IMG/VR virus record: IMGVR_UViG_3300033984_000473
Span: 27,393-91,392 of that record
Length of the DNA: 64,000 nt
Reading direction: 5' to 3' (one strand)
Source: a virus
Shown: piece by piece, positions 1 through 64,000 of the stretch
How the letters are laid out: each line of letters begins with the position of its first letter
Numbering within the stretch: the stretch's first letter is position 1
Made by a program: the position numbers and the translations under genes
The notes under the pieces: model-generated
The model's input: the letters and a program-made list of their open reading frames with translations, nothing else
Databases searched by the model: none
Told to the model about the DNA's origin: nothing

Positions 1-778
1 CTGCGATAGATTCAGTTTTGATTTTACCAGCACCGCCAGTATTTGTCAAATCAGAATAAGATTTTCCATTTTGAGCTAAACCGATAACTAATTTTTCGTC
101 TAGTTCTTCAACTTCTTCTTCTTCACCTTCTTCTTCACCTTCTTCTTCATCACCAACAGGTACTAAGTCATCTGGAATATCACTTCCTTCTTCTTCGTCA
201 TCCATTTCGATTTCATATTCCACATCGTCTTCTGCACCTTCTTCATCTTCCATACCCATATCGGCCATGTCTAAATCTAAATCCTCAGCTCCCGCTTCTG
301 GTGTATTACCATCTAATTTTACAACGTACTCACCTGGTTCTGAGATGTTCAAGTGAATTTCGTCACCCACGATTTCGATTTCGTCTTCGCCACTTAATTT
401 TTTGTAGATTGCGATTACGTCATCATCAGATGCTGCGGTCATATCCATTTCTTCTCCACCTAACGTATCAACGTCCATTCCCATTTCTGGTTCCATTTCT
501 GGTCCCACTTCTTCAGAGTCTTCCATGTCGCCTAAGCCACCTTCGATTGAATCATCTTCAGTACCTTCTTCATCAGACATTGTATCCAAGTCTAATTCTT
601 CTGGTGCCTCTAAGTCTTCTTCTTCATAAATCTCTTTAACTAGAGATTCTTTCACTACACTATCAATTTCTTCTTTAGCTACGCTACGAAGTATTTCTTT
701 TGTGTTAGCATTAAGAGCACTTTGAATATTTTTGATATCCAATAATGCTTCTTCAAGTATTGATTTGTTTTCTGCCAT
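1..778 (-). CDS. Acidic prohead core/scaffold-like protein (partial)
   Basis: The start codon is at 778 and the frame is still open at the window edge, so about 259 codons are visible and the C-terminus is missing. The protein is extremely rich in Glu, Asp and Met, with long acidic stretches after an N-terminal helix that contains ILE followed by E (residues 7-10), a possible gp21-type cleavage site. It lies directly downstream of the prohead protease, where T4 places the core protein gp22 before the major capsid gene. The role as scaffold is inferred from position and composition, not from sequence identity. Confidence 0.6.
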   Translation of the reverse strand, partial: MAENKSILEEALLDIKNIQSALNANTKEILRSVAKEEIDSVVKESLVKEIYEEEDLEAPEELDLDTMSDEEGTEDDSIEGGLGDMEDSEEVGPEMEPEMGMDVDTLGGEEMDMTAASDDDVIAIYKKLSGEDEIEIVGDEIHLNISEPGEYVVKLDGNTPEAGAEDLDLDMADMGMEDEEGAEDDVEYEIEMDDEEEGSDIPDDLVPVGDEEEGEEEGEEEEVEELDEKLVIGLAQNGKSYSDLTNTGGAGKIKTESIA

Positions 779-909
779 TTTAGTTTTTTGTTTTTTGTAT
801 TTATTTATTTTATTTCAATTAAATAAACAATGAGATATACTCATTTGTTAATAAATATGTGTAATTTTATCAAAAATCGTTTTAACCTTAAAAAAATTAA
901 AAAAAAATA

Positions 910-1635
910 CTATTCAGATAAAAATTTATCTAAATTATTTAATAGGTTTTCTTTTAATATTGGTTTTTTAATTTCTACGTTTTCAACATATGGTGCCATT
1001 TCTTCTCTACTTCTTCCAATCCACGCATCTGGTGTAGATGGTGCTGTAACAACATCCCAACAAATAATCTCGAAATCGTCTTGAACAATTTGCTCACCGT
1101 TTTTACCTTCTTTAAGTGAACCAACACCTCTAGAAGATACACCTATCTTAATTCTATTTCTTAGTAAGTTAGCAACTTCATCACCTTTGGTTGATACGAT
1201 ACCATAGTTAATAAAACCAGGTGTCATTAAGATTTCCATCTTACCCATAAGTGTATGACCTTCCCACCATGTTTCAACAATGTTGTGTGATATTCTATCA
1301 CCAGCAATAATTGAAGACTCTGGGTGGTCTAATTCACCAACAGCTCTACGTTCACGTATTGCTTCTTGATATAGTCTGTCTTGATGTTTAAGGATAGCTT
1401 CTGGATAGATTCTACCATTACGATTAAGTATACCGTATTTCTGTAATACCACGTAAACTATAAGTGGTTCAACTATTGCTAGTTTCCCACCAGTATCTAG
1501 TTTTTTAATTTCATTAATGAATGGTTGATTTCTAGGCTCTTCTGGAGATATATAACCAGCATCATGCTCGATTAATCCACCCCAACCGCTTTCACCACGT
1601 TTTAATACTCTAAAGTCTTTATAATTTATGTCCAT
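910..1635 (-). CDS. 21: Prohead maturation protease, T4 gp21-like (peptidase S77)
   Basis: A 241-residue protein of the usual length for the family. The GELDHP motif (His104), the GVSSRG motif (Ser167) and the CWDVV segment (Asp194) fit the His-Ser-Asp arrangement of S77 prohead proteases. In T4 this enzyme sits in the prohead core, activates itself, and cuts core, capsid and internal proteins after (L/I)xE, allowing head expansion. It sits between the portal block and the acidic core protein, as in T4. An ATATTTAT promoter lies 17 nt upstream. Many proteins in this window carry N-terminal (L/I)xE motifs that could be its substrates. Confidence 0.9.
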   Translation of the reverse strand: MDINYKDFRVLKRGESGWGGLIEHDAGYISPEEPRNQPFINEIKKLDTGGKLAIVEPLIVYVVLQKYGILNRNGRIYPEAILKHQDRLYQEAIRERRAVGELDHPESSIIAGDRISHNIVETWWEGHTLMGKMEILMTPGFINYGIVSTKGDEVANLLRNRIKIGVSSRGVGSLKEGKNGEQIVQDDFEIICWDVVTAPSTPDAWIGRSREEMAPYVENVEIKKPILKENLLNNLDKFLSE

Positions 1636-1651
1636 GTTTACTATCTATATA

Positions 1652-1663
1652 GATATAAATATC
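1652..1663 (-). promoter_or_regulatory. ATATTTAT-type (putative late) promoter
   Basis: Reads GATATTTATATC on the minus strand, 17 nt before the protease start. Same motif and spacing as in front of other virion-like genes. Confidence 0.6.
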
Positions 1664-1677
1664 GACAATAAATAAAA

Positions 1678-1705
1678 AAACCCCCAATATCACTATCGAG
1701 GGTTT
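1678..1705 (-). terminator. Rho-independent terminator
   Basis: AAACCCTC arm pairs with GGGGGTTT across a 12-nt loop and is followed by a T run on the minus strand. It ends the 1719-2162 transcript. Confidence 0.7.
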
Positions 1706-1718
1706 AAATTTTATTATT

Positions 1719-2162
1719 TTATATTTTTTTCTTGTGGAATTTGAATGTTTTATTTTCATCAAATACCGATTTAATAACCATAGGTGTAATCCTATCTAAG
1801 TTATAACTCATCTTATCCGAGTTTACTGGTAATTCTGTGTGTAAGAATAATGTTATCTCACAATTCATAAAGCTACGCTTGCCGTATCTTATTCCAGACT
1901 CTCTTATGTCTAAGTCAACTATTGTATCGTTTCGAACAAAATCACTATCTGATTCTGAATAAAAATGATTAAACAATACATTTTTTATTTTCTTGTTAAT
2001 GTCTTTTATACTTCTTGTGTAATTGACACCTTCTTCCTCTAAGGGTTCGGCCCATGCCGAGATGTTAATATAAACCGCTTTTGGGTTTTTGTTGTTAACA
2101 CTACCAAAAACTACATTATAGTTTTTGAAGTTGTTATTCTTGATTTCTTTTCCTGTTTTCAT
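1719..2162 (-). CDS. Hypothetical protein (147 aa)
   Basis: Not recognised. I place the start at 2162 (protein begins MKTGKEIKNN) rather than at 2210, because the longer version would read through a TAnnTTTG promoter at 2181-2211. The protein is mixed alpha/beta in composition, ends in a Lys-rich tail and has no signal or membrane segment. It is one of the few genes in the head block with a host-type promoter and it has its own terminator, so it is probably expressed separately from the neighbouring virion genes. Confidence 0.7.
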   Translation of the reverse strand: MKTGKEIKNNNFKNYNVVFGSVNNKNPKAVYINISAWAEPLEEEGVNYTRSIKDINKKIKNVLFNHFYSESDSDFVRNDTIVDLDIRESGIRYGKRSFMNCEITLFLHTELPVNSDKMSYNLDRITPMVIKSVFDENKTFKFHKKKI

Positions 2163-2180
2163 ATACCTGGTATTTTTATA

Positions 2181-2211
2181 CAAATATACGCATTTTTCCA
2201 GGAAAGTCAAA
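2181..2211 (-). promoter_or_regulatory. Host-type promoter (TTTG-19-TATATTTG)
   Basis: -33 TTTG at 2208-2211 and -7 TATATTTG at 2181-2188. Drives 1719-2162. Confidence 0.7.
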
Positions 2212-2216
2212 TCTGG

Positions 2217-2558
2217 TTAGTGACCCATTTTACCCCAAATAGAAATCGCAATTCCGATTATGATTTGGATAAATGCAACTATTGCAATAGCAGCACCTAA
2301 CAATGTTTTTTGTTTATAAAGTTCATCCTTAGCTTCTTTCATTTGACTAGGTGACCAAACTTCATTTACTTTTTCAATCCATGCTGAATTTGTACTAACA
2401 CTTTTTTCGATGCTCTTAACATCGTTTAATTTAAGGTTCATTTCGTTTAGCTTTCCATCAAAGTCTGAACGCATTTTTTCGTGGTTATCATTTAAACGCT
2501 CCAATTCCTTTAGAACTAATTTACTGTAATCTCCCCAACTATCTTTTTCTTCTGCCAT
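2217..2558 (-). CDS. Coiled-coil protein with C-terminal membrane anchor
   Basis: A 113-residue protein. Residues 15-75 are charged and heptad-like (probable coiled coil), and residues about 87-108 form one hydrophobic membrane segment followed by a short basic end. The layout resembles XhlA/holin-accessory proteins, but nothing in the sequence proves a lysis role. It is packed between structural genes with 2 nt to the upstream gene. Confidence 0.6.
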   Translation of the reverse strand: MAEEKDSWGDYSKLVLKELERLNDNHEKMRSDFDGKLNEMNLKLNDVKSIEKSVSTNSAWIEKVNEVWSPSQMKEAKDELYKQKTLLGAAIAIVAFIQIIIGIAISIWGKMGH

Positions 2559-2560
2559 GG

Positions 2561-2791
2561 TTATATAATATTAATTTTATTTAATATATTAGTTACTGCA
2601 ATGCACATTGACTCGTAACATTTAATTTTTATTTTCGCTGTTTTAGCATCGTCAATTTCTTCTTTTCCGATGTCGACAACTTCTTTTAATTGTTTGACAA
2701 CTTCTTTATATGAGTTGTCGGTATTTTGTGAACATATCTTATCAGTCAAGACTCTTAACTGTAGAATATTTTCACTTGGAACGCTTTTCAT
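2561..2791 (-). CDS. Hypothetical protein (76 aa)
   Basis: Small charged, mostly helical protein of unknown function. It is spaced tightly with its neighbours in the run from portal to protease, the region where T4 carries small head-core genes (67, 68). No diagnostic motif. Confidence 0.6.
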   Translation of the reverse strand: MKSVPSENILQLRVLTDKICSQNTDNSYKEVVKQLKEVVDIGKEEIDDAKTAKIKIKCYESMCIAVTNILNKINII

Positions 2792-2813
2792 GGTATTAAT
2801 GTTTAATTATTTA

Positions 2814-3581
2814 TTATTTTAAACTAGTTCTCAATTCTACCAATTTTGATATGTTTTTGAAAAAATCTTCATTGATTTCTAATTTGTCATTTAATAATTT
2901 GTCTTTAACACGCAATAGTTTATCTTTTGCGTTTAAATCCGCACCTTCAAGTTTCAAGTTTATCATATCGATACACTCTCTAACTGTTGCTGTATATACT
3001 TCAGATTTTTTAACATCATCTGAATCAATCAAAGCTTTAAGAATTTGTTTTTCAGATTCATCTAACATTGAATATTTTTCATTGTATTTTTCAACCATGA
3101 TAGTTGAAATCATACTGTTAGGTAAATCGATTGATTCTTTAACTTCTTTTGGTTTATTTGTTTTCATGAAATTGATAATACTAGCAGTAGCCTCAACGAT
3201 TGCGTCAATGTTGCCAGTTGTTTTATCCGTAAATATTAATTTTGAAATATTTTCGTGTAACTCTTCATTTGTATATTCACCTTTAGCTTGTTCAAACAAG
3301 ATTGGGTTAGCTAAAGCGAAATTAGCCTCAACTATATCGTTTTTTGAAAACTTTTTAAGTAGAGCAATATTTTCTTGTAAAAACAAATTTGCTTTAAATT
3401 CATTTTCCTCTATCTTATTTTCAATATTATTATAAACTAAAAATTGAGTTCTTAAAATATCACTCTCTTTAATAGTTTTTATGTATTTTTTGAACAATTG
3501 TTTGCTATCGTTGTTTTTATCAACAAGCCCTTCAGCCAAAATTCCATTAAACGCATTTTTTATTTTACCAAAATTTTGCAT
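2814..3581 (-). CDS. Helical head-associated protein with N-terminal LAE tag
   Basis: A 255-residue, almost entirely helical, Lys/Glu-rich protein with no recognised family. Residues 14-17 read ILAE, an (L/I)xE site of the gp21 type, after an amphipathic start, as in T4 capsid-targeting sequences. An ATATTTAT promoter lies 17 nt upstream. The position next to the portal and the tag suggest a core or internal head protein. Inferred, not shown. Confidence 0.65.
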   Translation of the reverse strand: MQNFGKIKNAFNGILAEGLVDKNNDSKQLFKKYIKTIKESDILRTQFLVYNNIENKIEENEFKANLFLQENIALLKKFSKNDIVEANFALANPILFEQAKGEYTNEELHENISKLIFTDKTTGNIDAIVEATASIINFMKTNKPKEVKESIDLPNSMISTIMVEKYNEKYSMLDESEKQILKALIDSDDVKKSEVYTATVRECIDMINLKLEGADLNAKDKLLRVKDKLLNDKLEINEDFFKNISKLVELRTSLK

Positions 3582-3597
3582 ATGTTTTTATTTATTA

Positions 3598-3605
3598 ATA
3601 AATAT
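3598..3605 (-). promoter_or_regulatory. ATATTTAT-type promoter
   Basis: Motif ends 17 nt before the start of 2814-3581. Confidence 0.55.
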
Positions 3606-3627
3606 TATAATTTACTCGAAAAAATCA

Positions 3628-5658
3628 TTATTCTTCCAACATTTTGTCAATACCACTAATCATGTCATCGATGTTTTCATTTATCTTAACATTCTTATCG
3701 TAAATCTTAACTTTTTCCTCTTTGTTTGTTTCAGTCGGTTTCACTGATTCTATTAGCAAATCAACAAATCTACCCTCGTATTTTTTATTTCTAGCATTAA
3801 GTTTTTCACTCAAAATACTTTTTTCTTCTTTAAGTAATTTTTTTAATTTATTTACGGATTCAGCTACAGTTTCTGGGGCTTCTTCAGTTGCCGCAGCACC
3901 TTCTTCACCACCAGCTTCAGTTGCCGCTGCACCTTCTTCACCTTCAGCACCACCTTCAGTGTCACCAAAGTCTAAATCTTCACCAGCACCGCCACCGCCA
4001 CCGAATGAACCACCTAGACCACCGCCACCACCAGCGGCACCATCTTCACCTTCTTCACCACCAGCAGCACCACCACCAGTTAATGCAAGTTGATAATCAC
4101 CATAGATTCTATCTACAACATCAAACATACCAGTATGTTTAATAACATTACCAGAATTAGCCAATTCAGCTGAAGCGGCTTTTTCCATTCTTTGCTCAAG
4201 TAAATCTTGTTTGATTTCATCATCAGACCATCCTAGGATATCTCTATGTGCTTTAGTCATCGACATAGCACCAAATCCATTACCAGCATCGGCCACAGCA
4301 TCTTTATAAAGAGTAATCTTCAATTGTAAATGCTCAATTTTAAGCATTTCAGCCTGTGTAGATGGGTTGTTAAGTGTAAGTGTAAAATTATCTAAGTCTT
4401 CTTCAAAACCTAGAATGTATAAATGTATAATCGCAATCTTATTAAGCTCTTGAAGCATAGATTGTTGGATACGGTTGATTGTTCTAGAGAAACGAATATC
4501 TTGTAGAGCTAAGTTTTTACCCTCACCTGTAGCTTCCTCAAAACCTAAGAAAGGCTTAGGAACACGCAATGCTGTGAATAAATTTCTTTGTAAGTATTCA
4601 ATATCTGCAATCTGGTCCAAGTTTTCAGCACCAGGCAATGTATCAATAGGGTTAGGTGCACCTTCAGTTCTCATAGGGATAAAGAAATCTTGGTCATTGG
4701 CCAATTGGTTATAACGTAAATCGATTTGACCAGTTTGTGGGTCAGTAATTGGCATACGTTTAAATCTGTCAGCAATTTGGTTTACGTAAGCTTCAACATC
4801 GGCATCATCAATATTACCAACATAGATTTTATATACTCTACGTTCTGGAGCTCTAGTAACACGGTAAACAAGCATTGAATCCTCAGAAAGGATAAGTTGT
4901 TTCCAAATACGTCTTGCTTTCTCTAAAACTGATGTTCCGTAAGGTAAACGTCTATCATCACCTAGAAGTCTAAAGTGAGCAATTTGCCATGAATTGAATT
5001 CAACATCACGACCTCTCCAGAAGAATTTTACTTTATCTGTACTACTAACTTCTTCGTTAGGTAATTCTCTACCAGAAATCATATCAAACAATCCACTTTC
5101 TCTACGTTCCATTTCATAGTTAGGCATTTGTTTACCACCTAACACACCATGAGTATCATCTATATTCAAATAAACAAAGTTATCACCGTATTTACATGTA
5201 TTTCTAGTCCACATCGGTAATGATGTGTGCAAATCAAGTCTATTGAAGAATAAATCTTCTAGGATACCTTTTACACGTTTACTATCAGAATAGATATTCA
5301 TTACCCTACCGTTATCATTTACTGTTGTAGATTCTTCCATCATTACGTCTAATGCAGCCGCAATTGTTGGGTAAAACTCCATAGCTTCGAAATCGGAATA
5401 AGAACCGATACGAGTTGTTTCATAGTTGATTGATTGTTGGAACAATCCACTCTCAACTTTTTTCCAAGTATTTCCTAATAACTTGTTTTGTTGTGCTTGT
5501 AACTTTGCTGCGTCAAACTCAGCTTTGTCAGTAGTTCTAAGTAATTCACCTTTACCCAAGTTGTAACGTTGAGTTGGTTGTTTTTGAGTATGCTTAACAG
5601 CATCTGGACTAATTACTTGACCTAATCTTTGAAATAATGTTAAATTTTTATTTGCCAT
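3628..5658 (-). CDS. 20: Portal protein, T4 gp20-like
   Basis: A 676-residue protein. The first ~480 residues match T4-type portals in character: an N-terminal block with MEFYPTIAAALDVMMEE, a stem/crown region, and segments such as EDSMLVYRVTRAPERRVYKIYVGNI. It forms the dodecameric DNA gate at the head vertex and starts head assembly. Residues about 520-590 are a Gly/Ala/Glu low-complexity stretch, followed by a charged helical tail containing LIES (an LxE-type site). That tail is longer than in T4 gp20 and may be trimmed by the maturation protease. The terminase gene is two genes upstream. Confidence 0.88.
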   Translation of the reverse strand: MANKNLTLFQRLGQVISPDAVKHTQKQPTQRYNLGKGELLRTTDKAEFDAAKLQAQQNKLLGNTWKKVESGLFQQSINYETTRIGSYSDFEAMEFYPTIAAALDVMMEESTTVNDNGRVMNIYSDSKRVKGILEDLFFNRLDLHTSLPMWTRNTCKYGDNFVYLNIDDTHGVLGGKQMPNYEMERRESGLFDMISGRELPNEEVSSTDKVKFFWRGRDVEFNSWQIAHFRLLGDDRRLPYGTSVLEKARRIWKQLILSEDSMLVYRVTRAPERRVYKIYVGNIDDADVEAYVNQIADRFKRMPITDPQTGQIDLRYNQLANDQDFFIPMRTEGAPNPIDTLPGAENLDQIADIEYLQRNLFTALRVPKPFLGFEEATGEGKNLALQDIRFSRTINRIQQSMLQELNKIAIIHLYILGFEEDLDNFTLTLNNPSTQAEMLKIEHLQLKITLYKDAVADAGNGFGAMSMTKAHRDILGWSDDEIKQDLLEQRMEKAASAELANSGNVIKHTGMFDVVDRIYGDYQLALTGGGAAGGEEGEDGAAGGGGGLGGSFGGGGGAGEDLDFGDTEGGAEGEEGAAATEAGGEEGAAATEEAPETVAESVNKLKKLLKEEKSILSEKLNARNKKYEGRFVDLLIESVKPTETNKEEKVKIYDKNVKINENIDDMISGIDKMLEE

Positions 5659-5703
5659 AACTTTTTTATTAAATTATAATGTTTTTTTTAGAAAATTAAA
5701 GAG

Positions 5704-5958
5704 TTATTGAACATAATCACACTCTACGTATGCTAAATGGGCTTGTTTATTCTCAACAATCCCCAAACTATATACGTAAGTTGTTATCCAATCTTGCCCT
5801 TGTGAGTTAGGTAATGCAGAACAATAATAAGGCTTAGCGTTATTATTCAAAGAATTGCTTGCCGTTCTCTTTGTTAAATCATTAGGTAATGGTGACCATT
5901 TATATAATTGAGCCCCACTAGATTTTAATGTAAATACTTTTTTTCCTACAAATGCCAT
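5704..5958 (-). CDS. Small virion-associated hypothetical protein
   Basis: An 84-residue protein, beta-rich and Ser/Asn/Tyr-rich, without a signal peptide or known domain. It starts 4 nt after the terminase stop and precedes the portal, so it is co-transcribed with packaging genes. Composition suggests a small structural or decoration protein. Unproven. Confidence 0.55.
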   Translation of the reverse strand: MAFVGKKVFTLKSSGAQLYKWSPLPNDLTKRTASNSLNNNAKPYYCSALPNSQGQDWITTYVYSLGIVENKQAHLAYVECDYVQ

Positions 5959-5962
5959 TGTT

Positions 5963-7741
5963 TTATCTTTGTTTATTCATCCCACCAAATAACCACATAT
6001 ATTCACCTCTAGGGTCTTGAACATTTTTGTATGCGACATGTTGTGGGTTTATTTTAGTTACTTCTTTACCAGTAACTGTATCTACTGATGTTGTAGTCGC
6101 TGGCCCTTGTGCTGAATTAGCACTAGATAACCAACTATTCAACATAGCTTTGTTTTGTTTTTCAAGTCTTTCTAATTTTTTGAAAGCGTGCTCGATTACC
6201 CATAAAGCCATACCCATAGCCATAAGTAAATCATCATGGTAACCTTCCATGTGGTCTGGTCTACCATTTTTGTAAATAAATGTTTTCATTTCAGATACCA
6301 TTCTAGAAGAACGAATCTTAACCCCGTTGGTTCTAATTTGATATTCTAAATTTGAAATCATAGGTAAACGTACCGAAGTAGCGTGGAACCCTGGAATTTT
6401 ATTGTCTTTATCGTAAGATGTTAATTCTCTTTGTCTAGCCGAAAGTATCTTACCATTAGCATTATCATAGTGAAGTAATTTGTAATCAAATTCTAGTAAT
6501 TTTAAAACTGTAGAAACACCCATACCACCAGTCACATCGACTACTGTATAAGCTTTATATAATTCACCGTATTCTTCTACGATTTGAGCTAGTAAATCTG
6601 GTTGTATCTTACCTTGATACTCCATAACCTGTTCCATCGTTGTAAAGTCTAATATAATGATTGTAGAAGCATCTTCACCATCACCCCTAGATACATCGAC
6701 ACCCATGATATATTGGTGGTCTTCTCTAGGTTGGTCCCAAATCCAAATCTCACCTTCAGCACCATAGGTTAATAATGGTTTCATTACGTTTGTCTTTTCT
6801 TGGAAAGCTATGTGTTCTTCATTGATTACGTTACCACCAGACCCAATAAAGGATACATCAAGCTCTTGTGCAATCATCTTGGCATCGTTGTTCATACCTA
6901 AACACATTTCTTCATACCATGATGAAGTCGGTTTCCAACCATCATCAAGTCTTCTATTGTATGAATCAAATGTAAATTCAGTTTCTACTTCTAATTCATC
7001 ACCCTTGAACCATCGTAAGTCTTTGTTGTAACGTAAATCTTCATACCATTTCATTTCAACGATATTGAAGTTGTTTTTACCATTCTTAGCTTGGTCATAT
7101 GTTTTGTAGTACAAAGCATCCATACCTTTAGGAGTTGAAATAAGCGTTGCTTTTCCCCCAGTACCTAAAGCAGTAAGAGCAGCACCAAATACTTCGGCAC
7201 CGTTATCGATATAGGCAGCCTCATCCATGATAAGGTAAGTCGGTGTAAATCCACGCAAGGCATCTTTAGATGTTGCAACCGCTTTAACACGGCTACCATT
7301 AGGAAGTCTAATCTCTTTCTTAGAATCGGTAATAAAAATTGATTTAGCTTCGTTCTTAGCGTTACCGTAATATTCGTCACCCCAAATCCATCTAGGTAGT
7401 TGAGATAAGAAATCTTTAATCTTAGCTAAGAACTCAAAAGCAAGTTCTTGTTTATTCGCAATAATTAGAATGTTTTCTGGATTGTCAGCATCGGCCCAGC
7501 CGACCTTGATTGACATATAAGCAGCAGTTGTAGTTGATACACCAGCCTGTCTAGGTTTAGTTACTAGATTAAATCTGTGTTTTTCGTAAGCGAGAATAAT
7601 TTCCTTTTGTCTAGGAAATAACTTAAAGGGTACAAAACCCTCTTGCGTTTTATCAAATGTTTCCAAATACGTTTCAATAGCGTAAGATGGGTTCATCAGA
7701 CATTTCGTATATTCTTTAAATATTTCGTGTGTCGTTAGCAT
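5963..7741 (-). CDS. 17: Terminase large subunit, T4 gp17-like
   Basis: The packaging motor: an N-terminal ATPase pumps DNA and a C-terminal RNase H-fold nuclease cuts the concatemer. With the start at 7741 (MLTTHEIF) the protein has 592 residues. Walker A is KPRQAGVST (62-70), Walker B LIMDEAA (170-176) and the coupling motif LISTPKG (200-206). The nuclease acids are in GVDVSRGD (Asp349), VVDVTGG (Asp402) and HDDLLMA (Asp503/504). I reject the longer start at 7792 because an ATATTTAT promoter sits 14 nt upstream of 7741. No small terminase subunit is visible nearby. Confidence 0.93.
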   Translation of the reverse strand: MLTTHEIFKEYTKCLMNPSYAIETYLETFDKTQEGFVPFKLFPRQKEIILAYEKHRFNLVTKPRQAGVSTTTAAYMSIKVGWADADNPENILIIANKQELAFEFLAKIKDFLSQLPRWIWGDEYYGNAKNEAKSIFITDSKKEIRLPNGSRVKAVATSKDALRGFTPTYLIMDEAAYIDNGAEVFGAALTALGTGGKATLISTPKGMDALYYKTYDQAKNGKNNFNIVEMKWYEDLRYNKDLRWFKGDELEVETEFTFDSYNRRLDDGWKPTSSWYEEMCLGMNNDAKMIAQELDVSFIGSGGNVINEEHIAFQEKTNVMKPLLTYGAEGEIWIWDQPREDHQYIMGVDVSRGDGEDASTIIILDFTTMEQVMEYQGKIQPDLLAQIVEEYGELYKAYTVVDVTGGMGVSTVLKLLEFDYKLLHYDNANGKILSARQRELTSYDKDNKIPGFHATSVRLPMISNLEYQIRTNGVKIRSSRMVSEMKTFIYKNGRPDHMEGYHDDLLMAMGMALWVIEHAFKKLERLEKQNKAMLNSWLSSANSAQGPATTTSVDTVTGKEVTKINPQHVAYKNVQDPRGEYMWLFGGMNKQR

Positions 7742-7754
7742 ATTCTTTTTAGTT

Positions 7755-7762
7755 ATAAATAT
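7755..7762 (-). promoter_or_regulatory. ATATTTAT-type promoter of the terminase gene
   Basis: Motif 14 nt before the chosen terminase start. Decides the start codon. Confidence 0.6.
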
Positions 7763-7797
7763 GCTAAAATATAGTAAAATCAATAATACCAAATGAT

Positions 7798-7819
7798 AAA
7801 GGCCCCAAACGGAGCCTTT
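7798..7819 (-). terminator. Rho-independent terminator
   Basis: AAAGGCTCC pairs imperfectly with GGGGCCTTT. Lies between the 7845-9143 gene and the terminase gene. Confidence 0.65.
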
Positions 7820-7844
7820 ATTTATAATAATCTAGTATTTTTTG

Positions 7845-9143
7845 TTAGAATAATTCACCAATATCGAACCCATCATCTTCAGTGGAATCATCTTCGGATT
7901 CACCCATGTGTTTACCACCCATAAGTTCTTCTAAATCAAATCCTTCGTCCTCAACTTCTTGTGGGTTAACACCAGAGATTTCAGTCATAGCCTCGTTGAA
8001 TTCGTCTTCATGTAATCCATTTCTAACTTCTTCTACGATAGTCTTTATGATTTTCTTACCTTCTTTGGTTCCAGCAACGATTTCTCTCATCTTTTGATTA
8101 AACTCTCTAACTGGTAAAGCGGCTATTTCACTATATATGTGATGTTTCAAGTCAAAATCATCTGGGTCAATAGCTTCAGTAAATCTATTCCATAACGCTG
8201 GACCTATTCTCATATCCCATGGTTCGGCAGCCAAGTAATCAGCTTTGTTTATTACATATTCACCGACTTTTTTGTTCTGTGGTAATCCATGTGCTGATAA
8301 TAATTCCATAACGCCTTTTACTAACTCATGTATAAGAACTGGGAAGACCATAGCTTGTACATGTATCACAGGTTTTGGATTATCTTTGGTTGGAAACATA
8401 ACTCTAACAACACCGCCATTTACACCGTTTTCCATCTTAGGGATAACATAATACATATAGTCAGCCGCAGCCATCATCTTAGCATATTTGTTTGGTAATC
8501 TAGGGTCCATTTCACTTAATTCATCATCAACCATATGGAACATATGACTACATTTTTTAGCAGCACCCTGTGTCATTGCATTAAGGAATCTTCTTTTATG
8601 AACTTCTTCATTAGCATTAACCATTGATTCATGGTCTTTGAATTCTATTTCTTTTGTAATTGGTTTAGGGTTTTTCTTAGTACCAACCATATTGATATTT
8701 GGAGTTAGTTCTGCGTGTATTTCAACAATATCTTCACCCATATCATATTCTTCACGAATCATTTTGATAGCTAATTTCTCTAATTTTCTTTTGTGTTTAG
8801 ACTCTAAAGCCATACTATCGTGAACCAAAGGCATCATCTCACTAATAAGCTTAGAATTATCAATTGAATCACAATCAAAAGCTCTTTTGTAGCGTTTAGC
8901 AACCTCGTTGAATCTTTCACCCATAATCTTTTGTTCAAAAGAACTTTCATCACCAGATGGTAATATTGGGTTCTTTTCCAAAGAGTGTTTCCCTTCTGCT
9001 AATTCCAACTCTAATATAGGGTCCATTCTTTCAGAAAGTCCTTCTGGATAAACAACACCTTCATTAAGCATTTTTCCTTTGTTCTCTTTAGCTAATTTAG
9101 CCTTTCTTAAAGCTTCTTCAGCTATTTTTTTGTAGTCTGCCAT
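7845..9143 (-). CDS. Probable virion structural protein (432 aa)
   Basis: Unknown family. Acidic, helical protein with an N-terminal tag (IAE at 7-9, LNE at 26-28) fitting gp21-type cleavage, and a C-terminus rich in Asp, Glu and Ser. A segment near residue 270 reads IHELVKGVMELL, but the third zinc ligand expected of a metallopeptidase is not evident, so I do not call a protease. Position directly before the terminase and tag point to a packaged or head protein. Confidence 0.6.
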   Translation of the reverse strand: MADYKKIAEEALRKAKLAKENKGKMLNEGVVYPEGLSERMDPILELELAEGKHSLEKNPILPSGDESSFEQKIMGERFNEVAKRYKRAFDCDSIDNSKLISEMMPLVHDSMALESKHKRKLEKLAIKMIREEYDMGEDIVEIHAELTPNINMVGTKKNPKPITKEIEFKDHESMVNANEEVHKRRFLNAMTQGAAKKCSHMFHMVDDELSEMDPRLPNKYAKMMAAADYMYYVIPKMENGVNGGVVRVMFPTKDNPKPVIHVQAMVFPVLIHELVKGVMELLSAHGLPQNKKVGEYVINKADYLAAEPWDMRIGPALWNRFTEAIDPDDFDLKHHIYSEIAALPVREFNQKMREIVAGTKEGKKIIKTIVEEVRNGLHEDEFNEAMTEISGVNPQEVEDEGFDLEELMGGKHMGESEDDSTEDDGFDIGELF

Positions 9144-10183
9144 TATTTTATATCTTTAACTTTTATAGTTTTTATTACGGTTTTCGGTTTAATAGATTCT
9201 AATAATTGATTTTTAGTTATAAGCTTAGATTCAGCTACCGCTGGAGCTGCTGGTGCAGCCGAATCAGTTTGAGCAATATCTTTAAATGAAGTCATTAAAC
9301 TACTTAATTTATTCAATGGAACACCAATTTCAGCAGCCATAGCTGTAAGGAATTGTACTTGTTCGATTGGTTTGTTCAACTTAGATAATGCAACGCTAAA
9401 TTTATCTTTTATTAGTTTACCTAGTTTTTTAACATCAGTTTGAAGTGATTTGACATCAACACCACCAGTGTTACTATCTTCTTCATTGATGTCTGATTTA
9501 AAATAATCACCAAATCTAAATTTCTTAAGAGTTTTAGCATCCATGTAATCTTCATCTGAACCTAACTTGATACCAGATTTAATCATTTCTTTTGTTGTTT
9601 TAAACTTAGCTGTAACCTTACCGTTTCTGATATTTACAAAAAAATGTTTGTAACCAGGTAAATCAGATAAATTCAAATAATCGATAAACCCTTCTTTGTC
9701 ATTGTAAGACCTTTCTTCAGTGGCATAATCATCTTCTTTTATCGGTAAACTTTTACCTTCTTTTTCCAACATAGGCAACGCTATTGTTTTTTCAAAGTGT
9801 TCAACAGCGTGAATAAGATTATTACCAATTTCGTCTTTCTCATCATGACAATATACCGCCATTACAATTTGTTTATCAGCTGTCATACCTCTAACCATTT
9901 GGTATTTTTGAGCACCTATGGTAAATGGTTTCGAAACTTCACCAGTTTTATCATCTTTAACATTAGAAAGATATTTGATAGTTGCATCATCTTGTGGTGC
10001 AATCACCGCTTCTGGCTCCAATACATCATCATCTTCTTCTAAGGTTAAACTAGCTTTAGCTGTTGCGTTCTTATCAACAACCACCGTATCAGTCTTTTGT
10101 AATTTATTGGTACTAGCAAGTGTTACAGCAGCATTTGGGTCACCAACTACAAATTTCGCTTCTTGTATTTTATTTTTGTTCAT
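9143..10183 (-). CDS. Probable virion/internal protein (346 aa)
   Basis: Unknown. The N-terminus is MNKNKIQEAKF, with IQE at 6-8 followed by Ala, close in form to the T4 capsid-targeting end IAE-A. An acidic region follows (EEDDD near 50), then a central globular part, an Ala/Pro linker near 315 and a C-terminal amphipathic segment NQLLESIKPK that also contains LxS/LxE-like sites. It shares the ATG region with the stop of the next gene (1-bp overlap at 9143). Confidence 0.6.
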   Translation of the reverse strand: MNKNKIQEAKFVVGDPNAAVTLASTNKLQKTDTVVVDKNATAKASLTLEEDDDVLEPEAVIAPQDDATIKYLSNVKDDKTGEVSKPFTIGAQKYQMVRGMTADKQIVMAVYCHDEKDEIGNNLIHAVEHFEKTIALPMLEKEGKSLPIKEDDYATEERSYNDKEGFIDYLNLSDLPGYKHFFVNIRNGKVTAKFKTTKEMIKSGIKLGSDEDYMDAKTLKKFRFGDYFKSDINEEDSNTGGVDVKSLQTDVKKLGKLIKDKFSVALSKLNKPIEQVQFLTAMAAEIGVPLNKLSSLMTSFKDIAQTDSAAPAAPAVAESKLITKNQLLESIKPKTVIKTIKVKDIK

Positions 10184-10580
10184 GTTTTTTTATATTATAA
10201 TTAAGTATTAGGTCTTTTTCGTATAACTTTTCTTCTACTTCCTCTATCGGTAAACCAAAGTGGAAATGAAGTCTTTTTTCTGGGTAAGCATCATAAGCAT
10301 TTATATTTTCCCATGCTAACGGAAGTACACCATCAACAGAATCCCATACAGCAAACTCTGAACTTTCTTGAATTAAATCTAATTTTAATTCTGATTCAAG
10401 TCTACCAACATTTTTAATAAAATTGTCGTGGGGAGCCTCTGGTCGCCCAGCAGCTGGGTATGTATCCCATTCCTCACCATCAATATTTTCAGTTGTATCT
10501 GAAAAGATAAATTCATACACATAGTTTCCTTTGTAATCTTTACCTATTTTATTGACATATATTAAAAATAAATCTTTCAT
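10170..10580 (-). CDS. Hypothetical protein (136 aa)
   Basis: Not recognised. Acidic, Tyr/Trp-rich globular protein, no membrane segment. Overlaps the following gene by 14 nt and abuts the preceding one (1-bp overlap at 10580), so it belongs to one translationally coupled operon of virion genes. Confidence 0.65.
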   Translation of the reverse strand: MKDLFLIYVNKIGKDYKGNYVYEFIFSDTTENIDGEEWDTYPAAGRPEAPHDNFIKNVGRLESELKLDLIQESSEFAVWDSVDGVLPLAWENINAYDAYPEKRLHFHFGLPIEEVEEKLYEKDLILNYNIKKHEQK

Positions 10581-12331
10581 TAGTTAACATACATATTTAA
10601 TTCATAAGTTCCACTATCCATACGGTATATCTGAATATGTAACTCTTTTCGTTGTAATTTACCGTCAACGGTTAATTCTTTATTATATCGTTGTGTTTGC
10701 CCATAAGCAACATGTTGTGGGTCAGATAATTCAAATTGAATTGGGTCATAACCTCTTTTTGTAGTATAAACTTCAGCTTCGTTAAAACAACTAGCAAGTG
10801 TTTTATGGTAAGTTTCAAAATCGAATTTACCTTCTTTTAATGCTTTAGGGGCTGGTTGAACAGCTGGTTGAACCGTAAAAGGTTTATTTCTTCTACTAGG
10901 TTGTACAGGTGTTTCAACTGGTTTGGTTGTTGGTTTAGTTACTGGCTGTGGAGCAATAGCTGGTTCTGAATTTGTCATATCATTTTGATTAAAACTTTCT
11001 TGTAATTTTAAAGTTAAATAACTTTTATCAAAGATACTAATTTTTTTTGGATTAATCAAGTTTTCAGCCACCATTTTTGATACAGGTGTGTTAGACCACA
11101 TTTTACATGACCAATATTTTGGCGTAGTTCTATCTTTAGCTTGGGCACAGTTATGTCTTGCTCTAAAAGATTTTTTTCTTTCTGGGTTATCTCTTTTGAT
11201 TTCCATGTTTGCGTCACCAAAATTAACCTTTACAACTTTACCTTTTTTATTTTTAACATAAACCTTAAACTTTTTATTTTTAACATCACCAGAACTTGGT
11301 TTACCCAATGTAACAGTTTTACCTTCATACTCTGCTTCGTTTAAATTAACATTTTCAACACTACCATATTCATCTTGGTAACCACCTTCAGTTTCACCAT
11401 CATAGTCCATGGAATCATCTTCAATGTTAGATTCAAAGAAGTGATATACTTCTTCTATATCATCAGCAGAACTAGCAACATGGTCAACAGCCCATGCATG
11501 CCCATTGGCACACATTTCATCGATTTGTTGTTGATTCATTTCTAATAACTCACCAGCAGCGTGATGTATAGTTTTAAGGTTTTGCCAGAACATATAGTTC
11601 AAAGACTCACCACCTTGATGGTTTTCGTTAACTGGTACGCAGTTAGGAACTTCTTTCCCACCTTTTTCTTTCATACCAACTTGTTTATACCCTTTCCAAC
11701 ATGGTTTAATCTCATCTAACCTGTTTTCTTCCATGAATTCTTCGCTACCTTCTGGTGCGAATATACTCATTCTTTTACCGTGACCAGGAAGTATGAAATT
11801 TTCGTTTTCATAGATAGTGTATTCTTCAAGGTCTTCAGAATCATCTTCAGTACCAAAACCACTGTCACCACTATCGCTGTCATTGGTTCCATCATTATTA
11901 TCCTCTCCACTATCGGTATCATCTTGAGTACCCATATCAGAATCTTTCGAATCATCGTTTCCAGCTGTATTAACTTTTTTAATTATATCTTTTTTGTCTT
12001 CTTCATCCATCTCAGAAGTGTGAGTTGCAGACAATAAAGAATTGATAGCAAACTTCTCTAATTCGAAATCTGGCTGACCTTGTTCTTCGTTGTATTTTCT
12101 TAAGGATTGTCCTAACTTTCCAGTTAGTTGTTCAATGTATTTTTTTGGGTCTGTTTCTTCATCAGCCGCAACACCAGCATCAAACGGTTCGTCATCAAAT
12201 GGCTTATCATCAGCTGCGGGAGCAGCATCAGTTGTATCAGCACCAGTGTCGCCAAAACCAGAAGTTTCAGTATCGGCAGCAACAGGTTGAGCTGGAGCGG
12301 CTACTGCTGGGGTAGCAGTAGCCATCTTCAA
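10580..12331 (-). CDS. Large acidic structural protein with DUF5872-like domain
   Basis: A 583-residue protein. It has an Ala/Pro/Asp-rich low-complexity N-terminus (1-60), a helical region, and a Ser/Asp/Gly stretch (about 130-170). Next comes a Cys-containing segment with CWKGYKQVG near 210, common in T4-like phage head proteins. A domain around 330-410 has the RARHNC and YWSCKMW signatures I associate with DUF5872. The C-terminal part has Pro/Thr linkers. A start at the second Met (third codon) is equally possible. It probably belongs to the prohead core or virion. Exact role unknown. Confidence 0.65.
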   Translation of the reverse strand: MKMATATPAVAAPAQPVAADTETSGFGDTGADTTDAAPAADDKPFDDEPFDAGVAADEETDPKKYIEQLTGKLGQSLRKYNEEQGQPDFELEKFAINSLLSATHTSEMDEEDKKDIIKKVNTAGNDDSKDSDMGTQDDTDSGEDNNDGTNDSDSGDSGFGTEDDSEDLEEYTIYENENFILPGHGKRMSIFAPEGSEEFMEENRLDEIKPCWKGYKQVGMKEKGGKEVPNCVPVNENHQGGESLNYMFWQNLKTIHHAAGELLEMNQQQIDEMCANGHAWAVDHVASSADDIEEVYHFFESNIEDDSMDYDGETEGGYQDEYGSVENVNLNEAEYEGKTVTLGKPSSGDVKNKKFKVYVKNKKGKVVKVNFGDANMEIKRDNPERKKSFRARHNCAQAKDRTTPKYWSCKMWSNTPVSKMVAENLINPKKISIFDKSYLTLKLQESFNQNDMTNSEPAIAPQPVTKPTTKPVETPVQPSRRNKPFTVQPAVQPAPKALKEGKFDFETYHKTLASCFNEAEVYTTKRGYDPIQFELSDPQHVAYGQTQRYNKELTVDGKLQRKELHIQIYRMDSGTYELNMYVN

Positions 12332-12351
12332 CTTATATTTTGTTTCTTCGT

Positions 12352-13170
12352 TTACTTTAGAGTGTATACTTTTTTTTTTAAAGTCCCTTCAGTTAAACTA
12401 TCAATGATTGAATCCATGTTTTCCATAGCTCTAATTATTGAAAGTTTATGAGATTCTTTGATAGCTCCGTCTTTTGGGTCTTTATCAGCACCATTTGGAA
12501 CACCATCACCATCATCATCAATACCTAATTTCTCTTTGTCGTTTCCAGTATATTTTCCTGGGTTTTTAATCATTTCATCTATAGCTTGTTCAGCTTCAGT
12601 TAAATCTTCTTCTTTATTTTTTTTTATTCTATAATCAGCATCGTTATCTTCATCTTCTTCCTCTTTATCATAATCTTTTTCATCTTCTGGATTTGGACCA
12701 TCTTCCCATTCAAATAATGGTGTATTGTGTTCCATGTTTCCTTCATTAGAAAATCCATTACCACCATATTGTGAGAACCCAGCAACATTTTCAGTTAATA
12801 GGTTATCATTTTTGAATACGTTGATGTCACCACCTTGTCCGTAAGCTTCAGCCAAAGATTTAAAATTAAGATTTAAGTGCTTGATTGCTTTAGCATATGA
12901 GCCATAAGCTTCTGATTTTTTGTTTTGTAAACCACCGATGTATTTAAAGTCTTCAGCTAAAATGCTAGAAACTTTATTTGTTACTTTGATATAGTATTCG
13001 TGGTTTTCTCTTACGATAGCATAAGATTTACCGTCTGGACCAACTTTTGTTAATTCCACAACAGAATTTGAATGATTTTCATTGATAGAAGAAATACCCA
13101 TCAATTCTTTCATACGCTCATTAATTTCGTTACCTTTTAGGCCAACAGGGTTTATTTTATTGTTTTTCAT
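12352..13170 (-). CDS. Tagged acidic protein with calcium-binding-type repeat
   Basis: A 272-residue protein. The N-terminus carries INE (16-18) and SSINEN (INE at 29-31), gp21-type sites. Residues about 170-200 are a Glu/Asp block. Near 215-235 the sequence DDDGDGVPNGADKDP is a thrombospondin type-3-like calcium-binding repeat, unusual in a head-region protein. The C-terminal segment DSLTEGTLK has a further LTE site. An ATATTTAT motif lies 32 nt upstream. Confidence 0.6.
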   Translation of the reverse strand: MKNNKINPVGLKGNEINERMKELMGISSINENHSNSVVELTKVGPDGKSYAIVRENHEYYIKVTNKVSSILAEDFKYIGGLQNKKSEAYGSYAKAIKHLNLNFKSLAEAYGQGGDINVFKNDNLLTENVAGFSQYGGNGFSNEGNMEHNTPLFEWEDGPNPEDEKDYDKEEEDEDNDADYRIKKNKEEDLTEAEQAIDEMIKNPGKYTGNDKEKLGIDDDGDGVPNGADKDPKDGAIKESHKLSIIRAMENMDSIIDSLTEGTLKKKVYTLK

Positions 13171-13201
13171 ATCGTGTATTGTTTGTTTTTCTTATTTTTA
13201 T

Positions 13202-13209
13202 ATAAATAT
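13202..13209 (-). promoter_or_regulatory. ATATTTAT-type promoter
   Basis: Within TATAAATATC (plus strand), upstream of 12352-13170. Confidence 0.5.
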
Positions 13210-13229
13210 CTAACTTTAATTCAAAGTTA

Positions 13230-13481
13230 TTAATTATAATTAGGACTACCTAATAGAACATCTTTATTTTCGCCAAGTAAATAACACCCAGTACCTGTAC
13301 CGCTACCAACACTTCTAACCCATACTGATATGTTAGAAGATGATGCTACAGCTACTGAAACACCATTTAAAGTTATTGTACAACCAGATGTACCACCATA
13401 AATTTCAGTATATGTATGTGCAGTAAAGTTTGGTGACTGTGCTGGAACTATAATGCTATGTATATCATTAATTTTTGCCAT
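13230..13481 (-). CDS. Small beta-rich virion protein
   Basis: An 83-residue protein starting MAKINDIHS at 13481. The upstream extension to 13517 would run through the ATATTTAT promoter. Rich in Gly, Ser, Thr and Val in alternating patterns typical of beta-sandwich decoration or fibre domains. Function unknown. Confidence 0.6.
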   Translation of the reverse strand: MAKINDIHSIIVPAQSPNFTAHTYTEIYGGTSGCTITLNGVSVAVASSSNISVWVRSVGSGTGTGCYLLGENKDVLLGSPNYN

Positions 13482-13497
13482 AATATTTTCTTTTCTA

Positions 13498-13505
13498 ATA
13501 AATAT
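13498..13505 (-). promoter_or_regulatory. ATATTTAT-type promoter
   Basis: 17 nt before the start at 13481. Confidence 0.55.
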
Positions 13506-13520
13506 TAAGAAAAACAAAAA

Positions 13521-13540
13521 AAAGTACCAATTGGTACTTT
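13521..13540. terminator. Palindromic terminator hairpin
   Basis: AAAGTACCAA/TTGGTACTTT, a perfect 20-bp palindrome with A/T runs on both sides. Separates the membrane-protein gene from the small virion gene. Confidence 0.65.
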
Positions 13541-13553
13541 ATTTGTTTAAATC

Positions 13554-13871
13554 TTATAATAATCCTAGAAGTAAATAGGATAATTTATAACCTATAAATG
13601 CACCTAGTGCCGAAGGTATCGGAAAGATTATAAGTTTTCCTAAGTCTGTGACATATTTTGGCCTATTGACAATCTTTCCCATAAAAATGTAATAAACTAT
13701 ATAACCCAACAAAACAGCTATATCAGTCTTAGTTGCAATAAACACCACCAGCGTGGCACCAATAAACCCAAACAAAAAGTTATCTCTAACACCTTCCCAG
13801 ATTTCTTGGTTGGTCGCATTGTTGTATTCTCTAACTAACTTTCTAACCTTAGCCTTATTCCTCATTTCCAT
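13554..13871 (-). CDS. Small inner-membrane protein
   Basis: A 105-residue protein with a basic N-terminal helix and three hydrophobic segments (about 33-50, 53-65, 82-104). No known family. Its start overlaps the end of the small gene 13855-13992 by 17 nt, so it is probably translationally coupled to it and to thymidylate synthase. Confidence 0.65.
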   Translation of the reverse strand: MEMRNKAKVRKLVREYNNATNQEIWEGVRDNFLFGFIGATLVVFIATKTDIAVLLGYIVYYIFMGKIVNRPKYVTDLGKLIIFPIPSALGAFIGYKLSYLLLGLL

Positions 13872-13992
13872 TTTTGTTCGTTTTTAAAGTTTTAATATAT
13901 CTCTCTAGATATATTATTTTTCTACGTATTCCAATATTAGCGTTAGCGATTAATATTAGTTGTTCGTTTAAAGAATCCATTTGTGTCTTCAT
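13855..13992 (-). CDS. Small coupled protein (45 aa)
   Basis: Short ORF beginning MKTQMDSLNE 2 nt after the thymidylate synthase TAG and ending inside the start of the next gene. Basic, helical, with alternating Leu/Ile. The exact spacing on both sides supports it being a real gene. Function unknown. Confidence 0.6.
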   Translation of the reverse strand: MKTQMDSLNEQLILIANANIGIRRKIIYLERYIKTLKTNKNGNEE

Positions 13993-13994
13993 AA

Positions 13995-16274
13995 CTAATT
14001 GCTTAAAGGTGCCTTGATTGTAGCGTGCGATTGATAATCCTCTAATTGAAAATCTTCTACCTGTACATCTCTGTATGACTTATCACTTTCATGACCACAA
14101 TTTTTAGCCCAAAATTCGGTGTTAATTCTTACGCTTGGCAAAGGAAAAGGCTCTCTTGTTCTTGTCGGTATTTCCCTAGTTTTTAATTTAGCATCCATCC
14201 AGTGGTCATCGTTTGCTACCATTCCAGGTGCGTACTCATCATAATACATTTTAATCCTTTCTTCTCTGTTGTATTCTACCCCAATTTGTTCTTTAGCAGC
14301 ATCCAAATGGTTTGAATACAAATGAACATCACCCAAGTTCCCAATCAATTGGTCTGGAATCATATTGGCTTCTTCGGCTAATATCATCAACAACAATCCA
14401 TAAGAGGCAATGTTGAATGGTAACCCTAAGAATGTATCTACACTTCGTTGATTCCACATTAAAGAGATTGCTCTTCGAGGTATGTTTTCAATATCCAGAT
14501 ATTCGTGTTTATGTGTAATTGCAAAAATAAGGTGAGATACTTTTAGTCCATCAGATTCACGTTTCTTAATTACTAGGTAGTTCTGTCTTTCTTCCAAACT
14601 CAACTCTCTTGTATAAACTTGAAATCCATAATGACAATTATGGTTAACCAAATTAAAAACATTATAAGTATGGTTATTTTCTGTTGAAATATTATATACA
14701 TATCCATTATAATTAGTTTTTTCAATATCTTTAACAAGTAACCATAAATAATCATTATCAAAAATATAATTTTTTGATTTATTTTTTTGTTGGTAAACAT
14801 TTATTGAATAAGTATTTTTTTGATTAACTTCACGACCTTCTATAATTTTTTTATTAGGTCTTTTTTGATAATATACTGACGCTTTTATATTTAATTTAGC
14901 GTATAATAATTGTAATCCGTAGGCTATATTATCAGATACCGTAGTATAACTAATACCATCTTTAGTAATACAACCATCAGCCCTTTGATAACCTTTAATA
15001 AATTCTTCGATTAAATGCTTAGGTCCGTTATGTATAAATTGTGGTATCATTTTACCATCTGCGTATTTTCCAAACTCAGTTAATATTTTAAATAATTGCT
15101 GCTTTCTTCCAACATATTTTTTACAATTTACTCCAGAATTATTTAATCTAGCAAGACCAATAATATTTGTTAATCTAGGTAATACTTCTTCTATTTGGTT
15201 GTCATTAATAGTAAAATAAATTTCTTTTTTAGAATTAATTAACCAACCATCACCTAAAAAATAACCCATTAAATACCAATAATCTTTATCATCTAATTTT
15301 GTAGATATTAATTTTTCAGAATATTGGTTATCTTCGATAATAGTCTCAAATGTTGGTATAATCTCTTCTTTATTTATAGGCATACCTATATAGTCATTCT
15401 TAGTTATTTCATCGGCATTTATATAACCTTTATCTTTCACTAAAAATGGGTGATTTGGTGTTACACCAATAAATTTAGAGTTTCCATAAACCCTTATATG
15501 TAATAAATCATTATTATATTTTGTTTCATGTAATTCATAAACCTTTTGGTAAGACCCATCTTCTGTTAATACTAAATCATTAATGGTTATTTCAGATATT
15601 TTTCGATACCCATCAATACACGCAACTAACATATCTGAACTAAAACAAGGTGGAAGAACCATTTGGTCCAGCTCTCCAACATTCCAAGCATTAACCATTA
15701 ATCGTCTTGAGTCTGGATTTGTTTTAAGGTCGTTGATTAGATTTTGGATTTGGTCTATTTGACCTTCCAATACATATTGACTAACAGGTATCTTTCCCTC
15801 TTCTTTTATTCTTTTCAAAACTCGTTTACCACCACAGCTTCTCCATTGTTTACCATAAATAGGGCCTAATTCACCCCACTTCTTAGCAAACTCATCATCT
15901 GTTTTGATTCTTCTAATAAATTCATCATTATCTGCAACTCTTTCTGTTCCATCATCTAACCGAATACCAGCAACATTGCCTTTATTAAATTCGTTACAAT
16001 ACTTCTTATAAGCATCACCATCCCAAATATGACAATTAGCATCAACCAACGGTTTAATATTTGTTTCCCCTCGTAAGAACCATAATAGTTCTGTTACGAT
16101 TGTTTTCCATGGCATCTTCTTCGTAGTAAGTAAAGGAAAACCATCTTTCATATCGTGACGTATTTGTCTTCCAAATACGCTAATGGTCCCAGTCCCAGTA
16201 CGGTCTTTCTTTTCTACTCCATTATCTAAGATATCATGAAGTAAGTCTGTATATTGTTTGTCTAATTTATTCAT
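13995..16274 (-). CDS. thyA: Thymidylate synthase with in-frame intein
   Basis: Converts dUMP to dTMP using methylene-tetrahydrofolate. The exteins (residues 1-209 and 547-759) form a 422-residue ThyA-type enzyme. The intein (210-546) begins CFSSDML and ends VNHN, and the next residue, Cys547, is the catalytic cysteine of the LPPCHxxFQ motif. It is therefore both splice nucleophile (+1) and enzyme nucleophile, and no activity is possible before splicing. Exteins also show RTGTGT near the N-terminus, DSRRL (phosphate binding) and GNLGDVHLY. Its start overlaps the upstream gene by 8 nt. Confidence 0.93.
14637..15647 (-). mobile_element. Intein with LAGLIDADG homing endonuclease in thyA
   Basis: Intein of 337 residues. 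Splicing blocks: Cys1 with block A, block B VTPNHPF (271-277 of the precursor), block [11 protein letters not shown] and block G ending His-Asn. The two dodecapeptides [10 protein letters not shown] (335-344) and [10 protein letters not shown] (425-434) mark a LAGLIDADG endonuclease with Asp residues in place, so it may still be mobile. The intein DNA is visibly more AT-rich than the extein DNA. Confidence 0.9.
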
Positions 16275-16668
16275 AAGTCTCTATTGTTTTTCCTTTATAT
16301 TTTATTGTAATAATGTGTTTAGGTACGCAAATATCTATATCAGTATTATATACTTTTTTGTATGAGTCAAACCATTCATGAGCTGGTAAAGACATTCTAT
16401 CCCATGGCATAACCCAACCGTTAACATTTGAAATTTTAGCTAACCATTTATAACGTTCTGCATTTGTCAACCCTATTCGTTCAACAGTAATCCCCCATTG
16501 CATGGTAAAACCATTAGCTCTAGGGTGATTTTCTAGTATTGATTTTTCAAACCATTTTCTATTCATAGGTAAATAAAAATCTGGTTGAACATCATATGTT
16601 TCTGGACATATGGGTTCTATGAAATTATCCAAATAATTTTGATATGCTTCATCGATAAGTTCATTCAT
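16267..16668 (-). CDS. Hypothetical protein (133 aa)
   Basis: Not recognised. Aromatic-rich globular protein (several Trp, Tyr, Pro). Overlaps the thyA start by 8 nt, so translation is coupled to thymidylate synthase. Part of the operon running from the promoter at 18246. Confidence 0.65.
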
Positions 16669-16669
16669 A

Positions 16670-17092
16670 TTACTTTTTCTTTTTAGGGTAATACATATCT
16701 ACAAAATCTTTACCTGTAGTATCTTCATCACCATTATCTGAAATAAAGAAGAAAGCATCGTCAACAGCTTTTATTAGTTGTTTTCTAGTAAATTCTTTCT
16801 TTTCTTTTTTAGGTTTATCTAATATCAAAGCCATGAACTCATCAATCTGTTCTTGCCTTGGCTTTGCATTTTCATGCTCATTGGCATAGTTGAATGTCTT
16901 GTTATAACTGGTCGTCAACTCAAGTTTTCCATCAAAGAATTTTTGTAATTTCTTTTTTGATAAGGATTCAATAAAATTCCCATGGTCATCAAAGATAAAA
17001 AATTTATCTGAAGTTGGTTTATAATATGCTTTTAAAACATCACCCTCGAAGTTTAAAAGTCCTAATTTTTTGTCATTTTTGTTTTTTATCAT
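16670..17092 (-). CDS. Hypothetical protein (140 aa)
   Basis: Lys-rich protein with a beta-rich N-terminal half and a basic tail (KKKK end). 1 nt from the next gene and 4-nt overlap with the previous one. No family recognised. Confidence 0.65.
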   Translation of the reverse strand: MIKNKNDKKLGLLNFEGDVLKAYYKPTSDKFFIFDDHGNFIESLSKKKLQKFFDGKLELTTSYNKTFNYANEHENAKPRQEQIDEFMALILDKPKKEKKEFTRKQLIKAVDDAFFFISDNGDEDTTGKDFVDMYYPKKKK

Positions 17093-17505
17093 CTTCTAAT
17101 AAGTAAGTATTGGTAATTGTTATCGTTTATTGTTTCTTCTGGTGTTTTAATGTCGTTTAACATATGTTCTCTTTCTTCTGGTGTAATCGCAATCGCTGCC
17201 ATTCTAACACTTCTAATCGGTGCGAAGTTATCTGAATCATAAGTTATTGAACTAAAAACGCTATTCTCATCACTTGCAAGTATGAAAAATTTAACCAATT
17301 TCATATGTGATGGATGGTTAATATATTCTACAATGTTATCTATTCGATGTGTTTTAACCTCTATAGTTCTTTCTCTAACTGCATGACCATTGCTAATATA
17401 TGTTCTAAACAATGGATAATCAATAAACTCTACAAGAGGGTTTTCATCTAAAACCTTTCTCTCATAGAGTCTATTATCATTTCCTTTTATTATTTTAAAA
17501 TACAT
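17089..17505 (-). CDS. Hypothetical protein (138 aa)
   Basis: Not recognised. Mixed alpha/beta, no signal peptide. Overlaps neighbours by 4 nt and 1 nt (ATG/stop sharing), so it is translationally coupled within the operon. Confidence 0.65.
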   Translation of the reverse strand: MYFKIIKGNDNRLYERKVLDENPLVEFIDYPLFRTYISNGHAVRERTIEVKTHRIDNIVEYINHPSHMKLVKFFILASDENSVFSSITYDSDNFAPIRSVRMAAIAITPEEREHMLNDIKTPEETINDNNYQYLLIRR

Positions 17506-17969
17506 TATCCGTTTACGGTGTCTAACTTAGAAGCGATTGCTGTTTCATACTCAGCGATAGCAGCTTTAGCTTTTGCGAATTGACCACTTTCTAAAGTTTG
17601 TGTGTTGTCGTAGTAAACGATGATATCTCTCATTTTTTCAACCATTGATTTAACTGCGTGATTGATAACTGCGTTATCTTCATCTTGTTTAATTGTTGCC
17701 ACTTCTGAAAGAATGTCTCTAACATCTACCTTACCCAAGTTTTGGAAAGAGTGTTTTTTGATGTGAGAATTAAAGATAGAACCTTGACTATCTGCGATTT
17801 CGAATCTAGTATAATCGGTTGCTGATACACCTTCGTAAAGATATTGTCCACCGTTATTGAAGATAATGGTCAAAGCTTGAGTGTCTTTGTCGTAAGTAGA
17901 AGCACAAATATTCGAAGATGAATACATTGCTTTGACTTTGTTGTCTTTTTCTTGTTTTTTTAAAATCAT
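17505..17969 (-). CDS. KTSC-domain protein
   Basis: A 154-residue protein. Residues about 15-75 fit the KTSC fold: Ser-rich start, LTIIFNNGGQYLYEGV, then the FNSHIKK segment. KTSC domains occur in phage and bacterial proteins linked to nucleic acid metabolism, and their biochemical role is not established. The C-terminal half is helical. Second gene of the operon from 18246. Confidence 0.7.
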   Translation of the reverse strand: MILKKQEKDNKVKAMYSSSNICASTYDKDTQALTIIFNNGGQYLYEGVSATDYTRFEIADSQGSIFNSHIKKHSFQNLGKVDVRDILSEVATIKQDEDNAVINHAVKSMVEKMRDIIVYYDNTQTLESGQFAKAKAAIAEYETAIASKLDTVNG

Positions 17970-17990
17970 TTTGTTTTTTTTATGTAATTG

Positions 17991-18230
17991 TTATTGTGCA
18001 TGCGTTTTATAAGCAGATACTTCATTCAAATGAAATATTTTACCAGTACTAGTTAGCGTATCGTTGATTTCATCTTTTTCATCGATGGTTATAATAATAT
18101 AATCCCCAGTTATCATTAAACCACAATCGAAAAATTCAATTTTTGTAATTGAAGTTAAGTCGTTGGTCTTTAATGTGTTCTTTAATAATAGCTCAACTTT
18201 ACCGAATTTTGGTGCTCTGTTTGTATTCAT
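17991..18230 (-). CDS. Hypothetical protein (79 aa)
   Basis: Small beta-rich protein, first gene of the minus-strand operon that leads to thyA. Promoter TATCTTTG at 18246-18253 lies 15 nt upstream. Function unknown. Confidence 0.65.
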   Translation of the reverse strand: MNTNRAPKFGKVELLLKNTLKTNDLTSITKIEFFDCGLMITGDYIIITIDEKDEINDTLTSTGKIFHLNEVSAYKTHAQ

Positions 18231-18245
18231 TATTTACTTTTTATA

Positions 18246-18277
18246 CAAAGATACGAATATTTATCTTTAGATGCAAG
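18246..18277 (-). promoter_or_regulatory. Host-type promoter for the thyA operon
   Basis: -33 CTTG (18274-18277), 20 nt, -7 TATCTTTG (18246-18253). Divergent from the clp promoter. Confidence 0.7.
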
Positions 18278-18308
18278 TTGCATTTATAATAATTTTTTAG
18301 TACCTTTG
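18277..18308 (+). promoter_or_regulatory. Host-type promoter for clp
   Basis: -7 TACCTTTG at 18301-18308 with GTTG 20 nt upstream. It overlaps a possible TTG start, which argues for the downstream ATG. Confidence 0.65.
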
Positions 18309-18335
18309 CTAAAGAAATATAAACCTACAAAAAAT

Positions 18336-20837
18336 ATGAATAGAGAGATTTATCCGAAAGTTAAAATTATCATGAACCATGCGATAAAAGAGGCAAAATC
18401 TTTCGATGATGTTAAGGTCAGACCAGAGCATGTAATTCTATCAATGTTGATTGATAATGACAATGAATGTACGAAAGTACTTAATGTTTTAAACATTGAC
18501 ACAATAGAATTATATGACAAGATTTCTGATTTCTTAAGAAAAAGTGATTTAACACCTAGAGTTGGTAGTTCTAGAAAAACCCTACCATTTTCAGATGAAA
18601 CCAAAGCCATTATCAAAACTTTGGACGATGAATGTGAAAAATTAAATGATAATATGATTGATACGACTCACGTTATGTTAGGAATATTATTTGCTAAGCT
18701 TCCAGTAAGCGAAGTTTTAACCAAGTTAGGAATAACTTATAACCGTTTTAAAAAAACAATGAAAGACATGGATAATCCAAAGAATAGTGCACCAAGTAGT
18801 GGTGATGAACAGGACGAAAACGAAGCGTTCAAAAGAAGACAAAAACCAGTAGATGCTAAATCAAAAACTCCAGTATTGGATAATTTTTGTAGAGATGTAT
18901 CTAAAGCAGCTGAAAAGGGTGAAATTGACCCAGTTGTTGGTCGTGAAAAAGAAATCAAACGTGTTTCTCAAATTCTTTCTCGTAGAAAGAAAAACAATCC
19001 AATCCTTATTGGTGAGCCTGGTGTTGGTAAAACTTCTATCGTAGAAGGGCTTGCTCAGCTTATCAAAGATGGTGAAGCTCCAAGAACCCTTAATGGTAAA
19101 AGACTTTTCACGTTAGACCTAGCTTCAATTGTTGCTGGTACAAAATATCGTGGACAATTTGAGGAAAGAATGAAAGCAATCCTTGAAGAATGTAAAGCCA
19201 ACCCAGATGTTGTGTTATTTATTGATGAGTTACACACTATCATCGGTGCTGGTAATGCCTCTGGTTCACTAGATGCTAGTAATATCTTCAAGCCAGCTTT
19301 GGCTCGTGGTGAACTACAAGTAATCGGAGCGACAACTCTTGACGAATACCGTGAGAATATTGAGAAAGATGGTGCGTTGACCAGACGTTTCCAACAAGTA
19401 TTGGTTGAAGAACCAACGCTAGAAGAAACAAAAACAATCCTTATGAATATCAAGGATAAATACGAAAAACACCACAAGGTAAAATACACTGATGAAGCTA
19501 TCGATGAGTGCGTTAAATTATCTGCTCGTTACATTATGGAAAGAAGTATGCCAGACAAAGCTATCGATGTGATGGATGAAGCTGGTGCTAGTACCAATGT
19601 TAGTGTTGAAAAACCAGAAAACATCAAAGAACTTGAAAATAAAAAACGAGAAATAAACATCGTTAAAAAAGAAGTTGTTCAAAAACAAAAATACGAAGAA
19701 GCGGCTAAGCTTAGAGATGAAGAAAAAAATATCATCGAAGAATTAGAAAAAGCTACAGCTATTTGGCAAGAATCTTTAGATAGCAAACAAACCATCGTTG
19801 GTGTTGATATGATTTCAGAAGTTGTATCTATGATGACTGGAATTCCACTGAACAAAATCTCAACCCAAGAAGGGAAAAGACTTATCAATATGGATAAAGA
19901 CCTTATGGGTAAAGTTATTGGTCAAGATTCAGCAGTAACCAAAGTTGTTAAAGCCATAAAGCGTAACCGTATTGGAATAAAAGATAAAAACAAACCAGTT
20001 GGTTCATTTATATTTTTAGGTCCAACAGGTGTAGGTAAAACACTCTTGGCTAAATTGTTGGCTGAACAAGTATTTGGTGATGCAGAAGCTCTTGTAAGAA
20101 TGGATATGTCAGAATACATGGAAAAACATTCAGTATCTAGACTTATCGGCCCACCACCAGGATATGTCGGTTACGACCAAGGTGGTCAGTTAACTGAAAA
20201 AGTAAGAAGAAAACCACACTGTGTTATCTTATTTGATGAAATCGAAAAGGCCCACGAAGATGTATTCAACGTTCTATTGCAATTATTAGATGAAGGTCAA
20301 TTAACAGATGGGTTAGGTCGAAAGGTTAACTTTAAAAATGCTTTGATTATCTTGACTTCAAACATTGGTGTAAGAGAAGTTAATTCATTTGGTAAAACAA
20401 TGGGGTTTGAAACTGAATCTAATGTAATCAATGAAGAAAATAAAGCTCGTGCTATCATTGAGAAAGCTTTAAAGAAAAAATTTAAACCAGAATTCCTTAA
20501 TCGTATCGATGAAGCTATCGTGTTTAATGCTCTTAAAGAAGAAGATATCCATAAGATTATCTACATTGAAATTGAGAAACTATCTGAAAGAATCAATGAA
20601 ATGAATTATAAGTTAGAAATAACCAAAGATGCTATTGAATTTTTAGCTAGACAAGGTTATGATGAAGCTTATGGTGCTAGACCATTAACCAGAGCAATTC
20701 AACACTATGTTGAGGACCCAGTTGCCGATGAAATACTTAACGGTAACATTTTAGAAGGTGAAACGATTGAAATTACTTTTGATAAAACAAAAGAAGAAAT
20801 CGTAGTCCAAGCAAAAAAAACTAAAAAAACTAAATAA
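18336..20837 (+). CDS. clpC: ClpC-type AAA+ unfoldase
   Basis: An 833-residue two-ring Clp ATPase. It has an N-terminal Clp-N repeat domain (1-150), first AAA+ module with GEPGVGKT (about 226-233) and VVLFIDELH (292-300), a middle region with a UVR-like EAAKLRDEE segment, second AAA+ module with GPTGVGKT, and a C-terminal D2-small domain. The UVR-type linker favours ClpC over ClpA/ClpB. A hydrophobic-Gly-Phe tripeptide (MGF) lies where ClpP-binding loops occur, so docking to host ClpP is possible. The only large plus-strand gene here with a host-type promoter. It could redirect host proteolysis or remodel phage proteins. Confidence 0.88.
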   Translation: MNREIYPKVKIIMNHAIKEAKSFDDVKVRPEHVILSMLIDNDNECTKVLNVLNIDTIELYDKISDFLRKSDLTPRVGSSRKTLPFSDETKAIIKTLDDECEKLNDNMIDTTHVMLGILFAKLPVSEVLTKLGITYNRFKKTMKDMDNPKNSAPSSGDEQDENEAFKRRQKPVDAKSKTPVLDNFCRDVSKAAEKGEIDPVVGREKEIKRVSQILSRRKKNNPILIGEPGVGKTSIVEGLAQLIKDGEAPRTLNGKRLFTLDLASIVAGTKYRGQFEERMKAILEECKANPDVVLFIDELHTIIGAGNASGSLDASNIFKPALARGELQVIGATTLDEYRENIEKDGALTRRFQQVLVEEPTLEETKTILMNIKDKYEKHHKVKYTDEAIDECVKLSARYIMERSMPDKAIDVMDEAGASTNVSVEKPENIKELENKKREINIVKKEVVQKQKYEEAAKLRDEEKNIIEELEKATAIWQESLDSKQTIVGVDMISEVVSMMTGIPLNKISTQEGKRLINMDKDLMGKVIGQDSAVTKVVKAIKRNRIGIKDKNKPVGSFIFLGPTGVGKTLLAKLLAEQVFGDAEALVRMDMSEYMEKHSVSRLIGPPPGYVGYDQGGQLTEKVRRKPHCVILFDEIEKAHEDVFNVLLQLLDEGQLTDGLGRKVNFKNALIILTSNIGVREVNSFGKTMGFETESNVINEENKARAIIEKALKKKFKPEFLNRIDEAIVFNALKEEDIHKIIYIEIEKLSERINEMNYKLEITKDAIEFLARQGYDEAYGARPLTRAIQHYVEDPVADEILNGNILEGETIEITFDKTKEEIVVQAKKTKKTK

Positions 20838-20844
20838 TTAATCA

Positions 20845-20870
20845 AACCCACATTTTTTTGTGGGTTTTTT
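20845..20870 (+). terminator. Rho-independent terminator after clp
   Basis: AACCCACA/TGTGGGTT stem followed by T7. Confidence 0.85.
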
Positions 20871-20871
20871 T

Positions 20872-20879
20872 ATATTTAT
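20872..20879 (+). promoter_or_regulatory. ATATTTAT-type promoter
   Basis: Directly follows the clp terminator, 4 nt before the ATG at 20884. The shortest leader of this class. Confidence 0.5.
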
Positions 20880-20883
20880 CAAT

Positions 20884-21753
20884 ATGATAGAAGACATATT
20901 ACAAAATAAATACGGAGAAAGCCTTAAAGCTTTAGACATATACGAAACAAACACTAGCCTCAAGCTTACTAGGATTATCGTTAATCCAGAAACTAGAGAT
21001 ACAGGCGTGGGTAGCAACGTTATGCAAGATTTAGTTAAGTATGCTGATGACAAAGGTAAAATAGTTACTTTAACACCATCTAAAGATTTTGGTGGAAATG
21101 TTAACAGACTGGTTCAATTCTACAAAAGATTCGGTTTTAAAATGAATAAAGGACACAATAAAAACTTCCAGTTTATGGATACTATGATTCGATACCCAAA
21201 ATTAGCTGGAATGAAAGAAAACTTTAAACCATTGATTAAAAATCTTCTTAGAGAAGCCATCGATAAAACAATCAAATGTAAAAAATGTGGATGGAAATGG
21301 AAATTAAAAGATGGCGGGGACGACCCATACGTTTGTCATAAATGCCATCCAGAGAATATACCAAAAAAGAAACCAATTAAAGAAGCTTTATTAAATAAAA
21401 CAGATGCTGATATTTTAAAAGTAACTGACTTTGTTAATTTTGCTAAAGATTACCTAGAAATCAACGATGATATTAAAATAAGTTTAGCTTTTGAAAAAAC
21501 ACCAGACATAAGAACTACAGCCTATTACAATAATGAAGGTTTCATAAAGGTTTATGTTAAAGATAGAGCAATAATTGATGTTTGTAGAAGTATCGCTCAC
21601 GAGCTGGTACACCATAAACAAAATCTAGATGGAAGATTTGAAGATGCTGTTGACCCAGGTGAAGATGGTAGTGAATTTGAAAATGAAGCTAACTCAGTAG
21701 CTGGAGTACTAATAAGAAAATGGGGTAGAATACACCCAGAAATATACACTTAA
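20884..21753 (+). CDS. GNAT acetyltransferase - zinc ribbon - zincin fusion
   Basis: A 289-residue protein with three modules. Residues 1-95 are GNAT-like, with RDTGVGS as the acetyl-CoA loop and a FYKRFGF end strand. A short helix NLLREAI (an (L/I)xE-type site) follows, then a zinc ribbon CKKCGWKWK...CHKC. The last ~110 residues hold HELVHH followed downstream by EFENEAN, fitting a zincin metallopeptidase (HExxH plus Glu). Start chosen at the ATG 20884, just after the promoter. The arrangement suggests a packaged multi-enzyme protein that could be cut at the internal site. Substrates unknown. Confidence 0.75.
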   Translation: MIEDILQNKYGESLKALDIYETNTSLKLTRIIVNPETRDTGVGSNVMQDLVKYADDKGKIVTLTPSKDFGGNVNRLVQFYKRFGFKMNKGHNKNFQFMDTMIRYPKLAGMKENFKPLIKNLLREAIDKTIKCKKCGWKWKLKDGGDDPYVCHKCHPENIPKKKPIKEALLNKTDADILKVTDFVNFAKDYLEINDDIKISLAFEKTPDIRTTAYYNNEGFIKVYVKDRAIIDVCRSIAHELVHHKQNLDGRFEDAVDPGEDGSEFENEANSVAGVLIRKWGRIHPEIYT

Positions 21754-21756
21754 GAT

Positions 21757-22062
21757 ATGGAAAATAAATTAAAAGGCGGTAAATCAGATACTTTATCTTT
21801 AAAAGATATAGCTGATAAGTTTGATGTGCCAGTTACCACCATCAAAAAACAAATTGAAAAAGGAATCAAAGTCGAAATGGAACATACTAGCGATAAAGAA
21901 AAAGCTAGAGAAATCGCAACTGACCACGTTTCCGAATTTGCTGACTACTACGATAGATTAGGGAAGATGGAAAATAAAGCTTCTAAGGACTTGAAAGTTA
22001 AAGGTGTGACCGAGAATACCAAAACACTAATTAAACGTCTTATACGTGAGAATATTAAATAA
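21757..22062 (+). CDS. DUF5661-like protein
   Basis: A 101-residue protein with the pattern GIKVEMEHTSD...AREIATDHVSEFADYYDRL that I associate with DUF5661, common in large phages. The C-terminus ends LIKRLIRENIK, an LxxLIRE amphipathic tail like those on other tagged proteins here. Starts 3 nt after the fusion gene and shares its transcript. Confidence 0.75.
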   Translation: MENKLKGGKSDTLSLKDIADKFDVPVTTIKKQIEKGIKVEMEHTSDKEKAREIATDHVSEFADYYDRLGKMENKASKDLKVKGVTENTKTLIKRLIRENIK

Positions 22063-22066
22063 AAAA

Positions 22067-22087
22067 AGCCTGTTATTAACAGGCTTC
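22067..22087 (+). terminator. Rho-independent terminator
   Basis: GCCTGTT/AACAGGC stem with A/T runs on both sides. Serves the converging transcripts. Confidence 0.8.
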
Positions 22088-22097
22088 TTTGTTTTAA

Positions 22098-22634
22098 TTA
22101 ATTAATATCTCTATTCCAAGTATATTCATCACTAACTTTAGCAAATCTACTATCTTTTTCATAATCAATCCTACCAAGTTTAGGGTCAAAATACCCAACC
22201 AAATCAGCGTATAGATATATTTTATATTTATTTGTATCTTCGTTATATATAGTACCTAATGCTGGGTTTGAATCGATAAATGTTTTAAAATCATTTTTGT
22301 TTACCAACCTAACACTGCTAAAACCATTTGATTCTTCTCTTATTGTTCCTTGATTAGCTAATTGAAATTCAAAATCATTCGCATGGAATCTTCTAGTTCC
22401 AAACTCAACGACCCATTCACCACTACTTTCTCTACCGATATATTCACCTTTCATATTTGGCGTAACCATCTCACCTGTATTATCATCAATTTTTCTAGCA
22501 TCTCCGACCCAAACAATTTCATCACCTCTTTTTGCTTCCAAGTTTTCGGTAATAATCCCTTTAGATTCTAAGTATCTTTGTTCAGCCAATATGTTAGTCT
22601 TAGCTATATTTAATTTTTTATCTGATTTTCTCAT
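22098..22634 (-). CDS. Tagged hypothetical protein (178 aa)
   Basis: N-terminal tag MRKSDKKLNIAKTNILAEQ with LAE at 16-18 and a further ITE at 28-30, then a beta-rich body with VWVGDARK and RRFHANDFEF (SH3-like impression). No known family. ATATTTAT promoter 15 nt upstream. Candidate packaged protein. Confidence 0.65.
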   Translation of the reverse strand: MRKSDKKLNIAKTNILAEQRYLESKGIITENLEAKRGDEIVWVGDARKIDDNTGEMVTPNMKGEYIGRESSGEWVVEFGTRRFHANDFEFQLANQGTIREESNGFSSVRLVNKNDFKTFIDSNPALGTIYNEDTNKYKIYLYADLVGYFDPKLGRIDYEKDSRFAKVSDEYTWNRDIN

Positions 22635-22648
22635 AGTGTATTTTTAAT

Positions 22649-22656
22649 ATAAATAT
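22649..22656 (-). promoter_or_regulatory. ATATTTAT-type promoter
   Basis: 15 nt before the start of 22098-22634. Confidence 0.55.
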
Positions 22657-22673
22657 CTTAGGTTTTTTAAAAG

Positions 22674-23201
22674 TTAGCCAATATACTCATGGCTAAAACA
22701 AATTCTTTTGTTGTCAAAGTAATGTTCTTTGTACATATTTTCAATTGAAACGTCTTTTCTCAATTTCTTATTCTTGCTAGTTGGTTTCCAAAGACTTGAA
22801 TTTTCTCTGTAATAACCCATTCTAGGGTGTGCAGTTCTAGAGAAATACCTATGACCTTCATCTATGTGTATTTGAGCAATAGCATCTGAAAATCTAACAC
22901 CTAATCCCATTCCTTGATAATCTGGAAGAATAACTGTGCGGTGACCACGCCACGCATTTTTAAGGGTTCCACTTGGCATTGTTATGGCTGCACCGAACGC
23001 AACTACATTTCCTTCCCATACTCCAATGTAACATCTGGAAGCTTTGTTTACATTTCCATCTAAATAGTGATGGTCCTTAAACATTCCCCAACTATCATAG
23101 TTTGTGCGATATACGTCAATTTTGATTTCTGGTCGGGCAAAAAAAAACCGTCTAGCAATTCGCCTGTGTCGGTATCTAATACCCAATCTGGTTCTAACCA
23201 T
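22674..23201 (-). CDS. GNAT acetyltransferase domain, probably frameshift-joined to the ABC ATPase
   Basis: From about residue 22 onward this is a GNAT domain: VVAFGAA strand, RTVILPDYQGMGLG acetyl-CoA loop, and a conserved Tyr-rich C-terminus. The first ~20 residues are only the other reading frame of the ATPase gene, so the open frame starting at 23201 is probably not a natural start. A T9 run at 23139-23147 links the two frames. ABC-ATPase/acetyltransferase fusions exist (COG2401), which supports reading 22674-23749 as one gene product made by a -1 shift. Confidence 0.7.
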   Translation of the reverse strand: MVRTRLGIRYRHRRIARRFFFARPEIKIDVYRTNYDSWGMFKDHHYLDGNVNKASRCYIGVWEGNVVAFGAAITMPSGTLKNAWRGHRTVILPDYQGMGLGVRFSDAIAQIHIDEGHRYFSRTAHPRMGYYRENSSLWKPTSKNKKLRKDVSIENMYKEHYFDNKRICFSHEYIG

Positions 23202-23749
23202 TCTAATATGTCCCTATGACACGTTGATAATACTATGTTTTCCAAGTCGTTGTTTCTTATATACCTAGACAAAGATACACTAGCAGCCTTGGCCACCGCC
23301 CTATCAACAACACTAGTAAACTCATCTATAACAACGTTAGATTTAATCTTACGAGCCAAGTCAGCTCTGAATTTTTCACCGTTGGATAGCACATGATATG
23401 GTTTATACCACGATGGTACGGAATTCAACCCAACACTACCCAATTTATTTATAGCCTCGTCTGGACTAGCAAAATGTGATACAATAGATTTGTTTGATTC
23501 CCATACAGGATTTTCTTCAGTTCCGAATTGTTTTAAAAGAGTAGATTTACCAGAACCACTTGAACCAACGATTACTCCTAGTTTAAATTTTTTTGGTAGA
23601 TTTGTGGGTAATTTCCACTGGTAGAATTTTGACGTACCATCGAAAGCACAATCAAAAGCTTTTTCACTGGCCGTGATAAAATCATCTCGGTCAACACTAG
23701 ACACCAAGGGTTCGGTATCTTTAATTAATTTTTGGATAACTTTTTCCAT
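23060..23749 (-). CDS. ABC-type ATPase domain (COG2401-like)
   Basis: Walker A is GSSGSGKST near residue 60. The signature LSNGEKFRADLARKI near 120 fits the ABC signature, and VVIDEFTSVVDR is Walker B with the D-loop. A switch His follows in LSTCHRD. It is a soluble ATPase with no membrane partner. The last ~25 codons after the T9 run lack domain character. The true product is likely a fusion with the GNAT frame. Catalytic residues are all intact, so it is not an obviously dead gene. Confidence 0.75.
   Translation of the reverse strand: MEKVIQKLIKDTEPLVSSVDRDDFITASEKAFDCAFDGTSKFYQWKLPTNLPKKFKLGVIVGSSGSGKSTLLKQFGTEENPVWESNKSIVSHFASPDEAINKLGSVGLNSVPSWYKPYHVLSNGEKFRADLARKIKSNVVIDEFTSVVDRAVAKAASVSLSRYIRNNDLENIVLSTCHRDILEWLEPDWVLDTDTGELLDGFFLPDQKSKLTYIAQTMIVGECLRTITI
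23139..23147 (-). promoter_or_regulatory. Slippery T9 run (candidate -1 frameshift site)
   Basis: In the ATPase frame it reads GGT TTT TTT TTG, which contains the X-XXY-YYZ heptamer T TTT TTG. A one-base backward slip joins the GNAT frame (TTT GCC CGA). Transcriptional slippage or a sequencing error in the homopolymer are alternatives. Confidence 0.6.
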
Positions 23750-23769
23750 GAAACTTTTTTTAAATAAAA

Positions 23770-23803
23770 TAGCTAGGGATGCATAAAATAATGTCCCTAG
23801 CTA
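23770..23803. terminator. Terminator-like hairpin
   Basis: TAGCTAGGGA/TCCCTAGCTA, 10-bp stem between two minus genes, upstream of the ATPase and downstream of 23824. Confidence 0.65.
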
Positions 23804-23823
23804 TTAATATTTTTTGATAAAAA

Positions 23824-24030
23824 TTACTTTTTACCTTCAGTTAATTGTTGGAATTTAGCCTCTAACGCAGCAATTTTACCTTCTAAAACAGCAGTTTTAT
23901 TGTTGGTTTTTTTAGCTTGTTCGTTAATCCATTCTTGTTTTTTCACAGCAACTGCTTCATTTACAATATTGTCGATTAAATCAACTAAATGGTTTTCTTT
24001 AATTTTAACTGTTTTTTTTACGTTTGACAT
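23824..24030 (-). CDS. Small tagged coiled-coil protein
   Basis: A 68-residue, highly helical protein. The start contains VKIKEN (IKE at 10-12), and residues 45-65 have a Leu/Ile heptad pattern (coiled coil). ATATTTAT motif 37 nt upstream. Function unknown. Confidence 0.6.
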   Translation of the reverse strand: MSNVKKTVKIKENHLVDLIDNIVNEAVAVKKQEWINEQAKKTNNKTAVLEGKIAALEAKFQQLTEGKK

Positions 24031-24066
24031 ATGTTCTAAGTGTTAAATAAAATCTTATTTTCTATA

Positions 24067-24074
24067 ATAAATAT
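24067..24074 (-). promoter_or_regulatory. ATATTTAT-type promoter
   Basis: Upstream of 23824-24030 (37 nt). Confidence 0.45.
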
Positions 24075-24098
24075 ATTGAAATAATAGAAAAGTTTAAT

Positions 24099-24254
24099 TT
24101 ATCTAACAAAAATATCTACATTGAATATTTTTAATAGGTCAATTAACGTTAAATTTTTTAAAGTTGCAAAATTTTTAGCAGCTCCATGTAAATCATTAGC
24201 TGAAGTGGTGTTTATAACTTCACCTTTTTTTGTTTTTAATGCGAATTTTATCAT
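24099..24254 (-). CDS. Small hypothetical protein (51 aa)
   Basis: Short ORF starting MIKFALKTKK, Lys/Asn-rich with a Leu/Ile-rich C-terminal half. An ATATTTAT motif 17 nt upstream, the standard spacing, supports it. Confidence 0.55.
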   Translation of the reverse strand: MIKFALKTKKGEVINTTSANDLHGAAKNFATLKNLTLIDLLKIFNVDIFVR

Positions 24255-24255
24255 A

Positions 24256-24293
24256 GGGTTTTCTTTTTAAATAAATATAAAAGAAAACCCTAC
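24256..24293 (-). promoter_or_regulatory. ATATTTAT promoter inside a hairpin loop
   Basis: AGGGTTTTCTTTT pairs with AAAAGAAAACCCT (13 bp). The promoter motif (24271-24278) is in the loop and the 3' arm ends directly before the ATG at 24254. Confidence 0.55.
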
Positions 24294-24304
24294 AAAGTAA
24301 AATT

Positions 24305-24835
24305 TTAACACTTTCTGTCAGCCGCAGTTGAAGCCGCCCATGCATCTGGTTTTATCTTGAAATCGTAACCCATACCTAAGATGTAACCAACGGCAGATTG
24401 TAACGCTTTGTTAGAATCGTGTTTAGGGTCTGGGTTAATATCTGCGTGAATTTCCATCTTGATTTCGTATAAGTCTAATAACTCAGCAATTTCAGTGGCA
24501 ACTTCAATAGATTTCCCTACCTCAAATACCATTCTTTCATTTACTAGTTCTTTGTCTCTTTTTTTTCCATCTAAGTCTTTTTTCTTAAAGTCATGATTAT
24601 AAGTAGCCGAAATAATCATACCACCACGGCCCCAAATAACACCACCACCCAAATCCTCGGTAGCGGTAATAAGGATAACTGTCGCAAATCTATAAAGCGT
24701 TTTGCTTATTTTTTGCGAGTCAGTACCAATAGATACTTTAAGTATTTTATTTTTTGCTAATTCTTCGTCAAAAAGGTTAGCTAAGTAATCTACTATAGAT
24801 TCTTCAATTACTTTGTCATTTCTTTTCCATTTCAT
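24305..24835 (-). CDS. RNase H-like protein, YkuK/DUF458 family
   Basis: A 176-residue protein if started at 24835 (MKWKRNDK). The longer start would lie inside the upstream terminator. Motifs: SIGTDSQ near 45 (first acidic strand of an RNase H fold), GGGVIWGRGG, a conserved Glu in the helix ATEIAELL, IHADINPD, and a C-terminal AVGYILGMGY and KPDAW. Matches YkuK-type RNase H-like proteins, whose substrate is not known. Confidence 0.75.
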   Translation of the reverse strand: MKWKRNDKVIEESIVDYLANLFDEELAKNKILKVSIGTDSQKISKTLYRFATVILITATEDLGGGVIWGRGGMIISATYNHDFKKKDLDGKKRDKELVNERMVFEVGKSIEVATEIAELLDLYEIKMEIHADINPDPKHDSNKALQSAVGYILGMGYDFKIKPDAWAASTAADRKC

Positions 24836-24874
24836 GTTTTCTACTTTTTTGTTTATTTTATTGTTTAAAACAAA

Positions 24875-24899
24875 AAAAGGCTCCAAATTGGAGCCTTTT
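24875..24899 (-). terminator. Rho-independent terminator
   Basis: AAAAGGCTCC/GGAGCCTTTT perfect stem with T run on the minus strand. Ends the 24905-26320 transcript. Confidence 0.85.
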
Positions 24900-24904
24900 A
24901 TCGT

Positions 24905-26320
24905 TTAACTTATATAAGTTGTTGGTAACAACTTCTTTAATTTTTGATAATTCTCTGCTCCTATGTCTTCTTCACGTACCCCTACTCTATGTAGCGACCC
25001 ACCATTACTTTTATCCAAATAGGCAATCTCAGACGGTATGTCTATTATCGGATTACCAATGATATTTAAAAACTGAAGATTTTTTAACGCACCTATTTCT
25101 TTTGGTAATTCTTTGATACGGTTTTCCGTTAGAACCAACATTTCTAAATTCGTTAATTTACCGATAGATGGATGTAACTCAACCATCTTAGCATTTGTAA
25201 TGATAAGTTGGTCAAGTGATTTAAACTTGCTAATATCTGGCAATCTCGGTATTTCTCTAGTCATAAATCTTATTGTTGGTGTGTCTTCTTCTAATAATTC
25301 AAATAAGCTCTCTGCGAACCCAAATTGAATTAAGTAATCTAAATATCTGTTATTCTCTAATCCTTTGCTATGGTTTTTAGCCATACCCATTAACTCTTCA
25401 TAAAAAAAGTTACTAATACCCTCACTTTGGTTAATTACATCTTCAAAAATGCTAACATTCTGACCATTTCTACTATCTTTAAGCTGATTGGTTTCAAAGT
25501 GTATTTGATATAACTCTTTTGAAGTCCCTTCAAAGAACTTATTGTTAATTATTATATAAATATCAGACTTTTTACCATTAGGCTTTTTATGACCTTCAGT
25601 ATAGCTCTTGAACATACCATTTCCAGCTCTAGCTGTACACCAGTTAGCAAAGTTATCAAAAACCGTACTAGCTTCAGTGGTTTTAGGTATAAACAACGTA
25701 AACTTTCTATCTTTTACTGGCATCTCTGCTTGTCCAGAATCTACAAATTTTTGTAGAGTTCTCTCAATAGCACTTGCATCTTTTTCGATAAACGGGTCTA
25801 CCGAATCAAATAATTGCGATAAAGATTTGTATTGGTTAATATCCGTTGGGTCTGTTAAACCTTTAAGACTGTAGCTTCCTTTACATAAATCTTTAAATTT
25901 TTTCTTACGTTTATTATCTTCAAATAAAACCAAATACTTATTTGCCTGTGGTAAATCTTCATCAACGAAACGAATTGCAGCGTCAACGCTAGATTGTTTA
26001 CCATCTTTAATTAAACGTGTAAACATGTTCAACATCCATTGTATAAAAACCTTATTTTCTGTTGGGTCAGCAACAATCATTGAAGCAAACACGTCCGAAC
26101 AGATACTAACTTTTTTAAGTATTCTATCCTTTCCATTTGGTTTAACCGAAAGAATAGCCAACATGTTACCACTATGAGTCGTTATCAATGAAGACATGTA
26201 TTGATTATTTGTTAGTTCTTCCATTTTGCTCTCTAATTGAGAGTTCTCGGAACCACATTCAAACACATCAAATGTCTCAGCCAAAAATGTTAATCTATCG
26301 GTAATATTCTTTTCTTTCAT
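24905..26320 (-). CDS. Leucine-rich-repeat protein with phage NWCTAR domain
   Basis: A 471-residue protein from the ATG at 26320 (the upstream TTG lies within the promoter). The N-terminus contains LTFLAET (LAE), a gp21-type site. The middle part holds the FANWCTARAGNG segment and DIYIIINN...YQIHFETNQ, a module seen in other large phages but without known function. The C-terminal ~110 residues are about four leucine-rich repeats (LTNLEMLVLTENRIKELP, LKNLQFLNIIGNPI). LRR domains usually bind proteins, so it could target a host factor. It has a host-type promoter. Confidence 0.7.
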   Translation of the reverse strand: MKEKNITDRLTFLAETFDVFECGSENSQLESKMEELTNNQYMSSLITTHSGNMLAILSVKPNGKDRILKKVSICSDVFASMIVADPTENKVFIQWMLNMFTRLIKDGKQSSVDAAIRFVDEDLPQANKYLVLFEDNKRKKKFKDLCKGSYSLKGLTDPTDINQYKSLSQLFDSVDPFIEKDASAIERTLQKFVDSGQAEMPVKDRKFTLFIPKTTEASTVFDNFANWCTARAGNGMFKSYTEGHKKPNGKKSDIYIIINNKFFEGTSKELYQIHFETNQLKDSRNGQNVSIFEDVINQSEGISNFFYEELMGMAKNHSKGLENNRYLDYLIQFGFAESLFELLEEDTPTIRFMTREIPRLPDISKFKSLDQLIITNAKMVELHPSIGKLTNLEMLVLTENRIKELPKEIGALKNLQFLNIIGNPIIDIPSEIAYLDKSNGGSLHRVGVREEDIGAENYQKLKKLLPTTYIS

Positions 26321-26338
26321 GTTTATTCGTTTTATGAA

Positions 26339-26370
26339 CAAAGATACACAAAAAAAACGGATAAGGCAAG
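26339..26370 (-). promoter_or_regulatory. Host-type promoter
   Basis: CTTG (26367-26370), 20 nt, TATCTTTG (26339-26346). Drives the LRR gene. Confidence 0.7.
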
Positions 26371-26372
26371 TA

Positions 26373-26714
26373 TTAGATTAAAAATTTGCTAAAATAATCG
26401 TCTTCTATATATTCTTCGATTCTTCTCTTTAAAAACCATATCAACCCATCTACTTCATCTATCTCTCTTTCGATGATATCTAGTATCACTTTGCTTGGGT
26501 CTTCACCATCGGTTAATCGATATTTAATCTCCTTGAAATACTCCCCCTTATTTTGACTCATCAATTGTTGAATCACTAAATTATACGTTTCCCATCTGTT
26601 TTCTTTTTCTTCATCTAGTGTTTCTAAGATACAAATAACGTGTTTGTTATATGCTTTGTCCAAGGTAGTTCTTTTACTTCTTCCAGCTTTTAATAAAAAA
26701 TTTTTAGCTTCCAT
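26373..26714 (-). CDS. Hypothetical protein, paralogue of 26828-27148
   Basis: A 113-residue, charged helical protein. It shares the pattern W-x-TYN-x-VI...E-x-x-Y-x-LT...DP-x-x-V with its neighbour 26828-27148, so the two are tandem paralogues. ATATTTAT motif 32 nt upstream. Function unknown. Confidence 0.65.
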   Translation of the reverse strand: MEAKNFLLKAGRSKRTTLDKAYNKHVICILETLDEEKENRWETYNLVIQQLMSQNKGEYFKEIKYRLTDGEDPSKVILDIIEREIDEVDGLIWFLKRRIEEYIEDDYFSKFLI

Positions 26715-26745
26715 AAGTGTCGATTAAATTAAATGTTATTTAATA

Positions 26746-26753
26746 ATAAATAT
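26746..26753 (-). promoter_or_regulatory. ATATTTAT-type promoter
   Basis: Upstream of 26373-26714 (32 nt). The intergenic space to 26827 also holds a GC-rich hairpin CGCTGA/TCAGCG without a T run. Confidence 0.45.
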
Positions 26754-26827
26754 CACAATATCTCTAATCAGAACATAAATTTTTTGTTAATAATCCCTAT
26801 ACCCGCTGAGCCTCAGCGTTATAAATT

Positions 26828-27148
26828 TTAGAAATTTTTGATTTTATTATACAACCTATCTAGCTCTGGACTCTGGTGTCTAATTTGCCCGATTACTTCA
26901 ATACACACTTCATTAGGGTCAGAATTTTCTGTCAATTTATATTGAAGTTCTTTCACTTTCAAGGTGTCTTTTAAGGTATTCTTAAGTTCTAAAATGACTT
27001 GGTTATAAGTAACCCATGCTTGTTTGTTTTCGATGTCACCTAAAATAAGATTTTCAGTTAGCATGTCTTCATACTCGTGCTCTAAATATGTGTCAAAAGC
27101 ACCGTAATGCTCCCTTAATACTAGTCTTATTTTATCTTTAAGGTCCAT
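26828..27148 (-). CDS. Tagged hypothetical protein, paralogue of 26373-26714
   Basis: A 106-residue protein starting MDLKDKIRLVLREH, where LRE (11-13) resembles a gp21 cleavage site. The body shares the WxTYNxVI...YxLT...DP pattern with the next gene. The tag differs from the paralogue, which has none, suggesting tags are gained and lost independently of the body. Confidence 0.65.
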   Translation of the reverse strand: MDLKDKIRLVLREHYGAFDTYLEHEYEDMLTENLILGDIENKQAWVTYNQVILELKNTLKDTLKVKELQYKLTENSDPNEVCIEVIGQIRHQSPELDRLYNKIKNF

Positions 27149-27159
27149 CTAATTCGCAG

Positions 27160-27501
27160 TTATCTATGTGAAACATTTTTAGATAACTGGAAGTCGTCAG
27201 TTATCTTTCCAAACATCCAATCTTTAATTACCTGTTTGGTGAAATCTTCCTTGGTCTTATATTTGAATTGCATGTAATCAAATAAATCTTTCGGTGAAAT
27301 AACTTCATCATCAAGGTTGACCTTAACCATTTTCATTGGTTTATAATCACCACCTTCACGTGCAAAATTTTCTGTGGGTGTATAGTTTGCATCCAACTCA
27401 TCTTTCATTTGTTTAACAATAGATGAATGTGCAGTTGACTCACTGATAAAATGTTTTAAGCGTGTTAATTGGCTTTCCGTTATGATTAATTTATTTTTCA
27501 T
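27160..27501 (-). CDS. Tagged hypothetical protein with ITESQLxRLK start
   Basis: A 113-residue protein from the ATG at 27501. The longer frame to 27537 runs through the ATATTTAT promoter and a terminator. The first residues (LIITESQLTRLK, then FISES) closely match the first residues of 29489-29956 although the bodies differ. (I)xE sites at 7-9 and 19-21. Candidate internal head protein. Confidence 0.65.
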   Translation of the reverse strand: MKNKLIITESQLTRLKHFISESTAHSSIVKQMKDELDANYTPTENFAREGGDYKPMKMVKVNLDDEVISPKDLFDYMQFKYKTKEDFTKQVIKDWMFGKITDDFQLSKNVSHR

Positions 27502-27505
27502 ATCT

Positions 27506-27513
27506 ATAAATAT
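27506..27513 (-). promoter_or_regulatory. ATATTTAT-type promoter, near-leaderless
   Basis: Motif ends 4 nt before the ATG at 27501. Confidence 0.5.
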
Positions 27514-27525
27514 CTTTAGAAATAA

Positions 27526-27549
27526 AAAAGGCCCCAAATGGGACCTTTT
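27526..27549 (-). terminator. Rho-independent terminator after thioredoxin
   Basis: AAAAGG.CCC/GGG.CCTTTT stem with T run. Confidence 0.75.
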
Positions 27550-27572
27550 ATTTTTAAGAATGTAGAATTATA

Positions 27573-27899
27573 TTATAAACTATCGATAATAGCTTGTAAT
27601 TCAGTTTGGCTCTTAGCACCAGCACTTCTTTTACCTACAATTTCTTCACCATCTTTAAAGAAGATAACTGTTGGAATCCCTCTAACATTATACTTTTGTG
27701 CTAGCTCTTGGTTTCCTTCACCATCAACATTCACTTTTCCAATTGTGATACCCTTATTTTTTTCGTCCACTGATAGAGCCTCAATTACTGGGCCTAACAT
27801 TTTGCATGGGCCACACCACGGTGCCCAAAAATCTAAAACAGTTATGTTTTTTTGTTTGAAAACATCTTGTACGTTTTCTTTTGTTACTTCTAATGCCAT
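27573..27899 (-). CDS. trxA: Thioredoxin
   Basis: A 108-residue thioredoxin of standard length. FWAPWCGPCKML carries the CGPC redox site, and GIPTVIFFKDGE is the cis-Pro region. Could reduce phage or host enzymes during nucleotide synthesis. No ribonucleotide reductase gene is in the window to confirm this. Single gene with ATATTTAT motif 30 nt upstream and its own terminator. Confidence 0.93.
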   Translation of the reverse strand: MALEVTKENVQDVFKQKNITVLDFWAPWCGPCKMLGPVIEALSVDEKNKGITIGKVNVDGEGNQELAQKYNVRGIPTVIFFKDGEEIVGKRSAGAKSQTELQAIIDSL

Positions 27900-27928
27900 T
27901 TACTTAAATTTTATTTTTTGTTATAGTT

Positions 27929-27936
27929 ATAAATAT
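27929..27936 (-). promoter_or_regulatory. ATATTTAT-type promoter for thioredoxin
   Basis: 30 nt before the thioredoxin start. Confidence 0.45.
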
Positions 27937-27958
27937 ATTAAATCAAATACAAAAATCA

Positions 27959-28210
27959 ATGACAGATTCAGCAATGATATGGAAATTTTTAGCTCGTGAG
28001 TTCCCAGATGACCATCCAGTTATCTATATGTACGTCTGTGGCAACGTTAGAAGCCCTAAAACCGCAATAGATAAAGCTATGATAATCACTAAAAAAATAT
28101 TCTGCCCACCATTCGAAATTAGCTTTGTTCAAGCTATACTAAAAGGATTCCTAGATATGAAAAAAGACCAATACACCAAAGCCTTGATAAAGGTTAAACC
28201 CCTATATTAA
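27959..28210 (+). CDS. Hypothetical protein (83 aa)
   Basis: Not recognised. Aromatic and Pro-containing small protein starting MTDSAMIWKF. Plus strand, convergent with 28207-28521, with which its end overlaps by 4 nt. No clear promoter of its own. Confidence 0.55.
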   Translation: MTDSAMIWKFLAREFPDDHPVIYMYVCGNVRSPKTAIDKAMIITKKIFCPPFEISFVQAILKGFLDMKKDQYTKALIKVKPLY

Positions 28211-28521
28211 TTCAAAGACATAGGGTAAAATTCTAGTGTTCCTCTAACGATACTTTCGAAATCTGTAAATCTAGTAACATCTAAATTAAAAAATATTGCA
28301 ATATAATGACCGCTTTCGTCAAATGTAAAACCATATATCTTTTCTAGCATAATCGCCACCTCGCTTAAATCAACACGCTCTCTAGAAGATGGGTTACCAC
28401 CTCTAATAGCATAACCCAACCCATGACAATAGTTAGGGAATGAGGAATAGTTAGATTTCTTAAATTGTCTAAAAGAAACTTCACATATCGTGAGCATTAC
28501 AAAGTTATCAAATTTATTCAT
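28207..28521 (-). CDS. Hypothetical protein (104 aa)
   Basis: Not recognised. Mixed alpha/beta, aromatic-rich, no signal peptide. TATATTTG promoter 8 nt before the ATG, so the mRNA leader is very short. Confidence 0.6.
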   Translation of the reverse strand: MNKFDNFVMLTICEVSFRQFKKSNYSSFPNYCHGLGYAIRGGNPSSRERVDLSEVAIMLEKIYGFTFDESGHYIAIFFNLDVTRFTDFESIVRGTLEFYPMSLN

Positions 28522-28529
28522 TTATTATA

Positions 28530-28561
28530 CAAATATACGATTTATTATTCAATTATAAAAT
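28530..28561 (-). promoter_or_regulatory. Host-type promoter (weak -33)
   Basis: TATATTTG at 28530-28537, with only ATTT at the -33 position. Back-to-back with the plus-strand ATATTTAT promoter at 28560. Confidence 0.5.
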
Positions 28562-28567
28562 ATTTAT
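28560..28567 (+). promoter_or_regulatory. ATATTTAT-type promoter
   Basis: 14 nt before the ATG at 28582. Confidence 0.55.
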
Positions 28568-28581
28568 AGTAAATATCTTTT

Positions 28582-28827
28582 ATGTTAGACGAAAAAGACG
28601 AAGAAATGATTCTAAAGTTCATTCAACGAAATTATCCAGTTGCCAGAATAAAACACAATATGCGTTTTAGACGTGCTATTGTTATCGATGGTAAAACACC
28701 ACACATACTTAGTGATGCAAAATCTACTCTACCAATCAAAATAGAGCTAAGTAACATCATCAAAAAGATATTTGATTGCAACTATATTACAGCTGAAAAA
28801 CTTATCACCAAAGCCCTTAATATCTAA
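28582..28827 (+). CDS. Hypothetical protein (81 aa)
   Basis: Small basic protein (RIKHNMRFRRA) with a helical C-terminus. No family recognised. Convergent with the lipoprotein gene, stop codons adjacent. Confidence 0.6.
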   Translation: MLDEKDEEMILKFIQRNYPVARIKHNMRFRRAIVIDGKTPHILSDAKSTLPIKIELSNIIKKIFDCNYITAEKLITKALNI

Positions 28828-29421
28828 TTACCACGAAGCAACCTTTTGAAAGGTTAACTCAGACCAATAATGACAATTATACCCATTGATACTTCCTTCC
28901 ATTTCTTGGATTTGTATTCTAATTATCCCATTGGCATAATCAACAGTTTGACCACTAAATGGTCTGGAAGAACCACCCATCAACACATTACCAGTGTAAA
29001 TCGGGTCCTCAACAATTGTTTTATTGGAACCAACAAAATAAACAGCGTAGCGTTTTGTCGGGTCATCATTTAATACAAATTTTCCATATCCTGGATAAGA
29101 CATTGGTTGGTAAAAAGAATAAGTAGTAACATTTTCCTCTATGTTTTCAATATCAAATAAACTTCCACCCCATCTAAGACTAGATACATGTTTTGTAGAA
29201 TTGAAATGATTGAAAACTAAACGCTCATTCGTTTCACGATTATCAACATACATAACACCACTAATCAATTTAAAACGACCCCACATGCTAACAGTCGGCC
29301 CAGAATCAACAGCAGTCATCGAACCTAACCCAGTTGGATAAGTATCAGTCGGTAATACAGCATCTGGTTGACACGATGTCAGCAACAATAAAAATGTTCC
29401 TATAAATAAAAAATTTCTCAT
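28828..29421 (-). CDS. Secreted lipoprotein
   Basis: A 197-residue protein. N-terminal signal MRNFLFIGTFLLLLTSC with lipobox LTSC (Cys17), then a beta-rich domain. Expected at the host envelope. Driven by a strong TACCTTTG promoter and placed among virion genes, like a host-derived cargo gene that alters the cell surface. Family not recognised. Confidence 0.75.
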   Translation of the reverse strand: MRNFLFIGTFLLLLTSCQPDAVLPTDTYPTGLGSMTAVDSGPTVSMWGRFKLISGVMYVDNRETNERLVFNHFNSTKHVSSLRWGGSLFDIENIEENVTTYSFYQPMSYPGYGKFVLNDDPTKRYAVYFVGSNKTIVEDPIYTGNVLMGGSSRPFSGQTVDYANGIIRIQIQEMEGSINGYNCHYWSELTFQKVASW

Positions 29422-29440
29422 ACTTTATATCTTTAAGGTA

Positions 29441-29472
29441 CAAAGGTATGAAAAATTTTTAAATTATCCTAA
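29441..29472 (-). promoter_or_regulatory. Host-type promoter
   Basis: TTAG (29469-29472), 20 nt, TACCTTTG (29441-29448). Drives the lipoprotein gene. Confidence 0.75.
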
Positions 29473-29488
29473 TGTTTTTAACTATTTT

Positions 29489-29956
29489 TTACAATCCAAA
29501 AACAATCAACATCATATCATCTACGATTAAATTGCCTTGGTCATCGCTAAGTAGTTGAACCTCAAGTGTATCGTCAATAGTTATGATACCTTCACCAGTA
29601 CGAGTCTCAACCTTAAGTCTATCCCAATCCAATTTTAAGTCTAGAGTAGCGGTATCTGTGTTGTCCTCGTTAACAAAATAATCAACTTCAATTTCGATAT
29701 CAGTCGGCCCAGCAATGTTATAAAGAGAAATCCCTCTAACACCCCATTGTTTAGCGTCTAGTTCAATTTCAAATGCTACTGTAATCTTATGTGTTATTAC
29801 GTCATTTATCTCATGACCTTTTAATTTTGCATTTCTATAAGTAAAATCAACTCCAATTTCTCTCTGATAGGAATTGCTTCCAGATTTATCTTTAGAACCT
29901 TCGGTTAACTTACCTTTAAGTCGTTCAAGTTGTGCTTCAGTTATTTTTAATTTCAT
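29489..29956 (-). CDS. Tagged hypothetical protein with ITEAQLxRLK start
   Basis: A 155-residue protein from the ATG at 29956. N-terminus MKLKITEAQLERLKGKLTEG with ITE (5-7) and LTE (17-19). The same tag occurs on 27160-27501. The body is beta-rich with alternating hydrophobics. ATATTTAT promoter at standard distance (13-14 nt). Candidate packaged protein. Confidence 0.65.
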   Translation of the reverse strand: MKLKITEAQLERLKGKLTEGSKDKSGSNSYQREIGVDFTYRNAKLKGHEINDVITHKITVAFEIELDAKQWGVRGISLYNIAGPTDIEIEVDYFVNEDNTDTATLDLKLDWDRLKVETRTGEGIITIDDTLEVQLLSDDQGNLIVDDMMLIVFGL

Positions 29957-29969
29957 AATCTTTTTTATT

Positions 29970-29977
29970 ATAAATAT
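29970..29977 (-). promoter_or_regulatory. ATATTTAT-type promoter
   Basis: Just upstream of the ATG at 29956. Confidence 0.55.
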
Positions 29978-30013
29978 CATTGATTATTAATAAAATTTGT
30001 AGTATATTTAAAC

Positions 30014-30466
30014 ATGGCAAATTTAGAATTTAATAGCGATTTGAAATTAGGTAATGATGGTGAAAAAACTATCATAGATTTCTTGGAATCCAAAGGTAGC
30101 AAATACATTAGTTCAAACAATGATAATCAATATGATATCAAAATGTTAAAGAACGGGAAAGTAATAACTTATGAAATTAAAACCGATGTAACATGTGCAC
30201 CACTATTTGATACTGGGAACATTTTTATCGAATTCAAATCCAGAGGAAAACAATCTGGGATTACAGTAACCAAAGCTGATTGGTTCGTAACATATTTCAA
30301 ATACCTAAACGAAGTTTGGTTTATCAAAAGTGAAAACTTAAAACAACTTATACTCGATAATGAATTCAGAGTCTTTATGGATGCTGGAGATATCGGAAGT
30401 GAAACTCATGGCTACTTGATAAAACGAAAAGATTTTAAAGAACATTTCCATACCTATAAACTATAA
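30014..30466 (+). CDS. PD-(D/E)xK nuclease-like protein
   Basis: A 150-residue protein. QYDIKML near residue 40 and TYEIKTD near 55 form the D...ExK core, with a second conserved strand NIFIEFKSRGKQSG, typical of small phage endonucleases with a restriction-like fold (Holliday-junction or repair type). Targets unknown. Plus strand, preceded by an A/T-rich TATATTTA element 9 nt before the ATG. Confidence 0.75.
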   Translation: MANLEFNSDLKLGNDGEKTIIDFLESKGSKYISSNNDNQYDIKMLKNGKVITYEIKTDVTCAPLFDTGNIFIEFKSRGKQSGITVTKADWFVTYFKYLNEVWFIKSENLKQLILDNEFRVFMDAGDIGSETHGYLIKRKDFKEHFHTYKL

Positions 30467-30473
30467 TATTTAT
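30466..30473 (+). promoter_or_regulatory. ATATTTAT-type promoter
   Basis: 14 nt before the ATG at 30488. Confidence 0.55.
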
Positions 30474-30487
30474 CAATAAAACAAATT

Positions 30488-31120
30488 ATGTCAGTAAAAC
30501 CAAAACAACCAAAATTATCTGTGGAATTAATACCATCAACCTGTCACTTCTCAAATGTTAGAACAACTGTTAAGTCATCAGAATGGGACAAGATTCGTTT
30601 CATCTCATACGAAGCTGCCGATAATAAATGTGAAATATGTAAAGACACAGGTAAAGCCCAAGGATATAAACATAACGTAGAGTGCCACGAAATCTGGGAT
30701 TATGATGATGAAAAACACGAACAAAAACTTGTTGGTCTGATTTCTTTGTGTCCAACATGTCACCAAGTTAAACATATCGGTAGAGCAATCGCCATCGGAA
30801 AACAATCAGCATGCTTCCTTCAATTAGCAAAGGTAAATAAATGGACACCTAAACAAGTACAAGAACACGTTATAGCTTCTTTTGAGCTCCATAAAGAACG
30901 TTCTAGATACAAGTGGACACTTGACCTATCTCTACTTACAAAAGAACCTTACAACATAAAATTAAAGGATACGAAAGAACGAATTTTCGAGGTAAAAAAA
31001 TACAAAAAGAAACCCAAGAAGAAAGCTACAACTGGTGTGAAAAAAGTTCACCCTAAAGCCAAGCTGGCAGCGGTTCTTAAACCAAAAGAACCAAAAAATA
31101 AAAGACCACCAAAAAAATAA
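30488..31120 (+). CDS. HNH-like zinc endonuclease
   Basis: A 210-residue protein. CEIC and CPTC form a zinc site around the HNH-type core VECHEIWDYD...HQVKH. The last ~45 residues are Lys/Pro-rich, probably binding DNA. Could be a free-standing homing nuclease or a packaging/recombination nuclease. Context does not decide. Confidence 0.78.
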   Translation: MSVKPKQPKLSVELIPSTCHFSNVRTTVKSSEWDKIRFISYEAADNKCEICKDTGKAQGYKHNVECHEIWDYDDEKHEQKLVGLISLCPTCHQVKHIGRAIAIGKQSACFLQLAKVNKWTPKQVQEHVIASFELHKERSRYKWTLDLSLLTKEPYNIKLKDTKERIFEVKKYKKKPKKKATTGVKKVHPKAKLAAVLKPKEPKNKRPPKK

Positions 31121-31151
31121 TCTTAACTTAACACTATTGTTGAATTTTCCT

Positions 31152-31159
31152 ATATTTAT
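31152..31159 (+). promoter_or_regulatory. ATATTTAT-type promoter
   Basis: 15 nt before the GTG start at 31175. Confidence 0.55.
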
Positions 31160-31174
31160 ATGGAAAAAAGATAA

Positions 31175-31498
31175 GTGAATATAGTACATGTAAAACCTAA
31201 TGGCCAAGACATCGAAACTTGGATTGCCTTGCTAGAAGGTGAAGTTGTTGGTCACATTTTTATGAAAATTGAAAGTAACGATAAAATTAAATTTTTAGAC
31301 GCATGGGTGCATGATGAACATAGACGAAAAGGTATCTATCGAAATCTATGGGAAACCAGATGGGAATATGTAAACCAAAACTATAAAGGACATACAATAT
31401 ATGCGTGGTGTAAAAACTCTAGCCTACCTTTGCTACTGGAAAAAGGGTTTATTGAAGGTGAAATATGTACCTATGTAGAAATTAAGATACATGAATAA
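31175..31498 (+). CDS. GNAT-family acetyltransferase
   Basis: A 107-residue minimal GNAT domain: acetyl-CoA loop HDEHRRKGIYRNLWE and C-terminal LLLEKGFIEGE strand. Starts with GTG at 31175, placed by the promoter 15 nt upstream. Substrate unknown. Confidence 0.8.
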   Translation: MNIVHVKPNGQDIETWIALLEGEVVGHIFMKIESNDKIKFLDAWVHDEHRRKGIYRNLWETRWEYVNQNYKGHTIYAWCKNSSLPLLLEKGFIEGEICTYVEIKIHE

Positions 31499-31500
31499 AA

Positions 31501-31520
31501 AAAGACCCATACGGGTCTTT
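31501..31520. terminator. Bidirectional terminator
   Basis: AAAGACCC/GGGTCTTT stem between convergent genes. Confidence 0.75.
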
Positions 31521-31911
31521 ATTTGTCATATGGACATCTGGTTAAACATAACCTAAAATACTTCATGTCTTTTTCATCAGAATAATAATAAAAATCTAAA
31601 TAATTTGAATATTCATCACCTTTGTCTATCTTTATTCTAATTATCTCATCTCTCCAATCATAAGCACTATATAAATAACTACCCACTTTAATAAATTGTT
31701 GTTTAGAAAGAATATTGTAAACAAATACAAAATTAGGTGTGATAAATGTTATTTCCTTACACTTATCGTCTATGTGTATTTCTCCAGATATTTTTCGGAT
31801 TTCCCAACCATCTGGTGTTCTCATATCCAGTGTGTCAAATTCATATATCTTTACTTGTGACCACATTGTAGTTACAAATAAAAAACATACTAGTGTTGCT
31901 GCTCTTACCAT
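31519..31911 (-). CDS. Secreted hypothetical protein
   Basis: A 130-residue protein from the ATG at 31911. Hydrophobic signal peptide MVRAATLVCFLFVTTMWSQ with a probable cleavage after Gln-type end, then a Tyr/Asp-rich beta domain. Overlaps the previous gene's end by 7 nt. Likely envelope-located. No known family. Confidence 0.65.
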   Translation of the reverse strand: MVRAATLVCFLFVTTMWSQVKIYEFDTLDMRTPDGWEIRKISGEIHIDDKCKEITFITPNFVFVYNILSKQQFIKVGSYLYSAYDWRDEIIRIKIDKGDEYSNYLDFYYYSDEKDMKYFRLCLTRCPYDK

Positions 31912-32717
31912 AGTAATATCGGTACCAACCAAATTGGTGAAATATAGTACGGGTCGTAGTATGGGTCAAAATAATCGTAGCCATATGTCGGCATCTCCAC
32001 AACGTCAACATATTCTTCAGTTACCGTTGTAGTTTCTTCAACTACTTCGTTTTCTGGCAACGCTGTCCACGTTCCTTCAGCTTCAATATTTTCTTCAGCT
32101 TCTTTGATTAATTGCATAGCAATATCAGTTCCTTTTATGATTACATCTTCCAATACATTATCTTGTTTAAGATAATCCACATCCACAGCAGTGTTACAAA
32201 TATCTAACATTTCATCCCAGATAAACATATCAGTAAGATTATACTGCCATCTTGGTGCCGATAAATCAAATCGACCTTCAGTTAAGAATGACATGAAAAC
32301 AATTTCCATTGGATTTAAGCCCTTGAAATCCGCAACAGCAACTCTTACATCACTGAACCTCTCATTGCTCATATAATCAATCCAATCAGCTTCATAAAGT
32401 GATGGGTCAAACATCCTAGAGAATGCAAAGTCGCCTAGCTCTAAATCCACAGCACAGAAAATATCAAATATTTTTAAATACTCATAATACTTGTCATAGA
32501 AGTCTATGATAACCTTACGACCAATCGGTGTTGGGTGATACTCACCATCTTTTACTTCCAAAGCACCAGTTTCAACTAACTTGTCTAAGTATTGGCTTAA
32601 GAAAATATCTTCACCAGTTAAATTTACTGGAAAATATACTTGGAAATTTATAATCTCGTTAAGAAGAACAATACAAATGTAATTGATTCTATCCTTTTCT
32701 AATAATTGATATCTCAT
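31905..32717 (-). CDS. Hypothetical protein with hydrophobic C-terminal tail
   Basis: A 270-residue acidic protein. The first ~75 residues look like a winged-helix (ALEVKDGEYHPTPIGRKVI). An acidic Val/Glu/Thr segment follows near 225, and the end is Tyr/Asp-rich with a hydrophobic terminus (PIWLVPILLW) that could anchor or thread. Lies between two secreted-protein genes. No family recognised. Confidence 0.65.
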   Translation of the reverse strand: MRYQLLEKDRINYICIVLLNEIINFQVYFPVNLTGEDIFLSQYLDKLVETGALEVKDGEYHPTPIGRKVIIDFYDKYYEYLKIFDIFCAVDLELGDFAFSRMFDPSLYEADWIDYMSNERFSDVRVAVADFKGLNPMEIVFMSFLTEGRFDLSAPRWQYNLTDMFIWDEMLDICNTAVDVDYLKQDNVLEDVIIKGTDIAMQLIKEAEENIEAEGTWTALPENEVVEETTTVTEEYVDVVEMPTYGYDYFDPYYDPYYISPIWLVPILLW

Positions 32718-32722
32718 AATGA

Positions 32723-33661
32723 TTAACGTCTACGTGATGAACTTCTTGAGCTAGACCCAAATGAACGACTCCCAGAACTTCTAGAACTTGACCCAAATGA
32801 ACTACGACTTCTACTTGAACTGCTAGCAGAACTAGATGAATTTCTAGAGCGTGAACCAAACCCACTTGTAGTTGGTCTAGAACGGTTGGCCGATGTACTG
32901 GTAAATGCTTTTTGTGAACGAGTAGGTGCAGCCATGCTTTTTGACCTTGCCGATACCGCACTCGATACTTTGTTGGCGTTAGGACTACTAATCCTAGAAG
33001 ATGTTTGTGATGGTCTAGTTGTTCTTGTTATTGTACTGGTTCTTGTAGTGGTAGATACTCTAGAACGGTAAGAGTTCATCGGTACACTTCTATAAGAATG
33101 GTAAGACCTAGGGTAATATCCGTAATGATAAGGACTGTAGTATGGTCTGTGATATGTGAATAAATAATTCATAATCATCAAATCCCCTAAGCTGTAATGT
33201 GATTGGTAATTGTTGTTGCTACCATAAAGTTGTTGATTACCTTGAATGTTCATTTGAGCACCACCTTCACCTCTTGCGATTTGAATAGTTGCAACCTCTT
33301 GAGTTTCATTGTTAGGTAAATCTACAGTAAAAGAAAATCCTTTGTCATTTCCTTCACCATATTCAGTCACTTTGATATAGTCTACACTACCATCTCCGTT
33401 TAAATCTAAATTGTTGATTGAACCATCGGAATTCAATTTGCTCTCAATCTCTTGAGCTGTTCGTGATGTTTTAACCAACTCACCCAATCCTTGTAAATCT
33501 AAATTGTCACCGATAGACGTACTAGTCGGAGTTACACTAATTGTAGAGGGTGCTGGGTCATTCACATAAACCTGTGAATCATTGTAACGATTATCATTTT
33601 GAGATTGGCGACAGCTAACCAAGGTAAAGATTAAACCTAATGTTAATAGAAAATTTTTCAT
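32723..33661 (-). CDS. Secreted lipoprotein with Ser/Arg-rich tail
   Basis: A 312-residue protein. Signal and lipobox MKNFLLTLGLIFTLVSC (Cys17). A DLNGDGSVDYIKV segment (EF-hand-like) is frequent in Flavobacteria proteins. Then come a Tyr/His-rich stretch and a ~110-residue Ser/Arg/Thr low-complexity tail. It looks taken from a host genome. Strong TACCTTTG promoter with exact 20-nt spacing. Probably modifies the host surface. Confidence 0.75.
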   Translation of the reverse strand: MKNFLLTLGLIFTLVSCRQSQNDNRYNDSQVYVNDPAPSTISVTPTSTSIGDNLDLQGLGELVKTSRTAQEIESKLNSDGSINNLDLNGDGSVDYIKVTEYGEGNDKGFSFTVDLPNNETQEVATIQIARGEGGAQMNIQGNQQLYGSNNNYQSHYSLGDLMIMNYLFTYHRPYYSPYHYGYYPRSYHSYRSVPMNSYRSRVSTTTRTSTITRTTRPSQTSSRISSPNANKVSSAVSARSKSMAAPTRSQKAFTSTSANRSRPTTSGFGSRSRNSSSSASSSSRSRSSFGSSSRSSGSRSFGSSSRSSSRRR

Positions 33662-33693
33662 GTTGTTAATTTAAAGTTAATACTATTGAAGTA

Positions 33694-33725
33694 CAAAGGT
33701 ATGTATAATAAATGACATTTCCAAA
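33694..33725 (-). promoter_or_regulatory. Host-type promoter
   Basis: TTTG (33722-33725), 20 nt, TACCTTTG (33694-33701). Confidence 0.8.
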
Positions 33726-33742
33726 TTTATTTATCTTTTTAT

Positions 33743-34198
33743 TTAAAGTCGATTAATATTATCAATATCAAGCCATTCTCTTTGATGCAGATTTTGTCTA
33801 TCCAATAGTTTTTTGGCATCGTTGATTTCTTTTTGCTCTTTAATCCTTTTCATCAACGCATCCATATCAGCCGTGGGTGCAACCGTTACCTTGTACCTAT
33901 CCGTTCTCTCACCAGTTTCCGAGTGCCATCCAATTTGACATGACTCACACTGATAATAACCATCAACACCATTGGCCTCAACATCACCATCAGATAACTC
34001 AATAAAGTTTAAGTTGCTTATCTTTACAGGATTATCTTCAGTCCAATCATGATGCTCTTTCGCATATTTTATAGCTTGCTCCCTAGTTCTATAGTCACCA
34101 GTCAACGTATCAATCAAATCAGCTTTGAACCAATCGTGACCACATTCTGGACATTTATCGCAATGGTTTTTGTCGGTAATCTTATAAATTTCTGTCAT
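33743..34198 (-). CDS. Zinc-ribbon protein
   Basis: A 151-residue protein from the ATG at 34198. CDKCPECGHDW near the start and CESCQIGWH near residue 95 give two Cys pairs for one zinc ribbon. The C-terminal ~45 residues are helical. No catalytic motif. Could be a nucleic-acid-binding or adaptor protein. Confidence 0.65.
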   Translation of the reverse strand: MTEIYKITDKNHCDKCPECGHDWFKADLIDTLTGDYRTREQAIKYAKEHHDWTEDNPVKISNLNFIELSDGDVEANGVDGYYQCESCQIGWHSETGERTDRYKVTVAPTADMDALMKRIKEQKEINDAKKLLDRQNLHQREWLDIDNINRL

Positions 34199-34214
34199 AT
34201 TTAATGTTTTTATA

Positions 34215-34245
34215 CAAAGATACGAAGCTTTAATCAAAAGTCAAA
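34215..34245 (-). promoter_or_regulatory. Host-type promoter
   Basis: TTTG (34242-34245), 19 nt, TATCTTTG (34215-34222). Back-to-back with the plus-strand ATATTTAT promoter at 34246. Confidence 0.7.
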
Positions 34246-34253
34246 ATATTTAT
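34246..34253 (+). promoter_or_regulatory. ATATTTAT-type promoter
   Basis: 18 nt before the ATG at 34272. Confidence 0.55.
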
Positions 34254-34271
34254 ATAAAAATCTTATAACAA

Positions 34272-35915
34272 ATGAAATTATTTTTACATAGAAATATAAT
34301 ACTAGAAAACTATTCAGTTCCAACCGATAAACAACCTATCGATGAAATTGATGATATAGCCAATAGTATTTCTGATAACATATCCAAAGAAGTTAGAATA
34401 CCTAAAGATGTTCTAGATAGCTTCCAAATCAAAGATACCCTTAACCCAGATATCTGGGACAACGATACTCTTAACCCACAAGTAAGTACCAAGCTTAACA
34501 AAATAGCCATGGACTTCTTTAAAAAGCTTAACCTTCCAGCTGAAGTTAAAATGAAAGACATAATCTTTACAGGTAGCCTCGCTAACTATAACTGGTCAAA
34601 GTTTTCCGATATCGATGTACATATCGTACTAGACTTCTCACAATTAGAAGGTGGTGAACAATTTAAAGAAGATTTCTTCTATGCTCAAAAAGCCCTATGG
34701 AATCAAGAACATGATATTACAATACATAGCTACCCAATCGAACTATACGTTCAAGACGTTAAAGCTAAGCTAACAGCAACAGCAGTTTATTCTGTAAAGA
34801 ATAACAAATGGATTCTTAAGCCAAAGCGTGAAGAATTCAAGGTAAATAAAAGCGTAATCAAAAACAAAGCCGATAAATTTATCGCAACCCTTAAAGATAT
34901 AAAAAAATCATACGAAGAAAATGACTTTCAAGCAGTTGTAGATAAGGTAGAAGTTATCAAAGATAAAATCAAAAAATATAGAACAGCTGGTCTTGAAAAA
35001 GGTGGTGAGTTCTCAATAGAAAACATGGTATTTAAGGTGCTTAGAAGAACATCGTTTATGGATATCCTAGATAGCTACAAAGCCAAAGCCTACGATACTC
35101 TTATGAGCGTGAAAGAAGCAATAACCGAAACCAGAAAATTAATCAAACAAAGACTTGATGAGATTTCTTATGGAAGTATGTACGCAACTAAAAGCGACCT
35201 AGCAAGAACCATGGCCAGAGTTACAAACGCATACCAATTCGTTCAATCAAGACCCAAACCAGAACTAGTTAACTATTGGAACATAATCACACACAACCCA
35301 ACAGAACAAGGATTTATAGCTTCAGCTGTTATTGATATTCGTGGTGATGTGCAAATTAGAACATACAACGCTGCCGCTGGTGATGTTAGACAAAATAGAT
35401 TCGACCTAAGAGGTGAAGATTCAGAACATCTAGTTCTTCCAATCTCAGCCCACCCAGGTATCGACCACCCTAACGCAAAACAAAGAACAGGTTACGCTGT
35501 TACAAAAGGTGGTATAAACAACCCAACAGCTGTGGGGCAAGGTGACTTCGGTTCCCCAGCATCAGACGCTCAAATAAAAGCATACTTCAAATATGGTGAA
35601 GTCATTATAGATTTCGTTAAGTCTAAGATGGAAGAAAAAACAAAATCATATACAGACGGTAGTGGTGCCGAAGTTTCAGCACAAGCAATGGCCAACAACC
35701 CAGCACTGCAAAAAAAGAAAACCAAAAAGGATTTGGAAATGGAACTAGGTAGAAGAATTACTGACGCACAATTTCAAACATACTTAGATACAAACGAAAA
35801 ACCAGAAGGTAGAAAAGCTACAAGCATCGAACCAGACAAAGCTGCCGAATTCGAAAAAAGACAAGCCGATGCCATCGCAAGAAGAAATCAAGCCATGGCA
35901 AGAAGAAATAAATAA
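34272..35915 (+). CDS. Tagged nucleotidyltransferase-fold protein
   Basis: A 547-residue protein. N-terminus MKLFLHRNIILENYS contains ILE (10-12), a gp21-type site. FTGSLANYNWSKFSDIDVHIVLDF around residue 95 is the GS...DxD core of nucleotidyltransferases, with a further conserved region of helices. The C-terminal half is Gly/Ala-rich and ends in Arg-rich helices. Could add nucleotides to RNA or protein. If packaged it could act on entry. Substrate unknown. Confidence 0.72.
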   Translation: MKLFLHRNIILENYSVPTDKQPIDEIDDIANSISDNISKEVRIPKDVLDSFQIKDTLNPDIWDNDTLNPQVSTKLNKIAMDFFKKLNLPAEVKMKDIIFTGSLANYNWSKFSDIDVHIVLDFSQLEGGEQFKEDFFYAQKALWNQEHDITIHSYPIELYVQDVKAKLTATAVYSVKNNKWILKPKREEFKVNKSVIKNKADKFIATLKDIKKSYEENDFQAVVDKVEVIKDKIKKYRTAGLEKGGEFSIENMVFKVLRRTSFMDILDSYKAKAYDTLMSVKEAITETRKLIKQRLDEISYGSMYATKSDLARTMARVTNAYQFVQSRPKPELVNYWNIITHNPTEQGFIASAVIDIRGDVQIRTYNAAAGDVRQNRFDLRGEDSEHLVLPISAHPGIDHPNAKQRTGYAVTKGGINNPTAVGQGDFGSPASDAQIKAYFKYGEVIIDFVKSKMEEKTKSYTDGSGAEVSAQAMANNPALQKKKTKKDLEMELGRRITDAQFQTYLDTNEKPEGRKATSIEPDKAAEFEKRQADAIARRNQAMARRNK

Positions 35916-35917
35916 TC

Positions 35918-35937
35918 AAGGGACCACACGGTCCCTT
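35918..35937. terminator. Bidirectional terminator
   Basis: AAGGGACC/GGTCCCTT stem with T7 on the plus strand. Confidence 0.85.
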
Positions 35938-35940
35938 TTT

Positions 35941-36456
35941 TTAATACTCATAAACCCCAGCTTGCCGCTGCAAGATTCCATAGCTATCCATGATAACCTT
36001 GCCGTTGTATAACACAGGAACTTGTATGAACCCAGACTTGCAACTGCAATCTTTTCCAATATGCGATGGACACACTTCTTCCACAACCAAATATATCTCG
36101 TTCGTATCAGCAAACGTTACCCTATCCAAAAATCCTTGCATGTGCAAGTCTTCCACATATGCACCATTCCATATTGAATTATGGTCGTGTGGTGGCCCTT
36201 CATTATAAACATACCCCATGTCGTTTGGCTTTGCAATAACCTTCATGGAATCAAGACCAAATTCAAAAGATAAGGTACTATCCAATTTATACTTAAAGGT
36301 TCCAGCTTTTCTATCTATCGAATCCACTCTCATGATACCATCTGGAGTATAAGCATAATCGTTAACAAATAACTTTTCATCTGAAAGGATAATGGGAGCA
36401 ATACCACCATCGCCATTAACTATAAACTTTAACTCGTATTTTTTTATTTCTATCAT
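35941..36456 (-). CDS. Hypothetical protein (171 aa)
   Basis: From the ATG at 36456, 3 nt after the stop of the preceding gene, so coupled. Beta-rich, with a Cys pair region CPSHIGKDCSCKSG. No family recognised. Confidence 0.65.
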   Translation of the reverse strand: MIEIKKYELKFIVNGDGGIAPIILSDEKLFVNDYAYTPDGIMRVDSIDRKAGTFKYKLDSTLSFEFGLDSMKVIAKPNDMGYVYNEGPPHDHNSIWNGAYVEDLHMQGFLDRVTFADTNEIYLVVEEVCPSHIGKDCSCKSGFIQVPVLYNGKVIMDSYGILQRQAGVYEY

Positions 36457-36458
36457 AT

Positions 36459-36854
36459 CTAAAACTTTATTATTAAACCACACCTATACGTATAATCACT
36501 AACTTGAATCCCAGCAGCAACCATCTGACAAACAAATCTAATATCCCTACTCAAATAAACCCTTACACGAACATCATACTTGCCAATACTTAAATAATCT
36601 TCAGCTTCCAAATCCCCTATCGAAACTTCCTCAGAATCCAACTGCTCAAACACATCACCATTGATGCTCGTCTTAACAGTCACCTTCACCCACTTGGTCA
36701 TACGAAACTTCTCAACCGAATCATCAACAATAGGAACAATAAACCTATCATGCTTTAACGTATATATAGAATCCATACGCTTGCTAAACATAGATAAATG
36801 AATATGCTGCCCATAAGACATAATAGAGAATAATAAGAAGACAAATACTTTCAT
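36459..36854 (-). CDS. Secreted hypothetical protein
   Basis: A 131-residue protein from the ATG at 36854. Signal peptide MKVFVFLLFSIMSYGQ, then a beta-rich domain. The -7 box ends 4 nt before the ATG, so the mRNA is probably leaderless. Envelope protein of unknown function. Confidence 0.65.
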   Translation of the reverse strand: MKVFVFLLFSIMSYGQHIHLSMFSKRMDSIYTLKHDRFIVPIVDDSVEKFRMTKWVKVTVKTSINGDVFEQLDSEEVSIGDLEAEDYLSIGKYDVRVRVYLSRDIRFVCQMVAAGIQVSDYTYRCGLIIKF

Positions 36855-36858
36855 TTTA

Positions 36859-36890
36859 CAAAGGTACAAATTTTTAACCTAATAACCAAA
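36859..36890 (-). promoter_or_regulatory. Host-type promoter, leaderless
   Basis: TTTG (36887-36890), 20 nt, TACCTTTG (36859-36866). Shares bases with the plus-strand ATATTTAT promoter at 36890. Confidence 0.75.
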
Positions 36891-36897
36891 TATTTAT
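36890..36897 (+). promoter_or_regulatory. ATATTTAT-type promoter
   Basis: 16 nt before the ATG at 36914. Confidence 0.55.
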
Positions 36898-36913
36898 ATA
36901 CAAAATAATATAT

Positions 36914-37471
36914 ATGAACACATACATAAAAACCCTACTCAAACAAAAACTTAACGAACACATATCATTCGCTGATAAATACGGTAAACATAAATACATA
37001 AACATTTCACCATCTGACCTATCCGATTATAAAGAAGTTTTCTTCAACCTTATAAAAACAGCATACGCAGACAAAGGTGGAAACTTCGAAATAACCAATC
37101 CTAACGACCTAACAACTTCCGACCTTAACTTCTGGCTAGCTAACGATATGGATGCCGACCCAGACGCAGATATAGCCATAGGTGGAAAACAAACTCCACA
37201 CGGAACGAAAGTTACAGTAATGGGACAAGATGGAACCAGAGAAGCCAAAAAGGATATAATACATAAAGTAATCGAACTAATGCATACCAAAGGCTTCTAT
37301 ATAGAAATGGACCCAGACTTGGCCAACAAGTTTAACCTACAACCCATAGATGATGAAGATAGAATAAGACAAGTGCTCAATAAAGAAATCTCTTATAATG
37401 GCAATGGAACATATGATAGATTACTAGGTGGTCACATGCATACAAAGGTGCTAGTAGGACAACCTAAATAA
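36914..37471 (+). CDS. Tagged hypothetical protein (185 aa)
   Basis: N-terminus MNTYIKTLLKQKLNEHIS with LNE (13-15), very similar in form to the T4 tag. The body contains ADPDADIAIGGKQTPHGTKV and no known catalytic motif. The last gene before the small-gene region. Confidence 0.65.
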   Translation: MNTYIKTLLKQKLNEHISFADKYGKHKYINISPSDLSDYKEVFFNLIKTAYADKGGNFEITNPNDLTTSDLNFWLANDMDADPDADIAIGGKQTPHGTKVTVMGQDGTREAKKDIIHKVIELMHTKGFYIEMDPDLANKFNLQPIDDEDRIRQVLNKEISYNGNGTYDRLLGGHMHTKVLVGQPK

Positions 37472-37502
37472 TCACGCAAAATTTTCTGGAAATAATTTTT
37501 TT

Positions 37503-37527
37503 AAAAAGGGGTCATCCCCTTTTTTTA
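37503..37527 (+). terminator. Rho-independent terminator
   Basis: AAAAGGGG/CCCCTTTT stem with T7. Ends the 36914 transcript. Confidence 0.85.
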
Positions 37528-37643
37528 TTGGAAAAAATCTGGAAAATAATTTTTTGAAAATAGGGTGCCTATATTTTAAGTCCAAAAAATTTCCCCAGAA
37601 AAATTTCACGAACGTCATCATAGCCCCGATTAGCAACCCATAC

Positions 37644-37691
37644 GGGGGGGTATATAAGGGCAGTAACGGGGGTAGGGGTGCCATAGGGGGG
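37644..37691 (+). other. G-quadruplex-forming island
   Basis: Five G runs (7, 3, 5, 4 and 6 G) separated by loops of 7, 7, 2 and 7 nt, meeting the G3+N1-7 rule, in otherwise very AT-rich DNA. Confidence 0.7.
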
Positions 37692-37889
37692 TCTGCTATT
37701 GCATTATCTTTGTATTTACATATCCATATATCATATAAGGCTATCGTGTCTTAAATCGCCTTATTTAATGTGCTGTAAAAAATAGTTAGTATGCAAGTTT
37801 TTGAGTAATTATTTTACATTATTATTTATTTGACAATTCCTAATTTATTTGTTATTTATATTCATTCTACATTAAATTATTTGACAAAA

Positions 37890-37912
37890 AATAAGCCCTT
37901 TTAAGGGCTTAT
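37890..37912 (-). terminator. Rho-independent terminator
   Basis: AAGCCCTT/AAGGGCTT stem, then T6 on the minus strand. Ends the small-gene region. Confidence 0.85.
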
Positions 37913-37917
37913 AATTT

Positions 37918-38463
37918 TTAATCTATAACTTTGTACGTTTCACCATTTAGCGTTAATTTACGAACGTTTTTAAGGTATAATTTACGCCAAGTGATTTCAC
38001 GTTCCGTACCTTGATTTGTTGCGTGATTTTCAGTAGGTAAAAAATCAACAAGTTTCTTTTTGTCGGTAATTTTACCATTTGCAACAAATTTTGTACGAGG
38101 TTTTACATTATCATTAGGACGGTATTGTAAAACAAATTCATTTTTGTACGTTCCAATAAATTGGTTATTTTCGCCAAATTCCAATACCATTGTATTTTGC
38201 CCTTGCTTGTAGTCGCTTGTATCTTTATCTTCTTTTACCAATTGATTTTCAACGGCTAAAATGTAGTTGCTATTTAAAAGAATACCTACTTTTGACAATT
38301 TAACAACATTTTCAAAGTTGTTTTTTATTGTTTTGTCGGTACGGCTTTTTACCAACATTTTAGGACTTGATTTTTGTAATACACTTGCAAATACATTAAC
38401 GTTTGCAACAACTTTAGTGTTTAATAAAATTTGTGCTAATTCTTTTTGTGATACTTTTTTCAT
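37918..38463 (-). CDS. Hypothetical protein (181 aa)
   Basis: Basic protein with a helical N-terminus and beta-rich C-terminal half. No family recognised. The leader carries the GTGTTC...GTAACCAATT element shared with the small RNAs. It is the most downstream member of the small-gene block. Confidence 0.65.
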   Translation of the reverse strand: MKKVSQKELAQILLNTKVVANVNVFASVLQKSSPKMLVKSRTDKTIKNNFENVVKLSKVGILLNSNYILAVENQLVKEDKDTSDYKQGQNTMVLEFGENNQFIGTYKNEFVLQYRPNDNVKPRTKFVANGKITDKKKLVDFLPTENHATNQGTEREITWRKLYLKNVRKLTLNGETYKVID

Positions 38464-38502
38464 TTTGTGTGATTTTTAATTGGTTACTTATTTTGAACAC
38501 TG

Positions 38503-38534
38503 CAAATAACGTGAATAGTTTTGATATACGCAAG
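38503..38534 (-). promoter_or_regulatory. Host-type promoter (imperfect)
   Basis: CTTG (38531-38534), 20 nt, GTTATTTG (38503-38510). For 37918-38463. Confidence 0.5.
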
Positions 38535-38537
38535 TTT

Positions 38538-38666
38538 TTAAGCAATTATTTTTAATATTTTTTTAAAATTTATTGTTACTAATAGTAAAACGCTGATTAT
38601 CAACACGTTATCATAAATGGTCAATAAAGCAATAGAAGCAATTACGAAATTTGTAAGATTTTTCAT
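38538..38666 (-). CDS. Small membrane protein (42 aa)
   Basis: Short ORF MKNLTNFVIA... with one or two hydrophobic segments and a basic end. It has a leader nearly identical to that of 37918-38463 (AATTAAAAATCACACAAAATG) and its own TACATTTG promoter, which supports it as real. Confidence 0.6.
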   Translation of the reverse strand: MKNLTNFVIASIALLTIYDNVLIISVLLLVTINFKKILKIIA

Positions 38667-38700
38667 TTTGTGTGATTTTTAATTGGTTATTAATATGGTG

Positions 38701-38732
38701 CAAATGTAAAACAAACTTTTTTAATATCCTAG
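38701..38732 (-). promoter_or_regulatory. Host-type promoter
   Basis: TACATTTG at 38701-38708, TAGG-type -33. For 38538-38666. Confidence 0.6.
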
Positions 38733-38778
38733 TGTTTTTTATTTTTTTTTTAATTATTTTTTGTTTATCTTTGTAGTG

Positions 38779-38850
38779 TACAAAATGAGATACGGGTCAC
38801 GGCAAGTGAGAGAGTAGACTCCGTCACGCCTATATGTTACCCAGTAAAAA
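38779..38850 (+). ncRNA. Two-hairpin small RNA, copy 1
   Basis: Promoter TATCTTTG at 38766-38773. Hairpin 1 GTGT/ATAC, then GGG, hairpin 2 TCAC/GTGA, then the invariant GAGTAGACTCC. No clear terminator. Plus strand. Confidence 0.65.
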
Positions 38851-38875
38851 ATTAACATAATATTAACATTTAAAA

Positions 38876-38907
38876 TTTGGTAGTATGGTTTAAATGTCTT
38901 ATATTTG
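38876..38907 (+). promoter_or_regulatory. Host-type promoter
   Basis: TTTG (38876-38879), 20 nt, TATATTTG (38900-38907). For 38931-39206. Confidence 0.85.
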
Positions 38908-38930
38908 CCCTATCAATTAAAACACACATT

Positions 38931-39206
38931 ATGACACAATTTGAACAAGCACAAGAGCAAGTAAAGAATGGAGAATTGAGAACGCCTAATGTTTCGGCTG
39001 GGGCAAAGACTGTTGACTATTTTGGTTATCAGTTATCTGTTCACAAATTCAATTTATCGTTGATGGCAAAGGGAATGTCTTTCAAGGGTATTACGTTTAC
39101 ACAGATTAAAAAGTATTACGGATTGAAAGGTAGAAGTGCGAAAGATTGCCTACCGCAATTCCTTGAGATTGTCGAGAAATACAAACAAGAACTAAACCCT
39201 CAATAG
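38931..39206 (+). CDS. Hypothetical protein (91 aa)
   Basis: Starts MTQFEQAQEQ at 38931, placed by promoter and conserved AAAACACACATT leader. Basic C-terminal half (IKKYYGLKGRSAKDCLPQF). One of three plus-strand genes in the block. Unknown function. Confidence 0.7.
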   Translation: MTQFEQAQEQVKNGELRTPNVSAGAKTVDYFGYQLSVHKFNLSLMAKGMSFKGITFTQIKKYYGLKGRSAKDCLPQFLEIVEKYKQELNPQ

Positions 39207-39213
39207 AGGGTTT
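39194..39213. terminator. Terminator
   Basis: AAACCCTC/GAGGGTTT stem with T8 on plus. May also stop the opposing small RNA. Confidence 0.8.
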
Positions 39214-39214
39214 T

Positions 39215-39290
39215 TTTTATGGGTCTATGTACACAAATGTGTAGGACGGAGTCTACTCTTTCACTTGACGTGACCCGTTGCTCTTTCAAC
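39215..39290 (-). ncRNA. Two-hairpin small RNA, copy 2
   Basis: Minus strand. Hairpin 1 GTTG/CAAC, hairpin 2 TCAC/GTGA, invariant GAGTAGACTCC, then a TACACATTTGTGTA palindrome before the terminator. Confidence 0.7.
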
Positions 39291-39294
39291 ACTA

Positions 39295-39339
39295 CAAATA
39301 TAGAAAATAAAATCCACACTACCTAATATAATGTGGATT
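39295..39339 (-). promoter_or_regulatory. Fused terminator hairpin/promoter of small RNA 2
   Basis: Stem AATCCACA/TGTGGATT (39311-39339) covers the -33 TTAG (39323-39326). -7 TATATTTG at 39295-39302. Hairpin also ends the 39349 transcript. Confidence 0.75.
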
Positions 39340-39348
39340 TTTTTCAAT

Positions 39349-39528
39349 TTATTTTAGGCTTGTATCGAATAAGCATTTAAACCGATACCACATAGTTGTA
39401 AACCTAACTATGTTAAGGTTTTTGGTTGCAAAGGTTTTGATGTTTCTTTGGTATCTTAAAATGTCATAATAGCAAGGTATGATTGTAACGCTACCAATAG
39501 TAAGTCCGAATAGTTTCCAATTGTTCAT
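39349..39528 (-). CDS. Small basic membrane-associated protein (59 aa)
   Basis: Short ORF starting MNNWKLFGLT at 39528, 5 nt after the stop of 39534-39680. Hydrophobic first 20 residues, then basic and aromatic. Second gene of a two-gene unit. Confidence 0.55.
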   Translation of the reverse strand: MNNWKLFGLTIGSVTIIPCYYDILRYQRNIKTFATKNLNIVRFTTMWYRFKCLFDTSLK

Positions 39529-39533
39529 ATTTT

Positions 39534-39680
39534 CTATCTTTTTTTACGTTCTAATTTACGTCTTTCACGTCTCAATTCTTTACCACTTTTTGGTATTTCT
39601 AATTTGTCTGGGTGTTGAGCGGGATTAGTAATGTTATATGTTGGATAATTTTCAAATGGGCTTTTACCTTCATTTCTCAT
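39534..39680 (-). CDS. Small Lys/Arg-rich protein (48 aa)
   Basis: Starts MRNEGKSPFEN and ends with a highly basic RRERRKLERKKR-type tail, as in nucleic-acid-binding peptides. Own promoter. Confidence 0.6.
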   Translation of the reverse strand: MRNEGKSPFENYPTYNITNPAQHPDKLEIPKSGKELRRERRKLERKKR

Positions 39681-39704
39681 AGTGTATGTCTTTTAATTAA
39701 AAAA

Positions 39705-39736
39705 CAAAGATAAGGATAAGTTTTCACTTATCCAAA
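39705..39736 (-). promoter_or_regulatory. Fused hairpin/promoter
   Basis: GGATAAG/CTTATCC stem (39714-39733) lies between -33 TTTG (39733-39736) and -7 TATCTTTG (39705-39712), spacing 20. For 39534. Confidence 0.75.
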
Positions 39737-39753
39737 TCTTTTTGTATTTATTT

Positions 39754-40203
39754 TTAAACTTTTTTGAATATCAAAAGTCTTGCACTATCAAATACGTTTG
39801 AACATTTACCGCATGAACTTGCTTTTTTTGGCGTTTTGAATTTTCTATGAACGTGTGAACATTTAGGACAAACCGCTTCAAGTGTACCCTTAACAATGAT
39901 TGTGTTATTTTCGGTATAACAACGATTTCCATCACAACCGATTGACAATGCTTTACGTTTCCACGTGCTATCGTGTCCGTGTCCGTGTCCAACCAATGCG
40001 TGAGCAATTTCGTGTAGTATTGTATTTTTTACTCTTGCTTCGTCATTCAATAGTATCAAATGTTTTGATAAGCTGATACGTCTGTAAGTGTAGTTGCAAC
40101 AGCCAAATCTACGCTTTGCGTTATCTAAATTAAACATCCAATTATCAAGTCCGTGTTCTTTCATTAATTTTTCCCCTAATTCACTTGCTTTAACTAATTC
40201 CAT
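39754..40203 (-). CDS. sprT: SprT-like zinc metallopeptidase
   Basis: A 149-residue protein. HEIAHAL (His64, Glu65, His68) is the SprT active site, and CPKC with SSCGKC form the C-terminal zinc ribbon of the SprT family, related to the DNA-protein crosslink protease SPRTN. The catalytic residues are intact. A role in removing DNA-bound proteins or in inactivating host factors is possible. Leader is of the small-RNA-like class (TAGTGTTGAA...TAACC). Confidence 0.85.
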   Translation of the reverse strand: MELVKASELGEKLMKEHGLDNWMFNLDNAKRRFGCCNYTYRRISLSKHLILLNDEARVKNTILHEIAHALVGHGHGHDSTWKRKALSIGCDGNRCYTENNTIIVKGTLEAVCPKCSHVHRKFKTPKKASSCGKCSNVFDSARLLIFKKV

Positions 40204-40239
40204 AATTTGTGTTTTTAATTGGTTACTTATTCAACACTA

Positions 40240-40284
40240 CAAATATAATGATAATAATCCACACTACCAAATATAATGTGGATT
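40240..40284 (-). promoter_or_regulatory. Fused hairpin/promoter
   Basis: Stem AATCCACA/TGTGGATT (40256-40284). TTTG 40268-40271, TATATTTG 40240-40247. Ends 40298 gene, starts sprT. Confidence 0.8.
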
Positions 40285-40297
40285 ATTTTCAATTATT

Positions 40298-40561
40298 TTA
40301 TAAATTATCTGCAAGTTCACAAAGTTGATGTGGTGTGAGTACGCTATAACAATAGGAATAGCCTTGATTATCGAGTATTGAATCGTTTACCAATTCATCG
40401 AGCCATCTACTACCAACGAGGTTAAACGCTAATTCATCGGGAACTTTAATACAAGGTTGCCCCGTGTGTTTGCTTTTCTTTTTTGATTTCCTTGCTTTAA
40501 GGATAAGACGCATTTCAATCTTATTGATAAACGTTTCGAGTTGTTGAGTTTTCGTTGTCAT
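40298..40561 (-). CDS. Hypothetical protein (87 aa)
   Basis: Starts MTTKTQQLET at 40561, 2 nt after the stop of 40564-40686 (coupled). Lys-rich centre and helical ends. Function unknown. Confidence 0.65.
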   Translation of the reverse strand: MTTKTQQLETFINKIEMRLILKARKSKKKSKHTGQPCIKVPDELAFNLVGSRWLDELVNDSILDNQGYSYCYSVLTPHQLCELADNL

Positions 40562-40563
40562 AA

Positions 40564-40686
40564 TTATACGCATCTATGGTTGCTCCAGTATCTACGTTGT
40601 TGTCCACATCGTGAGGCACAACTTTGGCATAATAACCAAACAGAAAATAATACGATTGCTATTGCATAAGGTCTAAATGATTTCAT
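40564..40686 (-). CDS. Small secreted/lipoprotein-like peptide (40 aa)
   Basis: Short ORF MKSFRPYAIAIVLFSVW... with a signal-like hydrophobic core, Cys pairs near CQSC and an Arg/Gln-rich end. Own promoter, coupled to 40298. Confidence 0.6.
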   Translation of the reverse strand: MKSFRPYAIAIVLFSVWLLCQSCASRCGQQRRYWSNHRCV

Positions 40687-40712
40687 AATAAGTGTTTTAA
40701 TTGATTAGAGTA

Positions 40713-40744
40713 CAAATATAGTGAATTAGTTTGACACTACCAAA
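40713..40744 (-). promoter_or_regulatory. Host-type promoter
   Basis: TTTG 40741-40744, 20 nt, TATATTTG 40713-40720. For 40564/40298. Confidence 0.8.
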
Positions 40745-40923
40745 TTTTCATCTACTTTTTTTGCGTCAAGTATTAAAATAATTCCACACAAAGTGCCGAA
40801 CCCTAAAAACGTAAATAAACTACACATTAATTGGTCATTGGTTTCTGATACGAATATACCGATAAAGCCTAATATTTGACAAAAAAGTGTGATAAGAACA
40901 AAGATAAGATTTAATTTTTTCAT
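40726..40923 (-). CDS. Small two-helix membrane protein
   Basis: A 65-residue protein with hydrophobic segments at about 5-25 and 33-52 and a soluble tail. Its stop region overlaps the -33 of the next promoter. Function unknown. Confidence 0.65.
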   Translation of the reverse strand: MKKLNLIFVLITLFCQILGFIGIFVSETNDQLMCSLFTFLGFGTLCGIILILDAKKVDENLVVSN

Positions 40924-40949
40924 TGTGTTTGTTTTAATTGATTAGAGTA

Positions 40950-40981
40950 CAAATATAGGTATTAGTTTTGACATATCCTAA
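40950..40981 (-). promoter_or_regulatory. Host-type promoter
   Basis: TTAG 40978-40981, 20 nt, TATATTTG 40950-40957. For 40726. Confidence 0.8.
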
Positions 40982-40984
40982 TTT

Positions 40985-41081
40985 ATTTGCAATTATTTTT
41001 CGTGTGTGTTGGCTGCTGACGTATGTGCGTGTTGGAGTCTACTCTTTTGATATTCCCATATCAACCCGTTACTCTTTCAAC
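40985..41081 (-). ncRNA. Two-hairpin small RNA, copy 3
   Basis: Minus strand. Hairpin 1 GTTG/TAAC. Hairpin 2 is enlarged and different in sequence, TTGATAT/ATATCAA, but in the same place. Invariant AGAGTAGACTCC follows. No obvious terminator. Confidence 0.65.
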
Positions 41082-41085
41082 ACTA

Positions 41086-41130
41086 CAAATATAAGAAAAA
41101 GAAATGACACTACCAAACGATAGTGCCATT
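41086..41130 (-). promoter_or_regulatory. Fused hairpin/promoter of small RNA 3
   Basis: Stem AATGGCACTA/TAGTGTCATT with one mismatch (41103-41130). TTTG 41114-41117, TATATTTG 41086-41093. Confidence 0.75.
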
Positions 41131-41134
41131 ATTT

Positions 41135-41320
41135 TTAAATTAATTTCATTTCAAATCCGTAATGACAAAAGCCAGTGATATTTGAAATTTCGTCTGAAAC
41201 AAAATCATCAATGTCTTGTTCTTCTACGATGTCGCTTGGCACTTCGATTTCAAATTCAACAGGTAAGTCTACTACTTCTCCGTCTGTATCGAATTTAACA
41301 TTTGTAACGATTGCTTTCAT
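41135..41320 (-). CDS. Hypothetical acidic protein (61 aa)
   Basis: Acidic, Val/Asp/Glu-rich small protein with two likely beta strands. No family. Own promoter. Confidence 0.6.
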   Translation of the reverse strand: MKAIVTNVKFDTDGEVVDLPVEFEIEVPSDIVEEQDIDDFVSDEISNITGFCHYGFEMKLI

Positions 41321-41346
41321 AATGCTAGTATTAATTGATTAGAGTA

Positions 41347-41391
41347 CAAATATAAGATAAAAAATCCACACTACCTAATATAATGTGGATT
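41347..41391 (-). promoter_or_regulatory. Fused hairpin/promoter
   Basis: Stem AATCCACA/TGTGGATT (41363-41391). TTAG 41375-41378, TATATTTG 41347-41354. For 41135. Confidence 0.8.
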
Positions 41392-41405
41392 AATTTTAAT
41401 TTATT

Positions 41406-41669
41406 TTAGTCAACTATTCCTATCAATAATTTGTCTGTGTAACGTCTACCTTTATTCAAGTCGTGTGCTATTCCGACAAGTACGCCATACAACGTATCTT
41501 TTATAGGCAAATCGGGATAGTCCATTTGTAACATTTCGATTGTGGTTTCTGCAACGTACTTGCACGTATCTTTATTTCCATAACCCCAATTCTCGCAATA
41601 CCCAACCCTACGAATAAGGTCTGCATAAGATATAGGATAATAACCATTTTGAATTTTTGACTTTGCCAT
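41406..41669 (-). CDS. Hypothetical protein (87 aa)
   Basis: Aromatic-rich start (NGYYPISYADL), two Cys, helical centre with TIEMLQMDYPDL. Unknown. Confidence 0.65.
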   Translation of the reverse strand: MAKSKIQNGYYPISYADLIRRVGYCENWGYGNKDTCKYVAETTIEMLQMDYPDLPIKDTLYGVLVGIAHDLNKGRRYTDKLLIGIVD

Positions 41670-41689
41670 AGTGTGTTTTGATTAGAGTA

Positions 41690-41737
41690 CAAATATAGGT
41701 AAAAAAAAATAACCTACCAAATATTTGATAGGTTATT
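41690..41737 (-). promoter_or_regulatory. Fused hairpin/promoter
   Basis: Stem AATAACCTA/TAGGTTATT (41708-41737), T9 after it. TTTG 41718-41721, TATATTTG 41690-41697. For 41406. Confidence 0.8.
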
Positions 41738-41748
41738 TTTAATTTATT

Positions 41749-42036
41749 TTATTCTTCCCAAAACATTATCGTTCCAGCATCGTTCCATTCTGCCCACCAG
41801 CCGTGTTTTCTCAATAGCTTCATAAACTCGTTGTGAACTCCGAACTCGTATTTTGTGTAGTTTTCGGTGTAGTAACTGAATAGGTGCAACCCATCTTTTG
41901 CTTCGTCTCCGTTCTCTCCAGAACTCCAAATTCCGCCTTTAGAACCATTGAACTCCTCGGTTGTTCTCATAAACAAATTTGGATACTTTGCTTCGATTGC
42001 TTTCATCATTGCTTTTCTTGTACTTGCCATAATCAT
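41749..42036 (-). CDS. Hypothetical protein (95 aa)
   Basis: Trp/Phe-rich soluble protein (HGWWAEWNDAGTIMFWEE end). Start could be the first or third codon. The leader folds as GTTGC/GCAAC. Unknown function. Confidence 0.65.
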   Translation of the reverse strand: MIMASTRKAMMKAIEAKYPNLFMRTTEEFNGSKGGIWSSGENGDEAKDGLHLFSYYTENYTKYEFGVHNEFMKLLRKHGWWAEWNDAGTIMFWEE

Positions 42037-42068
42037 AGTGTATTGGTGGTTGCTTCATTGCAACAGTA

Positions 42069-42113
42069 CAAATATAGGTATAATAATCCACACTACCAAA
42101 TGTAATGTGAATT
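42069..42113 (-). promoter_or_regulatory. Fused hairpin/promoter
   Basis: Stem AATTCACA/TGTGGATT with one mismatch (42085-42113). TTTG 42097-42100, TATATTTG 42069-42076. Confidence 0.75.
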
Positions 42114-42127
42114 ATTTTCAATTATTT

Positions 42128-42310
42128 TTAAACTTTTTTTCGTAGTTTCAAATCTTTGATTACCTTTGCAACCATATCTTGCACTTCAAACTCGCTTTGA
42201 TTATCAGTATCGGTGCAATCGGGAACGTACCCCAATTCGATTAGTTTGTTGGTAATTGTGATACCAATTTCTTGTCGTTCATCTCGGTCTAACTTTCTTG
42301 TCTTAGCCAT
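42128..42310 (-). CDS. Hypothetical protein (60 aa)
   Basis: Charged helical protein with basic ends (MAKTRKLDRDER; LKLRKKV). Unknown. Confidence 0.6.
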   Translation of the reverse strand: MAKTRKLDRDERQEIGITITNKLIELGYVPDCTDTDNQSEFEVQDMVAKVIKDLKLRKKV

Positions 42311-42336
42311 TGTGTATGTTTTAATTGATTAGAGTA

Positions 42337-42368
42337 CAAAGATAAGGATAAGTTTTCACTTATCCAAA
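42337..42368 (-). promoter_or_regulatory. Fused hairpin/promoter
   Basis: GGATAAG/CTTATCC stem (42346-42365) between TTTG 42365-42368 and TATCTTTG 42337-42344. For 42128. Confidence 0.75.
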
Positions 42369-42385
42369 TCTTTTACCAATTATTT

Positions 42386-42586
42386 TTAGTCTTTCTCAAA
42401 AGATTTTACCCAAAAGATAGGTAGGTCTCCGTATTCTTGTTTGAATTGTACAACCCCTTTTTCTTGTGCGTCTTTGTCGCTGGTCGCTTGGATTGTAAGT
42501 CCATACTTTTGGTGGTCATCGCCTTGTTCTCTGCCATAGTGGTCGTTAGGGTCGATAGACATAATTGTAACGTGATAACTTTTCAT
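42386..42586 (-). CDS. Hypothetical protein (66 aa)
   Basis: Starts MKSYHVTIMS at 42586. The longer frame would read through the promoter. His/Asp-rich centre (DPNDHYGREQGDDHQKYG). Unknown. Confidence 0.6.
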   Translation of the reverse strand: MKSYHVTIMSIDPNDHYGREQGDDHQKYGLTIQATSDKDAQEKGVVQFKQEYGDLPIFWVKSFEKD

Positions 42587-42613
42587 AAGATAGTGTGTTA
42601 ATTGATTAGAGTA

Positions 42614-42645
42614 CAAATATAGAACATTCTTTTTTAATATCCTAA
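42614..42645 (-). promoter_or_regulatory. Host-type promoter
   Basis: TTAG 42642-42645, 20 nt, TATATTTG 42614-42621. For 42386. Confidence 0.8.
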
Positions 42646-42690
42646 TGAATTTCATTTTTTTTTAAACTTTTTTTACCTTATCTTTGTAGT

Positions 42691-42790
42691 GTTGAAAGGG
42701 TCACGACAAGTGAAAGAGTAGACTCCGACACGTCTATATGCGAACTGCTCCCGACAAGGCACAAAAAAAGAGGGACACAACTCCCTCTTT
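42691..42790 (+). ncRNA. Two-hairpin small RNA, copy 4
   Basis: Promoter TATCTTTG at 42679-42686. Hairpin 1 is reduced, hairpin 2 is TCAC/GTGA, then AGAGTAGACTCC. Ends in a GAGGGA/TCCCTC terminator (42767-42790). Confidence 0.7.
42767..42790. terminator. Terminator
   Basis: GAGGGA/TCCCTC stem with A and T runs on both sides. Confidence 0.75.
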
Positions 42791-42829
42791 CCCCACGTTA
42801 ATTGCTTAACGTTTCACCAATTAAATATA

Positions 42830-43024
42830 TTATTCCATTCCGTATTTATTACATTTTTTCTTTGTCTTAAACTCAAATGTGGGTGCTAACATTCCACCCC
42901 AAAAGATAAAACAAACTACAAACCCTTTAAAAAACATTTCCCAAGTTGATGGCATACCACCAAATGCACTTGTTAATGATGCGAAAAATATAACTACTAA
43001 TAATACTGATAAATTCTTTGACAT
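42830..43024 (-). CDS. Small membrane protein (64 aa)
   Basis: Starts MSKNLSVLLV at 43024 after the promoter. Two hydrophobic segments (5-22, 33-50) and a basic, Cys-containing tail. Confidence 0.65.
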   Translation of the reverse strand: MSKNLSVLLVVIFFASLTSAFGGMPSTWEMFFKGFVVCFIFWGGMLAPTFEFKTKKKCNKYGME

Positions 43025-43048
43025 AATGTTTGTGTTTTGATTAGAGTA

Positions 43049-43080
43049 CAAATATAAGATTTTAATTTGACATATCCTAA
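43049..43080 (-). promoter_or_regulatory. Host-type promoter
   Basis: TTAG 43077-43080, 20 nt, TATATTTG 43049-43056. For 42830. Confidence 0.8.
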
Positions 43081-43239
43081 TTAATATCTAAAAACTTTCG
43101 GTCTTGTTCTATTTTTTAAACCCACTTCTGAACACTTCATACATTGTTGTTTTCCATCATTGTGTTTTACAATAACAATATCAAAACCTTGATGTAATAC
43201 TTCAACTTGTGTTTGAGTTCCAACGATTATAACTTTCAT
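43081..43239 (-). CDS. Small CxxC protein (52 aa)
   Basis: Short ORF MKVIIVGTQT..., beta-rich with a CMKC pair near residue 34 and a basic end (NRTRPKVFRY). Own promoter. Single CxxC, so it could bind metal as a dimer. Confidence 0.6.
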   Translation of the reverse strand: MKVIIVGTQTQVEVLHQGFDIVIVKHNDGKQQCMKCSEVGLKNRTRPKVFRY

Positions 43240-43329
43240 AGTGTGTTTTTTGATTAAGTAATAACCGAGTGGGGATTGCTAGTCGGTTGTTAGTCCGTGC
43301 GTTCCAACTCTACCTCGATTATTACACTA

Positions 43330-43361
43330 CAAATATAAGACTTTAATTTGATATAACCTAA
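43330..43361 (-). promoter_or_regulatory. Host-type promoter
   Basis: TTAG 43358-43361, 20 nt, TATATTTG 43330-43337. For 43081. The ~90-nt leader holds no ORF. Confidence 0.75.
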
Positions 43362-43372
43362 TTTATTTTGAA

Positions 43373-43672
43373 TTATTTTCCAATTCTTTTTCTGTGCATT
43401 GAACTTGGGTGCGTGTTGTCTGCTTTGCTTTCAAAACAATATGTAGGCATACCGCTCATTGAGTGTAAATCTGTCAATATGATTATGTACCCCTCGGTCA
43501 AACATCGTTTAAGATTTTCATTCATTTTAAACATTTTGATTTGTGGGAACTTTTTAGCAAATGCTTGTAAGTCGTCATCATTTTCAACTATGTATCTTTC
43601 AATTTCAACTTCTCCCGATTGTGGACTTGTATAAACGCCCCATTTTAAATCTTTGTGTTTTACTACTAACAT
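43373..43672 (-). CDS. Hypothetical protein (99 aa)
   Basis: Alternating beta/alpha pattern (WGVYTSPQSGEVEIERYIV, AFAKKFPQIKMF), Cys/His near the end. Unknown. Confidence 0.65.
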   Translation of the reverse strand: MLVVKHKDLKWGVYTSPQSGEVEIERYIVENDDDLQAFAKKFPQIKMFKMNENLKRCLTEGYIIILTDLHSMSGMPTYCFESKADNTHPSSMHRKRIGK

Positions 43673-43696
43673 AATCTATGTGTTTTGATTAGAGTA

Positions 43697-43745
43697 CAAA
43701 TATAGGTAAAAAAAATAAGACTACCAAATAAATGATAGTCTTATT
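43697..43745 (-). promoter_or_regulatory. Fused hairpin/promoter
   Basis: Stem AATAAGACTA/TAGTCTTATT (43714-43745), T8 after it. TTTG 43725-43728, TATATTTG 43697-43704. For 43373. Confidence 0.85.
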
Positions 43746-43750
43746 TTAAA

Positions 43751-43993
43751 TTATTCTAAACTTGTTCCCTCAAAATCATACTCATATTGAATATGTGGAT
43801 ATTGTTTATCCAAATATTTGTGTAGTCTATCTACACTTCTAAATCTTTTAACAATTTCTTTATCTTGCCACGAATCTAAAAATACATATTCTTTGATTAT
43901 AGCAACATAACCACCTTTGAATATTTTACCTTTATCGGGTATTGCCAAAACATTATCGGTCAAAACATTTTCTCTTAATATAAACTCTCTCAT
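43751..43993 (-). CDS. Hypothetical protein (80 aa)
   Basis: Mixed alpha/beta, aromatic and charged. The C-terminus is acidic (YEYDFEGTSLE). Unknown. Confidence 0.65.
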   Translation of the reverse strand: MREFILRENVLTDNVLAIPDKGKIFKGGYVAIIKEYVFLDSWQDKEIVKRFRSVDRLHKYLDKQYPHIQYEYDFEGTSLE

Positions 43994-44020
43994 TGTCTAT
44001 TGTTTTAATTGATTAGAGTA

Positions 44021-44069
44021 CAAATATAGGTAAAAAAAATAAGACTACCAAATAAATGATAGTCTTATT
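44021..44069 (-). promoter_or_regulatory. Fused hairpin/promoter
   Basis: Stem AATAAGACTA/TAGTCTTATT (44038-44069). TTTG 44049-44052, TATATTTG 44021-44028. For 43751. Confidence 0.85.
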
Positions 44070-44079
44070 TTAATTATTT

Positions 44080-44634
44080 TTATTCTGCCGCCCACCCAAA
44101 GAAAACGAACTCGCCCGAACTTTCCGTAGTTGCTGACTTGTAGCGTATTGTTGCCACCGAACTACCACCACCTACAATACGTTTTTCTAAATGAATACGT
44201 GTAGTTTTTTTGGTTTTTTCAGTATGACTTCTTGCAATCTTAACCGCATCGCCTTTGGTTTTTTTCGCCCCTACTTCGTTGTCGTCCCAATCGGTTACAA
44301 CATAAACAAGTTCCCATTTTTTTGTACCTTTGGTTACAATGTGGTCAACTTGGCTCTTAACCTTATTCTCATTGGCTTTAGGTTCTTTGGTACAAATACC
44401 CCACGCATCGTCCCATTTTGAGCAATGATTTTCGATAGCATCATTGATAAATTCAGATAGTGATTTGCCACTTGCTTTGAATTTTTTAGTAGCATCAAAA
44501 ACGCCACGTGTTGTACTAATTGTGCCATTGTAGGTATCGTTGCCGTATTCCTCAATTGCATCGCTTACTGCCTCTTTGTATGCCTCTTGCATACTAAATC
44601 CTTTTTGTCTTTGACTGAAACTTGATGCTCCCAT
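44080..44634 (-). CDS. Conserved phage hypothetical protein (184 aa)
   Basis: Starts MGASSFSQRQKG and has AYKEAVSDAIEEYGNDTYNGTIS near the N-terminus, a pattern I have seen in other phage and plasmid small proteins without known function. Two Cys (HCSKW...GICTKE), then a Lys/Thr-rich beta half. Confidence 0.65.
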   Translation of the reverse strand: MGASSFSQRQKGFSMQEAYKEAVSDAIEEYGNDTYNGTISTTRGVFDATKKFKASGKSLSEFINDAIENHCSKWDDAWGICTKEPKANENKVKSQVDHIVTKGTKKWELVYVVTDWDDNEVGAKKTKGDAVKIARSHTEKTKKTTRIHLEKRIVGGGSSVATIRYKSATTESSGEFVFFGWAAE

Positions 44635-44660
44635 AATATGTGTGTGTTTTAATTAGAGTA

Positions 44661-44706
44661 CAAATATAAGAATAAAAAATAAGACTACCAAATAAATGAT
44701 AGTCTT
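44661..44706 (-). promoter_or_regulatory. Fused hairpin/promoter
   Basis: Stem AAGACTA/TAGTCTT (44681-44706). TTTG 44689-44692, TATATTTG 44661-44668. For 44080. Confidence 0.8.
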
Positions 44707-44713
44707 TTTTTAA

Positions 44714-45031
44714 TTATTTTATTTCGTCTAGGATTGCTTGGCATTCCTCGTTAAACCTTTCAGAATTTCCATATAGGTAATCGTTGGTGCTGATAGAGGA
44801 TAAGATAAACTCATCGTCAATACTCATCAATTCCTTTAAATCGTCTTTCATTAATTGCTTATCTGACGTTTTACATTCACTTATCCACATAAAAAGATTG
44901 TCGATAAGAGTTTCTCGGTCTTCAATTCTATATCCTACAAGTTCCTCGTTGAATATTTCGCTAGGTATTCTATTACTATTGATATAGAAATTATCCCCTA
45001 CTTCCTCGATAACATATTTTGCTACGCTCAT
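44714..45031 (-). CDS. Hypothetical protein (105 aa)
   Basis: Starts MSVAKYVIEE at 45031. Acidic and helical, one Cys near ISECKTSD. Unknown. Confidence 0.65.
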   Translation of the reverse strand: MSVAKYVIEEVGDNFYINSNRIPSEIFNEELVGYRIEDRETLIDNLFMWISECKTSDKQLMKDDLKELMSIDDEFILSSISTNDYLYGNSERFNEECQAILDEIK

Positions 45032-45055
45032 AATGTGTGTTAATTGATTAGAGTA

Positions 45056-45087
45056 CAAATATAGTGATAATAATTGACACTACCAAA
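45056..45087 (-). promoter_or_regulatory. Host-type promoter
   Basis: TTTG 45084-45087, 20 nt, TATATTTG 45056-45063. No hairpin at this one. For 44714. Confidence 0.8.
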
Positions 45088-45091
45088 TTTT

Positions 45092-45412
45092 TTAGTATCT
45101 TTTTTCGCTCCTAATAAATTCGCCTACCAAAGTAAACTGATTATCTGACAAACTGCTATATTGTGCGGTAAGATAGCTTTTATACTTGTCATAGATTGAT
45201 ATTGACGTATGTGGGTTAATTGATGCTACAAAGATATAACTCATACATATATCCTCGTAAGAGCTTCTAATTTTACTACTACCAAAACGACCATTTAAAA
45301 TATCTCGTATAAGTGGGTGATTTTCGTGTAGTTTAATTTCATTCAACTCAAATGGTAATGTTGGTAAAACTCTCGGTTTAAGTGTTTCTTTTGCAAATGT
45401 GTGTAAGCTCAT
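45092..45412 (-). CDS. Hypothetical protein (106 aa)
   Basis: Mostly helical, Ser/Tyr-rich. Unknown family. Confidence 0.65.
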   Translation of the reverse strand: MSLHTFAKETLKPRVLPTLPFELNEIKLHENHPLIRDILNGRFGSSKIRSSYEDICMSYIFVASINPHTSISIYDKYKSYLTAQYSSLSDNQFTLVGEFIRSEKRY

Positions 45413-45437
45413 AATATGTGTGTTTTAATTGATAGTA

Positions 45438-45469
45438 CAAATATAGGATAAAGTTTTTTAATATCCTAA
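45438..45469 (-). promoter_or_regulatory. Host-type promoter
   Basis: TTAG 45466-45469, 20 nt, TATATTTG 45438-45445. For 45092. Confidence 0.8.
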
Positions 45470-45524
45470 TAAATTTGTAGTTATTTTATTTGTTTATTAA
45501 TTTTCTTTTGTCTATCTTTGTAGT

Positions 45525-45625
45525 GTTGAAAGAGCAACGGGTCATGACAAATGAAAGAGTAGACTCCGACACGCCTATATGCCACGTGAACCCCAAACAA
45601 AAAAAACCCTAGTAAGGGTTTCTTG
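45525..45625 (+). ncRNA. Two-hairpin small RNA, copy 5
   Basis: Promoter TTTG 45489-45492, 20 nt, TATCTTTG 45513-45520. Hairpin 1 GTTG/CAAC. Hairpin 2 is TCAT/ATGA, a paired change from TCAC/GTGA. Invariant GAGTAGACTCC. AAACCCT/AGGGTTT terminator (45604-45621). Confidence 0.75.
45604..45621. terminator. Terminator
   Basis: AAACCCT/AGGGTTT, overlaps the last codons of 45609-45806. Confidence 0.7.
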
Positions 45626-45806
45626 GTGTGTGTGTTTTGCCTGTGGTTATATCCACCCACTTTTGTTTTGATTCTTTTTTGGCTAGAGCTTCAACGCTTT
45701 TGATTTTGTCTTCTCCAGCTTGGGTTGCTTCAGCGTGTGTGTGACCGCATTTGATAGCGAAGTTGTAAGCTGATTTTCTTAAGATTTCTTGGACTCTTGC
45801 ATTCAT
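45609..45806 (-). CDS. Hypothetical protein (65 aa)
   Basis: Starts MNARVQEILRKSAYNFAIKCGHTHAEATQAGEDK-like helical region (His/Ala-rich), then Lys-rich. Stop codon lies inside the small RNA's terminator. Unknown. Confidence 0.6.
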   Translation of the reverse strand: MNARVQEILRKSAYNFAIKCGHTHAEATQAGEDKIKSVEALAKKESKQKWVDITTGKTHTPRNPY

Positions 45807-45845
45807 AGTGTTTGTGTTTTAATTGGTTACTCATTTTCAACAGTA

Positions 45846-45893
45846 CAAATATAGGTATAAAAAAATAACCTACCAAATAAATGATAGGTTATT
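45846..45893 (-). promoter_or_regulatory. Fused hairpin/promoter
   Basis: Stem AATAACCTA/TAGGTTATT (45864-45893). TTTG 45874-45877, TATATTTG 45846-45853. For 45609. Confidence 0.85.
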
Positions 45894-45915
45894 TTTAAAT
45901 TATTTTCAATTTTTT

Positions 45916-46434
45916 TTAGATATTCAGCGTGAGCCCCAGTGTTCCTTGATTAAACGTATCGTAACCTAAATTGACATTTAACTTGTCGCTTAACTTATAC
46001 CCGACATATCCACCATATAAAAACTCATAATTTGTGGGCGACTTGCTTTCGTGTACCACGCTTATCGGTGTAGTTGTTACATACCTATTATAATTCGCAT
46101 CGTTGCATATTCCACCCCTCAACCCTAAAATGATTTTATTTATTTTCTTGCCGACCAATAGATAAAATGCTTGGTTCTTGGTTCGATAACTATCGACATA
46201 CGTGTAGTTATTTGCACCGACATTGCTTTGTGCTTCATTCCCTACATACCGACTATACCCAACTCCTACTATGGTGTTGTTTGTGGTTTTGGTTAATTCA
46301 GCACCGAGTGTGTTTGCCGTTCCGTACTGAAACGTAACATCAGTTGAATTTTGCTTGACCTTTGAACATTGTGCGTAGCTTGTTGCCGAGAACAAAAACG
46401 CCAATAACATAAACATTCCGAGAATTTTCTTCAT
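45916..46434 (-). CDS. Outer-membrane beta-barrel-like protein
   Basis: A 172-residue protein with signal peptide MKKILGMFMLLAFLFSATSYAQ, then repeated amphipathic beta strands (GVGYSRYVG, YGGYVGYKLSDKLNVNLGYD) and a terminal strand TLGLTLNI, as in small outer-membrane barrels. Expressed from an early-type promoter, it could mask or replace a receptor and block superinfection. Inferred from location and class only. Confidence 0.75.
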   Translation of the reverse strand: MKKILGMFMLLAFLFSATSYAQCSKVKQNSTDVTFQYGTANTLGAELTKTTNNTIVGVGYSRYVGNEAQSNVGANNYTYVDSYRTKNQAFYLLVGKKINKIILGLRGGICNDANYNRYVTTTPISVVHESKSPTNYEFLYGGYVGYKLSDKLNVNLGYDTFNQGTLGLTLNI

Positions 46435-46469
46435 AACTTAAAAAGATTTAATTATTAATGATTAGAGAA

Positions 46470-46501
46470 CAAAGGTAGTTTTTTTAATTGATACTACCAA
46501 A
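46470..46501 (-). promoter_or_regulatory. Host-type promoter
   Basis: TTTG 46498-46501, 20 nt, TACCTTTG 46470-46477. For 45916. Confidence 0.8.
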
Positions 46502-46512
46502 CAATTTAACAT

Positions 46513-46842
46513 TTATTTTATTGCTAATAATTCAGCCAATTTGTCTGTGGCTTTTGAACTATGACCGCCAATGTGCCAATTTGTGATTTTGGTTTTTGCT
46601 AAACCCCTTGCACCATTGTAATTTTTACCATTTTTCCAATTGTATATGGTTGCAATTGTGCCATCTTCAAATTCGATTTCCCATTCAGCATCTACCTTGT
46701 AGCCATCGCCATCAGTAGGTTGTCCAAACATTGCTTTTAATTTTGCATAGGTTGTTTGGATTTCGCCTTGCAAGTGAGTACCACAAGCATCAATACTTTT
46801 TGTGTTGTGAGTGTGAAACGGAATTGTGATTTCTTTTGACAT
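46513..46842 (-). CDS. Conserved phage hypothetical protein (109 aa)
   Basis: His/Gly/Trp-rich soluble protein: FHTHNTKSIDACGTHLQG, FGQPTDGDGYKVDAEWEIEF and WHIGGHSS. I recognise the general pattern from other phage genomes but know no function. Confidence 0.7.
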   Translation of the reverse strand: MSKEITIPFHTHNTKSIDACGTHLQGEIQTTYAKLKAMFGQPTDGDGYKVDAEWEIEFEDGTIATIYNWKNGKNYNGARGLAKTKITNWHIGGHSSKATDKLAELLAIK

Positions 46843-46870
46843 ATTTTCTATGTGTTAATTGATTAGAGTA

Positions 46871-46902
46871 CAAATATAAGAATTAGTTTTGACATATCCT
46901 AA
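46871..46902 (-). promoter_or_regulatory. Host-type promoter
   Basis: TTAG 46899-46902, 20 nt, TATATTTG 46871-46878. For 46513. Confidence 0.8.
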
Positions 46903-46913
46903 TAATTTTCAAT

Positions 46914-47075
46914 TTATTTTTTTGCTAATAAAGTACCAAATGCGTATCCACCGATACCACACATTAAATAAGATATTAATACCATTGGTGTATTATAAAA
47001 AAATTGTATTGATAATATTCCAAAGATTACTAATAACGATAATAGAGCAAGTGTTTTCTTTCCAAGGTTTGACAT
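46914..47075 (-). CDS. Small two-helix membrane protein (53 aa)
   Basis: Short ORF MSNLGKKTLA..., two hydrophobic segments (8-25, 30-50) and a Lys end. Own promoter and conserved leader support it. Confidence 0.65.
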   Translation of the reverse strand: MSNLGKKTLALLSLLVIFGILSIQFFYNTPMVLISYLMCGIGGYAFGTLLAKK

Positions 47076-47101
47076 AATATGTGTGTTAATTGATTAGAGT
47101 A

Positions 47102-47133
47102 CAAATATAGTGATTAGTTTTGATATAACCTAA
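47102..47133 (-). promoter_or_regulatory. Host-type promoter
   Basis: TTAG 47130-47133, 20 nt, TATATTTG 47102-47109. For 46914. Confidence 0.8.
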
Positions 47134-47139
47134 TTTATT

Positions 47140-47508
47140 TTAATTTATTTTTGAATAATACCAATTAATTATTTTGTAGATAGTTTCAGCATTAACCAAT
47201 AAATTAATCATTGGCTTATCGTGTCCGTACTTGGCACTTTCCCATTCTTTGGTTTTGTGTTGATTATAGATTTCAGCCAACAAAGTTTCTTTCGGATTGT
47301 CATTCATTAACAATTCAACGTTAAACATATCAGTTTTGTCGCTTGGTGTAATGTATAGACATTTTGCCCAATCAAATAGGTTTCTGTTTGTCTTAATGAT
47401 TACTACCATTTCTTTGATAATATCAGCATCATCAAGTGTAGGTGTAAGTTTTTTAGTTACCTTTGCAACTTTTTTATTCCAACCTAAAATATTTGATAAT
47501 TGTTCCAT
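47140..47508 (-). CDS. Hypothetical protein (122 aa)
   Basis: Lys/Asn-rich helical protein with an aromatic C-terminus (IINWYYSKIN). Unknown. Confidence 0.65.
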   Translation of the reverse strand: MEQLSNILGWNKKVAKVTKKLTPTLDDADIIKEMVVIIKTNRNLFDWAKCLYITPSDKTDMFNVELLMNDNPKETLLAEIYNQHKTKEWESAKYGHDKPMINLLVNAETIYKIINWYYSKIN

Positions 47509-47530
47509 GATGTGTGTTTTAATTAGAGTA

Positions 47531-47562
47531 CAAATATAGTGATAATAATTTACACTACCAAA
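47531..47562 (-). promoter_or_regulatory. Host-type promoter
   Basis: TTTG 47559-47562, 20 nt, TATATTTG 47531-47538. For 47140. Confidence 0.8.
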
Positions 47563-47766
47563 TTAATAACTAACTAATTTGCAATATTCTCTTAATTCAG
47601 CCAAAGGGATTCGAGTACCCCTAAATGAATAGTAGCCTTGACGCTCAAAACGTTTTGCCCATTCAATAAACCCTTGTTCAGCTTTTTCAGCACTTGCAAA
47701 ATCTTTGTCCATATACATTCCAATTCCATCGGGACTTAAAATATCGTAACGTTTTTTCTTTGACAT
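47563..47766 (-). CDS. Hypothetical protein (67 aa)
   Basis: Basic start MSKKKRYDIL, aromatic centre (FIEWAKRFERQGYYSF). The stop touches the next promoter's -33. Unknown. Confidence 0.6.
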   Translation of the reverse strand: MSKKKRYDILSPDGIGMYMDKDFASAEKAEQGFIEWAKRFERQGYYSFRGTRIPLAELREYCKLVSY

Positions 47767-47790
47767 AATATGTGTGTTTTAATTAGAGTA

Positions 47791-47822
47791 CAAATATAAG
47801 GATTAGTTTTGATATATCCTAA
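47791..47822 (-). promoter_or_regulatory. Host-type promoter
   Basis: TTAG 47819-47822, 20 nt, TATATTTG 47791-47798. For 47563. Confidence 0.8.
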
Positions 47823-47974
47823 TAATTCTCTAGGTTTTTTTTAAATTCTTTTCGGCTGTACGTTTTCTTGCTTGTGTGTACTCTATGACGTGAGAAATTC
47901 ATTCCCAATTCAATTTGTAATTCACGTTCAATTTTACGTGCATTTTTGATAATTTGTGTTTGTGTAAGTTTCAT
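47819..47974 (-). CDS. Small basic protein (51 aa)
   Basis: Short ORF MKLTQTQIIKNARKIEREL..., strongly basic throughout. Possible nucleic-acid-binding peptide. Own promoter. Confidence 0.6.
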   Translation of the reverse strand: MKLTQTQIIKNARKIERELQIELGMNFSRHRVHTSKKTYSRKEFKKNLENY

Positions 47975-47998
47975 TATATGTGTCATTTAATTAGAGTA

Positions 47999-48030
47999 CA
48001 AATATAGAATAAAAAAATTACAATTCCTAA
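47999..48030 (-). promoter_or_regulatory. Host-type promoter
   Basis: TTAG 48027-48030, 20 nt, TATATTTG 47999-48006. For 47819. Confidence 0.8.
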
Positions 48031-48085
48031 TAAAAAAGTGATTATTTTATTAGGTTATTAAAAAACTTTTTTCTATCTTTGTAGT

Positions 48086-48185
48086 GTTGAAAGAGCAACG
48101 GGTCACGGCAAGTGAGAGAGTAGACTCCGTCACACCCTATACTCACTTCAAGCCAAAAACAAAAAAAACCCTAATAGGGTTTTTA
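48086..48185 (+). ncRNA. Two-hairpin small RNA, copy 6
   Basis: Best-preserved copy. Promoter TTAG 48050-48053, 20 nt, TATCTTTG 48074-48081. Hairpin 1 GTTG/CAAC, GGG, hairpin 2 TCAC/GTGA, GAGTAGACTCC, then ACCC that can close with GGGT. Terminator 48166-48185. Confidence 0.75.
48166..48185. terminator. Terminator
   Basis: AAACCCT/AGGGTTT with T5 on plus and A8 upstream, so it works both ways. Confidence 0.8.
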
Positions 48186-48202
48186 GTTCCAGATAGTTTT
48201 AC

Positions 48203-48529
48203 CTATCTTTGCATTCTGCCAAGTTGCTCACACTCGTACAAAAGCTCCGACTGGAACAAATCGCTGTCCAAAGCAATTGGTTCGCTAAAAACCAGCTCAT
48301 GCTCGACATACGTGTAACGTGCGTACTCGTTCGACTGCTTAGCCAAAAGCGTAGCAATCGCTTTCAAGCATTCAGCCTCAGCGTACATAAAGCTGTCGCT
48401 GTCGACTCGAAGCGTAAACACTTGACCACCTTTCGGTTTCCAAGCCTGTGGGCACTCGCCTTGACCGTCCCAGCTGTGTGCTCCGTAGTTCTCGTGATAT
48501 TGTGCCGTAATGTTAAGTAATGTATTCAT
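48203..48529 (-). CDS. Conserved phage hypothetical protein, GC-rich
   Basis: A 108-residue protein with ITAQYHENYGAHSWDG near the start and KPKGGQVFTLRVDSDSF, a pattern seen in phages of other hosts. The gene is clearly richer in G+C than its neighbours and uses different codons (many CTG, GCG, TCG), which suggests recent transfer. Unknown function. Confidence 0.7.
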   Translation of the reverse strand: MNTLLNITAQYHENYGAHSWDGQGECPQAWKPKGGQVFTLRVDSDSFMYAEAECLKAIATLLAKQSNEYARYTYVEHELVFSEPIALDSDLFQSELLYECEQLGRMQR

Positions 48530-48566
48530 AATATGTGTGTGTTAATTGGTTACTAATTCAACACTG

Positions 48567-48597
48567 CAAAGATAGACAAATTTTTGATACTACCAAA
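48567..48597 (-). promoter_or_regulatory. Host-type promoter
   Basis: TTTG 48594-48597, 19 nt, TATCTTTG 48567-48574. For 48203. Confidence 0.75.
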
Positions 48598-48650
48598 CTT
48601 TTTAGCAATTATTTTTAAATTATTTTTTTTTTATTTTTTTACCTAAAAAA

Positions 48651-48681
48651 TTTGCATATATCAAATATTATCGTATCTTTG
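48651..48681 (+). promoter_or_regulatory. Host-type promoter
   Basis: TTTG 48651-48654, 19 nt, TATCTTTG 48674-48681. For 48708. Confidence 0.8.
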
Positions 48682-48707
48682 CACTCTAATCAATTAATAC
48701 ACACATT

Positions 48708-48950
48708 ATGAGTACTCAAAGAAGTTTGAATGTTATTGCAAGTGAAATCAGAAGCGACTGGAAATCAGTAAACTACGGTGCAAAGCCTTACTTAGATGCA
48801 ATGGGCTGTTTAACTAATGTATCGGATAATTTCGGTATGGATACTGGAAAGTCAATTGTGCTGTACTTCCTGTCGAATGCTAGTACATGGTGGGGCGAAA
48901 CTGCCAAGCGTGTCAAAGCTGAATTAAAGAAAATGGTGGGGCTGAAATAG
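48708..48950 (+). CDS. Hypothetical protein (80 aa)
   Basis: Starts MSTQRSLNVI. Helical, with a Trp-rich segment (NASTWWGETAKRVKAELKKM). Unknown. First gene of a two-gene plus-strand unit. Confidence 0.7.
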   Translation: MSTQRSLNVIASEIRSDWKSVNYGAKPYLDAMGCLTNVSDNFGMDTGKSIVLYFLSNASTWWGETAKRVKAELKKMVGLK

Positions 48951-48984
48951 CCCCTTTTTTTTATCTTATCTAAAAAAATTTATC

Positions 48985-49182
48985 ATGGCAAAATTTACCT
49001 GTGAAGAATGTCTTCAAGAAAAAGATAGCTTCCACGAATCACTGGAAAAAAATAATATGTGTGATGACTGCTTCAACGAGCTATCACAAGCGGACGAGGG
49101 CTACAACCAATGGTGCGGTTGCTGTCAAATGTTTTCTCATATAACTGATAGCAATCCATACGGTACGTGTCAATGTAGTTAA
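48985..49182 (+). CDS. Small zinc-ribbon protein
   Basis: A 65-residue protein with three Cys pairs (CEEC, CDDC, CGCC) and a final CQC, fitting two small zinc knuckles. Acidic overall, so more likely a protein-interaction module than a DNA binder. Confidence 0.7.
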   Translation: MAKFTCEECLQEKDSFHESLEKNNMCDDCFNELSQADEGYNQWCGCCQMFSHITDSNPYGTCQCS

Positions 49183-49208
49183 TGTACACTTATGTGTAAT
49201 ATACCCAG

Positions 49209-49232
49209 CCCTAGACTAGCCTCTAGGGTTTT
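49209..49232 (+). terminator. Rho-independent terminator
   Basis: CCCTAGA/TCTAGGG, 7-bp stem, then TTTT. Confidence 0.75.
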
Positions 49233-49379
49233 CCTGTTATATATCCTGTTCGCATAACACTACACAATCCGTAGTAGAACGCAAATCAAATATAGCTCAT
49301 ATAAGCCACGTTCTCCCTGTGGGTGGCACTAGGCGACCCTATGTACACAAATGTGTATGTGTGGGGCTCTATACATGCG

Positions 49380-49405
49380 AAAAGGCCGCCTCATAAGAGA
49401 CAGCC
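49380..49405 (-). terminator. Terminator of the tRNA transcript
   Basis: GGCTGTCTC/GAGGCGGCC (9 bp with G-U pairs), TTAT loop, then TTTT on the minus strand. Confidence 0.7.
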
Positions 49406-49483
49406 ATTCGTTTTGAGGAACCACCCTCGTTTGTTTGCAAGCCATGCAACAATTTTCCGCTGGCCCATTGCTGGACCATTTTG

Positions 49484-49611
49484 TGTAAGAGACAGGGGTC
49501 GAACCTGTACAAGAATCAAGCGGGCTACCCCTTTATTAAGGTTTTCGGGATTATGATTATTCCCTACTTATTATGCACAACCACTGCGTTTGCCAATTTC
49601 GCCACTCGAAC
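49484..49611 (-). tRNA. Aberrant tRNA-Leu-like gene (128 nt)
   Basis: The 5' part has the tRNA-Leu D-arm GTGGCGAAATTGGCAAACGC, and the 3' part has a good T-arm ACAGG-TTCGACC-CCTGT and acceptor end CTCTTAC-A. Between them are about 40 nt more than a normal class II tRNA, and no standard anticodon arm can be assigned. Acceptor pairs 3:70 and 4:69 are mismatched. The 5' half could alternatively pair with upstream sequence (TGCACAA and GTTTGCC with TTGTGCA and GGCAAAC). May be a decayed tRNA or carry an insertion. Confidence 0.55.
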
Positions 49612-49684
49612 ATGTCCACTTTATCAGATAGAGGCAAACTGGCTTTGTGCAATTAAGGGGGCACGATATGCTTACAACCACTTG

Positions 49685-49757
49685 TGGAACCGACAGGACT
49701 CGAACCTGTGACGTACTACGATGAAGCAGCTGCTCTAACCAACTGAGCTACAGAACC
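49685..49757 (-). tRNA. tRNA-Met-like (CAT) with unusual acceptor stem
   Basis: 73 nt. D-arm GCTCAGTTGGTTAGAGC and T-arm ACAGG-TTCGAGT-CCTGT are normal. The anticodon stem GCTGC/GTAGT has two G-U pairs around a 6-nt loop TTCATC instead of 7, with CAT in the expected place. Acceptor strands GGTTCTG and CGGTTCC mismatch at 3:70 and 4:69 (T-T twice). No CCA is encoded. Confidence 0.7.
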
Positions 49758-49837
49758 ATTTGTTGATGACACAGTTATAACCTAATGCTCTTCACATTCG
49801 GTGGAGTGACTTATGTGCTCCTTTCTCATCAACAGTA

Positions 49838-49869
49838 CAAAGGTAGGAAATATAATTGACACTACCAAA
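49838..49869 (-). promoter_or_regulatory. Host-type promoter of the tRNA cluster
   Basis: TTTG 49866-49869, 20 nt, TACCTTTG 49838-49845. Confidence 0.8.
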
Positions 49870-49875
49870 TGTTTT

Positions 49876-50154
49876 TTACTTTATTTTTCTATGTTCATCA
49901 ATTTGTTCTGAAGCTATATCTGAATTGGCATAAAAGCTCATGTTATATACTGCCTGTGTTACTGGATGCAGCCTATGTCTGAAGCTGTGGATAACTTTAT
50001 CCTTCTCCTTGAGGCTACCCATATATTGCCAAGCTTCTCCTTCGTTGAGAGCTTCTTTAGGATTTTCCAGCCCTTCGTTAACTGGATGTGTTGCCACCTT
50101 CTCCCACATGGAAATCCATTCGGGGCTGTCTTCTTTTATTAGTAATAATTCCAT
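49876..50154 (-). CDS. Hypothetical protein (92 aa)
   Basis: Glu/His-rich helical protein (WISMWEKVATHPVNEG). The -7 box ends 4 nt before the ATG, so the mRNA is probably leaderless. Unknown. Confidence 0.65.
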   Translation of the reverse strand: MELLLIKEDSPEWISMWEKVATHPVNEGLENPKEALNEGEAWQYMGSLKEKDKVIHSFRHRLHPVTQAVYNMSFYANSDIASEQIDEHRKIK

Positions 50155-50158
50155 AGTA

Positions 50159-50203
50159 CAAAGATACTAATAAAAAAAGAAATATCCAAATTAATTGGAT
50201 ATT
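50159..50203 (-). promoter_or_regulatory. Fused hairpin/promoter, leaderless
   Basis: Stem AATATCCAA/TTGGATATT (50181-50203). TTTG 50187-50190, TATCTTTG 50159-50166. The hairpin includes the stop codon of 50191. Confidence 0.75.
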
Positions 50204-50496
50204 CTTTTTTCAGTTTGAATTTGCTCGGCTTCCCACATTTCAGCCAACATAAGGATTTCTTCAAGAATGTCTTTGTCCAAGTCTTCGTAACTTATATAGT
50301 CTTCGTCAACTACTGTTTCGTGAACATAGGTCAAAGCTGTTACTTTGTGTTCTCCAAACTCTTCTAACAACTGGTGCGTATCTTTGCCCAATGAAGCAAT
50401 ACAAGGACTGCTATCGGCTTCAACATCGGCTGTGGTAAAACTACCAAACTTAACAATGATTTTGTTAATGTTTTTAATTACTGTTCTTTTTTGCAT
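50191..50496 (-). CDS. Hypothetical acidic protein (101 aa)
   Basis: Basic start (MQKRTVIKNINKIIVKFG), strongly acidic second half (DYISYEDLDKDILEEILMLAEMWEAEQ). Unknown. Confidence 0.65.
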   Translation of the reverse strand: MQKRTVIKNINKIIVKFGSFTTADVEADSSPCIASLGKDTHQLLEEFGEHKVTALTYVHETVVDEDYISYEDLDKDILEEILMLAEMWEAEQIQTEKRISN

Positions 50497-50520
50497 GACT
50501 ACTGTGTTTTAATTAGAGTA

Positions 50521-50552
50521 CAAATATAATGAATTAAATCTACACTACCAAA
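50521..50552 (-). promoter_or_regulatory. Host-type promoter
   Basis: TTTG 50549-50552, 20 nt, TATATTTG 50521-50528. For 50191. Confidence 0.8.
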
Positions 50553-50555
50553 CAA

Positions 50556-50789
50556 TTATCGAATTATTTTTAAATATAAATCAGTTCGTGTGTTACCACC
50601 ATATCGGGGCATAAGGCTACCGTTTTTTCTCCAAGTGGCTACAACGTATCCACCGTGTAATGTTTCTTTGCCAACAACAGGGCATTTAACCAAACCACGA
50701 ATAACATTATCCAATGGCAACCAAGTTAAATCTTTGACAGCATATCCGTCAACCGTTTCAGTTATCTGTATTAATTGTTCTTTTTCCAT
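50556..50789 (-). CDS. Hypothetical protein (77 aa)
   Basis: Beta-rich small protein (GYAVKDLTWLPLDNVIRGLVKCPVVGKE). Leaderless by promoter spacing. Unknown. Confidence 0.65.
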   Translation of the reverse strand: MEKEQLIQITETVDGYAVKDLTWLPLDNVIRGLVKCPVVGKETLHGGYVVATWRKNGSLMPRYGGNTRTDLYLKIIR

Positions 50790-50793
50790 GTTG

Positions 50794-50825
50794 CAAATAT
50801 ATAACTTTTATTTTAATCTACCAAA
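50794..50825 (-). promoter_or_regulatory. Host-type promoter, leaderless
   Basis: TTTG 50822-50825, 20 nt, TATATTTG 50794-50801. ATG 4 nt downstream. Confidence 0.8.
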
Positions 50826-50840
50826 TTATTTAACATAAAA

Positions 50841-50866
50841 AAGTTGGATAATTTCTTACCCAACCT
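50841..50866 (-). terminator. Terminator
   Basis: GTTGG/CCAAC stem, then T6 on the minus strand. Ends 50887. Confidence 0.65.
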
Positions 50867-50886
50867 TTCCACCAATTAAAACATCT

Positions 50887-51522
50887 TTAATCCTCAATCA
50901 AGTCAAAGATAAACTTTTCGTAACCTATTGGTTCTGCATCACTTACAGAAATCAAATCTCTAGCCCATAAACCAATCAATGAACTTTCGCCTCTGAAATC
51001 TCCACCGCCTCTGCCGTTGCCCTCGCAAGTCAAAATAGGTAGTGGGTGCAATTGCCAACCGTCATTAAATTTTGGTATTTTGCGTTTATCAACATAACAT
51101 TTTTTGGTATGGTTGATAATAAAACGATATTCTTTTCTTCTTGCTTTAGGAATGATTTTTGTATCATCATCACATAAACCGTAAAGGTTAACTTCTTCCT
51201 CAACATCTACAAGGTATTTAATACCGTTCAATTCTTTTTCTTCTTTTACCGTAATTTTTTGGTCGGGTTCGTTATCTGCATAATCTCCAGCCCATACAAC
51301 CCTTTGCGGATTATCAGCAATAAGCGTTTCAAATGCGTTAACAAAATTGTTTCGTCTGTACGAGTGTTCCATTAGTTTAAGTCCGTTACCCATACTAATT
51401 TTTGTACCGTCATCACGTTTCCACGTAGTCTTAATGTCGTGGGAATAAACCCAATTTACAACTTTCTCAATTTGTTTTTTTACCTTTGGTGCAAGGATAA
51501 TTCCATGATAATACTGTCCCAT
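50887..51522 (-). CDS. Conserved phage hypothetical protein (211 aa)
   Basis: Starts MGQYYHGIIL. Middle has RVVWAGDYADNEP, C-terminal half has GNGRGGGDFRGE. The MGxYY start also occurs on 59166-59525, and both types are common in phages. No function known to me. One of the larger proteins of the block. Confidence 0.7.
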   Translation of the reverse strand: MGQYYHGIILAPKVKKQIEKVVNWVYSHDIKTTWKRDDGTKISMGNGLKLMEHSYRRNNFVNAFETLIADNPQRVVWAGDYADNEPDQKITVKEEKELNGIKYLVDVEEEVNLYGLCDDDTKIIPKARRKEYRFIINHTKKCYVDKRKIPKFNDGWQLHPLPILTCEGNGRGGGDFRGESSLIGLWARDLISVSDAEPIGYEKFIFDLIED

Positions 51523-51556
51523 TTTTTGTGTTTTAATTGTTATTAATTTTCTTTAG

Positions 51557-51601
51557 CAAAGATAAGAATAATAATCTACACTACCAAATATAATGTAGAT
51601 T
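51557..51601 (-). promoter_or_regulatory. Fused hairpin/promoter
   Basis: Stem AATCTACA/TGTAGATT (51573-51601), a paired change from the CCACA/TGTGG type. TTTG 51585-51588, TATCTTTG 51557-51564. For 50887. Confidence 0.85.
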
Positions 51602-51615
51602 ATTTTCATTTTATT

Positions 51616-51912
51616 TTACCAATCGTTTTGGTTGAAAGTGGTTTTGGTTTTAATCCAATCCATAACTTGCCCCGCATAATAGCTAGTAGTTAAGTCAAAT
51701 AGAAACCAATCCAATTGTCTTTCAGCTTCACTGCTACTGGTAGATACTTCAAGTCTATTCCACTCTTTAGCGTTTGACTGGTTACTACCTTTGCTACTAC
51801 CTTGTGAGAAATCCCACTCTTTAGCAATAATGGTTACTTTGGTTTTACTTGCTTCAACGGTAATAACTCCACCTTTGCAATACTCTCCGATTTTAAATGT
51901 TTTACTTGCCAT
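51616..51912 (-). CDS. Hypothetical protein (98 aa)
   Basis: Starts MASKTFKIGE at 51912, after the promoter. Ser-rich centre (Ser/Lys/Asn), Trp-containing C-terminus. Resembles short phage proteins without known role. Confidence 0.65.
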   Translation of the reverse strand: MASKTFKIGEYCKGGVITVEASKTKVTIIAKEWDFSQGSSKGSNQSNAKEWNRLEVSTSSSEAERQLDWFLFDLTTSYYAGQVMDWIKTKTTFNQNDW

Positions 51913-51937
51913 GTTTTCTAGTGTTTTAATTAGAGTA

Positions 51938-51969
51938 CAAATATAAGGATAATAAATGAATATACCAAA
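51938..51969 (-). promoter_or_regulatory. Host-type promoter
   Basis: TTTG 51966-51969, 20 nt, TATATTTG 51938-51945. For 51616. Confidence 0.8.
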
Positions 51970-51973
51970 TAAT

Positions 51974-52252
51974 TTATAAAATAATTTCAATAAAAATACC
52001 TATCATAAAAATATCGCCAATGGTTACAACATCTTCGGGTGTTATTCTACCTAAACGATATGCAAGTATTTCTTTTCTATACTTTTCAGCAATTGTTTCA
52101 AAGTCGCCATCTAATTTGTACTTAAAGGTTCTGTTACCTTTATTCTCTTTTGCAATGAACGTTCCAGTTTCGTTATTATACCACACATCAAACGTGTTAC
52201 CGTTAGATAAGTTTTCGTGCAATTCAATATCAGTTAAGATAAGTTCTAACAT
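51974..52252 (-). CDS. Hypothetical protein (92 aa)
   Basis: Beta-rich N-terminal half, hydrophobic Ile-rich C-terminus (IFMIGIFIEIIL) that could be a membrane anchor. Unknown. Confidence 0.65.
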   Translation of the reverse strand: MLELILTDIELHENLSNGNTFDVWYNNETGTFIAKENKGNRTFKYKLDGDFETIAEKYRKEILAYRLGRITPEDVVTIGDIFMIGIFIEIIL

Positions 52253-52278
52253 AATTTCTTTGTGTTTTAATTAGAGTA

Positions 52279-52326
52279 CAAATATAAGAATAATAAATGA
52301 ATATACCAAATTAAATTGGTATATTC
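52279..52326 (-). promoter_or_regulatory. Fused hairpin/promoter
   Basis: Stem GAATATACC/GGTATATTC (52299-52326), which includes the last codons of 52311. TTTG 52307-52310, TATATTTG 52279-52286. For 51974. Confidence 0.8.
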
Positions 52327-52820
52327 GTATTAAATATTTCTTCGTTAGGTAACATTCTGCTTTTTACAGCCAAAACTAGACTTTTGATACTAGCCTCACT
52401 TAACACACTCAACTTGATACCACCTACAAACCCCATGTGTTTATAAGTATCTCCGTTAGGTACACCCCAAACAACTTGTGTTTCCATAATTTTCTGCATC
52501 TTTTTATCTGCTTTGGCTTGTGCTTTGGCATCAGCAATTTTGCTAACAGCATCATCAATCCAACTTTCAAGGCTAGACTTAAATTCATAATCCTTGCCAC
52601 CAACAGTAGCAAAAGTGCTAGGTAGTGTAAGTGCGAACGCTTCGGCTTTGGCTAAGGCTTCTCTTTGGTTTTCGTAAGCGTTGCACCATGTACAGCCACC
52701 GTGTCCGTCATTTTCTGCATAAGCAATTTTTTTACCGTCAGCAAATAGGTCGGCTTTGAACATTAGCGTTTCTTCACTAAACGCTTCATTGATTTTGACA
52801 TTCTTTAATTCTAATTTCAT
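52311..52820 (-). CDS. Hypothetical protein (169 aa)
   Basis: Beta start, then GHGGCTWCN (possible metal or redox site), Ala/Lys-rich helical centre, and a beta C-terminus. No family recognised. Confidence 0.65.
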   Translation of the reverse strand: MKLELKNVKINEAFSEETLMFKADLFADGKKIAYAENDGHGGCTWCNAYENQREALAKAEAFALTLPSTFATVGGKDYEFKSSLESWIDDAVSKIADAKAQAKADKKMQKIMETQVVWGVPNGDTYKHMGFVGGIKLSVLSEASIKSLVLAVKSRMLPNEEIFNTNIPI

Positions 52821-52844
52821 AGTGTATATGTTTTAATTACAGTG

Positions 52845-52889
52845 CAAATATAAAACAAAAAATCCACACTACCAAATATAATGTGGATT
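52845..52889 (-). promoter_or_regulatory. Fused hairpin/promoter
   Basis: Stem AATCCACA/TGTGGATT (52861-52889). TTTG 52873-52876, TATATTTG 52845-52852. For 52311. Confidence 0.85.
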
Positions 52890-52904
52890 ATTTTTAAATT
52901 ATTT

Positions 52905-53156
52905 TTATTGCCAACCTTGTGTAATGATTTTTAGTTTACCATTTATCAAAGCCCAGTGTTCAAACCATTCGCCCCACTCGCCTCGTCTACTACGGTAAAC
53001 ACTTATATATGGTTCGTTGGTTACACCTAAAACTCTATGTAGATTTTTCTTTAATTCTCTATACGTTTTATACGTTTCTCGAACATACATAGAATTACGT
53101 CTACGTTGGTAATAGTCATCTATTGAATCGTTGGTAGTGTAAAGTATTGTAGCCAT
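52905..53156 (-). CDS. Hypothetical protein (83 aa)
   Basis: Arg/Tyr-rich with a Trp-rich end (GEWGEWFEHWALINGK). No promoter of its own. Follows 53158 by 1 nt, so same transcript. Confidence 0.65.
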   Translation of the reverse strand: MATILYTTNDSIDDYYQRRRNSMYVRETYKTYRELKKNLHRVLGVTNEPYISVYRSRRGEWGEWFEHWALINGKLKIITQGWQ

Positions 53157-53157
53157 A

Positions 53158-53376
53158 TTACAGTACTGAAAGTGTTACTACTTCATCTAGGTATTGTGGC
53201 TTCACTTCAATTTTTTCTGTGTAGGTATCAGAAAAATCAGTAGTAATACCCATTCCAGTATTGGCTTCATTTTTGATAGCCCTAGCAATGTTACTTGCAA
53301 TTTCCAGAATATCGTTGTCATCGTTGATAGCACTCTCAAATGTAAGAGTAACGCTAAAGGTAAGTTTTTTGCTCAT
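53158..53376 (-). CDS. Hypothetical protein (72 aa)
   Basis: Beta/alpha/beta pattern, acidic (DDNDILEIASNIARAI). First gene of a two-gene unit. Confidence 0.65.
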   Translation of the reverse strand: MSKKLTFSVTLTFESAINDDNDILEIASNIARAIKNEANTGMGITTDFSDTYTEKIEVKPQYLDEVVTLSVL

Positions 53377-53394
53377 AAGTTCTATGTGTTTTAA

Positions 53395-53658
53395 TTAGAG
53401 TACAAATATAAGATTAAAATTCCTAACTTCCAAATTATTTGCAAGAATATATTTTTTTATTTCATCTTTATTTAAAAACTTTAATTTGTCATCAAGGTAC
53501 AGCCTGTTTTCAGCAAAGCTCTCCATTACATTACAATCCCAGTATTTGATATGGTAAATTAATTTACCGTTAACAATATCAGATACCAAAAACCAAAAGT
53601 TATCGCCCTCAAAAAGCTCAACATTGTCATGACTTATATAAACTGCTTTATCTTCCAT
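53395..53658 (-). CDS. Hypothetical protein (87 aa)
   Basis: Starts MEDKAVYISH at 53658, 2 nt after the stop of 53661 (coupled). Aromatic-rich. Unknown. Confidence 0.65.
   Translation of the reverse strand: MEDKAVYISHDNVELFEGDNFWFLVSDIVNGKLIYHIKYWDCNVMESFAENRLYLDDKLKFLNKDEIKKYILANNLEVRNFNLIFVL
53403..53434 (-). promoter_or_regulatory. Host-type promoter
   Basis: TTTG 53431-53434, 20 nt, TATATTTG 53403-53410, inside the end of 53395. For 53158. Confidence 0.75.
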
Positions 53659-53660
53659 AA

Positions 53661-53900
53661 CTATAAATGTGTTAAACTTCCACAACCCATACACTCAATG
53701 TAAGGCTTTCCACCCTGTGAAACAGCACAGCTTTCCTGTGGCAATAATATCCATTTGTTCCCACCACATTCGCCACACTTGGCTTCTTCACTTCCCATTC
53801 TTTCAGTCATGGTCATTCCATGATTTTTATGGTAAACGTGTTCAAGTACATCGCCTTTGACTTCCTGTAATACAGCTTGATAAAATTTAGGTTTTGACAT
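53661..53900 (-). CDS. Zinc-ribbon protein (79 aa)
   Basis: CGECGGNKW and ECMGCGSLTHL form a four-Cys zinc ribbon in the C-terminal half after a helical start. Function unknown. Confidence 0.7.
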   Translation of the reverse strand: MSKPKFYQAVLQEVKGDVLEHVYHKNHGMTMTERMGSEEAKCGECGGNKWILLPQESCAVSQGGKPYIECMGCGSLTHL

Positions 53901-53924
53901 AACTACTGTGTTTTAATTAGAGTA

Positions 53925-53956
53925 CAAATATAGTGAATAGTTTTTACACTACCAAA
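53925..53956 (-). promoter_or_regulatory. Host-type promoter
   Basis: TTTG 53953-53956, 20 nt, TATATTTG 53925-53932. For 53661. Confidence 0.8.
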
Positions 53957-54505
53957 TTATTCTTTGTTTTTTTGTATAATTTTTTTTAAGGTTTCAACAT
54001 AGTTCGGGTCTTCTGCATAGTTTTGTCGTAGATACTCTAAATATTCAGCCTCGCTTTTCATATCATTCAAATAGGTTGCCGAATAGAAAGCATAATCTAC
54101 CACACAATCTCGCCACGTGTCAAATACAGCGTGTCCTTTGTTTTCTCCTTTGTTGGTTGTTGGTCGCCTTGTTGCCTGTTTCATTCCAAAAAAGTTATGA
54201 TTCTCTTTGAATATCGGGCTGGTAAAATGCCCACTTTCAAGTTCAGCCTGTGCCAGTACTACCTGTGGAAATTTAATATTCAACTGTAAAATGTACTCCT
54301 TCAATTTTGCCCTAGAAAATTCGTTGTCTTCTCGCATTACAATTACTCTAGCTTCTTCCGTGAGAATAGTAGTCTTGTATAACTGTGTTGCAATAATGAT
54401 TGAAAGGATAAATGTAAACACAACAAATATTAGTGTGAAAAATGATAATTCTTTTGTTGTAACTTTCTTATATAAAAGTTGGTCTTCGTCAAATTTATAA
54501 TACAT
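53957..54505 (-). CDS. Membrane-anchored glucosaminidase
   Basis: A 182-residue protein. Residues about 22-42 form one membrane segment, followed by a GH73-type glucosaminidase domain: VVLAQAELESGHFTS (catalytic Glu region), NHNFFGMKQ and FDTWRDCVVDYAFY. Cleaves peptidoglycan glycan chains from the periplasmic face. It lies in the early-type block with a host-type promoter, unlike normal late lysis genes, so cell-wall modification or superinfection exclusion is possible. Confidence 0.8.
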   Translation of the reverse strand: MYYKFDEDQLLYKKVTTKELSFFTLIFVVFTFILSIIIATQLYKTTILTEEARVIVMREDNEFSRAKLKEYILQLNIKFPQVVLAQAELESGHFTSPIFKENHNFFGMKQATRRPTTNKGENKGHAVFDTWRDCVVDYAFYSATYLNDMKSEAEYLEYLRQNYAEDPNYVETLKKIIQKNKE

Positions 54506-54532
54506 ATTTTATATGTTTTGATTAATAGATTA

Positions 54533-54564
54533 CAAAGATAATACTTTTATTTCATATAACCTAA
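54533..54564 (-). promoter_or_regulatory. Host-type promoter
   Basis: TTAG 54561-54564, 20 nt, TATCTTTG 54533-54540. For 53957. Confidence 0.8.
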
Positions 54565-54582
54565 TTTTTTAACAAAAAAAAT

Positions 54583-54600
54583 GAGAACCTTTCGATTCTC
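54583..54600 (-). terminator. Terminator
   Basis: GAGAA/TTCTC stem, then AT8 on the minus strand. Ends 54652. Confidence 0.7.
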
Positions 54601-54651
54601 ACTTTCTCCTAGCTTCGGACACAACTCCTAGGCTAACCAATTAAAACATCT

Positions 54652-55086
54652 TTATATCATTGTAATCTGTACATAATCTGTATCTACCATTTGAGCCAGT
54701 TCGTCCAGTTGCTTCATAACAGTTTCCTGTATAAACATTGGTGTATCTTCCAGTTCAGCAAATTCTCCTAGTATAGCCTCAAACACATCGCCACTATAAA
54801 TTCTCTCCCCTAAATCAAAATCGGTGTCTTCAAACATTTCACGTCCTTGTAATTCTTTGATTACTTTATCTAGCAAAGCTGTTTTTGGTATCTGTGTAAT
54901 AGTAGCTTTGGTTAAGTACCTAGATAATTCCACCAGTTCAATCTTACCACCAAACGTATTAGCTTTCTTCAATGCCTCGCCTCTAGTATAGATTGATTCG
55001 CTACTTTCGTTTCCTAGGTATCCTGTAGTTGTTACCTGGTCGGGTCTAGCGTTATGCCCCTCTTTTAATTTTACTTTGTAATTCAT
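54652..55086 (-). CDS. Hypothetical protein (144 aa)
   Basis: Beta-rich first third with TTTGYLGNESSESIYTRGEALKK, then acidic helices. No family recognised. Confidence 0.65.
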   Translation of the reverse strand: MNYKVKLKEGHNARPDQVTTTGYLGNESSESIYTRGEALKKANTFGGKIELVELSRYLTKATITQIPKTALLDKVIKELQGREMFEDTDFDLGERIYSGDVFEAILGEFAELEDTPMFIQETVMKQLDELAQMVDTDYVQITMI

Positions 55087-55110
55087 GGCTAATGGTTTTT
55101 AATTAGAGTA

Positions 55111-55142
55111 CAAAGATAAGGATTATATTTCTATAATCCAAA
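55111..55142 (-). promoter_or_regulatory. Fused hairpin/promoter
   Basis: GGATTAT/ATAATCC stem (55120-55139). TTTG 55139-55142, TATCTTTG 55111-55118. For 54652. Confidence 0.75.
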
Positions 55143-55160
55143 TCTTTTTTGAATTATTTT

Positions 55161-55367
55161 TTAGTCAACATCAACTTCTAACCTGTAGCCCTCGATTTCA
55201 AAAAAATCGCTGTCACCGTCTTCTACAATAACATTTCCGTTATCCAGTATATCGGCAATTGTACCTTGAAACTCGTGGTTATGAATGTCATCAGCTATTG
55301 GGTCTGGCACGGTTACAACTTGCATCACTTCTAACTTAACTCCGTTTTTATCTACAAATGGATACAT
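55161..55367 (-). CDS. Hypothetical acidic protein (68 aa)
   Basis: Beta-rich, SH3/KOW-like impression (VVTVPDPIADDIHNHEFQGTIADI), very acidic. Unknown. Confidence 0.65.
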   Translation of the reverse strand: MYPFVDKNGVKLEVMQVVTVPDPIADDIHNHEFQGTIADILDNGNVIVEDGDSDFFEIEGYRLEVDVD

Positions 55368-55393
55368 AATATTTTTCTTTATTGATTAGAGAA

Positions 55394-55425
55394 CAAAGGT
55401 ATGGATTAATATCCAGGTAACCTAA
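55394..55425 (-). promoter_or_regulatory. Host-type promoter
   Basis: TTAG 55422-55425, 20 nt, TACCTTTG 55394-55401. For 55161. Confidence 0.8.
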
Positions 55426-55429
55426 TTTT

Positions 55430-55621
55430 TTAACATCTTTTTTTATAATCTCTTACTACGTTGGAATACTTCTCCAGTAAATCTTCATAAAGCCCTAGAT
55501 TCACAAGCTTCAACTTATTCAAATGCAAACCTACGTTAGCATCCTTGGGGCTTTTGTTTCCCATCCTAATTGCACGGATTCCATTCTCAATGTGCCGTAC
55601 ATATAATTCCTCGCAACTCAT
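55430..55621 (-). CDS. Hypothetical protein (63 aa)
   Basis: Helical, His/Asn/Leu-rich. The ATG overlaps the stop of 55621-55908 (coupled). Confidence 0.6.
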   Translation of the reverse strand: MSCEELYVRHIENGIRAIRMGNKSPKDANVGLHLNKLKLVNLGLYEDLLEKYSNVVRDYKKRC

Positions 55622-55908
55622 TATTCAGCACACAAGCTCCACGCTTCCAGTTTTTTCATTGAGTGTCCAGTAATTTTCAACTGTTCACAAATATACTTGG
55701 CTAGTCGTTTGTTGCCTCTAGTACCCTCATCAATGATTCCTGTACCAATTTTTTTGACAATATAGCTTGGGTCAGCTCCTAGAACCCTTGTACAAAATTT
55801 AACATCTTGTCCTAGATAAAAAGATTTTGTTACCTTTGGTGTAGTTAACACTAACGTCCAGTTATGGTCAAAGCCGTATGAACTTCCTATTTTAATTTCT
55901 GCTGTCAT
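55621..55908 (-). CDS. Hypothetical protein (95 aa)
   Basis: Beta start, then basic helical half (RGNKRLAKYICEQLKITGHSMKKLEAW). First gene of a coupled pair. Confidence 0.65.
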   Translation of the reverse strand: MTAEIKIGSSYGFDHNWTLVLTTPKVTKSFYLGQDVKFCTRVLGADPSYIVKKIGTGIIDEGTRGNKRLAKYICEQLKITGHSMKKLEAWSLCAE

Positions 55909-55933
55909 CCTGTATGTGTTTTTAATTAGAGTA

Positions 55934-55965
55934 CAAAGATAATAAATAAAATTGAATTACCCTAA
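55934..55965 (-). promoter_or_regulatory. Host-type promoter
   Basis: TTAG 55962-55965, 20 nt, TATCTTTG 55934-55941. For 55621/55430. Confidence 0.8.
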
Positions 55966-55966
55966 T

Positions 55967-56152
55967 TTATTTTAAAATTAATGAATAAAATTCTCCCTCA
56001 ATCCACTCATTCCAACCCTCTTCCCAATCCGTTTCATCATAGTCAGTCCAACCACCACTTCTATCTCTATTTATTTCGTTTAAAATATCCGCTAGTGTCC
56101 ATTCTTGAATTTCGTTTGTTTCAAGTACCTTTATCTTATATGTTTCTACCAT
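55967..56152 (-). CDS. Hypothetical protein (61 aa)
   Basis: Acidic, Trp-rich (GWTDYDETDWEEGWNEWIEGEF). No own promoter, follows 56169 by 16 nt. Confidence 0.6.
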   Translation of the reverse strand: MVETYKIKVLETNEIQEWTLADILNEINRDRSGGWTDYDETDWEEGWNEWIEGEFYSLILK

Positions 56153-56168
56153 AGTGTTTTTAAATATT

Positions 56169-56459
56169 TTATTGGAATTCGTAACCTACTTCGGTAATGT
56201 GAATTGTATTTCCGTAATAATCGGGTTTACGCAACTTCAAATAATAAACATCAATATCACAAAAAATATCTTTCTTCTCCAAACAACACATAAGATTGTA
56301 ATCACTTGTATCACATTCATCTTTACCGTCAGTAACATCTTCGATAACCATTGGTGCATCTAACTTAAATTCTCCCTGTAAGTATTCAGCAAGTGTATCA
56401 ATTGAAAATCTACAACCAACCAATTCTTCTAAAATCTTAATTACTTTTTTCTGTTTCAT
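56169..56459 (-). CDS. Hypothetical protein (96 aa)
   Basis: Starts MKQKKVIKIL at 56459. Helical start, then acidic beta half with several Cys. Unknown. Confidence 0.65.
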   Translation of the reverse strand: MKQKKVIKILEELVGCRFSIDTLAEYLQGEFKLDAPMVIEDVTDGKDECDTSDYNLMCCLEKKDIFCDIDVYYLKLRKPDYYGNTIHITEVGYEFQ

Positions 56460-56484
56460 GATATACTGTGTTTTAATTAGAGTA

Positions 56485-56516
56485 CAAAGATAAGGATATG
56501 TTTTCACATATCCAAA
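56485..56516 (-). promoter_or_regulatory. Fused hairpin/promoter
   Basis: GGATATG/CATATCC stem (56494-56513). TTTG 56513-56516, TATCTTTG 56485-56492. For 56169. Confidence 0.75.
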
Positions 56517-56527
56517 TCTTTTTTGAT

Positions 56528-56902
56528 TTATTTTACAAATAGTTTATTCCCTATACTGTATATAAACCCAAACTTGTAACCGTCAGCGTTCACGCCATTG
56601 AATACCCAGTTCGGACATACTCTTGGATTATACGTTACAGCCTCGCCACCTAATCCGTATATCATATCTCGACAACGAATTTCCTCACATAGTATCCACG
56701 CACACACAACTTTCTCGCCACCCTCAAAAATCTTTTGAGCTGTCTTCTTGCCACTACGCAACTCACAATCAATGAAGTGCATTTGACAAACATCTGGGTG
56801 TACATACTGTACAACGCCATTCGGGTACTGTATTTTCCAGTGCATGAAATGTTTTCCAGCCCCTAAATGAAATCTTACCTTAAACCGTCTAACTCTTGCC
56901 AT
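56528..56902 (-). CDS. Hypothetical protein (124 aa)
   Basis: Basic start, Cys/His-rich (HPDVCQMHFIDCELRSGKK, ILCEEIRCRDM). Possible metal binding but no standard spacing. Unknown. Confidence 0.65.
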   Translation of the reverse strand: MARVRRFKVRFHLGAGKHFMHWKIQYPNGVVQYVHPDVCQMHFIDCELRSGKKTAQKIFEGGEKVVCAWILCEEIRCRDMIYGLGGEAVTYNPRVCPNWVFNGVNADGYKFGFIYSIGNKLFVK

Positions 56903-56926
56903 AATTACTGTGTTTTAATTAGAGTA

Positions 56927-56971
56927 CAAATATAGAAATAAAAAATGACATTACCAAATGATAATGCCATT
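56927..56971 (-). promoter_or_regulatory. Fused hairpin/promoter
   Basis: Stem AATGGCATTA/TAATGTCATT with one mismatch (56944-56971). TTTG 56955-56958, TATATTTG 56927-56934. For 56528. Confidence 0.8.
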
Positions 56972-56976
56972 ATTTT

Positions 56977-57210
56977 TTATAATCTTACTAATTCGTATTC
57001 ATCACTCACATTGTCGCCATATCCATTACCACTTAACCAGTCGAAAATTTCCTCTTGGCTATCAGTAAAATTCTCCAACGTCAAAGTAGTAATTCGTTTG
57101 GGTTCATTGTCGGTTATTTGATATACTGTAACATCTTTGTAACCTGTACACTCTTGGACATCATCAATATCCTGTACTTCTTTCTCGATAACATAATACA
57201 ATTTTTTCAT
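56977..57210 (-). CDS. Hypothetical acidic protein (77 aa)
   Basis: Beta/alpha small protein, acidic. Starts 2 nt after the stop of 57213, so coupled. Confidence 0.65.
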   Translation of the reverse strand: MKKLYYVIEKEVQDIDDVQECTGYKDVTVYQITDNEPKRITTLTLENFTDSQEEIFDWLSGNGYGDNVSDEYELVRL

Positions 57211-57212
57211 AA

Positions 57213-57539
57213 CTATTCTAAATTGGTTTCCATTAATTCACAAATCGTAATACGGTCTTGAATACTTCCCAAATCAGATAACTTCAATAGGTGTCTTACA
57301 AAGCTACCGTCAGCCTCAACTACCAGTATTCCGTCCTGTGTTACTTTTAGTGGGTGTACATCAAATACGCCCCCTGTAATATCGTTTCTTACCTCTAGGT
57401 AATCATCGGGTGTATCGTTTTCCAAATCCACTTCATCAAAGATAGTGATTTCGGATTGCTTGGTTAATAATTCAGAAAAGTAGTTCGCAACTTCACTTTC
57501 TAAATTGTCTAAATCATTGTTGAAATTTTTGCTTGACAT
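57213..57539 (-). CDS. Hypothetical acidic protein (108 aa)
   Basis: Asn/Asp/Glu-rich helical start, then beta half (GGVFDVHPLKVTQDGILVVEADG). First gene of a coupled pair. Confidence 0.65.
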   Translation of the reverse strand: MSSKNFNNDLDNLESEVANYFSELLTKQSEITIFDEVDLENDTPDDYLEVRNDITGGVFDVHPLKVTQDGILVVEADGSFVRHLLKLSDLGSIQDRITICELMETNLE

Positions 57540-57562
57540 AATATATGTTTTTAATTAGAGTA

Positions 57563-57594
57563 CAAATATAAGAATAAAAATCCACACTACCAAA
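57563..57594 (-). promoter_or_regulatory. Host-type promoter
   Basis: TTTG 57591-57594, 20 nt, TATATTTG 57563-57570. For 57213/56977. Confidence 0.8.
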
Positions 57595-57600
57595 TATTTT

Positions 57601-57828
57601 TTAAAGTATTTCTAAAAATACTCGTTCAATTTGAGTAACTCGGTTTTCATTGTTCCAGTCAACAAATTCGTCAACATCGCAATTGTCTAAATCATGTTCT
57701 TCTAATACATGAAATTCATTCCAACTTTCTTTCACTTCCTCATCAAAGTTAGCAACCTCGCCAACATTGGTTACTTTAACAATACCTAAGTCTTCCCCAC
57801 TATCGCTGTCTGTTAATTGATAATACAT
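57601..57828 (-). CDS. Hypothetical acidic protein (75 aa)
   Basis: Very acidic (EEHDLDNCDVDEFVDW). Such small acidic proteins in early phage regions may act as DNA mimics. No direct evidence here. Confidence 0.6.
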   Translation of the reverse strand: MYYQLTDSDSGEDLGIVKVTNVGEVANFDEEVKESWNEFHVLEEHDLDNCDVDEFVDWNNENRVTQIERVFLEIL

Positions 57829-57854
57829 AATATATGTTTTAATTGATTAGAGTA

Positions 57855-57899
57855 CAAATATAAGAATAAAAATCCACACTACCAAAAATAATGTGGATT
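57855..57899 (-). promoter_or_regulatory. Fused hairpin/promoter
   Basis: Stem AATCCACA/TGTGGATT (57871-57899). TTTG 57883-57886, TATATTTG 57855-57862. For 57601. Confidence 0.85.
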
Positions 57900-57913
57900 A
57901 TTTTCAATTATTT

Positions 57914-58252
57914 TTAATAAGCCCCAATACTCCCATAAGATATTGGGTAACCTTTGTTGCCCCACATAACATTTCCGTCAACGTACTCCTGTTTTATATC
58001 AGTCAATACCGTATCTAAATAATATTCGTAAGCAATTCTTAAACTATCAGCTTTGGTAGTCTGTGGTGGATAAAATGCAAATAGGTTTTCTCTAGGGTGT
58101 CCTACAAATAGAATGTAGATTTTATTACGCCCACGTCCGTATTCGTGTGCGTTTACTCGGTTCTTAAAGCCTGTGAATGACAAAGGCTTTCCGTTCATAA
58201 TAAGCCCCAACCACGTTAATCTTTCGTTAACTTCTTCTAATGGTAAATTCAT
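57914..58252 (-). CDS. Hypothetical protein (112 aa)
   Basis: Aromatic-rich, mixed. Starts 2 nt after the stop of 58255 (coupled). Unknown. Confidence 0.65.
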   Translation of the reverse strand: MNLPLEEVNERLTWLGLIMNGKPLSFTGFKNRVNAHEYGRGRNKIYILFVGHPRENLFAFYPPQTTKADSLRIAYEYYLDTVLTDIKQEYVDGNVMWGNKGYPISYGSIGAY

Positions 58253-58254
58253 AA

Positions 58255-58515
58255 TTATTGGATTTCAAGGTTATTCCAAATCATATCCCCATTGTCGTCA
58301 AGGATTTCCATTGTGGTTTGATAATCGTTTTCTTCGATTGTGATAAACTCTACGGTGTCTTCCAAAAGAGTAGCCCCAATACCTAAATAATCTGCAACGC
58401 TGTCGCTGTCAGTAAGTTCGCCACTTTGTAACTTTGCTTTTACGTCTTCCATTTGTTCCACGCTATCAAATTCGATACGTTCCCAAACTGTAACTTTTAC
58501 ATCTAAACTTGCCAT
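58255..58515 (-). CDS. Hypothetical acidic protein (86 aa)
   Basis: Beta start (LDVKVTVWERIEFDSVEQ) then acidic. It shares this style with 58585 and 57213. Unknown. Confidence 0.65.
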   Translation of the reverse strand: MASLDVKVTVWERIEFDSVEQMEDVKAKLQSGELTDSDSVADYLGIGATLLEDTVEFITIEENDYQTTMEILDDNGDMIWNNLEIQ

Positions 58516-58541
58516 AATTTCTTTGTGTTTTAATTAGAGTA

Positions 58542-58573
58542 CAAATATAGGTAATTAAAATGTAACTACCAAA
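58542..58573 (-). promoter_or_regulatory. Host-type promoter
   Basis: TTTG 58570-58573, 20 nt, TATATTTG 58542-58549. For 58255/57914. Confidence 0.8.
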
Positions 58574-58584
58574 TTTTTATTGGA

Positions 58585-58911
58585 TTATTTCCACAAACAA
58601 CATTCCTGTAAAAAATCGTATTGTTTATCAGTCAATTCTCCAACCGTGTCAAACTCAAACTTTTCGTTGAAATAGTTTTCGTCCTCAAGTTCAACCTTGG
58701 TAGTTACCGTAATATCCAATATAGCACCTATAAGACTTTCATAGCCCATACCACTATCAATACTGCCGTCCTTTAAAGCAACATTTGCTTTTTCTAACAA
58801 TTCCTCTTTGGTATCAGCCGTGAACTCAATCGTTGGATACGAACCTGTACCACCGCCCCAATAATTCCCCAATACAAAACCTGTGGCTTTGAATGATTTT
58901 TTCTTTTCCAT
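58585..58911 (-). CDS. Hypothetical protein (108 aa)
   Basis: Gly-rich start (VLGNYWGGGTGSYPT), then acidic alpha/beta. Unknown. Confidence 0.65.
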   Translation of the reverse strand: MEKKKSFKATGFVLGNYWGGGTGSYPTIEFTADTKEELLEKANVALKDGSIDSGMGYESLIGAILDITVTTKVELEDENYFNEKFEFDTVGELTDKQYDFLQECCLWK

Positions 58912-58936
58912 AATGATATACTTTTTATTTCTTGTA

Positions 58937-58968
58937 CAAATATAAGACTATTATTCTAATCCACCTAA
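58937..58968 (-). promoter_or_regulatory. Host-type promoter
   Basis: TTAG 58965-58968, 20 nt, TATATTTG 58937-58944. For 58585. Divergent from small RNA 7. Confidence 0.8.
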
Positions 58969-59045
58969 CAAAATGTGAATTATTTTTTATTTATTTTTCT
59001 GCTGTTTTATTTGGTAGTGTCAAAACTATTCCCTATCTTTGTAGT

Positions 59046-59160
59046 GTTGAAAACAACGGGCGAACCCTAGCAAGGTGGAAGAGTAGACTCCGTCCTACCT
59101 TATACTCAAATAAAAAAATTTCAAAAAAAAATGCCCTACCATTTCTGATAGGGCTAATTT
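59046..59160 (+). ncRNA. Two-hairpin small RNA, copy 7
   Basis: Promoter TTTG 59010-59013, 20 nt, TATCTTTG 59034-59041. Hairpin 1 GTTG/CAAC with AAAA loop. Hairpin 2 is ACC/GGT, different sequence in the same place. Invariant GAGTAGACTCC. Terminator GCCCTA/TAGGGC (59133-59160). Confidence 0.75.
59133..59160. terminator. Terminator
   Basis: GCCCTA/TAGGGC stem with A8 before and T-rich after. Confidence 0.7.
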
Positions 59161-59165
59161 TTATT

Positions 59166-59525
59166 TTAGCATTCGGCTTCAAACTCGCATTGTCCGTTTT
59201 CTTTTAGATAATCTCGAATTTGTCGCCCAAGCCCCAAGTCAGCATAATCGCTTAATTCAGCTTTTGAAATTCCAGCTTCCTCTAATTGCTTGTCATTGTA
59301 GCCGTTTTTCTCTTTAAAGAAATTGTCAATAATTCCTAACTTGTCGCCTAGGCTTTCCTCAATGTTTTTGATTTCTTCCTCAACTCCTTCCAAATCTTCC
59401 TCTTGAAAATTGTAGTTAAGAGTTTCGGGTTGAAACCCTGTTACTCCAAACCTGTCAGCCGCACTGCTACTTTGAACAGCAAACCAAAATTTTCCCTCGA
59501 TGTCGCCACTGTAATACCTACCCAT
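59166..59525 (-). CDS. Conserved phage hypothetical protein (119 aa)
   Basis: Starts MGRYYSGDIEGKFWFAVQ, a widespread start in phage small proteins. The rest is strongly acidic and helical. Function unknown. Confidence 0.7.
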   Translation of the reverse strand: MGRYYSGDIEGKFWFAVQSSSAADRFGVTGFQPETLNYNFQEEDLEGVEEEIKNIEESLGDKLGIIDNFFKEKNGYNDKQLEEAGISKAELSDYADLGLGRQIRDYLKENGQCEFEAEC

Positions 59526-59562
59526 AATTTCTAATTTTTAATGTGATTATTAATTTCTTTAG

Positions 59563-59607
59563 CAAAGATAGAAAAAATAATCCATACTACCAAATGTAAT
59601 ATGGATT
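59563..59607 (-). promoter_or_regulatory. Fused hairpin/promoter
   Basis: Stem AATCCATA/TATGGATT (59579-59607), another paired change. TTTG 59591-59594, TATCTTTG 59563-59570. For 59166. Confidence 0.85.
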
Positions 59608-59622
59608 ATTTTCAAATTATTT

Positions 59623-60504
59623 TTAAACCATTTCCAATACGCCACTTTTTCTAGCAACGAACTCCAAAGATTTTTGGTTCATTTTGTAACCACTACCCAA
59701 CATAATCGTTTCCAGTTTACCGTTTTCACGTTTCGGTGCAGATAATTCGTGTGTAGTGAATTTCGTAATACCACTATGCAAACCCCAAAGGTTAAGCCCT
59801 TTGTCATTAAATTCGCCCTCAATACAGTTGTACAACGTTTCCATTTTGTTAATGCTACGTGTACTCTTTTCCGACAATTCCTTTATACTTGTCAATTCCT
59901 TGTCAAACCCTAACAAATACTTAACCATTTCGTCAGCCAATTCTCTAGTACAATCCCTGTCAGCCAGTACGTTATATAGCTCAATTTGTTTAAGGCTACG
60001 GTTCAATGCAGTTTCAATCAAAAATGGAATTTCTTTGATACGGTGTTCAATACTAGCCGAGTGTCTAAATTTCGCTTCGCCTTGCTTATAGAACTTGAAA
60101 AACTGATTAGAACAGCTCATAGTAAAATCCCCAATACCAATAGACAATGAAGTACTACCGTCATTACTATCCAGTACTGTAATGAATTTTTTAATCCTGT
60201 CATGCCCTACAACGCCATCGCCAGTAATACCTAACTGTAAAAATACCTTGCGACCCTCATTCATAGAACCAGCTTTGGTTACAATCAAATCGTTACCAAA
60301 CGGTCTAATGCCTTGAAGCACCATATCAACGATTTCGTGGTTCTGTGATACTGTATAACCGTCCTTAACAGTATTGATACACTTGCCTAACTTGTCATTG
60401 AATAAACCAAAGTAACCACTAGGATTAAGGTTAGAATCAAATAACGGTCTTTTGCTAATGTTGAAGTCTAAACCGTTCGCTACTAAAATGTCTTGTGTGT
60501 TCAT
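59623..60504 (-). CDS. DUF932-family protein
   Basis: A 293-residue protein matching DUF932 (phage/plasmid-like protein): an early YTVSQNHEIVDMVL segment, GGRKVFLQL-like strand (EGRKVFLQLGI), SNDGSTSLSIGIGDFTMSCSNQF, and the HSASIEHRI helix. The family is often found in phages and plasmids near replication or recombination genes. The mechanism is unknown. The largest protein of the block. Confidence 0.82.
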   Translation of the reverse strand: MNTQDILVANGLDFNISKRPLFDSNLNPSGYFGLFNDKLGKCINTVKDGYTVSQNHEIVDMVLQGIRPFGNDLIVTKAGSMNEGRKVFLQLGITGDGVVGHDRIKKFITVLDSNDGSTSLSIGIGDFTMSCSNQFFKFYKQGEAKFRHSASIEHRIKEIPFLIETALNRSLKQIELYNVLADRDCTRELADEMVKYLLGFDKELTSIKELSEKSTRSINKMETLYNCIEGEFNDKGLNLWGLHSGITKFTTHELSAPKRENGKLETIMLGSGYKMNQKSLEFVARKSGVLEMV

Positions 60505-60532
60505 ATCTAAAATTGTTTAATTGATTAGAGTG

Positions 60533-60564
60533 CAAATATACAACCTTTATTTCATTCCACCAAA
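60533..60564 (-). promoter_or_regulatory. Host-type promoter
   Basis: TTTG 60561-60564, 20 nt, TATATTTG 60533-60540. For 59623. Confidence 0.8.
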
Positions 60565-60654
60565 TAAAAATGCAATTATTTTTAATTTATTTTTTTATGT
60601 AAAATAATCTATAAAAAATTAGGATATGTAAAAAACATTCCCTACCTTTGTACT

Positions 60655-60795
60655 GTAATTAAATTACGGGTCGCATAGGATGTGAAAGAGTAGACTCCAC
60701 CGTACCTTATACTCAAATAGCCAAATAGCCAAATACAAAAAACAAAAATGCAAAATAAACCTATAACTTAATATAAGCCTATTTCGCATTTTAAG
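60655..60795 (+). ncRNA. Two-hairpin small RNA, copy 8
   Basis: Promoter TTAG 60619-60622, 20 nt, TACCTTTG 60643-60650. Hairpin 1 GTAAT/ATTAC and hairpin 2 TCGCAT/ATGTGA both differ in sequence but stay paired. Invariant GAGTAGACTCC. A long AAATGC/GCATTT hairpin (60747-60795) may terminate it. Confidence 0.7.
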
Positions 60796-60812
60796 GTACT
60801 TTTAAAGGACGT

Positions 60813-61631
60813 TTATACCAATTCCAATTCCTTGGTAGGAACGCTATCATAAATAGCGTTAACCTTATCAAAAATAGCTTGGCTATCTTTGGCTGTTTCA
60901 ATTACAAAACCACTTGTAAAAGCAATTTTATTATCAGCACCTTTGCCTGTCATTTTTTTGTATTTTAAACCACAAATAACATTCTGTTTATCCAAAAATC
61001 GTAGGTCGTCATTATCAGCATTGATAACCTCAAAACCGTTATAAGTAGTAGGTAATTTGTCAAATACCATTGCTACATTAAAACCACGTTTCAATAATTC
61101 TAATGATTTAATATCATTCGTTTCAGAACGTGAAAAAGTCAAATGATAATTACTAGGTAACACTTTGTCAAAACGAAAATGATTTTTTGTATAATCATAA
61201 AATTGTACATTCGGGTACATTTCAAAAATGTTTTTAGTATTATTGTCAAATACTTTGTATTTTTCAAATGGCAAATCACTTGTACCATTTAAACGTATAG
61301 TAACAATAGCTTTGTCAGTATGTTTTTTTACCGCTTTGCCAATTTCCACATATAATTGGTTCATAAATTCAATACGACTACTTAAAAAGTATTCAGTTTT
61401 GGCAACCCTACCTTGCATAACATTACTATACATACCGCCAAAACCACTACCAACAAGGCAACTATCAGCACAACCTTTACTTGCATGGCTACATACATTG
61501 ATACCTTTGCTATTGGCTGTAAAAGGCGACATATACATTATATAGGTCATATAACCTAATTTTTCTCCTTTTACTGTTTTCGCATTATTAGTACTTAATA
61601 ATGGTTTTCTTTTTACTACTTCTACATTCAT
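60813..61631 (-). CDS. GP88-like protein
   Basis: A 272-residue protein. The Cys pattern CSHASKGCADSCL near residue 47, followed by RVAKTEYFLSSRIEFM, fits the Gene product 88 family named after a mycobacteriophage gene. Later LTFSRSETNDIKSLELLKRGFNVA and the C-terminal CGLKYKKMTGKG fit too. The four Cys may bind metal. Role unknown. Confidence 0.8.
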   Translation of the reverse strand: MNVEVVKRKPLLSTNNAKTVKGEKLGYMTYIMYMSPFTANSKGINVCSHASKGCADSCLVGSGFGGMYSNVMQGRVAKTEYFLSSRIEFMNQLYVEIGKAVKKHTDKAIVTIRLNGTSDLPFEKYKVFDNNTKNIFEMYPNVQFYDYTKNHFRFDKVLPSNYHLTFSRSETNDIKSLELLKRGFNVAMVFDKLPTTYNGFEVINADNDDLRFLDKQNVICGLKYKKMTGKGADNKIAFTSGFVIETAKDSQAIFDKVNAIYDSVPTKELELV

Positions 61632-61659
61632 AACTAATTTGTTTTAATTGATTAGAGTG

Positions 61660-61690
61660 CAAATATACAACTATTATTTTAATATACAAG
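61660..61690 (-). promoter_or_regulatory. Host-type promoter
   Basis: CTTG 61687-61690, 19 nt, TATATTTG 61660-61667. For 60813. Confidence 0.7.
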
Positions 61691-61782
61691 TTTTTTTGTA
61701 ATTATTTTTAATATTTTTTTTATGTGTAAAATAATTCACTTTTTATTTGGTAGTGTCATTTATTATCACTACATTTGTACTG

Positions 61783-61870
61783 TTGAAATGAAACACCCAA
61801 AGCAAGATACCACAAATCTGAGAAGTAGACTCCGTCCTACCTTATATCCAAGTTATTTAGAACGAATATA
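61783..61870 (+). ncRNA. Two-hairpin small RNA, copy 9
   Basis: Promoter TTTG 61747-61750, 20 nt, TACATTTG 61771-61778. Hairpin 1 GTT/AAC, hairpin 2 AGAT/ATCT, invariant AAGTAGACTCC. The most diverged copy. No clear terminator. Confidence 0.6.
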
Positions 61871-61883
61871 AATAAGAAAATAA

Positions 61884-61915
61884 TTTGGTAGATTCAAAAA
61901 TTTTTTGTACCTTTG
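61884..61915 (+). promoter_or_regulatory. Orphan host-type promoter
   Basis: TTTG 61884-61887, 20 nt, TACCTTTG 61908-61915. No ORF follows. Confidence 0.75.
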
Positions 61916-61947
61916 TGGTTATAATCTATACGAACCAAAAAAGTTTG

Positions 61948-61979
61948 CAAAGATACAACAAAAATAATTAATATGCAAA
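61948..61979 (-). promoter_or_regulatory. Orphan host-type promoter
   Basis: TTTG 61976-61979, 20 nt, TATCTTTG 61948-61955. Its transcript would be antisense to small RNA 9. Confidence 0.7.
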
Positions 61980-61988
61980 TTTATTTTA

Positions 61989-62020
61989 CTTGTTTTTTAA
62001 AAAAGTTTATCGTACCTTTG
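61989..62020 (+). promoter_or_regulatory. Orphan host-type promoter
   Basis: CTTG 61989-61992, 20 nt, TACCTTTG 62013-62020. Points toward the parS pair. Confidence 0.65.
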
Positions 62021-62110
62021 TACTTCATTCTGCACATTACACATAGTAGTAGTGCCTAGACAAAAACTGCCCAAGTTCATTGTAACTCTGGGCTAAACTT
62101 GTTGCACCTA

Positions 62111-62126
62111 TGTTCCACGTGGAACA
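62111..62126. promoter_or_regulatory. parS-like site 1
   Basis: TGTTCCACGTGGAACA, a perfect 16-bp palindrome of the bacterial parS type (ParB-binding centromere site). Confidence 0.8.
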
Positions 62127-62148
62127 CTGGGGCGATGACCTATGCAAT

Positions 62149-62164
62149 TGTTCCACGTGGAACA
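62149..62164. promoter_or_regulatory. parS-like site 2
   Basis: Identical 16-mer, 38 bp centre to centre from site 1. No parA or parB gene in the window. Confidence 0.8.
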
Positions 62165-62464
62165 TTCAAAAAAATTTTGGCTGAAAAATTTGTGAGAACG
62201 AACGGACAGTATAAAGTTTTTTAAAGATTACCTAGATTTTTTTTATTAACCCTAACACCCAATAATCCCAATGAAATAAGCACTTCCCATTTTTCGGCTA
62301 TGAAAACTCGTACTTTTACCACATTATACCATTATTTACCACTTTTTGCTAAAAACTGCAAAAAAGTACATACGTGCTAATGAAGGTACATTTAGGAACA
62401 TCATAAATACATATATCTGTGTATTAGGTAGATACGTTTTGCCCTAACGGGCAAGTCGATTCCA

Positions 62465-62480
62465 CGTACACAATTGTGTA
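62465..62480. repeat. GTACACAATTGTGTAC palindrome
   Basis: Perfect 16-bp palindrome. Related copies at about 39230-39243, 49342-49356 and 62872-62888. Possible operator. Confidence 0.55.
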
Positions 62481-62597
62481 CATAGGACAGTATTATTGCA
62501 TCTCAATTTGTGGGAATGCGATATGTACTACTATGTGTTGTTCATAGAGTTTATGGAGTATCCTAGTTTTTCTTTCTTAAGAAATGCTATGCTTTTG

Positions 62598-62846
62598 TTA
62601 TGCTTTTCCATTAGGGTTTTCTCCCAGTTCATTTTCTGTATATGAACTTCCTTTACGAAATGTTATTGTGGTAGAAGCTTCGTATGCCATATCTTTGCCA
62701 CCTCTTAAATGTCTAAGAGAATCTTCAAGTTCTGGTATTTCATTCTTGATTACTTCTGCTACGTTTCTTAGTTCGTATGTAGTTCCTAGTATTGGACTAT
62801 ATGACATAACTAATATTGGATAGATATTTATTTCTGTTCCTTTCAT
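62598..62846 (-). CDS. Hypothetical protein (82 aa)
   Basis: Mixed small protein starting MKGTEINIYP. Upstream lies a TACACAATTGTGT palindrome (62872-62888) instead of the usual promoter, so control may differ from the rest of the block. Unknown. Confidence 0.6.
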   Translation of the reverse strand: MKGTEINIYPILVMSYSPILGTTYELRNVAEVIKNEIPELEDSLRHLRGGKDMAYEASTTITFRKGSSYTENELGENPNGKA

Positions 62847-62894
62847 GTGTTTGTTGTTTTATGTTGTTGTATGTACACAATTGTGTGCATTGGG

Positions 62895-63260
62895 TTATTC
62901 TTTATTAAGAGTATCTAATTGTTTTTGTATATCGGATAGCTTTCCTTCAATTTCTTTTTGTTTCCCTATATACTTTTCTATGCTTGTTACATTATCGGTA
63001 TATATTCTTGATAGGAATTTCTTTCTTAGTTCTAATTGTCTTATAAGGCATATTCTTTTTACATCGTTGAGATGTGCTGTATGTTGTGGGATTGGTTCAA
63101 GGCTTGTTACTGGCATCATATCGTATATGTGACCGAGTTCATCTTTTATGTCATAGAAACCATCGTATGCGTAATGGATTTCCACTGGATATTTTTCGTA
63201 TGGTGTATCTAGTAGAGTTCCTGTAAATAGGACAGTTTGTCCTTTGGTGAATGTTTTCAT
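62895..63260 (-). CDS. Hypothetical protein (121 aa)
   Basis: Starts MKTFTKGQTV at 63260. N-terminal half beta-rich (SH3-like: VLFTGTLLDTPYEKYPVEI), C-terminal half a helical coiled coil (IEGKLSDIQKQLDTLNKE). Overlap with 63265 avoided by this start. Unknown. Confidence 0.65.
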   Translation of the reverse strand: MKTFTKGQTVLFTGTLLDTPYEKYPVEIHYAYDGFYDIKDELGHIYDMMPVTSLEPIPQHTAHLNDVKRICLIRQLELRKKFLSRIYTDNVTSIEKYIGKQKEIEGKLSDIQKQLDTLNKE

Positions 63261-63264
63261 GGTA

Positions 63265-63630
63265 TTAACGTTTATTAGAAATTTTTGATAAATCAATAGT
63301 ACCGACCACTTTAAATGTTGCGAATTGCAATGCGATATTATTACTTCTTTGTTTTTCTTTAGCCAATTGTTCTTTGGTAGGATTTTCTTTTTGTAGCTTA
63401 GTTCTAAGTTTATTAGAGATTTCTTTTCCGTTTCTTCCTATGTGATAATTATGACATACGTTACATTTATAGGATATTACTTTGTGTATTCTATCTGGAA
63501 TCGCATTTTCTTTTTTACATTCTTTTATGGCTTCCTCTAGTGTATTGAATTTTTTCTTATTCTTATACACTGGTTTTCCTTCTTCATAACGTAAGAGTGT
63601 TTGACATTGATTTTTGGTAGCGTTTTCCAT
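63265..63630 (-). CDS. Zinc-knuckle-like basic protein
   Basis: A 121-residue protein from the ATG at 63630. YKCNVCHNYHIG near residue 60 holds CxxC followed by His, as in phage and ribosomal zinc knuckles. The rest is Lys-rich. Leaderless by promoter spacing (4 nt). Likely binds nucleic acid. Confidence 0.68.
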   Translation of the reverse strand: MENATKNQCQTLLRYEEGKPVYKNKKKFNTLEEAIKECKKENAIPDRIHKVISYKCNVCHNYHIGRNGKEISNKLRTKLQKENPTKEQLAKEKQRSNNIALQFATFKVVGTIDLSKISNKR

Positions 63631-63634
63631 AATA

Positions 63635-63666
63635 CAAAGGTACATAAATTAATTGGACTGCACAAG
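63635..63666 (-). promoter_or_regulatory. Host-type promoter, leaderless
   Basis: CTTG 63663-63666, 20 nt, TACCTTTG 63635-63642. For 63265. Confidence 0.75.
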
Positions 63667-63671
63667 TTTTT

Positions 63672-64000
63672 TTATGAAAAATGTGAGAAGATAAATAGCT
63701 TTGGATTTGTTTGTGGTTCAAATCCGAATACTTCAATGAACTTGGCGATTATCTTATCATCGTCAAACTTTTTAATATCAATATCTACAAAGTCCCACCC
63801 TTCATATTCTTCGTCACAGCTTTGCACGTTAAGTCCAAAGACGTTATAGCTACCACACATTCCATCACAGATTAGTGTATAGTCTTCTCCTTCAAACCCA
63901 CACATCATGGATTCAAACTTTTCATCATAGACATCAATTTCGTTTCCTTCGTTGTCTAGGATTTCGAATGGCAATTTCCAACCATATACAATGTAATCAC
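63672..64000 (-). CDS. Acidic hypothetical protein (partial)
   Basis: The frame is open from the window edge (…DYIVYGWKLPFEIL) to the stop at 63672, so the true start lies beyond 64000. Strongly acidic (Asp/Glu, with CGFEGEDYTLICDG). Unknown. Confidence 0.6.
   Translation of the reverse strand, partial: DYIVYGWKLPFEILDNEGNEIDVYDEKFESMMCGFEGEDYTLICDGMCGSYNVFGLNVQSCDEEYEGWDFVDIDIKKFDDDKIIAKFIEVFGFEPQTNPKLFIFSHFS

Follow-up and report, generated by a model that had tools for sequence, protein, structure and literature searches.

Nine predicted small RNA genes in one cluster of a phage genome

The window analyzed here is a stretch of 64,000 nucleotides (positions 27,393 to 91,392 of IMG/VR record IMGVR_UViG_3300033984_000473) from a 233-kb phage record. 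A sequence-only reading had proposed nine copies of a small structured RNA in it, seven on the plus strand and two on the minus strand. Exact matches to AGTAGACTCC confirmed this number and the places: seven were on the plus strand (38813, 42717, 45558, 48119, 59082, 60689, and 61824) and two on the minus strand (39248 and 41034), compared to 0.04 expected from shuffled sequences, which never gave nine. Beyond these nine, no site in the window came within fewer than two mismatches of AGTAGACTCC. A covariance-model search, which also provided the bit scores given below, found the same nine copies and none elsewhere in the 233-kb record. All were intergenic and clustered within one 23-kb region. 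A parS pair was located at the edge of the cluster.

Copy 1 (38774–38856, plus strand, core 38813–38822, 69.3 bits) was preceded by the promoter TATCTTTG at 38766–38773 and contained hairpin 1 (GTGT/ATAC) and hairpin 2 (TCAC/GTGA). The two minus-strand copies were copy 2 (39194–39293, core 39248–39257, 73.7 bits), which ended in a bidirectional terminator common with the gene at 38877–39206, and copy 3 (40985–41084, core 41034–41043, 56.8 bits), with a hairpin 2 of TTGATAT/ATATCAA and a GGGA loop. Copy 4 (42688–42791, plus, core 42717–42726, 54.6 bits) had lost the 3' arm of hairpin 1 and ended in a GAGGGA/TCCCTC hairpin and a T run. The promoter TATCTTTG was also present before copy 5 (45522–45627, plus, core 45558–45567, 79.2 bits) at 45513–45520 and before copy 6 (48083–48187, plus, core 48119–48128, 71.2 bits) at 48074–48081, with bidirectional terminators at 45601–45624 and 48164–48184, respectively. 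Copy 7 (59043–59165, plus, core 59082–59091, 34.4 bits) carried a hairpin 2 of ACC/GGT, followed by a GCCCTA..TAGGGC hairpin and a T-rich stretch. Copy 8 (60652–60730, plus, core 60689–60698, 36.6 bits) combined GTAAT/ATTAC in hairpin 1 with TCGCAT/ATGTGA in hairpin 2. Copy 9 (61779–61860, plus, core 61824–61833, 19.3 bits, E=2.6e-4) represented a divergent subtype that had no GGG and read GAGA-AGTAGACTCC, with a hairpin 2 of AGAT/ATCT. The 3' ends of copies 1, 3, 8, and 9 are uncertain. In line with the clear terminators noticed earlier for several copies, terminator-like hairpins came after those at 39248, 42717, 45558, 48119, and 59082.

The layout of hairpin 1 and, usually, GGG, described as common to the copies, was found in most of them, the exceptions being the missing 3' arm at 42717 and the missing GGG at 61824. 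The statement that hairpin 2 changes in nearly every copy did not hold: five of the nine were near-identical (TCAY..RTGA), and only those at 41034, 59082, 60689, and 61824 diverged strongly.

Two covarying hairpins and an unpaired core

Across the family, the invariant unit consisted of a hairpin and, after it, U(A/G)GACUCC in unpaired form, and both hairpins showed strong compensatory base changes. The closing pair of hairpin 2, the strongest dependency among all tested columns, was kept in 77 of 79 distinct copies (59.6 in shuffles, maximum 66), and the third pair of hairpin 1 in 51 of 68 (24.8 in shuffles, maximum 38). The covariation score of alignment A8 was 0.617, compared to 0.282 after shuffling and 0.07–0.14 when the register was slid, so that the signal was lost. 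Single-sequence folding of the nine copies was unremarkable for most (z from +1.2 to −3.2); the structural evidence is covariation across relatives, not folding of single sequences. The core appears single-stranded by all evidence of this analysis. Three RNAs, from three phages, carried a second hairpin-UAGACUCC unit, and tail positions +1 to +8 differed between copies of one phage.

Further pairings were evaluated. Pairing of GGG with CUCC was rejected because the variants GTG, AGG, and AAG brought no matching change in the core. A long-range GUGUUG/CGACAC helix appeared in some single-sequence folds from the window and had no family-wide covariation, and pairing of the tail with the RNA body gave no consistent signal across the family.

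The compensatory changes also bear on whether the repeats are DNA elements, such as an origin, a packaging site, or a recombination site, conserved for reasons unrelated to RNA. Multiple intergenic copies in a single 23-kb cluster with the parS pair at its edge would fit such an element, but the covarying hairpins, the fixed promoter spacing, and the absence of copies from the rest of the 233-kb record make it very improbable.

Promoters, neighboring genes, and coding potential

A promoter had been claimed before each copy, and all nine indeed lie behind the same Bacteroidota-type element, with the RNA start 2–4 nt past TAnnTTTGTA. Nine promoter-like sites of this type were present on the plus strand between 38 and 62.5 kb, and seven of them would drive these RNAs; the other two were at 45477, just upstream of an RNA promoter, and at 62020. 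The copies had also been described as opposite to their neighbors. This orientation held family-wide, since 74 of 103 copies (72%) faced a convergent downstream gene, and in 22 of the remaining 29 a promoter was located between the RNA and the next gene.

These arrangements argue against a cis-acting leader, that is, a riboswitch, an attenuator, or an antiterminator for downstream genes. In the HK022 put antiterminator RNA, phage transcripts open with two hairpins, which act in cis on downstream genes; the present RNAs likewise have two hairpins right at the predicted transcription start but mostly face convergent genes. A cis-regulatory leader would lie upstream of a same-strand gene and share its transcript, whereas most same-strand genes here are separately promoted and several copies end in terminators common to the RNA and the convergent gene. 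A leader role is thus unlikely in the extreme and already largely refuted.

The absence of a plausible peptide was borne out across the family. A start codon in the GTA-GAC-TCC frame was present in only 24 of 93 copies (ATG in 7), and synonymous sites were invariant, so a coding role was rejected.

Distribution among phages and hosts

The covariance model detected the RNA in about 90 IMG/VR contigs, with 1–13 copies per record: nine in the record studied here, 13 in each of two others (G009 and G010), five or six in many, and one or two in some. Carriers ranged from 78 to 635 kb and included the cultured Tenacibaculum phage Larrie and Cellulophaga phages phiST and phi13:1; the predicted RNA covers positions 76446–76497 in phiST and 18784–18836 in Larrie. 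They belong to unrelated phage types, among them the T4-like phage of this window, Cbastvirus phages, and a megaphage of 635 kb. No match was found in phages immuto, PTm1, crAss001, phi38:1, phi14:2, P12024L, BS-TP2, FpV21, and LR756508, or in plasmids, which were searched with one representative. The RNA was essentially absent from bacterial chromosomes (296 Bacteroidota genomes; 84,980 species), with no relative in the 296 genomes outside two small clusters.

This restriction to phages would be expected if the RNA were a cofactor of a phage-encoded protein, as part of a ribonucleoprotein, a regulator, or a structural component. Genes for a SprT-like protease and a thymidylate synthase were present in most carriers, but phiST had neither, and BLAST found no protein common to all compared carriers, one of which (G001) is a partial genome. 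With carriers of such unrelated types, a phage cofactor seems improbable. Eight neighboring proteins gave no match to defense systems.

Comparison with known RNAs and search for complementary targets

No family in Rfam 15 matched these RNAs above its gathering threshold; the only such match in the window was a tRNA at 49685–49757, and further hits were at chance level. A literature search with the core letters returned unrelated matches, e.g., hantavirus termini and primers. Together with the covariation, the homologs in many phages, and the lack of coding potential, this supports the proposed family of small structured noncoding RNAs. GOLLD, ROOL, and other ornate phage RNAs are likewise structured noncoding RNAs from comparative genomics, but GOLLD and ROOL are large (PMC12286853), whereas the present RNAs are about 100 nt, multicopy, and simple in fold.

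An invariant core amid short variable stems could also indicate a new small self-cleaving ribozyme, an RNA antitoxin, or a mimic of CRISPR repeats. No known self-cleaving ribozyme class in Rfam matched. Type III ToxI-like antitoxins have tandem repeats and an adjacent toxin, whereas these copies were dispersed, with two units in only three RNAs. Racr anti-CRISPR RNAs are copies of a CRISPR repeat of the host. Among 296 Bacteroidota genomes and 84,980 species, no host RNA shaped like these was found, so this search offered nothing recognizable to mimic. We regard this group of explanations as highly unlikely.

Base pairing of the core was examined in several ways. All nine occurrences of TAGACTCC on either strand of the 233-kb record were the RNAs themselves, and its complement did not occur there. 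The 10-mer complement was rare in eight sampled Bacteroidota host genomes and absent from three of them. Complementarity of GUAGACUCC with GGAGUCUGC in 16S h42 was rejected, as it was exact in one of three Bacteroidota rRNA loci and random queries did equally well; 9-bp matches to rRNA were at chance level. There is thus no universal complementary site in the phage or the sampled host genomes, and base pairing to the phage genome is unlikely.

These results weigh on the main rival explanation, a multicopy antisense family in which UAGACUCC and the variable tail form a seed for host mRNAs or a host sRNA and the tails spread the copies over targets. The precedent is within the phylum: FopS and GibS of Bacteroides thetaiotaomicron are multicopy sRNAs that count 14 paralogues, use sigma-ABfr promoters, contain an invariant seed, and are associated with the Bacteroidota RNA-binding protein RbpB (PMC11697453). 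The single-stranded core and the tail variation within one phage fit this explanation, as do substitutions at core positions 3–10, most of which (A→G and C→U) would leave pairing with the same partner intact, although the numbers are small. However, a seed constant over hosts of different orders would require a constant target, and the 10-mer complement was not universal in the eight host genomes. We consider an antisense family possible but rather unlikely.

Discussion

The phage RNAs resemble FopS and GibS in having many paralogues per genome, their own sigma-ABfr-type promoters, and one invariant single-stranded segment. The described architecture sets FopS apart: a 5' single-stranded seed (R1) followed by a terminator hairpin, on chromosomes of Bacteroidaceae (PMC11697453), whereas the phage RNAs are phage-encoded and place two hairpins ahead of the conserved segment. 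They are a new family, which would act most like the Bacteroides FopS multicopy sRNAs but is not a member of them.

The reading we favor, tentatively and at somewhat less than even confidence, is that the RNA serves as a decoy, acting in trans and amplified by dosage, for a putative conserved host RNA-binding factor. The nine genes would encode free-standing structured small RNAs of Bacteroidota phages, about 75–120 nt long and predicted to be transcribed from host-type TAnnTTTG promoters. Each has a 5' hairpin that also occurs in some phage mRNAs. A short G-rich spacer separates it from a second hairpin of freely changing sequence, which is followed by a RAG spacer, the invariant unpaired AGUAGACUCC (essential part U-R-GACUCC), and an RNCNYRY tail. 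The hairpin would present UAGACUCC to the host factor, and dosage would come from multiple copies in a phage, as many as 13, and from second units in some RNAs, from which we infer trans action as a decoy, a sponge, or a co-opter of the factor during takeover. Trans action is also suggested by the convergent or separately promoted downstream genes, and a host-directed role by carriers of unrelated types that have no single protein in common. Like Racr and phage decoy RNAs, these small phage-encoded RNAs would occupy a host RNA-binding protein. Against a decoy, a phage-encoded partner may have diverged beyond the reach of BLAST, short antisense seeds of 6–8 nt may act instead, and one or two copies in some carriers are a weak dosage. 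The more specific proposal, an undescribed RNA class in unrelated Bacteroidota phages whose UAGACUCC would serve as a multicopy inhibitor or hijacker of a phylum-conserved host RNA-binding protein, is plausible but held with less confidence.

A giant virus of Bacteroidota bacteria carries an RNA family absent from RNA databases. Its presence in about 90 viral contigs, in phages of 78 to 635 kb, with up to 13 copies, and outside Rfam means that a strategy common among phages of an abundant host phylum has gone unnoticed. To our knowledge, Hfq is missing from most Bacteroidota and the RNA biology of the phylum is poorly mapped; therefore, finding the partner of UAGACUCC would probably uncover a central RNA-binding factor of the host or a defense protein. 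The question is testable now because phiST, phi13:1, and Larrie are isolated in culture. The same short unpaired message in so many phage sequences suggests a shared way to disarm or steer the host cell and, if this is true, the UAGACUCC RNA would be an RNA-based counter-defense or takeover system without a described equivalent.

Copies and anatomy of the RNAs

Nine exact occurrences of the core AGTAGACTCC were located in the window, seven on the plus strand (38813, 42717, 45558, 48119, 59082, 60689 and 61824) and two on the minus strand (39248 and 41034), where the sequence-only reading had placed its nine copies. Only 0.04 were expected from dinucleotide-preserving shuffles, and no other site in the window resembled the core more closely than two mismatches. 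In the whole 232,931-bp virus record of which the window is a part, all nine TAGACTCC octamers on both strands were the RNAs themselves. The phage encodes a T4-type terminase and a portal protein; by terminase, Flavobacterium phage immuto (about 30% identity) is among its nearest annotated relatives.

The promoter that had been claimed for each copy was found as a TAnnTTTGTA element 2-4 nt upstream of the start in all nine. This element is also the promoter of almost all small genes in the region; it is followed by CTCTAATTAAAACAC-ATG or similar in the minus-strand genes and by hairpin 1 in the RNAs. The region has nine such sites on the plus strand, and RNAs are driven by seven of them. Hairpin 1 was also present on a few mRNAs, as in front of the genes that end at 40203 and 45806. 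Downstream of hairpin 1 lie, in order, GGG, hairpin 2, RAG, the core and an RNCNYRY tail, usually with a T-rich or hairpin terminator. The layout described earlier thus held for the order of hairpins and core and for the usual GGG, which copy 61824 lacks as a member of a subtype without it, but not for copy 42717, in which the 3' arm of hairpin 1 is lost. A protein-coding role was rejected, in keeping with the earlier view that no copy encodes a plausible peptide, and a leader role for downstream genes was rejected as well.

Many gene junctions at window positions 39300-58600 were fused elements: TTTGGTAG lies in the 3' arm of a terminator-like hairpin and is at the same time placed as the -33 element of the TATATTTG promoter that belongs to the following gene. 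The ParB-binding parS consensus, TGTTCCACGTGGAACA, occurs as two perfect copies 38 bp apart, at 62111-62126 and 62149-62164; the 233-kb phage has no others, and 0 were expected in the window. In another RNA carrier (G009), a parS with one mismatch lies at 77733, likewise directly at the border of the RNA cluster (78013-103707). On the plus strand at 62022-62260, the promoter TACCTTTGTA precedes some 240 nt that contain no long ORF. This stretch folds much better than its shuffled versions (z -4.8), in part through pairing of the two parS palindromes, and may be another non-coding RNA or else a partition site.

Covariation and the conserved segment

The closing pair of hairpin 2 was standard in 77 of 79 distinct sequences (46 C-G, 30 U-A, 1 U-G), compared with 59.6 (maximum 66) with shuffled partners, and was by far the strongest dependency among all tested column pairs; the family sequences share kinship, and these shuffle counts are hence not probabilities. 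Pairs 4-6 of hairpin 2 were above every shuffle, and the third pair of hairpin 1 was standard in 51 of 68 (A-U 24, U-A 14, C-G 9, G-C 3) versus 24.8 shuffled (maximum 38). For 16 sequences aligned without gaps, the score for covariation was 0.617; shuffling gave 0.282 +/- 0.044, and slid registers, a control that answers the kinship objection, gave no more than 0.144. Compensatory change was also observed between this phage and the RNA-bearing phage G001 at orthologous positions, assigned by identity of the downstream gene (GTTG..CAAC in copy 45558, GTAC..GTAC in G001). The covariation evidence for the two-hairpin structure is decisive; no third helix was found across the family. One clade (loci L087, L095, L104, L129, L162 and L171) has a GGGGG run ahead of hairpin 2 and a CCCCC run behind the T-rich tail, which suggests that, in this clade alone, a further long-range helix closes the RNA.

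Within AGTAGACTCC, position 1 tolerates A to C or G, position 2 G to C or T, and position 4 A to G; rare changes were C to T at position 9 or 10 and G to A at position 5. The U-R-GACUCC part was nearly fixed in whole-record and divergent matches. In three RNAs of three different phages (L045, 3631+; L072, 8532 by minus-strand index; L370, 146+), a second strongly paired hairpin (GCAAC..GUUGC) is directly followed by a second UAGACUCC, and therefore the functional unit is probably a hairpin presenting UAGACUCC.

Distribution

The sequence-only reading had proposed a covariance-model search of related phages and a search of Rfam. Three pattern scans of IMG/VR and one later scan, with covariance models R1 and R2 used to confirm the matches, placed the RNA in about 90 distinct contigs (counted from locus lists, some being near-duplicates), and the Rfam search matched no known family. 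Whole records carried 9 (this phage), 6 (G001), 13 (G009) and 13 (G010) copies, and several phages of 119-348 kb had 5-6 each by whole-record search. Two copies were found in Tenacibaculum phage Larrie (18784-18836, 19417-19470), one in the 634,780-bp megaphage LR745206, and one clear copy each in Cellulophaga phages phiST (76446-76497) and phi13:1 (2423-2474), where an additional weak match contained no TAGACTCC when read. A SprT-like metallopeptidase (39754-40203, minus strand; PF10263, 2.6e-12) is common to most RNA-bearing phages compared and has a match in Streptomyces phage Blueeyedbeauty.

Against 84,980 species genomes, the core-plus-tail pattern matched only five stretches. Two were chance matches; the other three were true copies, and the contigs that carry them, binned as Bacteroidales, Mollicutes and Prochlorococcus, probably derive from phages. 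Only 2 of 296 Bacteroidota genomes had the RNA, in both cases with three copies clustered on a single contig; one of these contigs (27 kb) is packed with small ORFs, its PHROG matches are all uncharacterised, and it is likely to be of phage origin. One representative searched in PLSDB gave no plasmid match.

Proposed function

The family consists of structured RNAs that are restricted to phages, occur in multiple copies and share an invariant unpaired segment. We infer that they act in trans on the host, because unrelated phages share the RNA without a common protein (none was found in all carriers compared), because the RNAs sit in an ORFan-rich accessory region of individually promoted genes, and because copy number, and sometimes units per RNA, is amplified.

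Base pairing of the TAGACTCC octamer to the phage genome was excluded in G000, this phage's record, and rRNA matches to the core were at chance level. The ten-base complement (AGTAGACTCC/GGAGTCTACT) occurred 10 times in total in eight Bacteroidota genomes versus 28 for the reversed control, phage RNAs excluded, and was absent from three of the eight. Because the complement is this rare and missing in three genomes, no universal exact ten-base host target exists, a statement on the ten-base site and not on shorter seeds. The scarcity perhaps reflects avoidance, perhaps codon usage. Sequence recognition without a universal complementary site favours a protein partner, for which the RNA might act as a decoy or sponge; this is our leading, still tentative, reading.

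An antisense small RNA family is rather unlikely and ranks second. Its model is FopS of Bacteroides thetaiotaomicron, which has 14 paralogues with sigma-ABfr promoters, a single-stranded seed that does not vary, and RbpB binding (PMC11697453), and is the nearest known system in working principle; however, FopS differs in architecture and is chromosomal, and the phage RNAs are not members of it. We rate them as a new RNA family among multicopy small RNAs, and they may represent phage RNA inhibitors of a new class.

Follow-up and report, generated by a model that had tools for sequence, protein, structure and literature searches.

The parS pair and the region around it

Between a Gp88-family gene of unknown function on the minus strand (PF17338, phrog_1617; 60813-61631) and a small conserved unknown gene, also on the minus strand (62598-62846), lies a stretch from 61632 to 62597 that holds no open reading frame of 60 aa or more except one starting at its right edge. 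The window, by which we mean the whole 64,000-nt sequence analysed here, corresponds to G000:C1:27393-91392, where G000 is the virus record of 232,931 bp. Within the noncoding stretch are two predicted sites of parS, the tag through which dividing bacteria distribute their chromosomes. Both are the perfect 16-bp dyad TGTTCCACGTGGAACA, with no strand assigned, at 62111-62126 (site 1) and 62149-62164 (site 2), with a start-to-start distance of 38 bp. No further TGTTCCACGTGGAACA-like match was found in the window when up to three mismatches were allowed, and the pair represents the sole consensus TGTTNCACGTGNAACA sites in the whole record. Markov models of orders 1 to 5 predict about 1e-5 copies of TGTTCCACGTGGAACA per window, and about 0.001 consensus sites would be expected per record, versus the two observed. 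The original prediction had described two perfect parS-like 16-mers within 54 bp, in a gene-free region with three orphan promoters, as a double occurrence very unlikely to arise by chance, and it holds in each of these respects.

The three promoters are TAnnTTTG elements on the plus strand that can be read directly from the sequence. The first, at 61770-61777, is TACATTTG, which we take to be a Bacteroidota-type -7 element by the known consensus; the second (61908-61915) and the third (62013-62020) are both TACCTTTG, and the third lies about 90 bp upstream of site 1. Between the first and second promoters is a plus-strand repeat element, GAAGTAGACTCCGTCCTACC (61815-61851), that also occurs in the related records G091 and G081, where it precedes parS. 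Nine GAGTAGACTCC elements are scattered over 38814-61851, seven of them in plus-strand orientation; several follow closely after orphan promoters, and the set resembles a family of repeated small RNAs or leaders. Site 2 lies just upstream of the AAATTTTGGCTGAAAAA box; the box at 62172-62188 (plus strand, AAATTTYGGCTGAAAAA) adjoins a parS-like dyad in G091, G191 and G192 and is kept in the dyad-less G001. Farther downstream are iteron-like direct repeats, TTTACCAC (62314-62342, plus strand), which relatives have retained downstream of the site and which are a possible replication origin element. The palindrome GTACACAATTGTGTAC at 62466-62481 (no strand) has counterparts in G001 and L507, a near copy at 62873-62888 and a further member at G000:117751, and these palindromes are possibly the operator of a phage regulator. 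Cumulative skew over the whole record tracks mainly gene strand, with a local sign change near 62.4 kb that is reversed by about 63.7 kb. Taken together, the orphan promoters, TTTACCAC repeats and conserved dyads give this noncoding hub the look of an origin or control region, so that parS would, tentatively, adjoin the phage origin as it does in bacteria.

The phage, its host and the search for partition genes

The window encodes a myovirus-type portal and large terminase, and the record as a whole carries more than 40 tRNA calls, a sigma factor, DNA ligase, RNA ligase and NAD-salvage enzymes, which is the gene set of a virulent phage. A search of G000 for a tyrosine integrase (PF00589), the hallmark sought for an integrating temperate phage, gave no match in this record, which is classed as "linear" and may be incomplete. 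The thymidylate synthase gene at 13995-16274 has a ribonucleotide-reductase-like segment, perhaps an intein, between its two halves. When the last 24 kb were compared with phage records at the nucleotide level, no match was returned.

TAnnTTTG is the form taken by Bacteroidota promoters. Some 25-35 elements of this form (TACAAATATA-type, minus strand) precede minus-strand genes in the interval from 39 to 62 kb. By portal, the closest isolates are Flavobacterium phage immuto, Microcystis phage Mel-JY01 and LR756508, none of which has a parS site. Judged only from promoter type and from the Flavobacterium phage among these isolates, the host probably belongs to Bacteroidota. About 25-35 diverged copies of TTAATTGATTAGAGTACAAATATA were also noted at 39266-61722, apparently a promoter ahead of many minus-strand early genes.

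In six-frame profile searches of G000, neither ParB_N (PF02195) nor HTH_ParB (PF17762) nor the ParA-type ATPase AAA_31 (PF13614) was matched, where the positive controls for these profiles gave matches in 9 to 14 of 14 reference genomes. The suggestion that the phage has no visible par genes, which called for a genome-wide parA/parB search, is thus upheld for these three families. ParB_N was likewise without a match in five relatives: G081 (368 kb), G001 (362 kb), G091, G191 and G192. Of a self-contained ParABS cassette as found in phage-plasmids, then, G000 shows neither the ParB nor the ParA component. Since the parS pair is present and the tested partition proteins are absent, the phage probably borrows the ParB of its host.

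Conservation among phage relatives

In viral contigs, 313 relatives of the portal were found, the best 80 of which are about 72-83% identical to it. Among 45 portal-relative records (2.8 Mb), consensus parS was found in two, G081 and G091, with three sites in all vs about 0.013 expected. Each has one parS in a noncoding region homologous to that of the window, with a GTAGACTCC element and orphan promoters upstream, and G081 has its second site elsewhere (L453). Two other contigs, L041 and L043, were considered as relatives and rejected, as they share GTAGACTCC and parS by chance.

Searching with the flanking box AAATTTYGGCTGAAAAA and the TTTACCAC repeats revealed further homologous regions. 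The region of G191 is near-identical to that of G091, and its site reads TGTTCCACGTGAAACA. Relatives whose portals are only about 75% identical retain a form of the site at the homologous place. It is a perfect parS in G081 and G091/G191, varying at the N position as parS allows, the symmetric variant TGCTCCACGTGGAGCA in G192 and a two-mismatch version, TGTTCTACGTGGAACG, in L507/L536. In L528 the outer arms alone remain (TGTTCCGTTTAGAACA), the site having probably been lost, and the homologous region of G001 has lost the dyad altogether. The site is thus not essential in every relative, since G001 lacks it and L507/L536 and L528 have only degenerate forms. In an alignment of the seven lineages, the dyads share one block of columns that immediately precedes the box, where site 2 of the window is the counterpart of the single site of the relatives and site 1 is extra.

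The Gp88-family gene (PF17338) was also seen near parS in four other viral contigs (L081, L145, L159 and L051). With 4 of 235 parS loci having such a gene nearby (window excluded), these are too few to claim an association.

Comparison with bacterial chromosomes

In many Bacteroidota chromosomes TGTTCCACGTGGAACA forms a close pair or triplet, as a rule immediately ahead of mnmG; in 17 of the 22 Bacteroidota loci listed, the pair or triplet lies beside a gene with the MnmG motif GGGHAG, and mostly directly before it. Close TGTTCCACGTGGAACA pairs occur at no fewer than 116 loci in genome contigs of many phyla; of the 116 listed, about 30 have a ParB-like gene no more than a few kb away. Eleven Bacteroidota genomes, chosen for holding a pair, have 2-5 sites each, every one of them TGTTCCACGTGGAACA and almost all grouped in a single tight cluster. 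In 80 Bacteroidia genomes drawn evenly from the class, TGYTNCACGTGNARCA was matched in 51, mostly with 1-3 sites each, vs 2 of 80 for the reversed control, and the T/A variant was likewise common in this draw. One Bacteroidia genome (G145) has twelve sites, many in a tandem array with a period of about 99 bp, vs the 1-3 usual in the class. The spacing of chromosomal pairs peaks at 38-39 bp among the pairs listed, and that of the phage pair is 38 bp.

In the comparison with host parS that the original prediction had called for, here made with candidate Bacteroidota hosts, the phage pair thus has the same variant, the same clustering and a spacing within the chromosomal mode. The identification of the 16-mer with the chromosomal parS consensus is borne out by the exact consensus, the Bacteroidota variant and spacing and the position kept in relatives; the phage sites show the TGTTNCACGTGNAACA consensus, clustering in intergenic DNA and conserved position of chromosomal-type parS. 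As judged from sequence, the two 16-mers are very probably true parS, and the pair is best explained as a copy, carried by the phage, of the parS array of Bacteroidota chromosomes. The likeness to the Bacteroidota type of chromosomal ParABS extends to the 16-mer itself, the grouping in twos and threes and the spacing; the setting differs, in that the chromosomal sites sit beside mnmG, whereas the phage pair adjoins a Gp88 gene rather than oriC, in a record without ParA/ParB.

parS without ParB in other viruses

Close parS pairs were present in at least 119 viral contigs vs none for a control pattern of the same form, a single permutation. Among 50 tested records with such pairs, ParB_N (E <= 0.001) was found in only 6, leaving 44 without. 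Sites also occur in isolated phages, with three in Roseobacter phage DSS3P8 and four in Bacillus phage vB_BcoS-136; phages LpeD, Iacchus and Voltaire are further isolates with parS. In a group of 42 marine phage contigs (L155, L165, L202 and 39 others), a short stretch separates the large terminase gene from a parS pair upstream of it, whose sites are 23-25 bp apart; no ParB was found in the eight records of this group that were tested. Isolated phages of Ruegeria, Lactobacillus, Bacillus and Glutamicibacter were seen to have 2-4 TGTTTCACGTGAAACA sites (KT870145.1, MH809529.1, MF787246.1, MH884508.1, OV696617.1).

Discussion

The interpretation that we favour, and hold to be somewhat probable, is that the phage-borne parS would recruit host ParB and ParA in order to position, separate or compact genome copies. 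During infection, host ParB would load at the pair as CTP-bound clamps and spread over the neighbouring phage DNA, thereby connecting phage genomes with the ParA and nucleoid system of the host. Copies of a large genome could in this manner be positioned, kept apart or compacted through a long infection, and might possibly be handed to daughter cells in a carrier state. Given that no tyrosine integrase was found and that the gene set is virulent, stable inheritance is not an obvious need. Two Bacteroidetes gut species were without a detectable condensin homologue in one study (PMC10197239), and SMC loading may for that reason be less relevant. Recruitment of host ParB, as suggested in the original prediction, is the most economical reading, and partition or positioning, ParB titration and local gene control are roles that sequence by itself would not tell apart.

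Of the alternatives, titration is the least unlikely, though still improbable. Host ParB would bind the sites, and replicating phage DNA would strip it from the chromosome, stalling host segregation or division. The small number of sites per Bacteroidia chromosome, mostly 1-3, fits with such a role, as does the fact that each phage genome brings two; a decoy, however, should carry many copies, and most relatives have one or none, and a site held at one fixed place within a conserved control region points to a local role. Alternatively, the dyad could be the operator of some other DNA-binding protein (a phage regulator or a host transcription factor), or ParB could act there only as a local repressor of the neighbouring promoters. 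The distance of about 90 bp from an orphan promoter to the site downstream of it agrees with an operator, and so does the symmetric change to TGCTCCACGTGGAGCA in G192, which preserves the dyad yet departs from the strict consensus; moreover, ParB and KorB are reported to be able to silence nearby promoters (PMC5521831, PMC11790492). We nevertheless regard this reading as rather improbable, because the sites in G000 are confined to one place, unlike the operators of a regulon, the asymmetric site in G091 fits the tolerance of parS at N, and both variant and spacing copy those of chromosomal pairs.

A role in RNA, where the two palindrome copies would pair as a 17-bp stem in a transcript from the third orphan promoter, seems very improbable. 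The predicted fold is indeed far more stable than those of shuffled sequences (z -4.9), but such a fold is trivially expected from two identical palindromes. The long stem needs both copies and the relatives have one, so the stem between copies is impossible there and is not conserved as that of a structured RNA would be; furthermore, the G091 site has a broken internal pair, and there is no Rfam match in 58-64 kb. Chance, an assembly chimera or a neutral remnant of host DNA might be entertained for a record that is metagenomic and linear, but can hardly be credited when only 0.001 sites are expected per record, both flanks are homologous to phage relatives and parS recurs at the same place in independent contigs.

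Several known systems come close to the one described here. The parABS systems of plasmid-like phages (P1 and the mycobacteriophages RedRock and Miko) are alike in having a phage-borne centromere, and in the RedRock-type phages the centromere lies next to a noncoding-RNA origin and the ParABS proteins are the phage's own (PMC7157519); P1, RedRock and Miko, however, encode their own ParA and ParB and have unrelated parS repeats, whereas in the phage described here neither protein was found and the site is of the host type. The Staphylococcus phage Lacachita group has a ParB gene without ParA, and partial use of the host partition system has been proposed (PMC10286716), whereas our phage has the site without either protein. 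Silencing by KorB at its operators in plasmid RK2 (PMC11790492) is comparable as a ParB-fold clamp acting from a dyad on a mobile element, but KorB is plasmid-encoded there, whereas here the host would have to supply any clamp. Phage proteins are included in a survey of the ParB fold published recently (PMC12704722). Thus phages with their own ParABS are already known, and for a host-type parS in a phage without ParB, a host centromere on its own, we found no report in the open literature.

If ParB does bind these sites, lytic phages would be exploiting chromosome segregation as a resource of the host, and the match of parS variant and spacing to particular bacterial groups would provide a host-range signal. 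It is even conceivable, though we put this forward with less than even confidence, that many virulent phages, this jumbo family included, have centromeres of the host type but no partition genes, and that they hijack host ParB/ParA so that their genomes are positioned, spaced or condensed as they replicate. Should that be true, host ParB would be a general phage host factor.
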